From the NCBI GenBank assembly GCA_027627225.1, contig CM051033.1:10154558-10218557 (forward strand): 64,000 nucleotides of DNA, written 5' to 3'. This DNA is from Congeria kusceri. Its lineage: Eukaryota > Mollusca > Bivalvia > Myida > Dreissenidae. The notes under the pieces are model-generated. The model was not told where the DNA came from. It saw only the letters and a program-made list of their open reading frames with translations, and ran no database searches. Both the position numbers and the translations under genes were made by a program. Every line of letters starts with the position of its first letter. The first letter of the stretch is position 1. This document shows positions 1-64,000 of the stretch, in pieces.

Positions 1-266
1 TATATGTCAAATCATGTTATTATCGAAATAATTTTCCCATTATTGTTGTGTATTGGCCAATAAAGCACTCTTTGCCGTTTTGATGCGTGGCTGTTAAACA
101 ACTCAGGCTAACGCCCTTGTGGTTTAATTTCTACGCACCAGAACTTCAAATTGATGTTTATTGGTGGATAAACGACGATAAATCAGAAATTTTTTCTTAA
201 ATATGACATGTGAAAATATTATAACATACACACGAAGGTGGATAGGAATTTATTGTTTTATAGAAT
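1..266. other. Region upstream of gene 1
   Basis: The stretch is AT-rich and has no open frame of note. It should contain the 5' UTR and perhaps the promoter of the gene starting at 267, but I see no clear TATA or initiator element. An upstream non-coding exon outside the window cannot be excluded. Confidence 0.3.
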
Positions 267-378
267 ATGGCTGAAGAAGAAATAGTTCATCCAGATGGAG
301 CTGAGCAGATTGAGGCCAATGCTGGGATTATGACTGGTCTGCTGTTGTCACCTCCGAATTTAGAAGAAAACTATAATG
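267..378 (+). CDS. Gene 1 exon 1 (start codon)
   Basis: It begins ATGGCTGAAGAAGAA (MAEEE) and ends at a phase-1 junction AATG|GTAAAA. It codes for 37 complete residues, acidic and without a signal peptide. The start was chosen because it is the first ATG in the frame that continues into exons 2 and 3, in a favourable A-at-minus-3-like AT context. Confidence 0.6.
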
Positions 379-3300
379 GTAAAATGCATTTAACATTATA
401 GTTTATTTTCCATTTCTTGATTTTACAAAATGAAATATATTCTTCTTAATGGAAGAGCTTCAGCCTAGGTTAATTTCATGTACTATTTTTACTTTAGGCA
501 CATCGATTATACATGTATTTATATATTCCACTTTATGAGGATGGAGTGTTGTTAAGTAACTAACTGCATGTTCGTGCACACAGTGATGTGTCAACGGTTA
601 AAAGCACTGCTGTTCATTACATCAATGCACATGATTGAACTTTAATACTAACTAGGCACACAAATATGCCATGAGGACTTTAGTGTCGCTATGCACCAAC
701 ATGTCACGTATGCAGTGCCTATGTGCCTTCAACATTGAGCATTTCACACTTTGTCAACATGAGGTCATGAGTTCCCACTTTTTTCCGCTCCTATTTTAGC
801 GCTACATGAAGCCCAGATTGCCATTGGCTACTTACATTTTTAATTGGCTTCTTAAATTTTTGGAAATATCTGAAAATGAGACATATGTTCATAATTTCAG
901 AGAAAAATATTTCAAAATGACAGGAATGTTTGTGCAGCCAAAAATTGGCAACAAACTCACATACACCAACCTAGCTCTCAGGATACATTTCTTTTGGAAA
1001 CCATGTACATATATCTGGATAATAGTATACATTTGCCCTTGAGACATGTTTTTGTTATAAAAACAACATTCTAGTTGATTTTACATAATGGCTTTACCTT
1101 CAATTGTTTGTAGGATCAAAGGCTGTCTTCTTGGTTCAACCTACCAGTGGTGTCAGGAGTGAAAAAACAAAGGCTGTAGAAGTTGAGAAGCAATGTAAGT
1201 TCACATCCAGTTGAAGTGTTGGTCATCGGGATTACCACACCTATTATTTTCAAATAAACTTTTTTTGCAAAAACCTCCGGGCTCGCACCAAGAAAGAAAA
1301 GGACACATTTTGCAAATGTCACTTGTTACTACCAAGTTATTATACTCTTACATAGTCTTATAATATTGCATTCTTCTGTTGTTCTTGGGATATTTTTGAC
1401 ACTTTTACTATGTTTTAAGACTTTCATTTAACTTGCTGGGTGAGATTTAATGTCATCTGCATAAAATTTCTCACTGTGAGATGTTTTGCGTATGTATATT
1501 GCTCATACAGACTGCAGGCATATGGAAACTGTTCAACTGTTTTTTAACTTGTTCATTTTTTGCTGTTGCAGACATTTTGAAAAGCATCATCCCAATTCCG
1601 AGTGAAGTATCTTTTGTTTCTGGTAAAATGGTCAAACATGGATCAACTAAGGTTGAAAACCCCGATGGACTAAGTGATCAGATTGTCTCTTCAGGTAAAT
1701 ACATGTACTTACACAAACATGTGGCAGAGATTCCAAGTAGATCCACACTTATAAAACTTGACTGAAAACAGCAAAAAGAAAGCCAAAATCATACACACAC
1801 CCTGTACGTCGGTAAACCAATTTGCAGATGAAAAATCAAATTTCAGAGAAAACATGTTGTCTGCAATTTACAGGTAGGTACATATTTTGAATTTGTCGGC
1901 GATTTTAGTCAGTATATATACAAAATTATTGTACACATGTATAAAGTAATGTCCAACGCCATTATGTATTAAGTGTATTGCCAGTAATCTTCGTTTTCCT
2001 TAGAAGAAATATATAAATCTTGGGGAAATACAAAATAATTATTTTTTTAAATGCGACGTATTTATTAATTTTTGGCATTTAAATCGACTAATTAGTGAAC
2101 TAAACCGTTACAGAGTAGTGAAATAATCTATATAGAAGTGCATTGAAACGTTTGTTAGTTGATACTGTAGTGGTTTCTGGGTTAAAATCAATTATATCTT
2201 AGAATGGTTGCTCATTTATGGATAAAGCCGAACTGTTTGAAGAAAATGTGTAAATAAAGTCCAAACTTAAACTGGATAAAGCTCAAACTACGTGATAAAA
2301 TTAGTATTGTTTGCAAAGGAAGGCTTGTTTTTGTGCTATTTTTCATTACATATAGTCATTACAAATACTTATTTTTATTATATGTAATAGATTTTTTTTT
2401 ATAGCTTATTCAAAAATTGTACAATGAATCAAACGAGTAAGGCCAACATGGCCCATGATACACATAATATTATCATGCTTTAAGAAAGAGAAAAACATTA
2501 TATGAGGCGCGTCGTGGGAAAACCGGATTTAATGCATCTGCGTAAAGTGTCATCCCGGATTAGCCTGTGCGGACGACACTTTCCGCCAACAGTGGATTTA
2601 TGGTTAGGAGCGACTTTGTTGAAACAGAAAATAGTGTCATCTGCACAGGCTAATCCGGAACGACACTTTACGCACATGCATGAAGCCCGGTATTCTCACA
2701 GCACAGCTCATATATATTTGCGCGTACTTTATTAAAGTATTCGGTAATGAATTATCGTGCTTTACAACAATTATTTGTATCAAAGTAATACACACAAGTA
2801 ATATGTACTGTACTATCATGATTTACATGAATAATTTATATTTTAGTAATACATAACGGTGATCTGTACTGTATTCTCATGCTTGACACAAATAAATTTT
2901 ATTTAAGTAATACGTGAAAGTTATCGGTACTGTATTCTTATGCTTTGCAAAAATAATTTATATGTAAGTTAAACATTAAAGTAATATGAACTCTATTCTT
3001 AAAAGTGATATGTACTGCATGTAACTTAATAAAATAGCATTAATCATCATGTACTGACAGTATTTGTCATTTCAAAAGCTCTACATGCATAAACAACTAG
3101 TAACTTGATAGTATTTGGATTCTGTGAGGAAAATAAATCTGTGGCTTTTAACATGCTTGGGTTACGTCGATAATATACTGATATATGTATTGTATTTTTG
3201 TCTTGTTTGTGAGTAGATGTTACATACAAATGATATTCATCTTCGAGAACAGGGCAAACTGGGCAAACACTGTATTACTAATATCGGTATTATTCCACCT

Positions 3301-6300
3301 ACCCTTCTCGACGTTAACCCATGTAAGGTAAAATTGAAGTTCAAAACAGAAGATATTTCTATAAAACAATGCCCTTAAATAGCCATTTATGCGTCCTTCT
3401 ACACCTTGGACAAAAGTGTCAGTAATTCTTTGCTTAAACACAAAAAAGAAACCATTGAGATCACGAACAACTTGTGCCAAGCAGACATGATAGAATCCCA
3501 ATGAACTTGTCTCGCCCAGTTGGTTTTTAGCGGATTACTTTCAATATCGTCTTGCATAATTATATATATCATTTTAATGAATTTGTGTTCTGGGGCACGG
3601 ATCACCTTAATGCAGTACTTTATCATATATATTTTACTCATAGTTAAAAAGTCAAGTATCCCTGTCTCCGATAATATAAAGTCATTATGTGTGCTGATTT
3701 TGACACCAATTTGTCCTTCACCATTTAATAACATATTTTAAATTAAAATAAGCAATTTTATTGTTGTTTGATTAACATTGCAAAGGCATTTAATTATATT
3801 GTAAGGTTGTCCTTGGTACAGAATATACAGACTCGGTATTAGAGGACGAAGTTTTACAGTTATTAAAGCAATGTATACTCATGTGTACACAAAAGTAAGA
3901 CATCATAATGATATCGGAACTGCATTTGAGAGTCATTTAGGTCTTAGACAAGGCAAGTGTTTTATTCCCGATTCTTTTTTCTTTGTATATATGAGGACGG
4001 TGACAGGCAAATACGTTATCTGTTGTTCCAATTTCGCTCGACATTCAGCTCGTGCTTCCAGCAATACATGGTAATTTTCAGCCCAGTTTGAGTTCCTACT
4101 TTTAATCTAATTTGTGAACAATTCACCTCTGACACTTAACATGGCTATCACTCTAAAGTTATTTGGGTCATTTAAATCTCTCTTTTATGTATAGGTACAA
4201 TAAAACATTCGGTCCATTTATCTGGAAAATATCCAAGAGTTTTTTGGCAGTCCCTTTGAATAATTATTCAGCAGTAAAGTATTACTGTGATAAGAACCTT
4301 AACACTGTTTACTTTCATAAAATTGTTGCACAATGCTTTAGTGAACTTTTGTGGTCAACAATATTAAAATCTCGCTCAAATTGGTTTAAATACCTACATT
4401 TATAGCATTTACACAGAGCACTCTTGTACAAGTTTGGTTAATATCCATTCAGTTTGAAAAAGTAGTTTGGACTTAATCAGCTAAAAGTTAATGCTTTATC
4501 AATTTTACATTATATTGTCCCACGAAAATAACAATATCACGCGTGTTTGGTGCCTTTAAACAATGCATGAAGCAGATATACAAAGAAGAATGGCTGATAA
4601 GTAAGGTCGTACATTAATAATTGCAAAAACATTAATTCATCAGTACTTTTTCACAAAAATATTTCCAACTTGACTGGTTTTTCTACATTCTTTATCAAAT
4701 TCATACTAATTTGGCCAAATAACGGCCATTAGGAATCGTTTGTAAAAGCGCATTATACGTACAAAATATCATTGTATCTTGTGCGATATTTAAAATGTTG
4801 AAACTTACCTTAAAGATATGAGTTTTTGTAAATAAATTATAGTAATTAATAAGTAATTTGTCCAACATGTTTGCTCTGAAATTTGATTTATCATCTGCAA
4901 ATTGGTTTAGCGACGTACAGGGGGTGATACAGGGAGCGTTGTGTCACTGCTTTGTCCGCTCCACTGAATTCTTATTCAACTGCCTATCAGTTTGTCCATC
5001 CTGTACTTCAATTCTGTACAAGGCACAATGACACAAATTCAATGAAATTTTATATATAGCATCCTTACTGGTTGGACATGCGTATATTGTCAGGTTGTTC
5101 TGGTCTGATGGAGATATTGCCCTTTGAATATAACTAGGACATTTTAATAGGAAATATGACTGTTTTCACTTGAACTATTTTAAGCAGTATAAATACAATT
5201 GATTTTTATTTCTTTATTCAACATACTATATTATTATTAGAAGTAACATAAATATGCAACTTATTTAGATATTTAACTTCGAATGTCCTGTTATAAGTTA
5301 TCGAAAAGATATAGCACACAACTATTTGATTAGAACTGTTTATCGCATCATTTGAACTGGTAGAGTATGTGGATTACTCAATTGGCCATTTTCATTTGAT
5401 ATGCCCTCATTGTGTAGACCAGAACTGGAACAAGACTAGCAAGACCAAGAAGGAGGTGATGGTCGTAGAGATGGCTCCAGTGGACATTCATGCCAAGGCA
5501 GTGCAGGCCCAGTGTGAGATGACCAAGAAGGTGGTGATGGTCGTAGAGATGGCTCCAGTGGACATTCATGCCAAGGCAGTGCAGGCCCAGTGTGAGATGA
5601 CCAAGAAGGTGGTGATGGTCGTAGAGATGGCTCCAGTGGACATTCATGCCAAGGCAGTGCAGGCCCAGTGTCAGCTGACCAAGAAGGAGGTGATGGTCGT
5701 AGAGATGGCTCCAGTGGACATTCATGCCAAGGCAGTGCAGGCCCAGTGTGAGATGACCAAGAAGGTGGTGATGGTCGTAGAGATGGCTCCAGTGGACATT
5801 CATGCCAAGGCAGTGCAGGCCCAGTGTGAGATGACCAAGAAGGTGGTGATGGTCGTAGAGATGGCTCCAGTGGACATTCATGCCAAGGCAGTGCAGGCCC
5901 AGTGTGAGATGACCAAGAAGGTGGTGATGGTCGTAGAGATGGCTCCAGTGGACATTCATGCCAAGGCAGTGCAGGCCCAGTGTGAGATGACCAAGCAGGA
6001 GGTGATGGTCGTAGAGATGGCTCCAGTGGACATTCATGCCAAGGCAGTGCAGGCCCAGTGTGAGACCTCCATCAACCTGCTCAACACTAAAGGGCTTCCG
6101 CTTCAGACTAGCAACCTTGCCTTCGATGAATTGGCCGCCACTGACAATGAGGTCAGTCTACATGGCAGGGGTGGCGAAATCAAATGTCCGAGTTGTCTGA
6201 GTCGTAAATTTGTAGCTCTGGGCAACTGAATTTTTTCAATCAAGTGTGGTCTTTACACATGAATGACTCATTTTTGTATATATACGGACAAGTGGATTTC

Positions 6301-9300
6301 ATAATTAGTTGTCCCTGGACAAGTAAGTTTTTGCCACCCCTGCATGGTATTAAAACAAAGTAGCAACGTCTGCACTAAAAAGCCAACAATTTTCCCTCTG
6401 CTTGCTCACAAGGATAAACAACACTTGTTGACACTCGAAAAGCTCTATAATAGGCCTGGTAAGTGTCGTGGTGATGGTCATTTGAGGGCAAAACCAGTTT
6501 AAATTACTCACAATGCTTGTTAACAGTCTTATGAGCCTTTTTCTCATGTCACTGAACTGTGAGGCTATGGAACCATTATGGCACTTCTGTATTTATATGT
6601 GGAAGATGATAATGCAACTTTAAATGAACCTTGCTGTCATGCATCACACCCATACAATAAATTCTGCATGTTGTAGATGAAGACGATCGAGAGCAGTCAG
6701 GAGGTCAGCCGGACCCAGCGCAAGGAGAACATTCAGAGACAATTCGAGCAAGATGAGATCAGCGCATGTATGCTATGTTCCTAAAAGATATGGTTTTTAT
6801 GCCCCCACCTTAGAGGGGAGCATATAGATTTGCCCTTGTCAGTCCGTCCGTCTGTCGGATTTTTGTGTCGCGCATAACTCAAAAAGTGTAACTGCTAGAG
6901 TGATGAGACGTTATAAGCATATTCATCGGCATCGGGACTTGTGCACCAGGGTATGTTGGCGCATTTTTTTTTTGCGATATCAGCGGAGTGATGGCCCTTT
7001 TGTTAGCAAAAAATTATATTTTTGGACTTGTGTCGCGTGTTACTCAAAAAGTATTGCTGCTAGAGTGATGAAACTTTACAAACATATTAATCAGCATGTG
7101 AACTTGTGCACCTGTGTATTTTGGTGCAGTTTTTACCGTCATCTGTCGAGTTATGGCCCTTTTTTTAGCAAAAAATTATATTTTGGACTTGGGTCGCGTG
7201 TAACTCAAAAAGTATTATTGCTAGAGTGATGAAACTTTATAAAGATATTAATCATCATGTTAATTACTTGTGTACCTAGGTATTTTGGTGCAGTTTTTTC
7301 AGACATCAGATTAGTTATTGCCCTTTTTTAGCAAAAAATGACATTTTTGGACTTGAGTCGCTCATAACTAAAAAAGTATTACTGCTTCGGTCGTTAACGT
7401 TTTTGGCTAACTGGTCGGTCACTATAATGAGGCTCTCAGCGGTCTGTGCAATTTCTTAAATAATGCTTAACCTTTGAACATTAGCTGTTAGTCATTTATA
7501 TTCTAATACAGTTAATGAATTGCTAAAAAGTTGGGACAATATAGGAATCTTGCAGGTCTTCTGTTCGTCCGTCCATGTCGTTTCTGCTCCATAACTTTTT
7601 AATGTCTTGTAGGAATTTGATATAACTTCATATTATAATTATACCCCCACTTTTAGAAAAATGGGGGGCTATAAAGGAATCGCGCGTGTTGGTCTGTACG
7701 TCCCATATCTTGTTTCCGCTCCATAACTTTGTAATGCCTGGAAGGATTTTACTATAACTTCAGATTATTATTCCCGAAAACCAGATGATGTGTCGCATAC
7801 ATGACCCATGCGTGTCCGTCAAAGTTAAAGATCACAGTTCAAGGTCAAAGGTTAAATACTTGTATTTCGTTTCCGCACCATGACTTCGTAATGCCTATAT
7901 GGATTTTAATATAACTTCAGATAGTTATTCCCCATGACCAGACAATGTGTCGCGTACGTGACCCATGCTTGTCCTTTAAAAGTCAAGGTTACAGTTCAAG
8001 GTCAAAAGTCAAACAGAGGTAAAATACTTGGATTTCATTTCCGCTCCATAACTTTGTAATAAATGGAAGGATTTTAAAATAGCTTCAGATTGTTCCCCAT
8101 GACCAGAGGATGTGTCATGCACATAACCCATGCTTGTCCATCAAAGGTCAAGGTCACAATCAGAGTCAAATACTTGTATTTTATTCCCGCTCCATAACTT
8201 CGTAATGCATTGAAGGATTTTAATATAGCTTCAAATGATTATTCATCATGACCATATGATGTGTCAGGTACATGACCCATGCTTATAGGTCAAGGTCACA
8301 ATTTTAAGTCAAAGTTTTAATATTTGTGTTTTGTTCCTCTCCGTTACTTCTAATTGCCTGGAAGGGTTTTAGTATTACTTCTAATTGTTACTTCACATGA
8401 CTAGACAATGTGTGACGCACATGTCTCATGCTTATCAGTCAAAGGTCAAGGTCACAATGTAAGGTCAAATATGTGTAAATCGTTTCCACTTGCACTCTTC
8501 ATTCTGCATTTCAAGCCCATTTTTCCTTGTATGCAGGTCATTTTGTCAGTCAATACATTGTTCTGTGTCAAAGCTCTGCATCTGTGTGAAAGCTCTACAT
8601 CTGTGCCAAAGCGGTATGTTGGGGTATTAATTACCTTTACTGATAGTTCTAGTTCCCTGTGACCAGACGATGTGTCGCTCATAACTAATGGTCAAGGTCA
8701 CAAGTAAAGGTCAAAGGTCAAATATGATGACCATTGTAAGATCTGTAGCATAATGGTCAAGGTCACATTTAGAGGTCAAATAGAAGAAACAATATTTGTG
8801 TTTAGGACAAATTTTTAGCTCACCTGCACAACATGCTCATGGTGAGCTTTTGTGATCGCCTATTGTCCGTCATGCGTCGTCCGTCGTCAACATTTACCTT
8901 GTAAACACTCAAGAGGCCACATTTATTGTTCAATCGTCATGAAACTTGCTCAGAACATTTGTCCCAATGATAACTCAGCCGAGTTTGAAACTGGGTCATG
9001 TGGGGTTAAAAACTAGGTCGCTAGGTCAATTGAAGAAAGAGCGTGTTAACACTCTAGAGGCCACATTTATTGCCCAATCTACATGAAACTTGCTCAGAAC
9101 ATTTGTGGCTGAGTTCGAAAATGATTGCCCTCCTTTGAAAAACATGGACACCATAGGGCAGGGCAGTTTTCCTTATATGGCTATATTGAGGAAAAGCTAA
9201 AGCTTGTTAACACTCTAAAGGCCACATTTTTTGCCCAATCAACATAAAACTTGCTCAGAACATTTGTCCCAATGATATCTTGGACGAGTTCGAAACTGGT

Positions 9301-10936
9301 CTTGTGGGGTCAAAAATTATGTCACTAGGGCACATTTAAGAAAAAGCTTGTTAACACTCTAGAAGTCACATTTTTGCCCAATATTCTTGAAACTTGCTCA
9401 GAACGTTTGTTTCGATGATATCTCAGATGAGTTCTAAACTAGGTCACATCTGGTCATAAACTAGGTCACCAGGCCAAATTGAAGAAAAAGCTTGTGATCA
9501 CAAGAGGCCACATTTATAGCCCAATAATCTTGAAACTTGCTCAGAACGTTTGTCCCAATGATATCTAGGACAAGTTGGAAACTGGTTTACGTGGGGTCAA
9601 AAACTAGGTCTCAGGCAGAATTGAAGAAAAAGCTTGTCTCTAGAGGCCACATGCTTAGCCGAATCTTCATTAAACTTTTTCAGAACAATTAAGTTCCTTG
9701 GCCCCTTAGGAAAGCGACCTAGGGCCCTTATGGCCCTCTTGTTTTGAACCTACAAAAAGGGATTCTGCTGCTTCAGTATACTTCAAATCAGTAAAGACAA
9801 AGAAAAAGAAATGACAGGTGCCAGTTATATAGTCCATGATTTGCAAACAGCTATTATAAAATATAGTTCAGTCAAATAACCCCTTACACTTAACACTTAA
9901 AGGACAAATATAAGAATAAAATTTCTGTAGGAAGCATATTTTTGTCCAACATGGAATGATTTCAAAACTTGTCTGTAGTGTTTATCGTTATGAGACACAG
10001 CAAGGACCAGGTTTGTAGCAGTGTTATTCTTCAACGTCATAGGTCCAATTAGTTGTTCAGAGAATATTTTGTACACTTTTTTTTGCATTTCAAGACAATT
10101 TTTTCTCTTATGCAGGTAATTTTGTCGGTCAAAATATTGTTCTGTGTCAAATCTCTTCATCTCCTTCTGATATGATTCATGATATACCTTTTTGTGTGTT
10201 TTCAGATGTGACACCTGTAGAAAAACCAGTTCCAGATTCAGGTCAGGAACCACCAAGGAAACATGTTGGAAAACAATCCAATACGGTTAAAACGTTGAAA
10301 GGAACTTATGCAGGGGATGGCAGAGCAAAAACCAGATCAGGCTGGGGCACTGTAAAGAAGCACATTTCAACTGGTTTCTTGTTCGTTTTGTTGATTTTTT
10401 CAAGGACAGGTCTTGTACTTTCAGTCACGCCTGTGCAGCAGAATCAGGTGGCAACAGTGGGAGACAGTCCCACAGTATGTTTGCAGCTTTCTGCTGAAAA
10501 TGATTACAGTGTACATATAGATGATGATACAGTTGGATCATGTAACACATTTGGCAAATCTGGCAGTGGGATGGTTGATCCAGAGTACCAAAAGATTTAT
10601 AGTGTTAGCTTAAGTGATTTGAATTGCTGTGTGACCCTTTACAATGTATCTTGTGGGGATAAGAATATTGCAGCCAGTGCCACAGGGGAGGCAGACTATA
10701 TTCATCGCCGACTGTCAGTTGCGGGTTGTTCTCATGATTCCGATGATACCACCGGTACCAGCAATGTACCGGTATCTGTACTTGTTGCTATTGTGGTTGT
10801 GATTGGAGCTGTAGTGCTGTCTATCATCATCATGTGCATATGCAAAAGGAAATTCAGAAACATGCGTGCTCACCCAAGTAGTGACGAAAAGGTAGAACTA
10901 AAAGACCTAAAGGAACCACTAAACAAGGAATTGTAG
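267..10936 (+). CDS. Gene 1: uncharacterised repeat-containing membrane protein, six exons
   Basis: I join exons 267-378, 1114-1194, 1572-1694, 5418-6151, 6677-6767 and 10206-10936. Every junction has GT/AG ends and matching phases (1,1,1,0,1), giving 1872 nt and 623 codons plus none left over after the stop. I do not recognise the family. The first 100 residues are acidic and polar. Residues from about 110 carry eight copies of a 26-residue unit containing VVEMAPVDIHAKAVQAQC. A glutamine/charge-rich linker follows. The last exon encodes a first hydrophobic stretch (about 434-454), a cysteine-containing ectodomain-like region (about 455-567, with NCC and VSC), a strong transmembrane helix (about 569-593, ending CICKRKF) and a charged tail ending LKEPLNKEL. 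The first hydrophobic stretch looks like an internal signal sequence or anchor. The weakest join is exon 4 to 5 (donor GTCAGT). Exons 4-5 could belong to an alternative transcript. Confidence 0.6.
1114..1194 (+). CDS. Gene 1 exon 2
   Basis: Acceptor TTTGTAG precedes 81 nt of open frame in phase 1, followed by the strong donor GTAAGT. It encodes SKAVFLVQPTSG followed by lysine/glutamate-rich sequence. Both boundaries are near consensus. Confidence 0.6.
1572..1694 (+). CDS. Gene 1 exon 3
   Basis: Acceptor TGCTGTTGCAG and donor TCAG|GTAAAT bracket 123 nt, phase 1 in and out. The product includes ILKSIIPIPSEVSFVSG. No known domain is visible. The preceding intron is short (377 bp) and the following one (3.7 kb) is filled by an inserted element. 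Confidence 0.6.
2502..2712. mobile_element. Foldback element copy 1
   Basis: It runs from GAGGCGCGTCGTGGGAAAAC to a mirrored TCTCACAGCAC end. Arms contain GTAAAGTGTCATCCCGGATT and its complement around a central ATTTATGGTTAGGAGCGACT. It has no coding capacity of its own. Short open frames on both strands are palindrome by-products. Confidence 0.85.
2735..3030. repeat. Degenerate AT-rich tandem repeat, about four units of 70-80 bp
   Basis: Units share AGTAATA...GTACTGTATTCTTATGCTT followed by AATAATTTATAT. Divergence is high, so this is an old array inside the 3.1-kb element. Confidence 0.55.
3220..3734 (-). pseudogene. Non-LTR retrotransposon fragment, C-terminal region
   Basis: Two overlapping minus-strand frames (3734-3399 and 3501-3220) together resemble the region downstream of reverse transcriptase in a mollusc LINE. 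They contain KVIRAPEHKFIKMIYIIMQD, ending in KTNWARQV, then GFYHVCLAQVVRDLNGF and FKQRITDTFVQG. The same layout (INWFGKVKDLLSRYGFNYVW, then FKQRVIDEYLQ) is present in the LINE at 12.4-14.0 kb. At least one frameshift and premature stops make it dead. Confidence 0.65.
5418..6151 (+). CDS. Gene 1 exon 4, almost entirely a 78-bp coding repeat
   Basis: The acceptor TTGTGTAG opens a phase-1 exon reading DQNWNKTSKTKK, then eight 26-residue repeats, then a unique end containing SINLLNTKGLPLQ and DELAATDNE before the phase-0 donor GAG|GTCAGT. Repeats differ at the spacer (EMTKKVV, QLTKKEV, EMTKQEV), while the core is almost invariant. The exon could also read on to a stop at 6229, because a short TIR element begins 14 bases past the donor, which would give a truncated isoform. 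Confidence 0.55.
5443..6062 (+). repeat. 78-bp in-frame tandem repeat, eight copies
   Basis: The unit encodes TKKVVMVVEMAPVDIHAKAV plus QAQCEM. Because 78 is divisible by three, the frame is kept. The reverse strand is also open through the whole array. Copies are nearly identical at the DNA level, which points to recent expansion or homogenisation and predicts length polymorphism between alleles. Confidence 0.9.
6166..6342. mobile_element. Short hAT-like MITE next to the gene 1 exon 4 donor
   Basis: Ends are CAGGGGTGGCGAAA and TTTTTGCCACCCCTG, a short TIR typical of hAT-type MITEs. The sequence CATGG flanks both sides (6161-6165 and 6343-6347). Internal GGACAAGTGGAT/GGACAAGT motifs are shared with the larger element at 57.0-58.3 kb. 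Insertion lies 14 bases inside intron 4. Confidence 0.7.
6677..6767 (+). CDS. Gene 1 exon 5
   Basis: Acceptor GTTGTAG precedes a phase-0 frame beginning MKTIESSQEVSRTQRKE, rich in Q, E, R and K and likely helical. It ends GCAT|GTATGC in phase 1, which fits the last exon. If exon 4 is skipped, exon 3 (phase 1) does not fit exon 5, so exons 4 and 5 must travel together. Confidence 0.5.
6798..8811. repeat. Composite dispersed repeat with roughly 165-bp internal units
   Basis: Two element starts are visible: TATGCCCCCACCTTAGAGGG (6798) and TATACCCCCACTTTTAG (7640), each followed by a CCGTCCGTCTGTC-like stretch. The first is followed by three to four units with ACTCAAAAAGTATTGCTGCT at about 165-bp spacing. 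The second has units with CCGCTCCATAACTTTGTAAT, ATGTGTCGC.TAC and CAAGGTCACAGTTCAAGGTC. No protein-coding capacity is seen. It is typical bivalve intergenic or intronic repeat and may be a non-autonomous Helitron-like family with core tandem repeats. Confidence 0.6.
8812..9745 (+). mobile_element. Tandem-core element, copy 1 (hairpin end TAGCTCACC...GGTGAGC)
   Basis: The left end TTTTTAGCTCACCTGCACAA forms a hairpin with CTCATGGTGAGC, followed by TTTTGTGATCGCC. The core has about five units of about 150 bp with AGGCCACATTTATTGCCCAA and ACTTGCTCAGAACATTTGT. The right end is CTAGGGCCCTTATGGCCCTC followed by TTGTTTT. The same termini occur inverted at 61.6-63.5 kb around a different core. Confidence 0.65.
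10206..10936 (+). CDS. Gene 1 terminal exon: membrane-spanning part
   Basis: Acceptor TGTTTTCAG precedes a 243-codon phase-1 exon ending in TAG. It begins with a proline/lysine-rich stretch. Then come the hydrophobic GFLFVLLIF...TGLVLSV, an extracellular-looking segment with about seven cysteines and an N-x-S site (NVS), the helix SVLVAIVVVIGAVVLSIIIM, a basic stop-transfer CKRKF, and an acidic tail. This layout fits a small type I-like receptor or adhesion protein. No named domain can be assigned by eye. Confidence 0.65.
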
Positions 10937-11500
10937 AGTTATGGTCAAAATTCGAATTAATGAAAAATGAACTCTACCTACTTAAAGCAAGTTTTGCTTT
11001 TTTGTCACAAACAAAGGGCCATAACTCCGGTGTTTGAAGCCCAATCTGACCCAAGTGTGGCTTCTGCTGGGATTATATGGTCCTGTACAAGCTGTGGATG
11101 TTTGGTCAAGATTGAATGAAACATGAAGTCTCTACCTTAGAAAAAGGCAAATTTTGCATTTGTTTCCATGAACAAAGGGCCAATATTCCAGTGTTTATGG
11201 TCTGAATTGGCTTCTGCAGAATTATAATGGTCATATACAAACTGTGTACGTTTGGTCAAGATTTCATGGAAAATACAGTCTTTTATCTTGGATAAACGCA
11301 TTTCATGAAAATTTGCAATGACTGACTCTATTGTTCCTGGTCGAGTTACGTCGTTGCCTATTCAGCCAAGATTTTATAGTCCTACACAAACTGTGCATGT
11401 TAGATACAAATTTAATAAAAAAGTCTTCATTGTTTGCACAAGCAATTTGTTAAAATGAGAAGCAGATATGTAGATTAATAATCTATAATGGCAGATAAAA
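10937..11500. repeat. Degenerate dispersed repeat downstream of gene 1
   Basis: It contains three loose units with AACAAAGGGCCATAACTCC or AACAAAGGGCCAATATTCC and TGTTTGGTCAAGATT. This is likely the 3' UTR or downstream flank of gene 1. A poly(A) signal candidate AATAAA lies near 11510. Confidence 0.5.
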
Positions 11501-11761
11501 GTTATTTAAAATAAATCTTTGAAACTTCCAATTTTCTTGTATTTGGAAATCTGTAACATTTTCCAATTTCCATTTTATGAAGTTAGTTTCTTTTCCAATG
11601 GGCCCTGCCACCATTCCTTCAACAGCTGAACAAATACTGTGGTCAATGATTTAGTTAATTACAAACGGATGAGAAATTAGTGTGATTAATCAGTCAGTCA
11701 ATCAATCAACCAGTCTGTCAATACACACATTTTAATGTGCACACACAAACAATAGCAGGCT

Positions 11762-12019
11762 GGGCCTGTATTCACCAATCCATTCTTAGACTTAAGAATA
11801 CAGAATAGACTTGCACTCAATAAAAATACTTCTGCGTTCACATGTATGCTGAGTATCAATGTCACTTATTTCATTGATAAATCATTCCTAATAAAGAATG
11901 CTAAAAGTTGCATATTTTTTGTATGATGGACTGACAGCAAGCATAGTTTAGAATAGTTTTAAAAATAGTCTTTAATTCTTATATCTTAAGTCTAAGAATA
12001 GATTGGTGAATACGGGCCC
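11762..12019. mobile_element. 258-bp MITE with about 40-bp TIRs
   Basis: The left end GGGCCTGTATTCACCAATCC continues as ATTCTTAGACTTAAGAATA. The right end is its complement, TATCTTAAGTCTAAGAATAG then ATTGGTGAATACGGGCCC. The interior is AT-rich and non-coding. Confidence 0.85.
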
Positions 12020-12439
12020 TAGTTTGGTTAATGGCACTAAAGCTCCAATTCACAATTGCAGGTCAAATTTACAGTTTACAGTTTATTAACAAGGGTCACA
12101 CATTTTAGATCTCTCTTAATTTTGATAAATGTGGAATTCTAGAGCTAGATTTGCTGCAAACATCTGTGTAACTGTTTTGTCTAGTTTTTCATTGAATTAT
12201 TTACCTGATTGTATGGTTGTCTTTATTGTGTGCTAGAATATTTTGATTACATAATAAAAATGATTTATATTTTTAAAATAAATCTTGTTCTAAAAAAGAG
12301 AAAAAAAAGGTATCTTTTTTAAACTGTGTTTTATACTATTGTTTAAGGAATTGATGTTCATTGATACAAACAATTAATGAATTAATATGTTATGTTGATT
12401 GTTAATTAGACAAATAGACATAGCGCTGGAATTAATCTA

Positions 12440-13997
12440 CAAGATATATGTTTGATTTTATTGCTTTTTGCAGATGCCATGGTTGTAATTGGTGAAACGC
12501 CTGAAGATTTACAAATGTCTCTAAATTGTCTTTATGACTATTGTAATACATGGGGCTTACAAGTCTATATAGCAAAAACCAAAATTTTTGTTTTCCGTAA
12601 ACAAGGAGGTACAAAACGTAATGAGAAGTGGATGTATGGAAATGAATACCTAGACATGGTTAACGATTTTATCTACCTAGGTGTAACACTGAATTATACT
12701 GGAAATTTTTATCTTAATACTAATACTTTACGTGGTAAAGGTCTAAAGGCACTAAACACATTGCTGTCAAATTTGAAAACATATGATTGTAAACCAAAGG
12801 TAGCCTTACAGTTATTTGATGCTTTTGTTTCGCCAGTTATTACATACTCATGCGAAATATGGAGTTTCTCTAAGTCTAGCGAGTTAGAAAAATTACACCT
12901 AAAATTCTGCAAGGCTATTCTTGGTGTCAGAAAATCAACTTCAAATGTTGCCGTATACTTGGCGAACTTGGTAGATACCCGTTACATGTTAGCAGCTATG
13001 TACGCATTATCAAATATTGGTTTAAACTTACTAAAAGTGACAATATAATACTGCGATCAATCATGGAAGATGGTCTGACGGATTTAAATAATAACAAGAT
13101 AAATTGGTTTGGAAAGGTTAAGGACCTACTCTCTAGATATGGATTTAATTATGTATGGGCTAATAACTCACAAATCAATGGAAGTAATTTTTTGTCTTTG
13201 TTTAAGCAACGAGTTATTGATGAATACTTACAAGAGTGGCAACGAGACGTAACTGATAATAGAGTTTTGATTGTGTATAAAGCAATAAAAACAACATTTT
13301 CATTTGAATCATATTTAGAAACAATCGTATCAAGAAATTTGAGAACAGCGATTATAAAACTACGTCTTTGTGCACATAATCTGAGAATACAAACTGGTAG
13401 ATACGATCAGGTAGATAGAAACATGCGACTTTGTCAATTATGCCAAAATAAGGAAGTGGAAGATGAATTCCACTTCTTGTTGAAATGTACTACATTCGTT
13501 CAAATAATAGAAAAATATATTAAAAATTATTATAGAATCAGGCCTAGTATGTTCAAACTCGCGCAATTGCTAAATACACAGAATAAAAGTGAAATGTTTA
13601 GGTTAAGCAAGTACATATCAGAGGCATTAAGTATTCGCCAAAATATTATGATGAACAATTAATAACAGATGTTTGCATATATGCGCATATTGATGTATAT
13701 CTGTAAACATATTCTATACCACTACTGCTTAATTAATTTGATATTCATGTGGCTATAGTTATATAATTGTTATTTACTTCAATGGACACACGAAAACAGT
13801 TCCATTTTAAATAGAATGTACTATTCTTATGAGTGAAAATGCAAGTTTCATTTATATTTAGACAAGTTCATCCAGTTTTAGAAATATTAAAATAAATTAT
13901 CACTTACTATAATGTATTATGTACAATGTATTATTGTTAAACACTAGCAACTGTAAAGTTTATGTGTAATAAAATTTCTGTTCTGTTCTGTTCTGTT
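12440..13997 (+). pseudogene. 5'-truncated LINE (jockey/CR1-like) with frameshift
   Basis: It starts inside the reverse-transcriptase palm: LLFADAMVVIGETPEDL corresponds to the catalytic FADD box, but the second aspartate is alanine. It continues through TWGLQVYIAKTKIFVF and FIYLGVTLN. The frame shifts near 13015-13030, after which SIMEDGLTDL and FKQRVIDEYLQEWQ continue to a C-terminal zinc-knuckle-like CQLCQNKEVEDEFHFLLKC. The 3' end is a simple (TTCTG)n tail after AATAAAAT, as expected for target-primed insertion. Truncation, the changed catalytic residue and the frameshift make it inactive. Confidence 0.85.
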
Positions 13998-14474
13998 AAT
14001 TGGAATACAAAAATGTACCAAGTTTTGAAGTAATTTATGCACAATTTTTATTCAAACTATTTATTGAGATTATGGTTGGTCAAATCAATGAACAGAAATA
14101 AATTTATTGATACATTACATTAATTTGATAGACAAAGTTAGATCAAAATGTGAATATTTTAATCGTATGAACGATTTCAGTAGTTTTTTTCAGCGCATAA
14201 ATTCCCGCATAAGTGGAGGTGATTTAACACTTCAGAAATGACAAGTGACTTGACAGATAAGAACTATTATGTACACTGTTGCTATCAACTGCTGTTACTT
14301 AAACCTATATTCCATGTTTTGTTGTAATAAAAGTTGTGTGTATTGTGGCTACATGTTGTGTGAAGTTTATTGAAGCAATTGATATAAAAGTAGGCGAAAA
14401 CCATATGAATACTGGACGAGCATATGAATGCTGAAATATTTTTATGTTATAATTACTATGGTGTACAGTGATTA

Positions 14475-14890
14475 TGATTCCCATCGAAGATGGTGGGATA
14501 TATTGGTTTGCTAATGTTGGTCGATCGGTCTGTCTGTCGGTTGGTAGACCATTTTTGAACTTCATGAACATCTTTGTGGGCATAATATCTTGGTCAAGGT
14601 CGATAATCAACAAAATCGCCCAAGGAACTGTATAGTTGTGGCTCTTATTATTTTTAATTGGCCATTTTAGCTGAATCTGCTTTCTACATCCAACAGTTTT
14701 TATCAGATCTTAACCAAACTTGATAGAAATGTTTGAGTTCATAATAGCTTAGGCAAGTTTGATGCTTGACCAAAATAGCTGAGTAACTTGCCCTTAATTG
14801 ATCTAAAATTGGCTTTTTAAGCAGTTTCCACTCCATGTGTCCCAACATTTTTTTTATCTGATCATCTCCTAACTTGATACTTAAAAGATT
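14475..14890 (+). repeat. Dispersed repeat of the 'GATGG-TGGGATATATTGG' family, copy 1
   Basis: It opens TCCCATCGAAGATGGTGGGA, continues with TCGGTCTGTCTGTCGG, then has loose units with TTCATGAACATCTTTGTGGGC and CATAATATCTTGG. Related copies lie at 18.0-18.7 kb in the same orientation and at 42.15-42.41 and 43.98-44.54 kb inverted. Confidence 0.6.
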
Positions 14891-15532
14891 GTTTTTAACT
14901 TAGAGGTGGAATAACTGTTTTACAAACAGCGCTTGTTTCAAAGTGCCTTTGATCAAATAATGATATGTATTCATAATGCTTTGTTGAACCTTTATATTGT
15001 AAAATATATTGATTGTCATATTACCCAGATTTTTACAGAAAAAAAATGCGCACATATCAACTATATATGTTTTCTTGAAAACAAGCATGTTTGACATTTT
15101 GTTTTCCCAGTGTAATAACCATATAAATTTTGTTTAAAATATTAAAAATTCAGGGTTTTGTATTAAATTGTTTTTTTTGTAGTCTAAACAGTTTTTTTTC
15201 TGCATATCAAAGCAATTTCTGCAAATAATGTATTAATTAGTTCACCATGTAATTATGTTTACAGTCTGCCATTACAACCAATTATATGAGGTCACTTGAA
15301 ACTGTCATGTGTGGTGAAGTCCCTGTTTACAAATTTTTCGGCATAGTTGTGTTCCTTTATATATTACTTCATTTTATGGTATATTGCAAAACATTTTTTA
15401 TTTCAAAAGATTTTTTTTTTCATTAAAAAGCATGATTTTTAACTGGATTAATTAGCCTGCTTACAAAGGGCCAGTAATTTATGTAAGGGCTTTGCATTAA
15501 GTTATCTTTTTCTTACTTTAAAATTTGGTAAA

Positions 15533-16726
15533 GCTACAGTCACGCCAATGTCCCGGACAATGGCGGACTATCTCAGACTGGATTCCGGTTCTGATCTGTG
15601 TTGGTTCCGTGGTTGACCGTATTGAGTCCTTGATGATCTGGTGTGGCGCTGTTTTGTCCAGGCACTGCGTAAAACTACCATGGTTGGGGAAGGTTGATCA
15701 AACCATGTTGGTGCGTGTAGCAGCTCTGTTGGTGACTTGCAGGTTTGCAATGTTACCCTGCTATGTCCAACAAGTTGTGAACACGAACAGCCCGAATCAC
15801 TCCGGACACAAGACCGTGCCATAACGGACCTTCAAGGACACGGCATGTTTCATGCCGGAGCAACTAGGTTTGATTACAGATGCTCACGGTCCTCCATGGA
15901 ACCAACACGGATGAGCACAGATTGTCCTGTAACATCACGGATAAAGACAGTGACGATACGCATTAATACGGATACGGTACAGATTGCCTATGATAGGGAT
16001 GTCACCATCACCATCTGGGGGGTGGGGGTCTGCTGCAGACATGACTACGTTCTTTTCACCCCCAACATCTGAATTATAAGGTGATGGCGATTTTGGGGAG
16101 TCTTCTGGCACAGGCACCTCCCTATCGATCATTTTCTTGAGAGTAGGCATCTCGTCTATTGGAGGTGTTCACAGCATGGTGTCAGCAGCAGACTTGATGT
16201 CAACGATCATCTCGTCAATTGGTTTCCTTCCTTCAGGTAGGTGTTTACAGATGTGTTCATAGAGTGGTGGCATAAGCAGCAATGATGACGATATAAAAAT
16301 GCAGCTATATTTATAACCAACGCCAGGCTGGTCCGGTCCAGGTTGGTCCGCTTGGGTTCCGTAGCTCCACCATGTTGGTTCTTATTGATCCTGGGTGCTC
16401 CGTGTCAGTCCTGGACATTCTATGATGGTCCGTGATGGCACCGTATTAACACGGTAGTGGGTCCGGGGTCATCCTGGGCCAACCGGGACGGTCCTGGGCA
16501 TTACCCGGATGATCCTTTGTGGGTCCTTGGTGGCACCGTGTTTATTCCTATCGGTAATGTTACCGTGTTGTGTCCTGCATGGTCCTGGGCACTCCGGGTG
16601 AATCGATCATTGAGGGGAGTGTAATTTCATCCAGGATCAACCCGGATCAAGTCCCTTCTTGGTCCGGGATGATCCTGGGTAATGCTGGATGGTCAGTGTA
16701 CTGTCCGGCATTGGTGTGACTGTTGC
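15533..16726. mobile_element. 1.2-kb GC-rich TIR element with a coding-like interior
   Basis: The left end GCTACAGTCACGCCAATG then TCCCGGACA is inverted at the right end as TGTCCGG-CATTGGTGTGAC then TGTTGC. The two arms are rich in short related motifs (ACGGAC, CATCCTGGG, GGTCCGGG). The middle (about 15990-16265) reads on the minus strand as two open stretches: MPPLYEHICKHLPEGRKPID, ending at a stop, and MPTLKKMIDREVPVPEDS with KSPSPYNSDVGGE. They look like gene fragments and may be captured host sequence. No transposase is visible. Confidence 0.6.
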
Positions 16727-17990
16727 TTAATTTAAACCATCATAAAGGGCCAATATTTTCATATACATGTATGCAATACATATACAGGTACATGTATGTA
16801 AGGGCTTTACTGTTTGGCTATTCTTTTAATACTGTCAAGTACATTTTGGATTAATAAAACCTTTACAAAGGGCTAACATTTGAATGTATGGTATTACATG
16901 GATTGATGGATGGATGCATGCACGGATAGATGGATGCATGCATTTTGAGTCGTCATTTTAATTAATTATTTTTATTAAGTAGGACGCATAACCTAAAGGG
17001 GCCCATGCACTCAATTTTTTGGTGAATTTTATGGATACATTAACATTTACATCCATTTTGAGCCACTAACTGTTTAATTATTTTACTTTCAGTATTTTGT
17101 TACATGTGTTGGTCTTGCAAGGATGGATTTTAATGTTTCTGTGCTTGGCAATGAAGATATTAACAAGAAAATAGAAATACTGGGTGGATAATTGACAGTT
17201 GATATAAGGAAATGCTAAAAGTCCCTTCCCTATGTTTAAAAATTGTATGTAAAATCCAAGTACCTTTAAAAACGTTCTCGTGAAGCAGCGATATTTTAAA
17301 ACAACGACTGCCGACTGATAACACATTAAATGCAAAGAAAAGTACTTCAATGCATCAGTTTATAGCCAAAGTCAATGGTTTTTTTTTATCCCAAAAATTA
17401 AAATTTGCACCATATTATAGATATATAATGACCCTTGGCCATATTATTGACAAACTCTCAGTAAATATCAGCGGTTTCTGATTGTGTTCAATACATTACA
17501 TCAATCTTCAACACTAACCACCTACATTAGTAAAATCGTCAATTTCATGCATTGACAATATTATTTAGTGTAATATTGAAAGTGTATGGGCTCCTTAACT
17601 TGTTGACATCTTTTTCTCTATACACGCAGTCATCGTGTTGTGAATATTGTGTGGTTTGGGCATAGTGCGCATGTTTGGGCATAGTGCGCATGTTTGCTAA
17701 GTTGTAGCATTTTAGGTAGGTTAATAAAAACATTAAATTTAGTTTAATTTTTGCTTTTTTTGTGAGCGGTTTTTGCTAATCGCATTTAATATAGCTGGTG
17801 GTGTCATCTTGGTGATAAAGAACATTTAAACTAAAGTTCTCACTTCTCTCAGCAGAGCATGTAACTAGGTTCCACGCCCAACACATGTACGTATAATGAA
17901 CAGCAAAAACAACCCCACTAAAATGCTTTTACGGTAAGGTTATTGACATGTATTTTTCACAAAATCGAATAAGGTGACCCCCATTTTAGC
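16727..17990. other. No gene seen
   Basis: The stretch is AT-rich. At 16740-16880 it holds two loose copies of AAAGGGC...ATGTAAGGGCTTT, also present just left of the TIR element at 15467-15495. There is a short GGATGGATGCATGCA run near 16905-16940 and a two-copy GGGCATAGTGCGCATGTTTG near 17656. Nothing coding is convincing. Confidence 0.5.
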
Positions 17991-18002
17991 CCACCACGTT
18001 TC

Positions 18003-18690
18003 ATTCAATCTTGACCACACTTGCACAGTTTGGGTTATATTGATTTGCTAATATCGGTCGGTCTGTCGGTCGGCAGACCAATTTCTTTTCTGCTCTCAAA
18101 GTCAGCTTCAGGAATTGTGGAGTTATGACCCTTGAATCATCTAAAATTGGGCATCAGTTTTAGCCGTTTCCGCTATCGAAGTACAACAGTTTTTATCCGA
18201 TCATCACCAAAATTCAGCCCATGGAATTGTAGAGTTATGGCCCGTGAATAGTTTAAAATTGGACTTTTTAGATATTTCCGCTCTCTAAGTCCAACAGTTT
18301 CCATCCGATCTTTACACAACTTGATGACAATTTTTGTGGGCATAATACCTCGGTTAAGTTCGATGATCAATCCAATCGGCCCAGGTACTGTGGAGTTATA
18401 GTCCTTTAACTTTCTAAAACTAGCCTTTTTGCCGTTTTCGCTCTGTGAGTCCAACAGTTTTCATCTTATCGTTACCAAAATTAATGAAAATGTTTGAGGG
18501 CATAATATCTCGGCTAAGTTTGATTATCAACCTTTCGCCTAGGAACTGGAGAGTTATCGCCCTTAATTTATCTAACATGTTAAGTTTTAGCAGTTTCTGG
18601 CCAACTTTTTTCATTCAATCCTCAACAAATATATATTTTAAAGATTGTTTTTAACCTGAATGGGTGGGGGTCATAGATGTTTGACATGTT
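18003..18690 (+). repeat. Dispersed repeat family copy 2, about five units
   Basis: It contains TTGATTTGCTAATATCGGTC then GGTCTGTCGGTCGGCAGACC, followed by units of about 120 bp with GGAATTGTGGAGTTATGACC and AGTCCAACAGTTTTCATC. It is the same family as 14475-14890. Confidence 0.65.
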
Positions 18691-19216
18691 TCTTTACAAA
18701 ATATGTCGTACGAATAATTCCAAACATAAATAAAATGTAATTTTATTACTCCACTTACAAAACAATACAAAATGTATACACGTTATGGCTGGCTGATTTG
18801 GTTTAATGCTAACAGCACTTAAACCCCTATGATGCGACACTACCGTTGCTCCTTTGGAACAATTCTTACTGAAATAAAAGGCATATATATAGATACTGAA
18901 CCCAGTTATCCGTCGATCGTTTATTACAAATATACGTAAAAAACAAATTATAAAATGATCCATACATGATGACTGCGTTTTTTACAAAAGACATGCCTTT
19001 CTTGATAAGTATTCAAATATTCGGTACTTCACACGTGTAAAATCTTTCTGAGAACTTCCATAAAGTTTAAAATAAAAATATTGAGTGTAACACCAGAATA
19101 AATATAACATCTGTAGAAAAGATCGTCCTGCTCCCCATTATACGACGTTCAGCTTCCAACAGAAGATTTAACACATACTTGGAACGTATCTTATATATAA
19201 TATATAATGTACGTGC

Positions 19217-19670
19217 ATGTGCAAAGACAACTCAGCTGTCACTGGAATATCATGTAGTGCCACATGATACGGCGATTGGGCATTCTGAAGACACACCACA
19301 GAGGCGGGAAGTAACTTACCTTCTTATGTGCGTACAAAGCTGTCACTGGAACATGATGATGTACCATAGGAACCGGTGACAGGGCATTCTGAAGGCGCAT
19401 CACAGAGGCAGGGAGTAACTTACCTTGTCATGTGCGGACAGAACACATCATGTTGTACCACAGGAGGCGGTGACACGGCATTCTGAAGGCGCACCGCAGA
19501 GGCAGGAAGTAACTTACCTTCTTGTGCGTACAAAGCTGTCATTGGAACATCATGTTGTACCATAGGAGCCGGTGACAGGGCATTCTGAAGGCGCACCACA
19601 GAGGCAGGAAGTTGTCTCCAAACATGTCTCCGCCACCGAACATGTCCAGCATCATCTCTCCTATGGAACA
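19217..19670 (-). repeat. Tandem exon/intron-like array, four units
   Basis: Read on the minus strand, each unit holds a coding-like part (LQNALSPAPMVQHDVPMTA and relatives), then a consensus donor AAG|GTAAGTTAC, then about 35 bp ending in GCGCCTTCAG, a consensus-like acceptor, then the next copy of AATGCCCTGTCACCG. Units are about 95-120 bp. The first unit is preceded by TTCCATAG and a GGTGGCGGAGACATG-containing stretch. Three donors keep GTAAGT. This could be a tandemly duplicated exon of an unrecognised minus-strand gene, or a decayed array. Confidence 0.5.
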
Positions 19671-19699
19671 GACATTTCCACAAATGTCAATACTATGCC

Positions 19700-21105
19700 T
19701 AAAAATATGCAATGTTATCCAATTATAGCAACATGTTTAACAGTTAACCCAGTTTACACAAAATAGCAACTAATCCGTTAACAACATCAGTTGAGGAGTT
19801 TAAACTATTTGTGGTAGATCTAAAACCTGGTAAGGTCTATATCAAAATCATACACGACAAAAGATTGACCTGAATAGCGAGCGACCTGCCCTTTCGATTC
19901 TCCACAAAAAAAAACAACAACAAACAATCTAATTCGATCCTCCACAAATACCAATGAAAATAAATACACGTACATTACATTGATAATTATTTGATCTTTG
20001 CGTTGGCGAATAAGTGTTTCAATTGCAAATTATTAATTTAAATGTTCGATATTCGTTAAATGAATCATTTAAATGCTTTCAGATAAGGTTTTTCATGATC
20101 GTTGCATTTAAAAAAAAAATAATTGTAGCGAAGATTTTTTGTTGTTGCAATTTATTGTTCGATAAAAAAAAGTGCCACAAAACCGTTGCCTTTGCCAAAC
20201 CGATCTGTACCTCCTATTTAACTGCAAGCAATAACACTCGCAACGCGGCGCATTTAAGTCTTATAAATTAAATAGTTTGAAAAGAAACAAAGACAAAAAT
20301 GTCACATTGTACAAGTCTCATTTATAAAATGAATATACACGTATGAGGCATCAACAAATATAAACAACGTAAATCTCCAGCTGCGACAACAGGAGAGAAC
20401 TCTTATTATTAGCACGAAGTCCTATTTATGGCAAGTGACCAATTGCCAAAACAACACGGCACAACACAAAAACACGTATAAAACACAAATGAATAAAACT
20501 GGGGTCACCGCCTTGGAACGGTCAATACAAAGCATTGCGGGTTTAAACCGGTTTCAAGGTACCCGAACCTCACACGTGGCCAAGTTATATTCATAATACA
20601 TTTAAGTGTAAATAAAGATTAACCTCACAGCATCGCAACTGAAATTAAACAGCAACAACCGAGAATACTTGTTCAATTTAATTACCATTTAATTACTCAA
20701 TGGCTATATATAAACCAGAGCAGCGGAATTGCAACTTTGTGAGGCACGAATTAAATGAAAGAAAAAACGAGTAGATTCTATCAACTTCATCTCTTACATC
20801 TCTTTTTTTCTAATATTAAAAAACATAGCATCATATAGTTCAGTTTTCAGATCATCGGCGTGCAATTTCAGGAAAAAGCAGTAATGTTGGGTGTCGTCTT
20901 AAACTTATTTTTCTCGGACAACAACGCAGAACCGAACATATCTGTATTTATCATTCATCGCGAAATATACTAGATTAGTTATTTAAAGCAGGATTTGCCT
21001 AATGTCGTTAGAATAACAATATATTAAACCCCCCGTCTCTATTCACTATCCCTGTTAGTAATTACAATTACTAGTAGATGATCACCTTACACATAACGAG
21101 ATTTC
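19700..21105. other. No gene seen
   Basis: This is AT-rich sequence with long A runs (for example near 19905 and 20110) and only short open frames. No repeat family or coding region could be supported. Confidence 0.4.
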
Positions 21106-21114
21106 TTACCTGAA

Positions 21115-21345
21115 ACGGAATTTGATATAATCACAAATATATATAAAATCACTACACTCTGCAACATCGATTTCATTTTTATAGAAGACCTTTAACAACT
21201 CGATTCCAAACCTAGCGATCGATCGACTGACATGCAAAACAAAACAACTTGTAATAACACACAAACACTTGAAACGACACTTATTGTTTTGACGCTGCTT
21301 TAATAGGATTTTGGTGGGCGCTGATAATGTTTTAATGTCAACCAC
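21115..21345 (-). other. Possible exon ending at a strong donor
   Basis: A minus-strand open frame beginning MVDIKTLSAPTKILLKQ runs into TTTCAG|GTAAGAAAT, a near-perfect donor at about 21110-21115. It could be the first exon of the gene that also owns the array at 19.2-19.6 kb. Codon content is not convincing, and it may be 5' UTR or chance. Confidence 0.2.
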
Positions 21346-21528
21346 TAATTAGCGACGCATGTGCTCCCATTGATTGGGGGTCAGCCCTTGACCATGGGCA
21401 AAAACATCTGGATTTGACATATCAGACCATGTTAGCATGTCATAAATTGCTACAGACGCGAGCTAACGTTTGTTTGGTAATCGAAAGATATATTAATAGT
21501 GTCGGTTATCGTTGACAACCATTTGTGA

Positions 21529-21962
21529 TCATGTAGTACATACGTATAGTTCCATCCGTACATAGCAACGATATGTCCGTAGTTGTTGTTTCAATGGCAT
21601 GTACTCTGAAATTGTCGGTATTTTATTTGCAATACCCATATAGCACACGCATAACTTGTTAGTACATACGTATAATTTCATGCGAAGATAACAACGGTAT
21701 GCCCGTCCATAATTCATTCATTTTGGACCTTTAACATTTCGTAATATCATTACGATATGGTCTATGAAATTAGTTTATGCCGATAAATTTAACGAGATGT
21801 TAAATTATGATGGTATATTTTTTATGGATTGCTCTTTTTGATTCGTAAGAAGTATTATATCCTCTTCATCCTCATCATATTCGTATCGATGTTTTTATTT
21901 GACTTTGTGCTCACACCACTTATTTGCTTCGAAAGTATAGTTATACAAGTGTTGCTCTATGC
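21529..21962. repeat. About 430-bp block repeated three times in the window (copy 1)
   Basis: It starts near GTACATACGTATAGTTCCAT and ends near AGTTATACAAGTGTTGCTCT. It is almost identical to 22645-23071 and 30208-30640. The latter two are the left ends of the large duplication, so this is an extra partial copy outside it. Confidence 0.85.
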
Positions 21963-22309
21963 GAAATATATCACAAAACTATATAAATGTGATTTGGATA
22001 TATTGACGCATATTGTCATGGCTCACTCCACCATTCACCAAATTAGCCAATTGCTAAAATGTAAACGTTTGGCTAAATACAATTTCAAACTGGCTACTTT
22101 TTTCTTGTAAATTTGACTTTAGTAACTTTTTAACCAGATGGGCCTCGATTGTATTATGATTGTACATGTATCATGTTTTAGCATGTAGCAAGGTACGAGT
22201 TGATTTGCTGATATTGAAAATGGATTACATGTATTGTCAGAGCGGATACATTTCATTTGCAAAGAATGACCTCAATACCAGCCAATAAAAGAAACAATTC
22301 AAAGAAAAC

Positions 22310-22800
22310 GAAACGTCGGTGTTTCAATGGCATGTACTCGGAGATTGTCGATATTTTATTCGAAATACCCATATAGCACACGCATAACTTGTAAGTACAT
22401 ACGTATAATTCCATGCGTACATAGACACGGTATGTCCGCCGTTGGTGTTTCAATGGCATGTACTCTGAATTGTCGATATTTTATTTGCACTACCCATATT
22501 CCTAACGCATAACTTGCATGTACATAGTTACATATAATTCCATGCGTACAAGCACCGATATGTCCGTCGTTGGTGTTTCAATGGAAAGTACTCTGAATAG
22601 TCGATATTTTATTTGCAATACCCAAATAGCACACCCATAACTTGCAAGTACATACGTATAGTTCCATCCGTACATAGCAACGATATGTCCGTAGTTGTTG
22701 TTTCAATGGCATGTACTCTGAAATTGTCGGTATTTTATTTGCAATACCCATATAGCACACGCATAACTTGTTAGTACATACGTATAATTTCATGCGAAGA
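22310..22800. repeat. About 117-125-bp tandem units, four copies
   Basis: Units carry GTGTTTCAATGGCATGTACT, TTGTCGATATTTTATTTGCA and CATACGTATAATTCCATGCG. The fourth unit leads into the 430-bp block. Non-coding. Confidence 0.75.
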
Positions 22801-23413
22801 TAACAACGGTATGCCCGTCCATAATTCATTCATTTTGGACCTTTAACATTTCGTAATATCATTACGATATGGTCTATGAAATTAGTTTATGCCGATAAAT
22901 TTAACGAGATGTTAAATTATGATGGTATATTTTTTATGGATTGCTCTTTTTGATTCGTAAGAAGTATTATATCCTCTTCATCCTCATCATATTCGTATCG
23001 ATGTTTTTATTTGACTTTGTGCTCACACCACTTATTTGCTTCGAAAGTATAGTTATACAAGTGTTGCTCTTTTCACGTTGACATGCTGAGCTGTCATCAA
23101 TATGATGTGTTGTTGGCGATGTACAGTTAAGAAGTCGCCGCATAAATCGTCCGTCTGTATGTCTGTCTAAGGAATCTGAACCATGAACTCGGATGTAAAC
23201 CGTACAAAGGTGAAACCCACAGATTTAAAGCAATACCGATAGCTTGTGTATCGTTTTTAGGTCCGTTCACCTGACAAAACTTTTGTTGTTGAGAAACCAT
23301 TACGAGTACATAATGCAATCGAACTTTTGATCTAGACAAATGGTGTCATTGTGGGAAAGGTCGATGTACATGTATTCCTACTCGCATCGCCAAGGTTTCA
23401 TTCATTCATTCAC

Positions 23414-23595
23414 AAGGTCGCAATGGTGTAGTATATATGGTGTCCGCCTTGAGACCGGGAGGTCCCGGGTTCGATCGACCATTCAGGGAGCGTTCTCAAG
23501 ATCTTTCCAAAGACAAGTACTGGTTCTTCCCAGGAAACGGACTCGAGAGTGTCTTTATAAGCCTAAGGCTTTCGATGCAATCGAGCTAAAGGTTT
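23414..23595 (+). mobile_element. tRNA-derived SINE, copy A
   Basis: The head has a box A-like TGGTGTAGTATATATGG and a box B GGTTCGATCGACC in tRNA spacing. The body contains GTACTGGTTCTTCCCAGGAA and ACGGACTCGAGAGTGTC, a conserved-looking central part, and ends near GATGCAATCGAGCTAA. A matching copy is at 30977-31155. Confidence 0.7.
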
Positions 23596-24547
23596 TATTG
23601 TAAATATTCAGGATGTAATACGTGTGTCGTTTAGAGAGAAAAAAGAACAAAATGCAATAAAACAACAATTGTTTTTCATCATTAACTCATCATGACAACA
23701 AACAATACAGTGAAATCAAAATCATGTAACTCAATCATATTACAATAAAAAGACCACACATATCATAAGCACAAGTAATCATCAATCAACAATTTCACAA
23801 AACGGTTTGCTTCAGCAAATTAAAAAACAACTGTTTTCCATTTTTTGCACTTCGTTTCCATTGCATTCAATTTGAACATTAACGTATTTCGACCAGGAAA
23901 TGAAGTGCAAAGACATGGCTACAAAATCTTCTTGCAAATGCTTACGAATCACATAAAAGGCTGGCATACCGTAGTTCAAAACCATAGCAGAGGAGAACAT
24001 AACATGTACTTAGTGAATCTTAATGAAAAACTTGTAACATGTACATGTATATCTCACATCGATTTTTAAAAAAACAGTTAAGTCTTTGAGTGCATTTTAC
24101 TTGCACTAAGACAAGAAACGTAAATAATAGCCAAATGAGCTATCATCAATGTTGCCATAGTTACATGTTTTGTTGTTGTTACGTCACCATGTTTACAAAT
24201 GCTTTTCAATACATCTTATTCCCACAGAGATGTTACAGCAACCAAGAGCGAGATCATAAAGTGAACTCTGGCTACCTTGAAGTGCGGCAAAAAAAACAGC
24301 TGGTTCTCAAAATGGCCTGTTTTGAAACAAACGCTGGATGTTTTTCTATGGTTCGTACATCTTTTTTTCCGCTTTTCAACCCAATAATATGCTAATGTTG
24401 TGGCCCAAAATTCCATGTAATTACTTGTTTCATTTCAAGACTAGAGCGTTTTATCAAAAAAAGTTATTGAAGGTACAGTGTGTGGTGTGTGCAGGTGTGT
24501 TGCCCACTTGTAGATCTCGCAACATTTTTTCGCATTTTAATAGTTTG

Positions 24548-24755
24548 AAGAGAAGTTCATACCATTAAATAGTTATGACTATCAATATGCAGTTTAGTCT
24601 TACTCTTACACAATAGCCAAGTTCATACCATTAAATAGTTATGACTATCAATATGCAGTTTAGTCTTACTCTTACACAATAGCCAAGTTCATACCATTAA
24701 ACTGTTATGACTATCAATATGCAGTTTAGTCTTACTCTTACACAATAGCCAAGTT
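24548..24755. repeat. 66-bp tandem repeat, three copies (one copy in B)
   Basis: The unit begins AGTTCATACCATTAAATAGT and ends CTTACACAATAGCCA. Copy B has a single unit at 32127-32193. The copy-number change occurred after, or separately from, the large duplication. Confidence 0.9.
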
Positions 24756-24859
24756 TGACACTGCTAGAGCAAATATCAATTCTTTAAACCTGTAAAAACG
24801 TTCTTTAAGCTCAAAAATATTTCTGGTGACGACTGTAAGTACAAAATAACAACTGGTAA

Positions 24860-25115
24860 TCAGGCATTAATGTATGCCAGTTTCCAGCTATCCGTTGTAC
24901 TTATATAACAGTTACACAGTGTTCCCGTCAGTATGCGTAATTCTGGTAATATACCAGCTTGGCTACTCAGAATTGTTTCATCCACAGTGGATTCACCGCG
25001 TGTGTTGAACTGTTCATGCCAGTCAATAACTGATATGTTATCCAACTGTTTGACATTTTCCCGAATACTAATGCTATCAATTCGAGGACTTTGTGCTCCC
25101 GTAGCTCAGTGTATT
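24860..25115 (-). other. Open frame downstream of the helicase stop, copy A
   Basis: After a stop in the distal repeat unit, a frame reads GAQSPRIDSISIRENVKQLD, later WHEQFNTRGESTVDET and LPELRILTGTLCNC, to a TGA at 24860. It is conserved in copy B (32301-32556) with I to V and D to H changes. It looks protein-like and may be an old alternative last exon, but no acceptor or product is evident. Confidence 0.3.
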
Positions 25116-25556
25116 GCTCGATGTTATCACAAGGTCAGCTATAGCCCTCAGAATTGCATACTCAATCACTGTCCATACAGTGGTACCATGGTAACGAACG
25201 CATTTATAATGTATTTGACATTTTCCTCACATTATGACCATCAGTCAAAGTACTTTGTGCTCCTGTAGCTCAGTGTATAGTTCCATGTAATCACAAGGTC
25301 AGCTATAGCCCTCAGAATTGCATACTCTATCACTGTCCACACAATGGTACCATGGTAACGAACACATTTATAATGTATTTGAAAGTTTCCTCACACTATT
25401 ACAATCAGTCGTAGGACTTTGTGCTCCCGTAGCTCTGTGTATTGTCCTCTGTGGTCACAAGGTCAGCTATTGCCCGAAGAATTGCATAATCTATCACTGT
25501 CTACACAGTGGTACCATGGTAACGAACACATTTATAATTTCCTCACACTGTGACCA
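25087..25556 (-). repeat. Three extra copies of the helicase's last coding segment, copy A
   Basis: Units of about 165 bp each contain GCAATTCTGAGGGCTATAGC (AILRAIA) and ACACTGAGCTACGGGAGC (TLSYGS), the end of the terminal exon, plus about 90 bp of flank with TGGTACCATGGTAACGAAC. They lie just 3' of the true stop at 25557. Confidence 0.9.
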
Positions 25557-25724
25557 TCAGTCATAGTACTTTGCGCTCCCGTAACTCAGTGTATTGTTCT
25601 CTGTGGTCACAAGGTCAGCTATAGCCCTCAGAATTGCCTCCTCTTTTGGGGTCAACACTGTGTTGCCATGACAACTCCTTGAGAAAATGTCATCCAGAAT
25701 GTTGTCAAGCTCTTGGCGCAATTG
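25557..25724 (-). CDS. DHX36: Duplicate terminal helicase exon (copy A)
   Basis: Acceptor GACTTGCAG opens a phase-0 exon reading [16 protein letters not shown], then AILRAIADLVTTENN, and ending SYGSAKYYD and stop. It is intact but differs from copy B at two residues (D for H after AIA; A for T in SAK). With no upstream helicase exons 5' of copy A except through copy B, it can be used only by read-through or alternative splicing past 32998. Confidence 0.8.
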   Translation of the reverse strand, partial: QLRQELDNILDDIFSRSCHGNTVLTPKEEAILRAIADLVTTENNTLSYGSAKYYD

Positions 25725-26184
25725 CTGCAAGTCAAAGTTAAATAGGTAACAAAATGACAGAAAAACACACATTTTCCATGTGCATACTTATAATAATAGT
25801 TGGAATACATAAATAACCCCGTATTGCAAACATTGATTTTGTTTAACTGCGGAGATAAATATATGTAACAAGATACTAGTGCACACACATACATATGTAG
25901 TTAAATGTGAAATATATATACTTGGCAAAAATGACAATAACAAATACTTTCAAACAGACTATGTTGTTTGAAGTTGTTTCCTAAAATATGTAATGTGTAA
26001 TGGTCTATCGCATTTCTTAAAATATTATGTTTGCTGTTTAGACAGAAGATTGTACATTTCTAAATTAATTTTATCTTAAAAAATAGAGGCACTAATACAA
26101 GGTAACTTTTGAAATGATAACATACCACTAAAGTATCCTCATTACGGTAAGTAAAAGAATATACATATCTTTCATTTCTCTCAC

Positions 26185-26262
26185 CTTGACAAGTGTTACA
26201 GTTTCTGGGGAGGCCTTGAACTTTATCCAGTCATCAACACAGACCAGGCTTTGGCCATCTTC
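26185..26262 (-). CDS. DHX36: Duplicate helicase exon, OB-fold part (copy A)
   Basis: The 26 codons read [18 protein letters not shown] then PETVTLVK, phase 0, acceptor TTTTGTAG, donor GTGAGA. It is identical to 33622-33699. Confidence 0.85.
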
Positions 26263-26603
26263 CTACAAAACGAGATGGAGCTGACATTAGTATTAGGCCA
26301 TTAAAAAGGGTTCTGAATTTCAAATAATAACGACTTATAGAATCTTAACTTGGAAATTTTTCCAACAAGAGCGAACCAATCATAAAACAAAGCAGGTTTC
26401 AATTCTTCTACTCATAGTTTATTGTAAATAATTCTTTGGTATGAATTCTGAGACGTATGTCAATAGTAATGCAGGTTTGACACAACCCTGTTATGCCTAA
26501 ACTTACAAACCTTCCAGGCAAATATAAGAATGGGTTCAATGCTTGTTGAGCTCTTACACAAGCTCATAGAATTTACAAGGACTTTGATGACGATTAACGA
26601 TCT

Positions 26604-26846
26604 GGGTCCAGTTGCTCAAAACTTTAATGGCCGGTTAAGCTTACGGCCTGTTAACTTTAGATGTAAATAAAACTAATATTACAAGCAATTCGCGTATGAA
26701 GCATTTGACAATTATTTGAGCATATCAATTTATTTACAATAAATGCAAATTTTAAAATTTTAACATTTAATTTACATCAAAAACTTCACCCAAAAGTTAA
26801 CGGCTGTTAGCTTAATTGGCCATCAAAGTTTTGAGCAACTGACCCC
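26604..26846. mobile_element. 243-bp MITE, copy A
   Basis: TIRs are GGGTCCAGTTGCTCAAAACT and its complement AGTTTTGAGCAACTGACCCC. Inner arms share AATGGCCGGTTAAGCT and AGCTTAATTGGCCAT. Non-coding, AT-rich centre. It sits beside the LLFFGGDI exon in its upstream-coordinate intron. Confidence 0.85.
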
Positions 26847-26868
26847 TGTTTCTTATACTGGTACTTAC

Positions 26869-26943
26869 AGTGATCTTCTTGATGTCTCCCCCAAAGAATA
26901 GCAAGCTGTATGGTGTCACTACACTGCAGTCATACATCCAGAC
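26869..26943 (-). CDS. DHX36: Duplicate helicase exon with LLFFGGDI (copy A)
   Basis: The 25 codons read [20 protein letters not shown] then IKKIT, phase 0, acceptor TCTGACAG, donor GTAAGT. Copy B differs at the first residue (I) and the last (S). Confidence 0.85.
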
Positions 26944-27007
26944 CTGTCAGAAAGTAAACAAGTCACAACTAATGACATGATAGTGTACACAGTATTAGAA
27001 ACATCTG

Positions 27008-27592
27008 GCCCCCTGTTCACAAAACAAGTTGAGCCCGATTCCGATTATCAGGTTAAAGATGTACTTGAGCCAAATATTTCAGGATCAGACTCAACAATGG
27101 TGTTCACTAAATATTTGGATCAATTTTAATAATTGGACAAATATATATTTAACATAATAATAATCGTCATCCAGCATAGATTTTCTATCTGAGCTGAATA
27201 TTTGAATGAAAAACTAAAAAAAAATTGAAATATTTTATCTAGAAGAAAGGTATTTCGAAAATAAAATGAGGGGCGTCATGAGAAAACCGGTCTTAATGCA
27301 TGTGCGTAAAGTGTCATCCCGGGATGGCACTTTCCGCTTTTATGGTATTTTCTGTTTCAAGGAAGTCTCTTCTAACCATAACTCCACTTGAGCCGGAAAG
27401 TGCTGTCCTGGATCAGCCTGTGCGGACTGCACAGGCTGATCCGGGATGACACTTAACGCACATGCATTCAGACCAGTTTTCCCACGACATGCCTAAAATA
27501 TTGTTGAGATTCTGCTTATTGGAGCTAGAAGATCAAGATCCGCTAAGACTGATCTTGATCCTAGAGTTAATCCTTTATGAACACGGGGCCAG
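27008..27592. mobile_element. TIR element interrupted by a foldback element (copy A)
   Basis: Outer ends GGCCCCCTGTTCACAAAAC and TTTATGAACACGGGGCCAGG are imperfect inverted repeats. Inner GATCAAGATC/GATCTTGATC segments also pair. A foldback element occupies 27267-27493, so insertions are nested. In copy B, 34517-34868, the left arm and part of the foldback are deleted. Confidence 0.65.
27267..27493. mobile_element. Foldback element copy 2
   Basis: It runs from TGAGGGGCGTCATGAGAAAA to TTTTCCCACGACATGCC with GTAAAGTGTCATCCCGGG arms. It is nested in the TIR element at 27008-27592. Confidence 0.85.
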
Positions 27593-28401
27593 GGGGTTTG
27601 ACTCCTTTAACGGGGCATATCGACAGTATGTCACATAAACATACACATGTATTGAAACTAGATTATTTCCTATTTGTTTTCGAATGTATTGTTTCTAGTT
27701 GCAGTAACATATTGATGGAATCATTAAGAGAAATAGCGACCACTTTTTTTGACACGCAAAGTATTTTAACCTTTATGGAAGGTGTGTAATTTTATGCAAC
27801 TTTATAGGTGTGCAATTTTATGGAAGGTGTGTAAACAGTGAGTGCCAATCATGACTGCGACTTCAAATTAACAATAAGTGTGAAATATTCATTTGGGACC
27901 AACTTTTAGACTTCGAAATTATAACAATTCGAAATCAAATAAAAAAAACACATAAATTCAGGACCAGAAAACATTTCGAAACAACAAGTTCAAAAAAAAA
28001 CGTTATAATGTTCAAATGTATGCCATATTTAGATTCTTATTAGAAATATATATAGTTTATATATTTGTCTTTTATTTAACCATACAAACAAAAACACATT
28101 AATGAAACCTATAACCTATACATCGGGTATCAATGACATCAATGAATATTTCAAGATGTTCAACTTTTGTTTACTGTTTGTTTGTTTGGATTTTTTCGCC
28201 ATATTTAACATTATTGCAGTCATATAATGGCATTCATTTAACCTGCTCACACTTTTCCTGGGCAAGCTTAGCCGATCTATGCAGTTTATCATTACTAAGT
28301 GCACATACTTATGCCAGTAACTGACGACTGCCCTACTTGAATCAGATGTAGGGGGAATGGCCGTAGAAATAATGTCATGACCAATACCACACAAGTTATG
28401 T

Positions 28402-28478
28402 GGCCGGGCTAGGGTTCGAACTCACAATCCCCGGATTGACAGTCCAGCGCTCTAACAACTGAGCTAGTTGGGCCTGGC
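28402..28478 (-). pseudogene. tRNA-Asp-like sequence (tRNA-derived, not a functional tRNA), copy A
   Basis: On the minus strand TAGCTCAGTTGTTAGAGC (box A), CTGGACTGTCAATCCGG (anticodon arm with GTC) and GAGTTCGAACCC (box B) are in tRNA order. The acceptor arms (GCCCAAC against CCCGGCC) and the T stem do not pair well, so it is more likely a SINE head or pseudogene. Confidence 0.6.
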
Positions 28479-29009
28479 TCTCTTTTATTTTGTAATTAAG
28501 CAAATGAACTAAAAAAAAATTTTAATACTGTTTTAAGTGTGATAAAAAAATCATTTGAAGCATTTAAACTGTTTATTAATGAATATTTGAAATTGACATA
28601 AGTATATGCACATATCTTATCCTAATTTAATAAAGATAGTAAATAATGATGGTCTATCTAAACATTAAATGACAACACGGTAAATGTCAAACCACACCAA
28701 TTAAACTTCGATATTTATGCTAATTTTGAGTGATATATGCATTAGATTGAGTAATAATCCTAGCTTAGGTCTATCTGATTATAATGTAACTGCAAACACA
28801 GCTGACTGATTACAATTTACGTGTATTTTATTACTTTTTGATTGTGTTACAATGTTAAATCTCCACAATAAAACTAATCAGAAGTTTGAATGTCGTTAAA
28901 ATATATAACAATACAAATGTTCACATAATTTAATTGGTCCAAAAACAACACTAAATATATTGTTAAAAGTCTGTGTCTGTAAAATAAAGTTCAGCACAGT
29001 AATACATTT

Positions 29010-29243
29010 GAACCGCGTCATGTGAAAACCGGACTTAATGCATGTGCAGTCCGCACAGGCTAATCCAGGACGACACTTTTCGCCTACAGTGGATTGATGT
29101 TTAGAAGAGACTTCCTTGAAACAGAAAATACCATAAAAGTGGAAAGTGCCGTCCTGGATTAGCCTGTGCGGACTGCACAGGCTAATCCGGGACGACACTT
29201 TATGCACATGTATTAAGACCGGTTTTCTCACAACACGCCACAT
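29010..29243. mobile_element. Foldback element copy 3
   Basis: Full-length, from CCGCGTCATGTGAAAACC to GGTTTTCTCACAACACGCCA. The centre holds GTGGATTGATGTTTAGAAGA and TTCCTTGAAACAGAAAATAC. Confidence 0.85.
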
Positions 29244-29465
29244 TTCTAATTCAGTAAAATGTCAAGAATAATATTTTGACTTAAAGGTCCATAACTTTAT
29301 ATTGTCGTGTCATTAAAACAATATTAAATAGTGGTACAGTTCACATGAAAACCACTCGAGACATCAAAGGGAACAATTTTGAGATTTTTTAAGAAAACTA
29401 TATACCCCAGAGCTGGCTGAATAGGAAACTATTTTGGCCCCAATTTGACCTGAAACGCACTGCTG

Positions 29466-29515
29466 AACTTACATCTGTGGTTTTCATGATCTTGAGGTAC
29501 ACCACCCAGTAGTTC
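29466..29515 (-). repeat. Copy of a helicase exon's 3' edge plus donor (copy A)
   Basis: On the minus strand TGGGTGGTGTACCTCAAGAT, CATGAAAACCACAGAT|GTAAGT repeats the last 40-odd bases and donor of the exon at 29870-29990. The two donors are 397 bp apart and a MITE lies between them. An equivalent is at 36746-36795. Confidence 0.85.
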
Positions 29516-29523
29516 TTAAGGTG

Positions 29524-29844
29524 TAAAAAAAATATGTTTGTTTCAGGTTACCCAACCTACCCTAAAAAAATGCCCCGACCCTAGAACATTTGATTGAGTT
29601 TGTCAGATTTCTTTTCGCTTTATTTACTTTGTTCCAATAATTAAAAAATGTTGTTTTATTTTATAAATAAGTGTTATGTGTTGATAGCATGCACTTCAAA
29701 CCAATGTTAAAGGATATGTTTTGAATATTCAAATTCAGAATGCTCAAGTTGATCATTTACCAAAAAAAAATTATTAAAAAAATTCCCTCCCTACCTACCC
29801 TAATTGTTTTGGGCATGTAACCTGAAATAAACATATTTTTTACT
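29524..29844. mobile_element. TIR element between duplicated exon edges (copy A)
   Basis: Ends are AAAAATATGTTTGTTTCAGG then TTAC, and GTAACCTGAAATAAACATAT then TTTTTTAC. Inner arms share CCTACCCTA and complement. Counterpart at 36804-37131. Confidence 0.7.
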
Positions 29845-29869
29845 CCTAACACACAGTCCACAAACTTAC

Positions 29870-29990
29870 TTCTGTGGTTTTCATGATCTTGTGATACACC
29901 ACCCAGCAAGCCCGGGAGTCCCTGATATCCTTGGCAACGGACCCTGGGAACAGCTTGCACCGGCCCTCTCTGAGCTGGAACTGGATCTGA
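29870..29990 (-). CDS. DHX36: Duplicate helicase exon (copy A)
   Basis: Acceptor GTTTCCAG starts a frame completing a split serine, then [40 protein letters not shown] and donor GTAAGT. It is identical to 37159-37279. Confidence 0.85.
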
Positions 29991-30976
29991 CTGGAAACAA
30001 CATATTACCTTAGTTAAAACTAGTAGCTTCCTGATATACCGGTAATAAAGTATACCGCTTTTAAGCAGTATTAGATTCTGTCAATAAAATCTCATGATTT
30101 TGAAGTAATGTTATATTTTCCGCGGTATAAGATTTCACAATAAAATCTCCGGATTTTGAAGAAATATTATATTATGTCTATTATTTGCAATACCCAAATA
30201 GCACACCCATAACTTGCAAGTACATACGTATAATTCCATCCGTACATATCAACGATATGTCCGTAGTTGTTGTTTCAATGGCATGTACTCTGAAATTGTC
30301 GGTATTTTATTTGCAATACATATAGCACACGCAAAACTTGTTAGTACATACGTATAGTTTCATGCGAACATAACAACGGTATGCCCGTCCATAATTCATT
30401 CATTTTGGACCGTTGAAATTTCATAATATCATTACGATATGGTCTATGAAATTAGTTTATGCCGATAAATTTAACGAGATAATAAATTATGATGGTATAT
30501 GTTTTAAGGATTGCTCTTTTTGATTCGTAAGAAGTATTACATCCTGTTCATCCTCATCATATTTGTATCGATGTTTTTATTTGACTTTGTGCTCACACCA
30601 CTTATTTGCTTCGAAAGTATAGTTATACAAGTGTTGCTCTTTTCACGTTGACATGCTGAGCTGTTATCAATATGGTGTGTTGTTGGCGATGTACAGTTAA
30701 GAAGTCGCCGAATAAATCGTCCGTCTGTCTGTCTATGGAATCTGAACCATGAACTCGGATGTAAACCGTATAAAGGTGAAACCACAGATTTAAAGCAATA
30801 CCGATAGCTTGTGTATCGTTTTTAAGTCCGTTCACCTGACAAAACTTTTGTTGTTGAGAAACATTAAGAGTACATCTTGCAATCGAACTTTTGATCTAGA
30901 CAAATGGAGTCATTGAGGGAAAGGTCGATGTACATGTATCACTACTCGCATCGCCAAGGTTTCATTCATTCATTCA

Positions 30977-31155
30977 CAAGGTCGCAATGGTGTAGTAGAT
31001 ATGGTGTCCGCCTTGAGACCGGGTGGTCCCGGGTTCGATCGACCATTCAGGGAGCGTTCTCAAGATCTTTCCAAAGACAACAAGTACTGGTTTTTCCCAG
31101 GAAATGGACTCGAGAGTGTCTCTATAAGCCAAATGCTTTCGATGCAATCGAGCTA
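30977..31155 (+). mobile_element. tRNA-derived SINE, copy B
   Basis: This is the duplicate of the SINE at 23414-23595 with a three-base ACA insertion in the body and a different 3' end (ATGCTTTCGATGCAATCGAG then CTAAAGTACATG). Confidence 0.7.
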
Positions 31156-32300
31156 AAGTACATGTAAATAGGTTTCATTGTAAATATTCAGGATGTAATA
31201 CGTGTGTCGTGTAGAGAGAAAAAAGAACAAAATGCAGTAAAACAACAATTGTTTTTCATCATTAACTCATCATGACAACACACAATACAGTAAAATTAAA
31301 ATCATGAAACTGAATCATATTACAATAAAAAATCCACACATATCCTATGCACAAGTAATCATCAATCATAAATTTCACAAAACGGTTTGCTTCAGCAAAT
31401 TAAAAAACAACTATTTTCCATTTTTTGCACTTCGTTTCCATTGCATTCAATTTGAACATTAACGTATTTCGACCAGGAAATGAAGTGCAAAGACATGGCT
31501 ACAAAATCTTCTTGCAAATGCTTACGAATCACATAAAAGGCTGGCATACCGTAGTTCAAAACCATAGCAGAGGAGAACATAACATGTACTTAGTGAATCT
31601 TAATGAAAAACTTGTAACATGTACATGTATATCTCACATCGATTTCTAAAAAAACAGTTAAGTCTTGACTGCATTTTACTTGCACTAAGACAAGAAACGT
31701 AAATAACAGCCAAATGAGCTATCATCAATGTTGCCATAGTTACATGTTTTGTTGTTGTTACGTCACCATGTTTACAAATGCTTTTCAATACATCTTATTC
31801 CCACAGAGATGTTACAGCAACCAAGAGCGAGATCATAAAGTGAACTCTGGCTACCTTGAAGTGCGGCAAAAAAAACAGCTGGTTCTCAAAATGGCCGGTT
31901 TTGAAACAAACGCTGAATGTTTTTCTATGGTTCGTACATCTTTTTTTCCGCTTTTCAACCCAATAATATGCTAATGTTGTGGCCCAAAATTCCATGTAAT
32001 TACTTGTTTCATTTCAAGACTAGAGCGTTTTATCAAAAAAAGTTATTGAAGGTACAGTGTGTGCAGGTGTGTTGCCCACTTGTAGATCTCGCAACATTTT
32101 TTCGCATTTTAATAGTTTGAAGACAAGTTCATACCATTAAATAGTTATGACTATCAATATGCAGTTTAGTCTTACTCTTACACAATAGCCAAGTTTGACA
32201 CTGCTAGAGCAAATATCCATTCTTTAAACCTGTAAAAACGTTCTTTGAGCTCAAAAATATTTCTGGTGACGACTGTAAGTACAAAATAACAACCTGGTAA

Positions 32301-32556
32301 TCAGGCATTAATGTATGCCAGTTTCCAGCTATCCGTTGTACTTATATAACAGTTACACAGTGTTCCCGTCAGTATGCGTAATTCTGGTAATATACCAGCT
32401 TGGCTACTCAGAATTGTTTCATCCACAGTGGATTCACCGCGTGTGTTGAACTGTTCATGCCAGTGGATAACTGATACGTTATCCAACTGTTTGACATTTT
32501 CCCCAATACTAATGCTATCAATTCGAGGACTTTGTGCTCCCGTAGCTCAGTGTATT
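32301..32556 (-). other. Open frame downstream of the helicase stop, copy B
   Basis: This is the counterpart of 24860-25115, with the frame kept over about 85 codons. Only two or three residues differ. Conservation here may simply reflect recent duplication. Confidence 0.3.
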
Positions 32557-32997
32557 GCTCGATGTTATCACAAGGTCAGCTATAGCCCTCAGAATTGCAT
32601 ACTCAATCACTGTCCATACAGTGGTACCATGGTAACGAACACATTTATAATGTATTTGACATTTTCCTCACATTATGACCATCAGTCAAAGTACTTTGTG
32701 CTCCCGTAGCTCAGTGTATAGTTCCATGTAATCACAAGGTCAGCTATAGCCCTCAGAATTGCATACGCTATCACTGTCCACACAGTGGTACCATGGTAAC
32801 GAACACATTTATAATGTATTTGAAAGTTTCCTCACACTATTACAATCAGTCGTAGGACTTTGTGCTCCCGTAGCTCTGTGTATTGTCCTCTGTGGTCACA
32901 AGGTCAGCTATTGCCCGAAGAATTGCATAATCTATCACTGTCTACACAGTGGTACCATGGTAACGAACACATTTATAATTTCCTCACACTGTGACCA
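32528..32997 (-). repeat. Three extra copies of the helicase's last coding segment, copy B
   Basis: Same array as 25087-25556, at the 3' end of the copy adjoining the gene. If the transcript ends beyond it, the array is 3' UTR. Confidence 0.9.
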
Positions 32998-33165
32998 TCA
33001 GTCATAGTACTTTGTGCTCCCGTAACTCAGTGTATTGTTCTCTGTGGTCACAAGGTGAGCTATAGCCCTCAGAATTGCCTCCTCTTTTGGGGTCAACACT
33101 GTGTTGCCATGACAACTCCTTGAGAAAATGTCATCCAGAATGTTGTCAAGCTCTTGGCGCAATTG
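32998..33165 (-). CDS. DHX36: Helicase exon r (copy B): C-terminus and stop
   Basis: Reads [20 protein letters not shown], later [20 protein letters not shown] and [11 protein letters not shown], then TGA. The tail past TTENN is shorter than in vertebrate DHX36. Its 3' half is reiterated three times just downstream. Confidence 0.88.
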   Translation of the reverse strand, partial: QLRQELDNILDDIFSRSCHGNTVLTPKEEAILRAIAHLVTTENNTLSYGSTKYYD

Positions 33166-36100
33166 CTGCAAGTCAAAGTTAAATAGGTAACAAAATGACA
33201 AAAAAACACATTTTCCATGTGCATACTTATAATAATAGTTGGAATACATAAATAACCCCGTATTGCAAACATTGATTTTGTTTAACTGCGGAGAAACATA
33301 TATGTAACAAGATACTAGTGCACACACATACATATGTAGTTAAATGTGAAATATAAATACTTGGCAAAAATGACAATAACAAATACTTTCAAACAGACTA
33401 CGTTGTTTGAAGTTGTTTCCTAAAATGTGTAATGTGTAATGGTCTATCGCATTTCTTAAAATATTATGTTTGCTGTTTAGACAGAAGATTGTACATTTCT
33501 AAATTAATTATCTTAAAAAATAGAGGCACTAATACAAGGTAACTTTTGAAATGATAACATACCACTAAAGTATCCTCATTACGGTAAGTAAAAGAATATA
33601 CATATCTTTCATTTCTCTCACCTTGACAAGTGTTACAGTTTCTGGGGAGGCCTTGAACTTTATCCAGTCATCAACACAGACCAGGCTTTGGCCATCTTCC
33701 TACAAAACGAGATGGAGCTGACATTAGTATTAGGCCATTAAAAAGGGTTCTGAATTTCAAATAATAACGACTTATAGAATCTTAACTTGGAAATTTTTCC
33801 AACAAGAGCGAACCAATCATAAAACAAAGCAGGTTTCAATTCTTCTACTCATAGTTCTTTATAGGTGTTCATGTCTAGACATAGTAAAGTTGTTTTGAAA
33901 AAACTTTAAATTACATGTACATGCAAGCACAGTTTATTGTAAATAATTCTTTGGTATGAATTCTGAGACGTATGTCAATAGAAATGCAGGTTTGACACAA
34001 CCCTGTTATGCCTAAACTTACAAACCTTCCAGGCAAATATAAGAATGGGTTCAATGCTTGTTGAGCTCTTACACAAGCTCATAGAATTTACAAGGACTTT
34101 GATGACGATTAACGATCTGGGTCCAGTTGCTCAAAACTTTAATGGCCGGTTAAGCTTACGGCCTGTTAACTTTAGATGTAAATAAAACTAATATTACAAG
34201 CAATTCGCGTATGAAGTATTTGACAATTATTTGAGCATATTAATTTATTTACAATAAATGCAAATTTTAAAATTTTAACATTTAATTTACATCAAAAACT
34301 TCACCCAAAAGTTAACGGCTGTTAGCTTAATTGGCCATCAAAGTTTTGAGCAACTGACCCCTGTTTCTTATACTGGTACTTACACTGATCTTCTTGATGT
34401 CTCCCCCAAAGAATAGCAAGCTGTATGGTGTCACTACACTGCAGTCATACATCCAGATCTGTCAGAAAGTAAACAAGTCACAACTAATGACATGATAGTG
34501 TACACAGTATTAGAAACATCTGGCCCCCTGTTCACAAAACAAGTTGAGCCCGATTCCGATTATCAGGTTAAAGATGTACTTGAGCCAAATATTCCGGGAT
34601 GGCACTTTCCGCTTTTATGGTATTTTCTGTTTCAAGGAAGTCTCTTCTAACTATAACTCCACTTGAGCCGGAAAGTGCTGTCCTGAATCAGCCTGTGCGG
34701 ACTGCACAGGCTGATCCGGGATGACACTTAACGCACATGCATTCAGACCAGTTTTCCCACGACACGCCTAAAATATTGTTGAGATTCTGCTTATTGGAGC
34801 TAGAAGTTCAAGATCCGCTAAGACTGATCTTGATCCTAGAGTTAATCCTTTTTGAACACGGGGCCAGGGGGTTTGACTCCTTTAACGGGGCATATCGACA
34901 GTATGTCACATAAACATACACATGTATTGAAACTAGATTATTTCCTATTTGTTTTCGAATGTATTGTTTCTAGTTGCAGCAACATATTGATGGAATCATT
35001 AAGAGAAATAGCGACCACTTTTTTTGAAACGCAAAGTATTTTAACCTTTATGGAAGGTGTGCAATTTTATGCAACTTTATAGGTGTGCAATTTTATGGAA
35101 GGTGTGTAAACAGTGAGTGCCAATCATGACTGCGACTTCAAGTTAACAATAGGCAAATAAGTGTGAAATATTCATTTGGGACCAACTTTTAGACTTCGAA
35201 ATTATAACAATTCGAAATCAAATAAAAAAAACACATAAATTCAGGACCAGAAAACATTTCGAAACAACAAGTTAAAAAAAAACGTTATAATGTTCAAATG
35301 TATGCCATATTTAGAATCTTATTAGAAATATATATAGTTTATATATTTGTCTTTTATTTAACCATACAAACAAAAACACATTAATGAAACCTATAACCTA
35401 TACATCGGGTATCAATGACATCAATGAATATTTCAAGATGTCCAACTTTTGTTTACTGTTTGTTTGTTTGGATTTTTTCGCCATATTTAACATTATTGCA
35501 GTCATATAATGGCATTCATTTAACCTGCTCACACTTTTCCTGGGCAAGCTTAGCCGATCTATGCAGTTTATCATTACTAAGTGCACATACTTATGCCAGT
35601 AACTGACGACTGCCCTACTTGAATCAGATGTAGGGGGGAATGGCCGTAGAAATAATGTCATGACCAATACCACACAAGTTATGTGGCCGGGCTAGGGTTC
35701 GAACTCACAATCCCCGGATTGACAGTCCAGCGCTCTAACAACTGAGCTAGTTGGGCCTGGCTCTCTTTTATTTTGTAATTAAGCAAATGAACTAAAAAAA
35801 AATTTTAATACTGTTTTAAGTGTGATAAAAAAATCATTTGAAGCATTAAAACTGTTTATTAATGAATATTTTAAATTGACATAAGTATATGCACATATCT
35901 TATCCTAATTTAATAAAGATAGTAAATAATGATGGTCTATCTAAACATTAAATGACAACACGGTAAATGTCAAACCACACCAATTAAACTTCGACATTTA
36001 TGCTAATTTTGAGTGATATATGCATTAGATTGAGTAATCATCCTAGCTTAGGTCTATCTGATTATAATGTAACTGCAAACACAGCTGACTGATTACAATT

Positions 36101-39100
36101 TACGTGTATTTTATTACTTTTTGATTGTGTTACAATGTTAAATCTCAACAATAAAACTAATCAGAAGTTTGAATGTCTTTAAAATATATAACAATACAAA
36201 TGTTCACATAATTTAATTGGTCCAAAAACAACACTAAATATATTGTTAAAAGTCTGTGTCTGTAAAATAAAGTTCAGCACAGTAATACATTTGAGCCGCG
36301 TCATGTGAAAACTGGACTTAATGCATGTGCAGTCCGCACAGGCTAATCCAGGACGACACTTTTCGCCTACAGTGGATTGATGTTTAGAAGAGACTTCCTT
36401 GAAACAGAAATACCATACAAGTGGAGTGCCGTCCTGGATTAGCCTGTGCGGACTGCACAGGCTAATCCGGTACGACACTTTATGCACATGCATTAAGACC
36501 GGTTTTCTCACAACACGCCACATTTCTAATTCAGTAAAATGTCAAGAATAATATTTTGACTTAAAGGTCCATAACTTTATATTGTCGTGTCATTAAAACA
36601 ATATTAAATAGTGGTACAGTTCACATGAAAACCACTCGAGACATCAAAAGGAACAATTTTGAGATTTTTTAAGAAAACTATATACCCCAGAGCTGGCTGA
36701 ATAGGAAACTATTTTGGCCCCAATTTGACCTGAAACGCACTGCTGAACTTACATCTGTGGTTTTCATGATCTTGAGGTACACCACCCAGTAGTTCTTAAG
36801 GTGTAAAAAAAATATGTTTGTTTCAGGTTACCCAACCTACCCTAAAAAAATGCCCCGACCCTAGAACATTTGATTGAGTTTGTCAGATTTCTTTTCGCTT
36901 TATTTACTTTGTTCCAATAATTAAAAAATGTTGTTTTATTTTATAAATAAGTGTTATGTTTTGATAGCATGCACTTCAAACCAATGTTAAAGGATATCAC
37001 TGATATGTTTTGAATATTCAAATTCAGAATGCTCAAGTTGATCATTTACCAAAAAAAAATTATTTAAAAAAATCCCTCCCTACCTACCCTAATTGTTTTG
37101 GGCATGTAACCTGAAATAAACATATTGTTTAATCCTAACACACAGTCCACAAACTTACTTCTGTGGTTTTCATGATCTTGTGATACACCACCCAGCAAGC
37201 CCGGGAGTCCCTGATATCCTTGGCAACGGACCCTGGGAACAGCTTGCACCGGCCCTCTCTGAGCTGGAACTGGATCTGACTGGAAACAACATATTACCTT
37301 AGTTAAAACTAGTAGCTTCCTGATATACCGGTAATAAAGTATACCGCTTTTAAGCAGTATTAGATTCTGTCAATAAAATCTCATGATTTTGAAGTAATGT
37401 TATATTTTCCGTGGCATAAGATTTCACAATAAAATCTCCGGATTTTGAAGTAATATTATATTATGTCTACAATATTTGAAACTTATGTATATTGTGGCTG
37501 AAAAAATGCTACAAAACAGGCCCAATTATTAGTTTGGAACTACAACTATGACTTATATGTAGAAGTTAGAATCCTAAATAAAATTGAAATCATGATTTGA
37601 ATTTAATGAACAGTTTCAATGGTCAATATTTTTAAGTATAGGTTTAGACTGAGGCCTTATTTAGCAAGCAGGCCTTCAGATTAATGTAACAGAACTGAGA
37701 CTAGACATTTTTCCAACTGATTTTCTGGATACAAAAAGTGCTTGATGTCTTTCTCAGTTGCAGACTTTACTCATAGGGATTGACTATGTTTCATAACAAA
37801 ATATGTACTATATACAGGGTAAATGTACTATGCGTTTTTACGCACCTCCATTTGTTCTTTGGTAATTTCCGGATCATGCCAATATTTGGGTAAAGCCCGG
37901 CACAGACAATTGCCTTCACCAGTGACTCGTTCTCTGGAAAACAAATGCTGTCACTATCAGGTGACATAAGCCCCCGATTACATTGTCAGTAAGTGCAAAC
38001 TTTGACACCAAAATGAATCTTTGTAAATACTAGAACTCCGTGAGTAGGATGTGTCGCCTGACGCCGGATAGCTTACGTGAATCCAAATGAAGAAGCACTC
38101 AAGGCAAATGCTCAATTTTTTAAAACAGATTTATTGAAATCTTCAAAAGCACTGCACTCTGGCTAATTGCTAAGAAACGACTTATTAAAACCAAAAATGC
38201 GACAAAAATAAGTTTGACAATTTACAAAGGGCAATAACTCCAAAAGTATGAGATGCAGAGTAACGGTTCTTGTGCACTGCACTTCCCCTCAATGAGATCT
38301 ATCTACCTATGAAGTTTAAAGTTGATAGCTTTCATAGTCTAAGAGTTATGCTCTGGACAAGCGAAAGGGGACGCCGCCACCGCTGACACCGCATCCGACA
38401 TAAGTAACCCCTATATGTCGCCTAGTCAGGCGACACAAAAAGTGAATGAAAAATGTAAACATAATACAAATTAAAATTAAGAACTTAAAAATGGCTGCTC
38501 TGGAAAAATTTAAGAAAAACTTAAACCAAAATTTCTAAGTTAAAGAAGTGGCATAAATTTGTCAAAACACAAAACAGAATTATGCAGGTTGCTTTCCCTT
38601 GTGGACATTGATAGTTTTCTCAGCTTTAATTTTCAAGTTTCAAGTAAATATCTTTGATGCTATTCAAGATATTTAACATTATGAAAAACTTAAACCGTGG
38701 CCTTCAGACTCACAGACAAATGGACGGACGGTTTGATTTTAATATGCCCTCCGTAGGGGGCCTAAAAATGTAGGCATTACCATACATATGTGTAGCTTAG
38801 TAATTATTTTGAGACTGCAAAAAAATCTAAGGCAGCACCCGTCTTCTTTGTGTATGTACATGCACAGAGTATAAATAGATCGTGTGTGAACAAAACTGTG
38901 TCAATAACAAAACCAATTTTTCTTCAATACTACATAAACAATAATGTGTCTCCAACAAAACATTTTTTCTGAAACTTGTTGAGTAAGTGTTATTTTCTAG
39001 ATAAAATGCAATACTCAAATATTTTCTAGATAAAATGCAATACTAAAATAATGCTTATCTTTTCTTTTAATTTTGTTAAGTAATTAAGTTCTAAATACAA

Positions 39101-42100
39101 ATAAACAGCTGTCTACAATATATCCATATTGTTCAGGACAGTCATATTACATGTATACAAGCAGATTAACACTGAAGTCAGAGTGATTGTGTTCTTTAAT
39201 TGAATATTTGAACTAGATAACAGTCTACTGCATTTACTGGATAAGTGCTGTCTTTTGACATAAGACAATGATAACCTCCCATTTAAAAATTACCAGTAAG
39301 AAAACAGTATCTTAAACTGTAGCTACATGAAAGCTTTTGGATTCCCATTCAAGATATTGAAGTTTATCTGTAAAGCAATCTTTGGTAACAATGGTTTACC
39401 AGAGGTCAACGATTTGTTCTGGCCTGGGCGTAAACATGATGTTTATGATGTATCATTAATATTCAGGACTAGCTGATCAACATCTGACCACAAAAACCAC
39501 ACATTAAGACAAACACATAAAATAATAACATGAAAATTGTCGTCAATTAATGCAAGTATCAATTAATGACACTAATGCACTTGTCGTAAATGATTGACTG
39601 GTTTACTATTGTCAATAAAACTGCATACGTTGATGTTAAAGGGAACATACTATGGGAATGGACTTCGTATTGCGAAAGGGCAATCTCATCAAAATCAAAT
39701 CCTAACATAGTTAGGATCTGAAGACATCATATAACACATCATATAACAGGTCACGTTCAAATGACCTTCCGAACAATTCAAATCTCAGCCCTGCATAATG
39801 AAATTGCTTTTTGCACAGCAATGGTTGGACACGTTTTTTTGAAAAATGATGCCTTTCCAGCTGATCCTTGGGAATAAACATTGGTGTTAAAGAAGCTCTG
39901 GTATTTTAAAGGAACATTAGTATGTTAAAGCCCCGAATTAACATTGTCCTTTGACTGGTTGATAGGGATCTCCCTGAAAAATCCCACAAGTATCCCCTTC
40001 CAGTACCCTCAACACCCCTACAGAATGTTCCTACCTGAGTTGACATTACACTCTCCCTGGTTGATATGTTTCTCCTAGAGAAATCCCCAAATCTCACCCT
40101 TTCCCCTTCACTGACCTCAAATAGCCCTACAACATGTACCTACTAGAGTTGACACTGGTCTCTGACTGGTTAATGTGTCTCTCCCAGAAAGATCACAAAA
40201 TCTCCCCTTTCCCTGACCCCAAATACCCTCAGAATGTTCCTACAAGACTAGATATTGGCCTCTGACTGGTTGATGGGTCTCTCCCTGAGAAATCAAGAAA
40301 TCTCCCCTGTCCCCGACCCCAAACAACCCTCAGAATGTTCCTACTAGAGATGACATTGGCCCCTGACCTGTTGACTTGTCTCCCCTTGAGAAATCCCCAA
40401 AACGTCCTTTGTCCCTTTTTTGTGATCCCAAATACCCCAACAAAATGTTCTTACCAGAGCTGACATTGGCGTCTGACTGGTTAATATGTCTCTCCCAGAG
40501 AAATCCAAAAAATCTCCCCCTTTCTCCTCCACTGATGCCTAACACCCCCACAGAATGTTCCTACAAGAGTTAACATTGGCCTCTGCTTGGTTAATGTGTC
40601 TCTCCCTAAGAAATCCCTAAATCTCCCCTATCGCCTTTACTGATACCAAACACCCCCACAAAATGTTCTTACCAGAGTTGACATTGGCCTCTGACTGGTT
40701 AATGTGTCTCTCCCTAAGAAATCCCAGCTCATGAAGAATCTCTGCCAACTGGTCCCTCATCTTCCTCAGCATCTTAATTAATGGGAATAAAACAAACAGC
40801 TTCAGGTTGATGGAAAACGTTTGCTTAACAAAATATGTTTACAAGTACTTGCATATATGGGTTCACATATTCTGGCATAGAAGGCATTTTTAAAATACTT
40901 TTTTGTTATTCAATATTTGGAATATAACTATAATACCTATGAGTATCTTATTCTGGTTGTAATAATAATCAAAATAATAATTATTATTATTATAGTAACT
41001 GTACTACTACTGCTGCTGCTGCTGCTACTGCTACTACTACTACTACTACTACTAATAACAATTATAATAATAATAATAATAAGAAGAAGGCAAACAAACA
41101 AATAACAATTATCACAATAACAATCATCATCACCATCATCATCACTGCTATTATGGTACTGTTGTCAATGTTGTTATAAATACAGACATGCCCATGTACC
41201 ACAAGTGTGGAGTCGGACAGGAAGTTATCATAGCAGAACTGGCGATGGGTCCCTCGCTTGCGGCACCTCTCCCATTTCTGAAGAAACAAGATATGAAACG
41301 TTAAAAGTAAGTGGCTCAACCAATGCTTAATAGGGTGTTGTTGTAGAACTTTGTTACAATACTTAATAGAATATGCACCACATAGTAAAAAACAGAAACA
41401 TTTTTTACAAGAATTTCTGGTTTTTTATGTATTACCCTTCAGAACTGTGTACACATGTCACACGTTTGTTGGTAATTCGAATGGAATTATGGCGGTAATT
41501 TCTAAACTCGTAAAATGCAAGTTTGAAACATGTAGAATAATGACAAGTGTGTAGTTTAAGACATGAGTACAATCTTAGGTGGTAATTTCTAAACTTCTAA
41601 AATGCATGTTAATAAGTTTGAAACTTGTACAAAAATGTTAAGTGTGTAGGATACGACAAAAAACAACAGTTCATTGTCAAAACCATATTCATTATTGGAA
41701 GTCCTAAGTTGAAAAGAGCTATTTATTTATACTCTAACATCTTCCTTGCCTTTCAGTGTTCCCCAAAACCCTCACTTGGGGATGTAGAACCCCCAGTTTT
41801 AGTGAAAACTTCAAAAATTCAGATTTTAGTTATAATTTCCACATGGAAGGGGTGCACAGGGGGTTTGGCGAACCAATACACCCCCAATTTATGAAAAGTA
41901 GTAGGAACACTGCCCCTGTCATCTCAAAACACTTACACTGTAGGCCTTCACCAGTGTTATGTGATCACTGAGACAGTTGTCTGCCAGCCTCATTCTCGCC
42001 TGATCTGCCTCCGCCTTTTTCTCCTGAGAAGATATACAGTCAACTCAGCAGAAAGAGAACAAACAATAACCACAATGTTTGTAAAACAGTTTAATATTCC

Positions 42101-45100
42101 ACCCTATGGTCCAAAGCAATCTTTAAAATATCAAGTCTGATAAAGAGCAAATGAAAACTGTTGAGCAAGGAGAGTTAAAACAGCCAATTTTGGATAATTC
42201 AAAGGCCATAACTCTGCAATTCCTGGAGCAATTTGGGTGATTATCAAAACTGGCTGATATATTATGCCCACAAACATTGTCATCAAGTTTGGTGGAGCTA
42301 AGAAGAAAACTGTTAGAGGGTGGAAAAAATGTGGTCTCCTGACAGATCGACCTGCATTTGAAACCAAATATACCCCGCCATCTTTGATCGGGGGTGGGTG
42401 GAGGGGGACATAATTATCAGTTCTACACTTAAAGTCAAAAGTCACATTTAACAGTTCTTACCAAAGGTGCAAAGAAGGGGTCCTTGAAGTTCAGACTAGC
42501 TGCAATGGTCAGTATGGGGTCCAGACACTTGAACATGGCCCCATATAGGATCATTTTGCCCGTGTGGGAGTCCAGGGGCATGCGGGCCAGGTGCTTCCCA
42601 AGAGGCAGGAGATTCTCATCCCTGTCAAGGGCATTCTAAAAATAGAATAAGGCATTCTAAAAATATAACAACAGTATACATGTGATGTTGTATGATACAG
42701 ACACTTTTTTTATGTAGATGTCCTCACATTTGTCAAAGGCATTCTAAATTTAGAACTACAATATTTATAAATGATTAATGTCGTGGGAAAACCAGGCTTA
42801 ATGCATGTTCGTAAAGTGTTGTCCCGGGTCAGCCTGTGCAGTCCGCACAGGCTGATTCAGGATGACACTTTCCGCCTAGAGTGGATTTATGTTTAGAAGA
42901 GACTTCCTTTAAACAGAAAATACCATAAAAGCGTTAAGTGTCGTCCCCAATTAGGGACAACTGCTAATGATTCAGTTTACATTGGATACTAAGCCCATAC
43001 CAGATCTTGTAAGTTGACAATGGCCCTCTCTACAGCTGCCAATGATTCAGTTTAACTTGGATACTAAGCCCATATCAGATCTTGTAAGTTGACAATGGCC
43101 CTCTCTACAGCTGCCAAAGATTCAATTTACATTGGATACTAAGCCCATACCAGATCTTGTTAGTTGACAATGGCCCTCTCTACAGCTGCCAATGATTCAG
43201 TTTTCATTGGATACTAAGCCCATACCAGATCTTGTAAGTTGACAATGGCTTCTCTACAGCTGCTAATGATTCAGTTTATGTTAGATAACTAAGCCCATAT
43301 CAGATCTTGTAAGTTGACAATAGCCCTCTCTACAGCTGCTAATGATTCAGTCTACATTGGGTAACTAAGCCCATACCAGGTCCTGTAAGTTGACAATGGC
43401 CCTCTCTACAGCTGCTAATGATTCAGTTTACATTGGGTAACTAAGCCCATACCAGATCTTGTAAGTTGACAATGGCCCTCTCTACAGCTGCTAATGATCA
43501 GTTTACATTGGATACTAAGCCCATACCAGATCTTGTAAGTTGACAATGGCCCTCTCTACAGCTGCTAATGATTCAGTTTACTTTGGGTAACTAAGCCCAT
43601 ACCAGATCTTGTAAGTTGACAATGGCCCTCTCTACCGCTGCAACCGATGGTGGATGCATGGCCTTCTGTACAAAGGGGACTATCTTTCCCAAGTTCAACA
43701 CCTGCAAGACAATCCATGGAAAAAGCATCTGTATATAACCATATATGACATATAAATGCAATGACAAATCATTAGTAACTTGATTCATGAGGCAATTATT
43801 TTGATGCAGTGCAATAACAATGTTGTCTTCCGGCAATATGATTTAATCAGTTATGACAATGGTGTGGTGAAAAAAACTTTTACTTTGAACGTTAACCAAA
43901 ATAACAACCATTACTTTGAAGGCAAATCAATAAGGAACCTTTAAGTAGACGGTAAAGCCACATGAACAATAGCTGTTTGTAAAAGGTATGCCCCCTTAGT
44001 TAAAAGCAATCTTAAATACATAAAGTTTGGTGAAGATCAAACTGATGAAGATTGTGGACTCAGAGTCGAAACAGCTGAAAAAGGCCCACTTTTAACAAAT
44101 CAAGGGCCATAACTCTGCAGTTTCTGGGATGATTTGGTTGATCACTGAACTTGGCTAAGATATTATGGCACCAAACATTTCAATATGTCTGGTGAAGTTC
44201 GAATGAAAACTGTTGGAGTTAACGAGCAGAAACGGCTAAAAAGGCTTATCTTAGATAAATCAAGGGCCATAACTCCACAGCTCCTGAGGCGATTTTGGCT
44301 GATTATTGAACTTGGCAGAGATATTATGCCCACAAACCACTTCATAAAGTTTGGTAAAGATTAAATAAAAAATGTTGGAGTTGAAAGAGCAAAAATGAAC
44401 GTGGTCAACCTACCAAGCGAAAAACAACCAACCGACATTAGTAAAGCAATATCCGGGTTGAGGGTGAAACTATTGTATCTGGTATAGAAATGTTAAGCAG
44501 ATACAACAGTTTCGCACTCAAGTCTCAATATACACCGCCATCTTGGATGTAGGGCAAAATAAGGCAATAATATATAAAGTTAGTTTTAAGTAACCTTATA
44601 GCCTAATATGTTATCTGTTCCTTCATTATAAGGCAATGCTATATATATTAACTGTTATTTTTGAGGTAAGGCAATACATTATCTGTTACCTTGATAGTAT
44701 GGCAATGACATATAAACCATAAGTTTAAGGTAAGGCAATACATTATCTGTTAACTTGATGGTAAGGCAATGCTATATTAACCCGATACTTCTGAGGCAAG
44801 GTAATACATGAGCTGTTAGTGGGGTAAGAGTAAGGCAAAGCTATAGTAACCCGATACTTCTGAGGCAAGGTAATACATGAGCTGTTAGTAGGGTAAGAGT
44901 AAGGCAATGTTATATTAACCCGATACTTCTGAGGCAAGGTAATACATGAGCTGTTAGTAGGGTAAGAGTAAGGCAATGACATATAAACCGCAATTTTTAA
45001 GATAATGCAATACATTATCTGTAACCCTGACAGTTACGAGGCTATATATACAGATACTGTTAAGGCATCATAATCCATTACCTTGACGGTAAGGCACAGC

Positions 45101-48100
45101 TCCTCAAGCCTGGTTCTGAGTATCTCGGGAGGTAGATAGTTGTCCATGATGGATTCCTGGTAGCCGCAGTAAAGGTGGTAGCACTCGCCTGGCTGTACCC
45201 TGGAGGGCATAAGAAAACTATGTGCAATAGGTTGACATGAGAAATTAGCATAAACACACTAGCAACTAATGTGTTGATGTGTACTGTGTTCAATTTTCAG
45301 AATTTTGTATACAAGTCACATATTTACAATGTAATTTGGAATACACTGGACACTACTTTTTTTTAAGAGCATTGCATTACTTTAATGTTTGTTGTTACAT
45401 TAGGACTATCAATGAATAGAAAAGTCTTTAAAATAAATCCACAACAACATTATCAGGATCAATATATATCTCACCGCCTACATAAATGACGCGATACGAT
45501 TGGCTAACAGCGGTCACATGACTAAAGGGTATTTTCCATACACCATGAGTACATTCAATACCCCTTAGAAATCGAATGACGCAATCTTATGACATCATTT
45601 TGTTTATTTTCGTGATGTCATTGTGTGTGTTTTGTGTCATTTTGTAAATTTTTCTTTCGTTAATTTACAAGTGATTTCAAATAAAAGAAACTAGTGAAAG
45701 GTTTCATATGAAACCACTGATGGTGTATATCCCATACCACTGACGGTGTATATCCCATACCACTGACGGTGTATATCCCATACCACTGACGGTGTATATC
45801 CCATACCACTGACGGTGTATATCCCATACCACTGACGGTGTATATCCCGTACCACTGACGGTGTATATCCCGTACCACTGACGGTGTATATCCCGTACCA
45901 CTGACGGTGTATATCCCGTACCACTGACGGTGTATATCCCATACCACTGACGGTGTATATCCCATACACCCACAGTTACTAACAGTGTAACTAATAGTAC
46001 ACATTTCTTGACGGCTATTTTTCAGCCACCCTTAACCTCACAACTGCTGCATGCACAAACAAGACATCTCAGACACAAACCGGACTCTCCAAAATACCAA
46101 AACGCATGTCCATATGAGGCATGTCATGGGAAAACCGGGCATAATGCAAGTGCTTAAAGTGTGATCCAGGACGGCACTTTCCAATTTTATGGTATTTTCT
46201 GTTTCAAGGAAGCGTCTTCTAAACATAAATCCACCGTAGGCAGAAAGTGCTGTCCCGGATTAGCCTGTACAGACTGCGCACATGCATTAAGCCCGGTTTT
46301 CCCACAACATGCCTCATATATATTTTGTAGATCCATAAATTAGAATGTAAATCACTCACCGCCCTGCTCTGCCCCTGCGCTGTCTTGCATTGGCTTTTGA
46401 CACTAGTTGGGCGTCCAGGGATGCCATGTTGGTATCGGGAGAGAATCCTTTCACTTTAATACGACCCCCGTCAATTACGTAGACAACGTCATCTATGGTA
46501 ATGCTGTTAGACAATATATCTGGATACAACCTCTGTAAATACTTGCGATGTACACGACATAAATATGCAGTTTTATGATTAAACGAAAATCTGATACAAA
46601 CCCTGTTAACCATGTAAATGACATCTATGGTCGATGGACAAAAAGCATTTTGATGCAAACCTCATAACCGTGTAAATGACATCTACTGTAGTTGGACCAA
46701 AAGCATTTTGATACAAGCACTGTTATTTATGTCAATGGCATAAGCATTTTGATAAAAGCCCTGTTAACAATGAAGAAGTAGATAGGTTTAGAGGAATTAT
46801 TATATAACCCAAATTTAGAATAAATGGCCTTTCCCAAAACTAGGTTACTTCCCTTGCGTACTCACGAGTGATGTCCCCTGTTCACTTCCGGCGACGTTTA
46901 TTGATTATAAGGCGGGATAAGCGTATTGATATTTACCGAAAAACATGTAATATATTTGATTTTCAATCTTAAAATTGTGTTGGTGTCGTAAAAATAAATA
47001 AAAAAATATCAACATTCGTATATAATATACATCATGTACTTTATTTATCAATTTAATTAAATTATTATTTTGATTTTTAACAATATTGTCCACTCTTTGT
47101 AGATTGACAAACAAACTGTACACAGTACGTTTAACGGTTATTATGCAACAAAACACAAAAATAGCGATTTCAGAATCTAAACAACCTATGCCTACATCAT
47201 GTATTAAATTTGCATTATTAAATAAAATAAATAAACAGCTGGTTTCAGTAAAATTATTTTGCTAAGTAACTCTAAGCTAACATTCTTCTGGCGACTAAAA
47301 TTACGAAAATAAGGTATCATCACAGAAAGTTTGAGCGTAATTCCGATGTTTTGACAGCAACTTTTTATTTGAATTGCATACACATTTGTGTTTAATTTTA
47401 AAGCTTTTTTCGTTGCAGATATTCTTGTTGTGTGCTAAATATTATACGGTGCTTGAACAGGCTTCGCTTTAACCTTGAAATATAATGTAACAAAACAACT
47501 ATCTTTTTAATTACTGTTAACCAATATTACAAGATGATGTCACTCCTCATTAAATGTTATAACTGATGTTGTATTAAAGAGATTAAGCAAGTAATTTGTT
47601 GATTATTGTGTCATGTGTTTAAACAATGTTCATGATTACTTCATATAATCAAAGAAACAATTAACATCCGACCCAATGGGTCTATATGTCACCAGGAAAT
47701 AGATATGTCGTGAGAATTATAAACATAATAGGGTGAGTATCTATAATAAAACAGACATAGATATATACATTTTGATTTTTTTTTACACAATTCAGAGTTA
47801 AGTAATTAACTAAGCCAACCGAAGAGTCTAATATACCTTTGAATAACTCTTTTATACTTGCTGAGTCTGTTTGATCAAGTATTTAGTTTTCCTTCATGTA
47901 TATAACTCTAACTGAGATTATTTCTTCATTTCTGTCGGAATCGTGGTAAACAAACAACATTTTATTCTCGCAGCAGCTACGGTAATTCCCGTATGTTTCA
48001 GAAAAACAAAACACGATGAGCTCTTAAATGTTCACCACCTTTCAATTCTTCAGAATTGAAAATTAAACGCTAAGCTATATTATTTCACTCTTCAATTTAA

Positions 48101-51100
48101 ACCAATTCATTAATTCGAATTTTTTTTTAATGCTATTAATTATGTTCTGTTCTGTTCAATAAGGTGGCAAAATTTCATAGGGTGATAGGCAAAGAACTAC
48201 AACGGAGACAACATTTTAAAATGTGAGATAAACTTAAATTTGAGACGCAAAACATGGAGACGAAGCGTGACATGTTAGTTGTCTCTGCATGTAAATCTTT
48301 ATCATTACGCAATTGCACGGATTAGCGGTATTGTTCTAATGGCAATTTGATAAGATCCCAGCTGGTTGTGGCTTTGGTATTTTTATGACCCCTTTTTCAG
48401 TCAGATAACAAAGTATCCATTGAGAGTACATGTGTATGGAAAACAACTTCCCGTTTAAGACGAGACAAGGAGACTACGTCTTTTTTTCCAGATACCTGTT
48501 ATATGGACATGTGGCCTTAGTAATGAGTTTAAAAACGATACTACATTTAGTTCTAATAATTTATTTTTGTAAGATATATCCTCAAATAAATATTTAATCA
48601 AAAACATGGTTTTAAAAATTTTCATTACAAGTTTTGAACTTCAAACATCACATTTCCGTGTCATTAGCATGATATATCCTTTTTATGCACTAATAAAAAT
48701 AGCTTGCCAAAGGCAATAAGAAGTAATAATCACCCTAACTTACAATGAATGTAAATAGAGATATGCAATACAAATGTTACATGAGACATGACCGCTCTCT
48801 ATAAGTTGGGAATGAAAAGAGGATATTTGTTGATTTCAGTGTAGGATGCTATTTTATTTCACGAGTGTTCATAAAAAAATATTTTCACAAGTGGCGCAGA
48901 GTGATAATTTTCACTGTTTAAGAAAGTGAATTACCAATTTTATTTCACTGATATTTCCATATGAATCACTGGAAGGCATAAAATAAAAACATATTTATCA
49001 ACACCCTGATTTTACCTGAGCCTAGACTTCATAAAGGACAATATTCTGGACAAGTATTAACATGATCTAATGAAAAATGTGGGCCCTATGGGGGTAGACT
49101 TTTTTTAAATTATGTTTGACCTAGTTTTTGAACCAATTTTACCCATTATATAATATATGTTAATATAAAGTGTGAATGATGGCTGACAGAGAGTCTCCAG
49201 TGATCCTAAAAGTTCATCTGACACTATGTGACAGGTGAACTAACAAAACATAAGGCAGAAATCCATATCTGTACCTTTTTTTTAGAAATCACAATTCATC
49301 CAAACTATTTTACTGTCTGGAAACAGGAAACAGCATTAAACAATTTCAACTTAGTAGATTTGGCAATGTTTTTCAGTACTGATCAGTATCATTGAAACCT
49401 AACCTTCGTGTCAATTCAATAAAGGTGTCAACAGACCAAAGCAATAACTTTAGCCCAGTACTCTGGGTAAGTTTTGGTGTAGCGGGTAAATTTACAGTCA
49501 AACCAGAATTTATGGGGGTAAATGTACACTTAGCCCAAATGTGCTTTTAGTTGGAAATGTATTGGTAAGATTGAACGTGAAATACATGAAATGTGATGGA
49601 GTAACCTGCAATAATGTAGTAGACATTTTAAGAAGATAATAAATAAGTTTTCAATTAATTAATTCACATTAACACCTTTAACAGTCAGGTATCATTAATG
49701 GGTCCTTTCATTTCCATTCGTATGCAAAAATTTGAATGTTTTATTTTCTGTCCGTATATTGTGATTTTCCATGCATAAATTACACATGAACGTGTCTTAT
49801 CTGGTTGTTAGCCTTTCACAACCCAAGTCCTTTAGCATATTCAGCAATTTTAGTGCAAAGTCACACCAACCTAGTCTCAGCAATGTTGGTTGCTATGACG
49901 ATCTTCCTCACACCTGGTGGTGGCCTGTCAAAAACCTCCCTCTGGTTGATGGTGGGCATCAGTGAATGAAGGGGGATAATTCTGAAGCGCGCTGAAATAT
50001 GGAAGGCTGTTAAATATGCTGAATGAAGGGGTATAATTCTGTAAGATGCTGAAATATGGAAGGCTGTTAAATATGCTGAATGAAGGGGGATAATTCTGTA
50101 AGATGCTGAAATATGGAAGGCTGCTAAATATGCTGAATGAGGGGGGATAATTCTGTAAGATGCTGAAATATGGAAGGCTGTTAAATATGCTGAATGAAGG
50201 GGGATAATTCTAAAGCGCGCTGAAATATGGAAGGCTGCATATTACACACTGCTGTGAATGAAGGGGAACAATTTTGTATGATGCTGAAATATGGAAGGAT
50301 GCATATTACACAACAATGTGAATGAGTGAATGAAGGGGGAAAAATTCTGCATGATATAAAAACATGAAAAGATGCACATTACACACTGACGTGAATAAAG
50401 AGAGATAATTTTGTATGAAGCTGAAATATGAAAGACTGCATTTTAAAATGACAGAAGATGGAGTACACATGTTTTTATATTTTGTTTTTCAAGAGAATAC
50501 ATGTATATCACATTTTAGTCAATACAATTTCACATCAATTATTAAAAGCAGGTATCACATTTTTTTGGTTTTGTCAGTCTGAAATGGGTTTTGCTGCAAA
50601 AATGCCTGGAAAACAATCTTACCTGTTCCAGTAATATTAATAATTGATCATGAAAATTTTTCTGATATGCATTATTTTCAGATGTGCATAATTCAGATAC
50701 AGCATAAGCATGACCGGCCGACAGCAGAATTGATTGAATTCCCAGAAGACTATGATCCCTGGTTAAAAAGTGTGGCCATGAGACATATGTTATTAACAAG
50801 AGAAAAATGCGGAAACCGCATTAAAGCCCGATTTTTTATTTTGCCGATGGGGGTACATGTACAAATCAATGTTGGTGAAGAAGAATGGAAGTTTCATGTC
50901 GATGATCTAAAATATTATGCAGTAATGTTTCATCAAGATTGATCAAGAACTTCTGAAAATATGACAGGAATACAAAACTTTAAAGCAAATTCTATTTTTA
51001 GCTCTAGTGGCCATTTTGTGCAGTGAGGCGGAACTATTTGAATAAGTTTGATAGATGACCACCAAACGAACATTAGAAATTAATTGAGAATCTGGCCATT

Positions 51101-54100
51101 GGTCTAGAAGAAATTGGCATTTAGACATATTTATATTTTTAGCTCTGGCGGCCATCTTGTGCAGTGAAGCGGAACCATTCTCATCAATTTGGTACAGGAC
51201 CATCTAAGAAACATTTCTGTCAAGTTTCATGAAGATTGACCAAGAACTTTTTAAAATATGACAGGAAAACAAAACTTTAACATACATTCTATTTTTATCT
51301 CTAGTGACCATTTTGTGCAGTGAGGCGGAGCCATTTGAATAAGTTTGGTCGAGTGAAAAGTTTCATCAAGATTGATGAAGAATGTTAGAAAATATGACAG
51401 GAATACAAACCATTAATGCGAATTCTATCTTTAGCTCTAGTGGCCATTTTGTGAAGTGAGACAGAACCATATGAATAAGTTTGGTAGAGGAACACTTAAC
51501 GAACATTTGTGTAAAATTATTTGAAAATTTAGCCATAGGTTTAGAAGAAAATGGCGTTGAGACATAATTCTATTTTTTTAGCTGCGGCAGCCATCTTGTG
51601 CAGTGAAGCGGAACCATTTTCACAGGTTTGGTAGAGGACCATTTAAGGAAGATTTCTGTAAAGTTTCATGAAGCTGATCAAGAACTTTTGAAAATATGAC
51701 AGGAATACAAAACTTTAATGCAAATTCTATTTTTAGCTCTAGTGGCCATTTTGTGCAGTCAGGCAGAACCATTTGAATAAGTTTGTTAGAGGAACACTAA
51801 ACAAACATTTTTGTAAAATTATTTAAAAATCTATCCATAGGTTTAAAAGAAAATGGCGTTTATACATAATTCTTTTTTGTAGCTTTGGTGGCCATCTTGT
51901 GTAGTGAAGCGGAACCATTTTCACATGTTTGGTAGAGAACCATCTAAGGAACATTTCTGTAAAGTTTCATGAAGAGTGACCAAGAACTTTTGAAAAAATG
52001 ACAGGAATACGAAACATTAACGCAAAATGTTAATGACATCGCAACACCCAACAACCGCCGGCCCAACCGACCGGTTTTCGCTAATCTATAAGCCAAGATT
52101 TTTGTCGAAAAATCCAGCTAAAAAACAATCATGCAGTGGACTGCCACTAAGAATCATAACCAGGCCATGCCAGGCCATGCACAAATTTCAACCAATTGGT
52201 AACACCAAATTTCCCATTTAGGAATTTGCTGAAAATGAACATACCATTATTCAAACAATCCTCAAAGAAATCTGACGGATAAAATGACCAAGATATCACT
52301 TTTCTTTAAGAACAAGAATACTGGGAGAACAGATGGATTCTCCCCAAAGCCGCTTTAACCTCTAATTGTGGCCTTAACCTGCAACCTGTGGACCTGATTC
52401 ATAACGCAACATCAGGTCTTGTTGGAGTAAACATTTGTGTTAAGTAATTTAAAATCAATACATTCATGGTCGTGTTATTAGTCCAGTCAAGCATTAAAGC
52501 GTAGAATTCAAACGGATGGACAAAGCTCAACCCTTCAGGAAGCTTAATAAATATACAATCACTTACATGAAGACTTAAATGCTAGGTTTGCCATCAGTTT
52601 CTTGTACACATCGTTGATCTCACCCCATCCAGGGACAAACACCAGTATTGCCCCCTCCTGCAATGGAATTCCCAATGTATCCCTTTTTTAACTCGTGTTT
52701 ACAAAGATAAAATATTTCAATTATGGGCTACATATCCCCAATTTATCCCCTTTTTCAACTTGTCTAGACAAAGATCAAATATTTCGATTATATTTACTGG
52801 CTACATTGTATGCTCCACTAAGAACGCAAATATTAATGGTGCAGCAATAACATCCATACAGTCGACTCCCAATGCTTGGAGATGACAGAGACTGGCAAGG
52901 AAACTCTGAGCAATTAAAGGCGCAAGTTTACAGTTTTGGGCTGTGAAAAATAATTTTCTAAAACTGACTTGTTTCATGTTTATACAAGTAATACATTTAT
53001 GTTCATATTTGAAGGTTTGAAAAGCGCATCGCTTGTGCAAAGTGAAACTCTTGATAAAATATCTGTTATTTATTAGTGATTTTTCACATAAAATTGCATA
53101 AAAAATATATAAATATTTATGTTTTGCAACCAAAACTGTTTTAAAATTCAATTTTTTTAGAATTGTTTTTTACAAACTTAAACAGTGAAACTGTCCCTTT
53201 AAATCTTCAAGCTTAACAGATTTGGAGACTGTATAGTAACACTGGTCAAACTTGTACCATGATAAAAGTTTACCGTCACAAATTTGAGCCAAACAACAGA
53301 CATTGGTATGAATATACAGCAATAAAATATTGCTCCCTCAAAAAAATATTTGCCAACGAGAAATTCGAGATTAAAGAGTTTGAGGTATTGGGCGTCGACT
53401 GTATATGACAGACACGCACATCATTTTGCCCAGTACTTCCAGCAATGAAGTAGCTGCGTTTGTTTAATTGTTGTTCATCTTTCGTCTATTGGACAGAGAA
53501 CAGCAAAACAAGGAGATGAAACATTTTGGACATGTATGTATTCAACAAAGGGAAAAGACTCTTATTGAATATTGAAACTTGAAAAGGGCTGCCTTAAACA
53601 GTCCCTAGATATCAGATACTCAAAATGTCATGGCCAATTACTTACATATAACAGGCAGTAACAGTTTAAAATATACAGCACACTTATTATATGACATTAT
53701 TAGAGCTTACTGTTACATATGTTGGAATATCACAATTTATAGAGATTTTGAACGAAAAATTGCTGATGAAAATAATTTCACTTATGTAATGTTTGAAAGT
53801 AATTATTTACTATAAATGAGTATTAGCTAGAAATGTGTCCACGGACATGGATGACCCCACGTATGCAGTCTGTTCTACATGGCCCCGCTTCGTCTATATG
53901 CTTACAAATTATTTTGCAAAAGGAGAATTGTCCTTTTATATCGTACTTCCTGCTATGTACTCTCTTATTCGGTTAAGTAAGTTGAGGTATCACAAATTTC
54001 CAATCAAATTATTTGAAATTCTTTCCATGCCAGACAAAATTATGCTCCGGACATGGTCTATATCTTAAATTCTTATATTTGACCATTTAACTTTAATTGT

Positions 54101-57100
54101 GACCTTGTTATTGGACCTAGGGACATGGTTCTTGTGCACAACACACGGACTCAATATGCTTGGCACTTCTGCAAAGTTATTTTAAATTCCTTCCCCACTG
54201 GACAAAAATTTGCTCCAGACTGGGTCTATGGCTTAAATTGTTATATTTGATGTTCGACCTTTTAGTGTGACCTTGACCTTGAACGTATGGACTTGGTTCT
54301 TGCGCACGACACACAGCCTCACCATGGTTAACACTTGTGCCAAGTTAATTGAAATTCCTTTTATGCTGGACAAAATTATGCTCTGGACATGGTCTATGGC
54401 TTAAATTGTTATATTTGACCTTTGACCTTCACATGTGACCTTGACCTTGGACCTAAGGACATGGTTCTTGTGCGCGACACACTGTCTCACCATGCTTTAC
54501 ACTTGTGCAAAGTTATTTGAAATTCCTTCTATGCTGGACAAAATTATGCTACGGACAGGGTCTATTCCTTAAATTCTTATATTTGACCTTTGACCTTTAA
54601 GTGTGTCCTTGGTCTTGGACCTAGGGCGAAACACCATCTCATTATGCTTAACATTTCTGCCAAATTATTTGAAAATCCTCCAATGCTGGACAAAGTCATT
54701 GTCCCGACAAGAGTCTGAACTTATGTATATACGTACACACGTACATACATATATACCCACGGACAGGGTAAACACTGTATGCCCCCCCCCCATAATTGAT
54801 GGTGGGGGCATAAAAAGCTCCTACCAATGTGTAAATAAAGACAAACACCGTCCAGTGATTTTTTTCCTTATATAACAGGGTCCGGTAAAAGGTCCCATTC
54901 CCAATACCAATAAAAAAAATTCCCAAATCTGAAGTGACAAAATCCTAAATACATGTACACAGAAAAATTACATAAATCAAATTTGTAAATAGGGAATTAT
55001 TTGATTTGTTATTAATAAACACCATTAAAATCCCCAAAGTTTAACCAATATAACACTAGTATAAATAATTCATTAAATAAATTTCTTTTTTTTAAAGTTT
55101 CCCAATTAGCATGTTTTCACGACGAACAATTCCCAATTTGATGGGTACAGTACCCATTTCCAAATCAGAGAAAAAATCGCTGCTGTCACCAAATCCTCGT
55201 ACCTTCTTGTGCATGGAAATATACCAGATCAGCTGGTATATAAGCTCTGTGTCGACCTTACTGAAGTCCAGGCTCTGTAGCTGCTTTATGGTGTGCTTCG
55301 AATATCTATAAATAGTAACAATATGTGTATATACAGTACACGCCACACGAAACCCGCAAAGTTCGCGATATGCGACAAGCCGATTTTATAGCAAATCGCA
55401 GTGCGCTCGCTCGCGATGTCACAAATTTTCACTAATTCTAATACAAGTTCGTCGCGAAATCTCGCGATGGGGCCGCCAGTCAATCTTTTGCGAATCGTTG
55501 CAAACTTTCCTGGCGTCGCTTCGCAAATTTTGATTCAAGACTCGTCCAGGGTTTTACACGGCGTGTACTGTAGGAAATAATTCAACCGTAAAAGCAGGCT
55601 TATAGTATTATTAAACTAGGGGTCATATAGTTGTTATTGTATAAATATATGTCATTTTTTATTAACATTTTATACCGATATGCGTGGAACACCTGAACTG
55701 TGCATAGAACGTCATTATCTGGTTGACTATCCCTTTAATATGATAGTGACAAAGACAATAAAAAAGAAAAAAAAAGCTTTCAGACACTTTGAATAAATAT
55801 TTATTCTGCCTCTTAAACTTTGACACTGGATTTTGTTAAGTGTCCAAAAATATACATTAAATATGCTATATTTGGTTCCCAAGCCACACCCATACCTCCT
55901 CCCTAATGTAAGCCACACCCATCCCTCCTCCCTAATGTAAGCCACACCCATCCCTCCTCCCTAAGGTAAGCCACACCCATCCCTCCTCCCTAATGTAAGC
56001 CACACCCATCCCTCCTCCCAAATGTAAGCCACACCCATCCCTCCTCCCAAATGTAAGCCACACCCATCCCACCTCCCTAATGTAAGCCACACCCATCCCT
56101 CCTCGTTAATGTAAGCCACACCCATCCCTCCTCCCTAATGTAAGCCACACCCATCCCTCCTCCCAAATGTAAGCCACACCCATCCCTCCTCCCAAATGTA
56201 AGCCACACCCATCCCACCTCCCTAATGTAAGCCACACCCATCCCTCCTCCCTAATGTAAGCCACACCCATCCCTCCTCCCAAATGTAAGCCACACCCATC
56301 CCTCCTCCCTAATGTAAGCCACTCCCATCCCTCCTCCCTAATGTAAGCCACACCCATCCCTCCTCCCTAATGTAAGCCACACCCATCCCTCCTCCCAAAT
56401 GAAAGCCACACCCATCCCTCCTCCCTAATGTAAGCCACACCCATCCCTCCTCCTTAATGTAAGCCACACCCATCCCTCCTCCCTAATGTAAGCCACACCC
56501 ATCCCTCCTCCCTAATGTAAGCCACACCCATCCATCCTCCCTAATGTAAGCCACACCCATCCCTCCTCCCTAATGTAAGCCACACCCATCCCTCCTCCCT
56601 AATGTAAGCCACACCTATCCCTCCTCCCTAATGTTGCAATGATATGTGGCGCATCGTGATAAAACCGGTCTTAATGCATGTGAGTAGTGTCGTCCCAGAT
56701 TAGCCTGTGCAGTCCGCACAGGCTAATCCAACACGGCACTTTCCGCCTACAGTGGATCTATGTTTAGAAGAGACTTCCTTGAAACAGACAATACCATACA
56801 AGCGGAAAGTGCCGTCCTGGATTAGCCTGTGCGGACTGCACAGGCTAATCTGGGATGACACTTTACGCACATGCATTAAGACCGGTTTTCTCACGACGCG
56901 CCACATATAAATTTCTCCAAACATGTAATCCAGATGCTGAGTGTAGAAAGACTGTTGGCGAGAAAAGGAAAGAAACCAAAATCAAGGGAACTACAGTGCA
57001 AAATTTTCTAACAGAAAGGACACAACCATTTGTAAACCAGGAGTGTGGAAATATCACAATTATTCACTTGTCAGCTGACAAGTTCGTTGCAAAAATCTTC

Positions 57101-60100
57101 TTGTCCGCAAGTAAATGGCACTTGTCCAAGTAAAACCATCAGTCTGCAACCTTCATATGTATATTTTGTAATATAAATACACGTATTACTGTATTTAAGT
57201 ATTTCAATGGAATATAATTGTGTCTTTCTTTAACTAAGTAGTGCCGGATAAATTAATAAATTCTCAGCAGGAACTTTTATGTTTAATAAACATGTCAATC
57301 TGGACAGTCATTGACCGTGATGTGACAGAGAGCACAGATTTGCATTTTCGTTTGTTTGATTCTTCACACCATTATTCTACTTGTTTGCTATCTGAATTGA
57401 ATAAAAAACAATCCATTAATGTTAAAACGCATTGATGAACAGTAGCAACATTCAGAAACGTCATTGTGAGATTAACGCCAGTATAAGAAAATTAAATTAC
57501 TGCTATTTGTTTCAAAAGTAAAGCTACCGGATTCATGGTCCGAAAAACTAGCTTGACGAATGTTAGACAGTCATATTCTAGGCTCAAACTATAGACATGT
57601 GCGTTTTTTCCAAGTGAAGTAATTCATTCTATACATCAAGCGTGACGTCACTGCGTTTATCTGACCTCTATACTAGGAACTGATAACTATCCATATTTGG
57701 CTAAATGTTCATACACAAAGATATAGTCTGCGGAGGAATGAAATAATTTCCAAACAAGGACAATTTCAGAAGCGACACCTGGTGGACACAATGGATGTAA
57801 TTAGAATGCAGGTGACGGACCATACCATGATGGCCGAGTCCGAACGGTTCAGTAAATTTGAACAGACTTGAATGTAATTGATTTAATATTACATAAATTG
57901 GTAATTGGTGATTACTGCGCATACATTTTCGATGTTTTTATTGATTAGAATACTATTTTGACCACAAGTCAGATATTATACTAACGAACAACGACCCATT
58001 TAAAGCTATCAAATTAGTCGTTATGGTTTGGCCCGTCATGTAATTAAACTGTTTGACTCGTCACAAATTTGCGGATACCAGAACAAAATATTTGAGTGTG
58101 CGATGCTTTAGTTTGCACCAGGGAAAGACGTGTTCATTTTATCTAGTTTTTATACATGTTTTATCATCCTGTTACACTGATTATTGCACTTGTCCGCGGA
58201 CAAATTGACAGGAAAAATTGATTCGTCTGACAGTAAAATTACCCGTGTCGAACGAGTGGAACATATGATTTCCCCACCCCTGTGTAAACCGAAGGGACAC
58301 AATCAATTGTTTGAATGAAACTGAATTTCTGGGACACAATTTTTACACAAGACAAATCAAACAACCCTACTTTCAATATCTTGGTAGATATATAGGTTTG
58401 TATGCAAACTACTTAATATGCACAAGAGTCAACAAATTCTGAATGGGCCTAAACTGCCAATGGAGCGTATAAATTTGGGGGTATCAATTGTTAGTGCTTC
58501 GTAGCCTGCAAAGTAAAAACAAGTTCAAGCAATTAAATCTCTCGAAATCGCCCTACTAGATAGTCTAATAATATACAGGAACATGTTGTATTTAAACTAT
58601 TGCGAGTTGGGCTTCATATCTTGGGTGGTGTGACATCATTTCCCTGACCTCTTGTTGGTGTTGACTCCGCCCTGGAGGTTTCGTAGCCACACCCCTCTCT
58701 CCTCCCTCTCCCGCTGGGCATTCCCGTCCCTGCGTCTCAGCTGGCGGGCCTGCATTGTGTGTGGGGCATCGTACCTGTGGATGAACAGAAACAAAGTGGT
58801 GTACTTTGTCAAGTTTTCTCGACTATCAAGCCTGCATTGTGTGCAAGGGCCTTGTAGCGATGAAACAACCCAAACAAAGCTTCTGCATGGCCTCTTAGCT
58901 GCGAAACAATAAAAACACGCATTTACTACTTTTAAGTGCCAAACAAATGCATAAAAAAATTAAGGAAGCTTGGCTGGCGAGTTTGCATCAGCTAAGGTGC
59001 CTCGTACCTGTGGACGAACAGAAAGCAGTATACTTTTTTTGGTTGTCAAGCCTGAATACTGTAAGCAGGGTTGTCATTAAGATTTTTTCAAGGAGGCTCA
59101 ATGACCATTGAGGAGGCCAAAGCCCTAGTGAACTAGGGGGTCTAGGTGCATGCTCCCCCAGAAATGTTTTTGAAATTTAGATGCAAATTCCTAGCCAGGA
59201 CTTACTCTACCATTCGTCAAATAAGCCAATGGCTTAAATTTTCACTACTTGGCTAAAAAATTTCCATTTGGCTACAACTTTGGAGTAGGATTTCACTGTT
59301 GTATGGTAAATTTGGCTAAAATAAATTTAAACGGACGGAAGCCCTGCTAGCATTTGAGCAATTTTGGACACATGATTCATGATAGTTTGACCTATGAAAT
59401 TTACCCTTTTATACTTAATTTTGAACGTTCAAAATTTTATAATCAATTATAGAAATAACACCAAAAAAATAAAGCTGTCTACTTTTGTGTGATTTTTTTT
59501 TTGACTCGACTTTTTGAATTCATTAGACATTTTTAAAATTATTTTAATAGATTGAACAACAAGTAGATTGAATAGATTAATAGTATAACACTTTTATTTT
59601 TTATATAAACATCCACAATGCATCGTAACACATTATAAAATGCATTTTCGGCAATGATTTTTTGGGGGGGAATTCGAAAATTTAAATTATATATTCATTA
59701 TATTTTGTTCATTATTAATTCTTTTTTTTTATCAATAAAACACTGCATTCAAATTACCTTGCAATTATTTTATCCGATAAGAACTGAAAAAACAACAAAA
59801 TCCGTTAAACTCATGAGTTATAAATGATAACACCTGTTAAAACTAAGAAGCGTAACAGCATGACGTCATCAGTTAGATGGGCTTCCAAATATGCAAGCTA
59901 AAGCAATTGTGTCGGTTTGACTTCAAATGTCTTTGATGTTACTGCTGAACTCTGGCTATCGTCTAGCAGTTTATACATTTAGCAGTAACCCCATATAACA
60001 TGCTTAGCACATGGTCAGTGTGAAAAACATCAATCAGTACTACTATAACTGAACAACACAAGCACCGTCGATAGAGCATTAGTGAATTAGCGTTCTTGGA

Positions 60101-61546
60101 AAAAGTCAGGGTGTGAAACAAATCAAAATGTAGTTCTGTTGCATTGCATCAATTGGAGATTTAAATGGTGGTGACGAAATACACGTCTTTGAATTAAAAT
60201 GGAAACTGTGTTACGAGGGAACACTTATTGGAAATTAACATGATTATTACATTCAATATGGATTAGTGTGTGTTGTTGTTAAAGGCTGGCTTTCACTTTC
60301 AGAACAAGGTACACAATAATTTATTTTTATTTCTTTGAAAATTTGAGCCGACCAATTACTCATTTGAAACGGTCAATTTGGCCGGCGGCCGGCTCTTAAT
60401 GACAACCCTGTGTGAGGGGCCTTGTAACTGTGAACCAACAAGTGTGAGGGGCCTTGTAACTGTGAACCAACAAGTGTGAGGGGCCTTGCAACTGTGAACC
60501 AACAAGTGTGAGGGGCCTTGTAACTGTGGACCTGTGTGAGGGCCCTTGTAACTGTGGACCTGTGTGAGGGGCCTTGTAACTGTGGACCTGTGTGAGGGGC
60601 CTTGTAACTGTGAACCAACAAAAACAAAGCAGTGCATATTTGTCATTACTTACTTATGCACAGAACTGCACCTTTACAAAAACTTGACTAAGTAACTATG
60701 TTAAGTACAGATACATTTTGTTATCTTGAAGTTGCTTGAAAGATGGCGCACATATCCAAAGATGGCGCATCCAAAAAGACTCTTAAATTAGTAATAAATC
60801 TGAGTGTGTTTTGGCAATGGTCCAGACTTTCTAGTCCTGAACGAAGTCACGAAACAAAATAGGTCAAACAGTCAGATTTACCAACAAAAAATAAAATAAT
60901 AATCAAATAAACAGTTCAGGAGATTCGTGCATCCGTCTATTGCAAGTGTACTTACTGAAGAAGTTCTATCACATCTTCCAACAAAAACTCTTCCACAGGA
61001 AAAGTGTAGCCGGGTATGTTGAACATTGGACAATTGTCTGAAAAATAGATTGCAAAGAAATGTTAAGGCACATGATAAACAACTACACTTGCAAATATTG
61101 CACTGAACTTGATTAATGCAGGTTGATCTTAAAAAAAACAACTGTGAACTTGCAACAACTTTACTTGGATCATGCGAAAAGGACTTTGTTTAATACGTTG
61201 CCTTTATGAAATAATACGTAGAAGCCAAAAGGTTTGATTTTGAAAAAATCCATGTCATTGTGCAAAACTTTCCCCAGAAAATGTCGAAAAATTCCACTTC
61301 TTTTTTTATTATTTCAGCAATTTTAGCAGTCACTGGCTATTTTTGGCTGCTGACACAGTAAACTACATTTTGAACTCACTAAAATACTTGGAGAAAGCCT
61401 CTGCGTTCAGCGTTGCGCTCATCAGGACCAGTTTCAGGTCGGATCTGCAGGTCAGGATGTCCTTGAGAACAATGATGAGGAAGTCTGACAGCAGGTCACG
61501 CTCGTGGATCTCGTCCAGGATGATGTGTGTGGCGTGAGATAACTGC
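32998..61546 (-). CDS. DHX36: DEAH-box helicase, DHX36 (RHAU)-like, 3' part of gene
   Basis: Eighteen exons (each listed separately) join in frame to 672 residues and a stop. All introns have GT/AG ends and all phases match. DHX36-type enzymes are ATP-dependent 3'-to-5' helicases that unwind G-quadruplex DNA and RNA. Seen in order: DEIH box (motif II), MSATLNAE (III), [28 protein letters not shown] (V), RQRRGRAGR (VI), winged-helix and ratchet region ([32 protein letters not shown]) and OB-fold ([18 protein letters not shown]). The [21 protein letters not shown] and VDDWI context fits DHX36 better than DHX29 or DHX57. The N-terminal glycine-rich and DHX36-specific motif and motif I must lie past 64000. 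The last four exons occur twice (25.6-30.0 and 33.0-37.3 kb). Introns are full of copies of exon edges. Confidence 0.88.
33622..33699 (-). CDS. DHX36: Helicase exon q (copy B)
   Basis: Reads [18 protein letters not shown] then PETVTLVK, phase 0, donor GTGAGA. Identical to copy A at the base level by eye. Confidence 0.93.
34119..34361. mobile_element. 243-bp MITE, copy B
   Basis: Duplicate of the MITE at 26604-26846 with the same ends. Confidence 0.85.
34384..34458 (-). CDS. DHX36: Helicase exon p (copy B): LLFFGGDI
   Basis: Reads [20 protein letters not shown] then IKKIS, phase 0, acceptor TCTGACAG, donor GTAAGT. It differs from copy A at both end residues. Confidence 0.93.
34592..34768. 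mobile_element. Foldback element copy 2 in duplication copy B, 5'-deleted
   Basis: Only the part from CCGGGATGGCACTTTCCGC to TTCCCACGACACGCC remains. The deletion joins GAGCCAAATATT directly to CCGGGATGG. Confidence 0.8.
35685..35762 (-). pseudogene. tRNA-Asp-like sequence, copy B
   Basis: Duplicate of 28402-28478, unchanged in boxes A and B. Confidence 0.6.
36294..36525. mobile_element. Foldback element copy 3 in duplication copy B
   Basis: Counterpart of 29010-29243 with small private deletions (CATACAAGTGGAGTGCC). Confidence 0.85.
36746..36795 (-). repeat. Copy of a helicase exon's 3' edge plus donor (copy B)
   Basis: Same as 29466-29515. The donor GTAAGT is kept. In this copy it is downstream of the exon used by the main gene. 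Confidence 0.85.
36804..37131. mobile_element. TIR element between duplicated exon edges (copy B)
   Basis: Counterpart of 29524-29844, with an 8-base insertion (CACTGATA region) and a TTGTTTAATCC change at the right end. Confidence 0.65.
37159..37279 (-). CDS. DHX36: Helicase exon o (copy B, used by main gene)
   Basis: It completes a serine and reads [20 protein letters not shown] then [20 protein letters not shown], phase 0 out, donor GTAAGT. LFPGSV matches the LHP.SV position of relatives. Confidence 0.92.
37470..37800. other. Intron sequence, nothing seen
   Basis: AT-rich single-copy sequence between the right edge of the large duplication and exon n. No element ends or open frames worth naming. 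Confidence 0.4.
37846..37933 (-). CDS. DHX36: Helicase exon n: OB-fold start
   Basis: Reads [20 protein letters not shown] then IRKLPKNKW, acceptor GTTTTCCAG, donor AG|GTGCGT, phase 2 out. [10 protein letters not shown] is a strong DEAH/RHA signature. This is the last single-copy exon. Confidence 0.93.
38046..38443. mobile_element. Element with GTCGCCTGACG / AGTCAGGCGAC ends
   Basis: The left end ATGTGTCGCCTGACGCCGG and right end CGCCTAGTCAGGCGACACA are inverted. The interior has TTACAAAGGGCAATAACTCC and ends with GGACGCCGCCACCGCTGACA, a typical mollusc dispersed-repeat layout. Inside the intron between exons m and n. Confidence 0.6.
38444..39925. other. Intron sequence with minor repeats
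   Basis: It contains TATGCCCTCCGTAGGGGGCC near 38742 (end of a dispersed repeat) and a 28-bp two-copy tandem, ATTTTCTAGATAAAATGCAA then TACT, at 38992-39050. No gene. Confidence 0.4.
39926..40672 (-). repeat. Seven tandem copies of the exon m donor edge (about 100-115 bp units)
   Basis: Each unit repeats AGGGAGAGACACATTAACCA, GAGGCCAATGTCAACTCT and the donor region. Units start near 39926, 40026, 40134, 40234, 40336, 40446 and 40557. The unit near 40446 keeps a perfect CTCTG|GTAAGAAC donor. Others read TAGGAAC. Open minus-strand frames in the array are a by-product. Confidence 0.9.
40673..40772 (-). CDS. DHX36: Helicase exon m
   Basis: Reads [20 protein letters not shown] then [13 protein letters not shown], acceptor AATTAAG, donor G|GTAAGA, phase 1. 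Its second half is repeated seven times at 39926-40672. Confidence 0.9.
40957..41150. repeat. Compound trinucleotide microsatellite
   Basis: Runs of (AAT)n, (ATT)n, (CTG)n, (CTA)n, (AAT)n and (ATC)n follow one another and end about 50 bases from the exon l donor. Open frames of leucine or isoleucine here are artefacts. Confidence 0.9.
41200..41277 (-). CDS. DHX36: Helicase exon l
   Basis: Reads [20 protein letters not shown] then SDSTLV, phase 0, acceptor GTTTCTTCAG, donor GTACAT. A long microsatellite lies just 3' of the donor. Confidence 0.92.
41490..41660. repeat. Two-copy intronic tandem repeat
   Basis: GGTAATTTCTAAACT...TAAAATGCA and AAGTTTGAAAC.TGTA followed by AAGTGTGTAG occur twice, about 85 bp apart. 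Confidence 0.7.
41937..42023 (-). CDS. DHX36: Helicase exon k
   Basis: Reads [20 protein letters not shown] then HITLVKAYS, phase 0, acceptor CTTCTCAG, donor GTAAGT. SDH..L..A is conserved in this family. Confidence 0.92.
42150..42410 (-). repeat. Dispersed repeat family copy 3 (inverted)
   Basis: On the minus strand it begins CCCCCGATCAAAGATGGCGG then GGTATATTTGG, with GGTCGATCTGTCAGGAGACC. It belongs to the family at 14475-14890. Confidence 0.65.
42462..42635 (-). CDS. DHX36: Helicase exon j: ratchet (HA2) region
   Basis: Reads [20 protein letters not shown] then [20 protein letters not shown] and [18 protein letters not shown], phase 0, acceptor TTTTTAG, donor GTAAGA. LGKHLA..P and [10 protein letters not shown] are family signatures. 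Confidence 0.95.
42622..42765 (-). repeat. Short copies of the exon j acceptor edge
   Basis: AAGGGCATTCTAAAAATAGA at the exon is echoed as AAGGCATTCTAAAAATATA (42651) and AAAGGCATTCTAAATTTAGA (42737). On the minus strand each reads T-rich then TAGAATGCC, i.e. the acceptor and first codons. Confidence 0.65.
42779..42955. mobile_element. Foldback element copy, 3'-truncated
   Basis: It begins ATGTCGTGGGAAAACCAGGC and has GTAAAGTGTTGTCCCGGGTC, the palindrome CAGTCCGCACAGGCTG and GTTTAGAAGAGACTTCC. It breaks off after GTCGTCCCCAATTAGGG where the exon i array begins. Confidence 0.85.
42960..43602 (-). repeat. Eight tandem copies of the exon i donor edge (81-82 bp units)
   Basis: Each unit reads, on the minus strand, GCAGCTGTAGAGAGGGCCAT, TGTCAACTTACAAGATCTG and GTATGGGCTTAGT.ACCCAAT. 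The exon's own last 13 codons are therefore reproduced. Most copies keep GT at the donor; two have ATATGG instead. Small differences (AGGTCCTG, TAGCCC) distinguish copies. Confidence 0.95.
43603..43701 (-). CDS. DHX36: Helicase exon i
   Basis: Reads [20 protein letters not shown] then [13 protein letters not shown], phase 0 both sides, acceptor CTTGCAG, donor GTATGG. The donor half is the seed of an eight-copy 81-bp array downstream. Confidence 0.92.
43980..44540 (-). repeat. Dispersed repeat family copy 4 (inverted)
   Basis: On the minus strand it starts CCAAGATGGCGGTGTATATT and holds two to three units with AATATC..GGCCAAG, GGAGTTATGGCCCTTGATT and CTCCAACAGTTTTCAT. Confidence 0.65.
44575..45081 (-). 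repeat. Array derived from the exon h donor edge
   Basis: The exon end and donor (GCCTTACCGTCAAG|GTAATG) recur as GCCATACTATCAAG|GTAACA near 44691, GCCTTACCATCAAGTTAACA near 44751, and more diverged units at about 60-68 bp spacing. A homogeneous 69-bp block with CCGATACTTCTGAGGCAAGG is repeated three times at 44780-44970. Confidence 0.8.
45082..45199 (-). CDS. DHX36: Helicase exon h: winged-helix start
   Basis: Reads [20 protein letters not shown] then [19 protein letters not shown], acceptor CCCTCCAG, donor GTAATG, phase 0 out. Its donor edge is echoed many times at 44.58-45.08 kb. Confidence 0.93.
45715..45970. repeat. 23-bp minisatellite, 11 copies
   Basis: The unit is CACTGACGGTGTATATCCC with ATAC or GTAC. 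Four adjacent units share the CGTACC variant. Because 23 is not a multiple of three, all three minus frames stay open and give spurious ORFs. Confidence 0.95.
46113..46319. mobile_element. Foldback element copy 7 area (near exon g)
   Basis: Ends TATGAGGCATGTCATGGGAA and TTCCCACAACATGCCTCATA are inverted. The right end lies about 40 bases from the exon g donor. Confidence 0.85.
46360..46503 (-). CDS. DHX36: Helicase exon g: motifs V end and VI
   Basis: Reads [20 protein letters not shown], later [20 protein letters not shown] with the arginine split over the phase-2 donor CG|GTGAGT. The two arginines of QRRGRAGR are the ATP-contacting arginine fingers. Confidence 0.95.
46598..46770 (-). repeat. 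Degenerate units related to the exon g acceptor edge
   Basis: ATGACATCTATGGTCGATGG and ATGACATCTACTGTAGTTGG resemble the exon start AACGTCATCTATGGTAATGC, followed by AAAAGCATTTTGAT.CAA. Units are about 63 bp. Similarity is moderate and the assignment less certain than for exons c, f, i and m. Confidence 0.5.
46880..49740. other. Large AT-rich intron part, no gene seen
   Basis: Between exons f and g. No open frame, TIR or tandem repeat that I can support. Short inverted AT segments at 48850-48985 (TATTTTATTTCACGAG and GGCATAAAATAAAA) are too weak to call. Confidence 0.5.
49871..49991 (-). CDS. DHX36: Helicase exon f: motif V
   Basis: Reads [20 protein letters not shown] then [19 protein letters not shown], acceptor TATTTCAG, donor AG|GTTGGT (a weak +4/+5). 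The first about 30 bases and the acceptor are repeated seven more times upstream in the intron. Confidence 0.9.
49967..50445 (-). repeat. Eight units (exon plus seven copies) of the exon f acceptor edge, about 57 bp
   Basis: On the minus strand each reads CCATATTTCAG|C..CTTACAGAATT then ATCCCCCTTCATTC, so a pyrimidine-rich acceptor plus the exon's first bases are repeated. The four nearest copies are almost identical; distal ones (50258 onward) are longer and diverged. Confidence 0.93.
50667..50942 (+). other. Unassigned 91-codon open frame antisense in a helicase intron
   Basis: After TTATTTTCAG an open frame reads [20 protein letters not shown], with [19 protein letters not shown] and [20 protein letters not shown], then ends in TGA where a dispersed repeat starts. 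Amino acid content is protein-like. It may be an exon of a transposon or a captured gene fragment. No family is recognised. Confidence 0.3.
50925..52025. repeat. Dispersed repeat with about 300-bp double units
   Basis: It alternates TTTTTAGCTCTAGTGGCCAT then TTTGTGCAGTGAGGCGGA and a TTAGCTCTGGCGGCCATCTT variant, with GATTGATCAAGAACTTTTGA and ATATGACAGGAATACAAAAC. Four to five rounds. It ends near CCCAACAACCGCCGGCCCAA. Non-coding. Confidence 0.7.
52567..52657 (-). CDS. DHX36: Helicase exon e: motif IV region
   Basis: Reads [20 protein letters not shown] then [10 protein letters not shown], acceptor CATTGCAG, donor GTAAGT, phase 1 out. GAILVF.PGW is diagnostic of DEAH/RHA helicases. Confidence 0.92.
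53160..53834. other. Intron sequence, nothing seen
   Basis: AT-rich. Short open frames only. A two-copy repeat of about 66 bp (CCCAAT.TATCCCTTTTT...AAATATTTC) lies to its left at 52672-52805. Confidence 0.4.
53835..54815. repeat. Dispersed repeat, about six units of about 165 bp, ending in TATGCCCCC palindrome
   Basis: Units share CTCCGGACATGGTCTATGGC, TTGACCTTTGACCTTTA.GTG and GACATGGTTCTTGTGCACGA. The right end TATGCCCCCCCCCCATAATT then GATGGTGGGGGCATA is an inverted pair and relates it to the element start at 6798. Confidence 0.7.
55203..55305 (-). CDS. DHX36: Helicase exon d
   Basis: Reads [20 protein letters not shown] then [14 protein letters not shown], acceptor TTTATAG, donor GTACGA. 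The KVD..LI..LI.YI pattern is the start of RecA2 in DHX36 relatives. Confidence 0.9.
55880..56634. repeat. 29-bp minisatellite, about 26 copies
   Basis: The unit is TAAGCCACACCCATCCCTCC then TCCCTAATG, with CCAAATG, CCACC and TTAATG variants. A five-unit block of variants is itself repeated (55985-56120 and 56160-56240), which suggests higher-order duplication. It ends against a foldback element. Confidence 0.95.
56643..56907. mobile_element. Foldback element copy 8
   Basis: Full-length: TATGTGGCGCATCGTGATAA to TTCTCACGACGCGCCACATA, with both internal CAGTCCGCACAGGCTAATC-type palindromes preserved. Confidence 0.9.
57038..58282. mobile_element. 1.24-kb hAT-like non-autonomous element with target duplication
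   Basis: Ends AGGAGTGTGGAAA and TTTCCCCACCCCTG are inverted. TGTAAACC flanks both sides (left TGTAAACC at 57031-57038, right at 58283-58290), an 8-bp duplication as expected of hAT elements (one base may be shared with the end). Inner CACTTGTC/GGACAAGTG arms match the small element at 6166-6342. No transposase frame. Confidence 0.75.
58649..58774 (-). CDS. DHX36: Helicase exon c
   Basis: Reads [20 protein letters not shown] then [16 protein letters not shown], a charged insert that is variable among DHX36 relatives. Acceptor CCACAG, donor AG|GTCAGG. Its 5' edge is the seed of repeats at 58830-59065 and 60411-60632. Confidence 0.88.
58830..59065 (-). repeat. Copies of the exon c acceptor edge, left part
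   Basis: The exon edge GCATTGTGTGTGGGGCATCG then TACCTGTGGATGAACAGAA recurs as GCATTGTGTGCAAGGGCCTT then GTAGCGATGAAACAAC, and as AAGGTGCCTCGTACCTGTGG then ACGAACAGAAAG at about 58993. An element insertion at 59066 splits this array from its continuation at 60411. Confidence 0.85.
59066..60410. mobile_element. 1.35-kb TIR element inserted in the exon c array
   Basis: Ends CAGGGTTGTCATTAAGA and TCTTAATGACAACCCTG are perfect 17-bp inverted repeats. The interior is AT-rich with no transposase. The GGCCGGCGGCCGG near the right end is an isolated GC palindrome. Confidence 0.8.
60411..60632 (-). repeat. 26/32-bp minisatellite, continuation of exon c edge array
   Basis: The unit TGTGAGGGGCCTTGTAACTG then TGAACCAACAAG (or the short form ending TGGACC) is the exon c edge TGTGTGGGGCATCGTACCTG then TGGATGAACAG in degenerate form, seven units. 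The last unit continues into AAAACAAAGCAGTG as at exon c. Confidence 0.85.
60956..61037 (-). CDS. DHX36: Helicase exon b
   Basis: Reads [20 protein letters not shown] then DVIELL, phase 1 in and 2 out, donor CA|GTAAGT. This is the conserved linker from RecA1 to RecA2 in the DEAH/RHA family. Confidence 0.92.
61380..61546 (-). CDS. DHX36: Helicase exon a: DEIH and SAT motifs
   Basis: Acceptor CACTTTCAG, then one base completing a split codon, then [20 protein letters not shown], later [18 protein letters not shown] and [16 protein letters not shown], then donor A|GTGAGT. DEIH coordinates Mg-ATP. SAT couples hydrolysis to unwinding. Confidence 0.92.
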
Positions 61547-61612
61547 CTGAAAGTGACAATTGCATGAAAAAAATGCTTGAAAGTAACACAGCCTTTTTGT
61601 CTGAAGAACTAC

Positions 61613-63688
61613 TTAGTGCTGTTCCAGGAAACACGAGGGCCCTGAGGGCCCTAGGACGCTCATCTAAGACCTTGTAACCCAATTAGAATTTGCATCTCCG
61701 AGGTGTCGTTTATTTTTATCCCAGGGGCATAATTTGAAAAATCTTAACAAACATCTGGGCCTTGCGGTTTCAGGTAAAGCTTTTTAAAGTCATTCTGCTA
61801 TTTAAGTCTATATAAACCATGTGACCCTTGGGGTGTGGCCAGATTCGACCCCAGGGGCATACTTTGAACAATGTTTGGAGAGGACCACTATGCAATGTTA
61901 CGTTCTACATATGGGAAAGCTGAGGGCCTTGCCGTTTCAGAGGAGAGGATTTTGAAAGTCATTTTGCTTTTTAAGTCTGTATAAACCATGTGACCCCCTG
62001 GGCGTGACCAGTTTTAACCCCAGGGGCATAATTTGAACAATATTTGTAGAGGACCACATATACATACCAAATATGAAACCTCTAGGCCTTGCGGTTTCAG
62101 AGGATTAGAATTTTAAAGTCATTTTGTGATATAAGTTTATATAAACCATGTGACCCCTGGGGTGTGGTCAGTTTTGACCCATGGGGCATAATTTGAACAA
62201 TCTTTCTAGAGGACCACTATAGGATATTACATGTACATACCAAATACAAAACCTCTGGGCCTTTCAGTTTCAGGAGAAGATTTTTAAAGACAGTTTGCTA
62301 TTTACGTTTATATCAACCATGTGACCCCCAGGGCGTGGCCAGTTTTGACCTCAGGGGCATAATTTGAACAATCTTTGTAGAGGACCACTATACGATGTTA
62401 CATACAAATAAGAAACCTCTGGGCTTTGCGGTTTCTGAGGAAAAGATTTTTAAAGTCATTTTGTTATTTAATTGTATATAAAACATGTGACCCCTGGGGC
62501 GTGGCCAGTTTTGACCATAGGGGCATAAATTGAATAGCATTTGTAGAGGACCACTATAGGATGTTAAATACCAAATATGAAACTTCTAGGCCTTGCAGTT
62601 TCAGAGAAGAAGATTTTTAAAGACACTTTGCTATTTAAGTCTATATAAACCATGTGACCCCCAGGGCGTGGCCAGTTTTGACCCCAGGGGCATAATTTGC
62701 ACAAACTTTGTAAAGGACCACTAAAGGATGTTACAAACCAAATATGAAACCACTGGGCCTTGTGGTGTCAGAGCAGATTTTTAAGGTCATATTGCTATAT
62801 ATTCTATATAAACCATTTGACCCCCGGGCGTGGCCTGTTTTGACCCCAGGGGCATAATTTGAACAAACTTTGTAAAGGACCACTAAAGGATGTTACAAAC
62901 CAAATATGAAACCACTGGGCCTTGCGGTTTCAGAGAATAAGATTTTAAGTCATTTTGCTATATATTCTATATAAACAATGTGACCCCCGGGGCGTGGCCA
63001 GTTTTGACCCCAGGGGCATAATTTGAACAATTTTTGTAGAAGACCACTATAGGATGTTACATACCAAATATGAAACCTCTGGGCCTTGTGGGTTCAGAGG
63101 AGAAGATTTTTAAAGTCATTTTGCTATATATTCTATATAAACCATGTGACCCCCAGGGCGTGGCCAGTTTTGACCCCAGGGGCATCATTTGACCACTCTT
63201 TGTAGAGGACCACTATTGGATGTTACATACCAAATATTAAACCTCTGGGCCCTGCTGTTTCAGAGAAGATTTTTTAAGCTTGCACTTTTAAAATCTATTT
63301 TTAGCTCTGGTGACCTACATATGCAGCGGACTGTAAAACAATTTCAACAACTTTGAAAGAGGGTCACCCAATGATAATTCCTGTGAAGTTTGGTAAAAAT
63401 CTGCCACGTGGTTTAGGAGGAGATGTTGTTTGAATGAAAAGTCGAAGACTGTCGCACGCACGCACGCCCACACGACGGACAACGGGCGATCACAAAAGCT
63501 AACCATGAGCACTTTGTGCTCAGGTGAGCTAAAAATGTGATGGTTGGTGGAATGCCTTTCCAAAAATGGGGTACTACCAACACAACTTTTTTTTTTTTTA
63601 TCCTTTCTATCACCCCCCACCAACCAAATGATATTTTACATCGGCATTCCACCCCCTCGTCACCTTTTTTCCTGGAACAGCCCTAATA
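61613..63688. mobile_element. Outer TIR element containing a second element
   Basis: TAGTGCTGTTCCAGGAAA at the left and TTTCCTGGAACAGCCCTAA at the right are inverted. Just inside the left end, the tandem-core element 61634-63535 is inserted. The remaining outer body is GATGGTTGGTGGAATGCC...GGCATTCCACCCCCTCG. Confidence 0.65.
61634..63535 (-). mobile_element. Tandem-core element, copy 2 (inverted)
   Basis: The left end ACGAGGGCCCTGAGGGCCCT then AGGACGCTCATCTAAG and right end GGCGATCACAAAAGCTAACC then ATGAGCACTTTGTGC and TCAGGTGAGCTAAAAA equal the ends of 8812-9745 in reverse. The core differs: about nine units of about 170 bp with GGGGCATAATTTGAACAATC, GTAGAGGACCACTATAGGAT and CATGTGACCCCTGGGGCGTG. 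Confidence 0.75.
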
Positions 63689-63689
63689 A

Positions 63690-63760
63690 TGTGGTGCATG
63701 ATAACTGTCTGAAAGTGAGAGTGGTTTCACTTATTTTTCTGCAAAACTACTTTGTTATAT
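63690..63760 (-). repeat. Copy of the exon a acceptor edge
   Basis: GTGGTGCATGATAACTGTCT then GAAAGTGAGAG matches GTGGCGTGAGATAACTGCCT then GAAAGTGACAA at exon a (61527-61560), and both continue to a TTTTTCTGCAAAACTACTT / TTTTTGTCTGAAGAACTACTT segment. The nested elements sit between the two. Confidence 0.75.
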
Positions 63761-63821
63761 ATATTATTATATGGCATGAAATTGCCTAATAGTAGCAAGT
63801 CTTTCTTTTCTGTAAAAATAC

Positions 63822-64000
63822 ATATGAGGTGTGTCGTGGGAAAACCTGGCTTAATGCATGTGCGTCAAGTGTTGTCCCGGTTTAGCCTGTGCAGTCCGCA
63901 GTCTACAGTGGATTTATGATTAGAGGGGACTTCCATAACACAGAAAATACCATAAAAGCGTAAAGTGTCGTCCTGGATTAGCCTGTGCGGACTGCACAGG
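63822..64000. mobile_element. Foldback element copy 9, cut by the window end
   Basis: It begins ATATGAGGTGTGTCGTGGGA and has lost part of the central palindrome (CAGTCCGCAGTCTACAGTGG). It runs to base 64000. Confidence 0.85.

Follow-up and report, generated by a model that had tools for sequence, protein, structure and literature searches.

Copies of exon edges, some of them in minisatellites, in the introns and 3' flank of a DHX36 orthologue from Congeria kusceri

Eight of the 36 exon edges examined in a DHX36 orthologue from Congeria kusceri have a copy of themselves in the neighboring intron or 3' flank, and these copies exceed chance similarity. They are best explained, and we hold this with good but not full confidence, as minisatellites, together with a few single copies, that were founded by a unit lying by chance across an exon edge. 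Below we describe the gene and its edge copies, consider whether edges are special as sites of duplication, and set the locus beside known systems from human and potato.

Results

On its minus strand, from 61546 to 25557, the window—by which we mean the whole 64-kb stretch of DNA that was analyzed—contains the 3' portion of a DHX36 orthologue. Closest matches among solved chains and among named proteins agree on this identity: a query composed of exon pieces matched Dhx36 best among solved chains (E 1.7e-121), and the nearest named protein is a DHX36-like model from Dreissena polymorpha (P0001), which shows 91% identity over 88% of the spliced protein query. Eighteen exons (a to r) could be placed. 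Their acceptors are AG and their donors GT, and joining them at the exon-proximal sites gives a single open frame. Since exon a (61380–61546) encodes the DEIH motif and no exon upstream of it was recognized in six-frame pieces within the window, the N-terminal part of the gene presumably lies beyond position 64000, outside the window.

Edge copies were sought with 70-nt queries laid across each junction, at 35 splice edges and the stop-codon edge, and their significance was taken from a one-sided local alignment, with 1000 dinucleotide shuffles per edge as the null. The edges at which a neighboring copy beat all 1000 shuffles are the acceptors of exons c, f, and j, the donors of exons h, i, m, and o, and the stop codon/3' flank of exon r. 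A preliminary description of this DNA had reported recurring edges at about ten of the eighteen exons, with donors and acceptors both involved; eight of the ten stand, as does the participation of both classes of splice site, while exon a is a borderline case (P = 0.002, 36 edges having been tested, for one weak and distant acceptor-edge match of 29 bp at 83%, located 2.2 kb away at 63690–63718) and exon g falls away. The latter exon (46360–46503) has only a weak 41-nt alignment to a repeat at 46592–46716, and a copy of its edge in this window was not accepted (P = 0.34 for the acceptor).

The edge copies, which like their exons lie on the minus strand, take several forms. At three edges—the acceptor of f and the donors of i and m—the functional splice junction itself lies within a tandem array by the limits that TRF sets. 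Exon f (49871–49991) has its functional acceptor edge in an array at 49963–50445 (TRF) built from 57-bp units, the outer ones measuring 64–73 bp, each joining intron acceptor to exon f 5' edge, with six extra copies listed. The donor edge of exon i (43603–43701) belongs to a 75-bp array at 42957–43641 (TRF, 92% matches) that repeats the exon 3' edge and donor in eight extra copies, and the donor edge of exon m (40673–40772) to an array of ~110-bp units at 39932–40726 (TRF 40011–40726, extended by self-alignment; 75% matches) that repeats exon m 3' edge and donor in seven. Exon h (45082–45199) is a weaker case: its donor edge is weakly repeated downstream, where a diverged array of ~69-bp units occupies 44605–45096 by self-alignment, and the h donor is inside this array only after such widening because TRF's own limits, 44660–44989, stop short of the exon. 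TRF rows at f, i, and m and near h consist of head-to-tail units of roughly 10–100+ bp, as is characteristic of minisatellites. In the last exon, r (25557–25724; second copy 32998–33165), a 164-bp array at 25049–25670 (TRF 25088–25644, extended by self-alignment; second copy 32490–33111) repeats the coding end, the stop codon, and the 3' flank. The remaining edges have fewer neighboring copies: the acceptor edge of exon j (42462–42635) is copied at 42656 and 42743, and the donor edge of exon o (29870–29990; second copy 37159–37279) once, at 29466–29507 (and 36746–36787). The acceptor edge of exon c (58649–58774) has one nearby copy at 58973–59024 and a detached array of ~32-bp units resembling it at 60407–60621, 1.6 kb upstream of the exon (TRF and junction queries). 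The repeated unit had been described as always spanning an exon boundary, with its splice site, beside the exon concerned. As to the splice site, "always" is too strong: the r array has a stop codon and 3' flank in its place. The c array, moreover, is 1.6 kb away from its exon.

The makeup of the arrays offers hints about their origin. Their units consist of contiguous exon and intron bases and therefore arose from DNA and not from spliced RNA. The tandem duplication across exon boundaries already proposed in the preliminary description is supported for donors and acceptors alike. In the i array, GCAG opens the unit on the exon side, and the same four bases follow the end of the array on the intron side; these direct repeats, in this one array, fit the proposed slippage or microhomology-type repair. 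Percent matches among the edge arrays range from 75 (m) to 94 (core of h), and such unlike values fit events of different age.

Comparison of gene models from a relative may add a further edge. Two D. polymorpha models, P0001 and P0002, given for a contig of equal length, are 99% identical over 364 residues, and the peptide of the exon g 5' edge occurs nine times in P0002 (one copy cut short) versus once in P0001, which has no repeated 10-residue word. Judged from these protein models, the simplest reading is that D. polymorpha has an array at the exon g acceptor, which was read through by one gene predictor. Among the titles that literature searches on Dreissena or bivalves listed, none concerned splice-edge arrays in Dreissena.

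Self-alignment of the locus, a check that had been suggested for it, displayed the arrays at edges, extended several of their limits, and also revealed that exons o to r are present twice. This direct duplication of ~7.4 kb (about 22609–30190 and 30181–37481) aligns in pieces of 2031, 1740, 673, and 2895 bases at 95.6, 98.5, 98.8, and 98.0% identity, and both sets of exons, far and near, read open. Repeats of 126 bp are found at its left end and at its junction. Close by, 21535–21958 and 22647–23070 are 100% identical over 424 bp, with a third copy at 30219–30640 (95.8%); the identical pair may reflect recent conversion or an assembly effect. The ~7.4-kb duplication may be either a real tandem duplication or an unmerged haplotype, the latter because its copies differ by 1–2% over ~5.3 kb and, in the piece of 2.0 kb, by 4.4%, which is near the heterozygosity of 2.4% given for the quagga mussel in PMC6796509. 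This resemblance is also what might lead one to view the arrays themselves as assembly artifacts. We find that barely conceivable, since the array copies are mutually diverged (75–94 percent matches), which misassembly of one sequence would not yield, and since a D. polymorpha gene model has a like array at g.

Whether edges are copied more often than other positions was assessed within this gene, with an outcome that depends on the counting. Of the gene span, 22.8% is taken up by tandem arrays under TRF limits and 24.9% under merged limits; a splice edge is crossed by none of 10 or 11 among these 14 arrays. Merged limits were obtained by joining TRF rows by hand and widening several of them with self-alignment, which is how the h donor comes to lie inside an array; the array set excludes rows whose period is below 20, as well as the second copy of the 7.4-kb duplication. 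Counted per position, there is no excess: eight edges have local copies versus 8.74 expected from intron positions (24.3%), and an earlier version, in which edge a passes and edge o fails, gave 8/36 edges versus 949/3467 intron positions, or 630/3103 outside edge arrays. Rotation of the exon pattern over the arrays is equally flat, with four touching a splice edge versus a mean of 4.55 (merged limits) and three versus 4.29 (TRF limits).

A different picture emerges when every array is counted as one founding unit, a null that is regarded as the fairer one for the origin of edge copies. By edges, 8/36 then compares with 2.6 expected (P = 0.0036), or with 2.1 when edge arrays are left out (P = 0.0009), and three stricter cut-offs leave 7, 6, and 5 edges versus 2.4–1.1 (P 0.003–0.016); this amounts to a 3–5-fold excess over four cut-offs (P 0.001–0.016), in a test that takes its weights from merged array limits and whose binomial treats edges as independent. 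By arrays, the count is 4/14 versus 1.31 (P = 0.032) with merged limits and 3/14 versus 1.29 (P = 0.13) with TRF limits, and adding short periods back to the latter (18 arrays) again gives P = 0.13. One explanation would be that exon edges are real hot spots, where higher GC, pausing, R-loops, or microhomology of splice signals seed tandem duplication. Besides the founding-unit excess by edges, this would agree with the GC content of the exons (50%, versus 37% for the window) and with the array that D. polymorpha seems to carry at another edge of the same gene. We nevertheless consider it unlikely. The per-position excess is absent, edge arrays are unremarkable in GC (0.36–0.53, versus 0.18–0.55 for other arrays), and the odds are lowered further because h drops out and the array-level P rises to 0.13 under TRF's own limits. 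Moreover, this is a single gene, selected for showing the pattern, its 36 edges are not independent, and conservation of the exon side should, it can be argued, keep old copies recognizable and so inflate the count at edges. For these reasons the founding-unit excess is a lead but not a result, and enrichment at edges is unproven.

No exon lies wholly inside an array, versus 3.64 expected by rotation with merged limits (P = 0.016; five part-overlaps) and 3.26 with TRF limits (P = 0.027; four part-overlaps). This suggests a selection filter: absence of exons wholly within arrays, alongside partial overlaps, fits the removal of duplications that disturb exons and the survival of those that spare one exon copy.

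The fate of the copied splice sites was followed in a listing of extra copies with identity cut-offs of 62% for donors and 58% for acceptors. The idea that every unit has its cognate splice site is borne out at f (6/6 extra copies keep the dinucleotide), c (5/5), j (2/2), and o (1/1) but not at i (6/8), m (6/7), or h (0/1); outside this listing there are weaker matches, three at c, one at f, and one at h, the last of which keeps GT. Splicing probably uses the exon-proximal copy as a rule, which would leave the remaining copies as decoys that are for the most part neutral or carry a weak cost. A role in splicing regulation or in protein length variants, for which selection would have kept the repeated sites, is conceivable above all at exon f, where five upstream acceptors share their last 15 intron bases with the functional acceptor. 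Use of four of these would keep the reading frame open (+57, +114, +171, and +228 nt). Retention of AG or GT in most listed extra copies is in line with such a role, which we nonetheless think very improbable: a stop codon would follow from using any of the distal copies listed for i, m, h, o, c, and j, or the two outermost at f, the D. polymorpha model P0001 is free of the repetition, and no protein with a translated exon f array was found among 4195 candidates, a search that does not exclude such a protein. The decoy sites and exon-length variation envisaged in the preliminary description are possible, as the four open f acceptors illustrate.

Several other features of the window deserve mention. 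In its left 24 kb, where six-frame reading by eye gave no firm gene model, a 104-bp array on the minus strand (19234–19612) has AAGAAG before GTAAGT in some units and, going by this motif, may contain the donor edge of another gene. On the plus strand, eight near-identical 78-bp units at 5443–6065 stay open and encode repeats of 26 residues within an open stretch of 299 codons. For the corresponding 299-aa ORF (5330–6226), none of 7997 candidates proved to be a protein relative at E 1e-4. Two ORFs at 12452–13662 may be remnants of a non-LTR retrotransposon. Self-alignment also brought out a dispersed element that aligns with itself in reverse complement, with copies at 42779–42954, 46112–46326, 56642–56908, and elsewhere; one copy directly adjoins the end of the exon i array and another that of a 29-bp array at 55881–56634, and a pattern of this short element had no exact match in genome or viral contig collections.

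Discussion

An origin of these minisatellites, and of the few single copies, from units that lay across an exon edge by chance accounts well for the observations, through a sequence of events that can be outlined as follows. Local tandem duplication, by slippage or by repair between short direct repeats—the mutation mechanism that we infer behind the arrays—would strike introns, edges, and flanks alike. A duplication that crosses an edge would survive because one complete exon and one splice site remain, the extras coming to lie in intron or flank, whereas one that swallows or interrupts an exon would be removed by selection. Later unequal exchange would have expanded some of the arrays. Edge arrays and intron arrays may thus both be products of ordinary local DNA stuttering, with edges possibly struck somewhat more often.

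A bolder view is that exon edges in dreissenids are true hot spots of array birth, so that many genes have ladders of splice sites that turn over between relatives and provide new exon-length material, for example at f. Although we see this as improbable, its implications would be considerable. Splice-site ladders would be common and fast changing in these genomes, gene predictors would be misled by them—as the D. polymorpha model with nine exon g edges suggests—and the spliceosome's choice between neighboring sites that are nearly identical could be examined in a natural setting. If edges are not hot spots, the locus is still instructive, since it illustrates the filter that selection may impose on tandem duplications near exons: arrays overlap exons in part but contain none whole.

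The preliminary description knew of no named feature type for such arrays, a claim that does not survive comparison with known systems. Human CBS has a 31-bp VNTR, c.1444_1467+7(16_21) (PMC2630376), which is likewise a head-to-tail array; its name implies a unit that extends across a donor site, from exon into intron. It differs in affecting one edge of one gene, with length variation measured in people, whereas several edges are affected in the mussel gene. The same gene is the site of c.844_845ins68, a 68-bp duplication of an intron/exon junction, which the text of PMC2630376 describes as a donor and the title of the 2002 paper that it cites as a 3' splice site. Here too a junction is duplicated, and in CBS one of the two competing sites is strongly favored and normal mRNA is kept; unlike the mussel copies, which were examined as DNA, this is a single duplication with measured splicing. 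A survey of genes in human segmental duplications (PMC2812944) reports variable internal tandem repeats where exon meets intron; these too are minisatellites that may alter splicing, although they vary between paralogues and are backed by transcripts, in contrast to one locus with seven splice edges and a stop edge in the mussel. In a potato RdRp gene, a tandem genomic duplication also crossed an intron-exon boundary, but there an intron was gained (PMC4974935; PMC3443670), whereas the mussel copies lie in existing introns or in the 3' flank. The feature type is therefore already known, from human CBS and from segmental duplications; what seems to us unusual is the number of edges affected in one gene.
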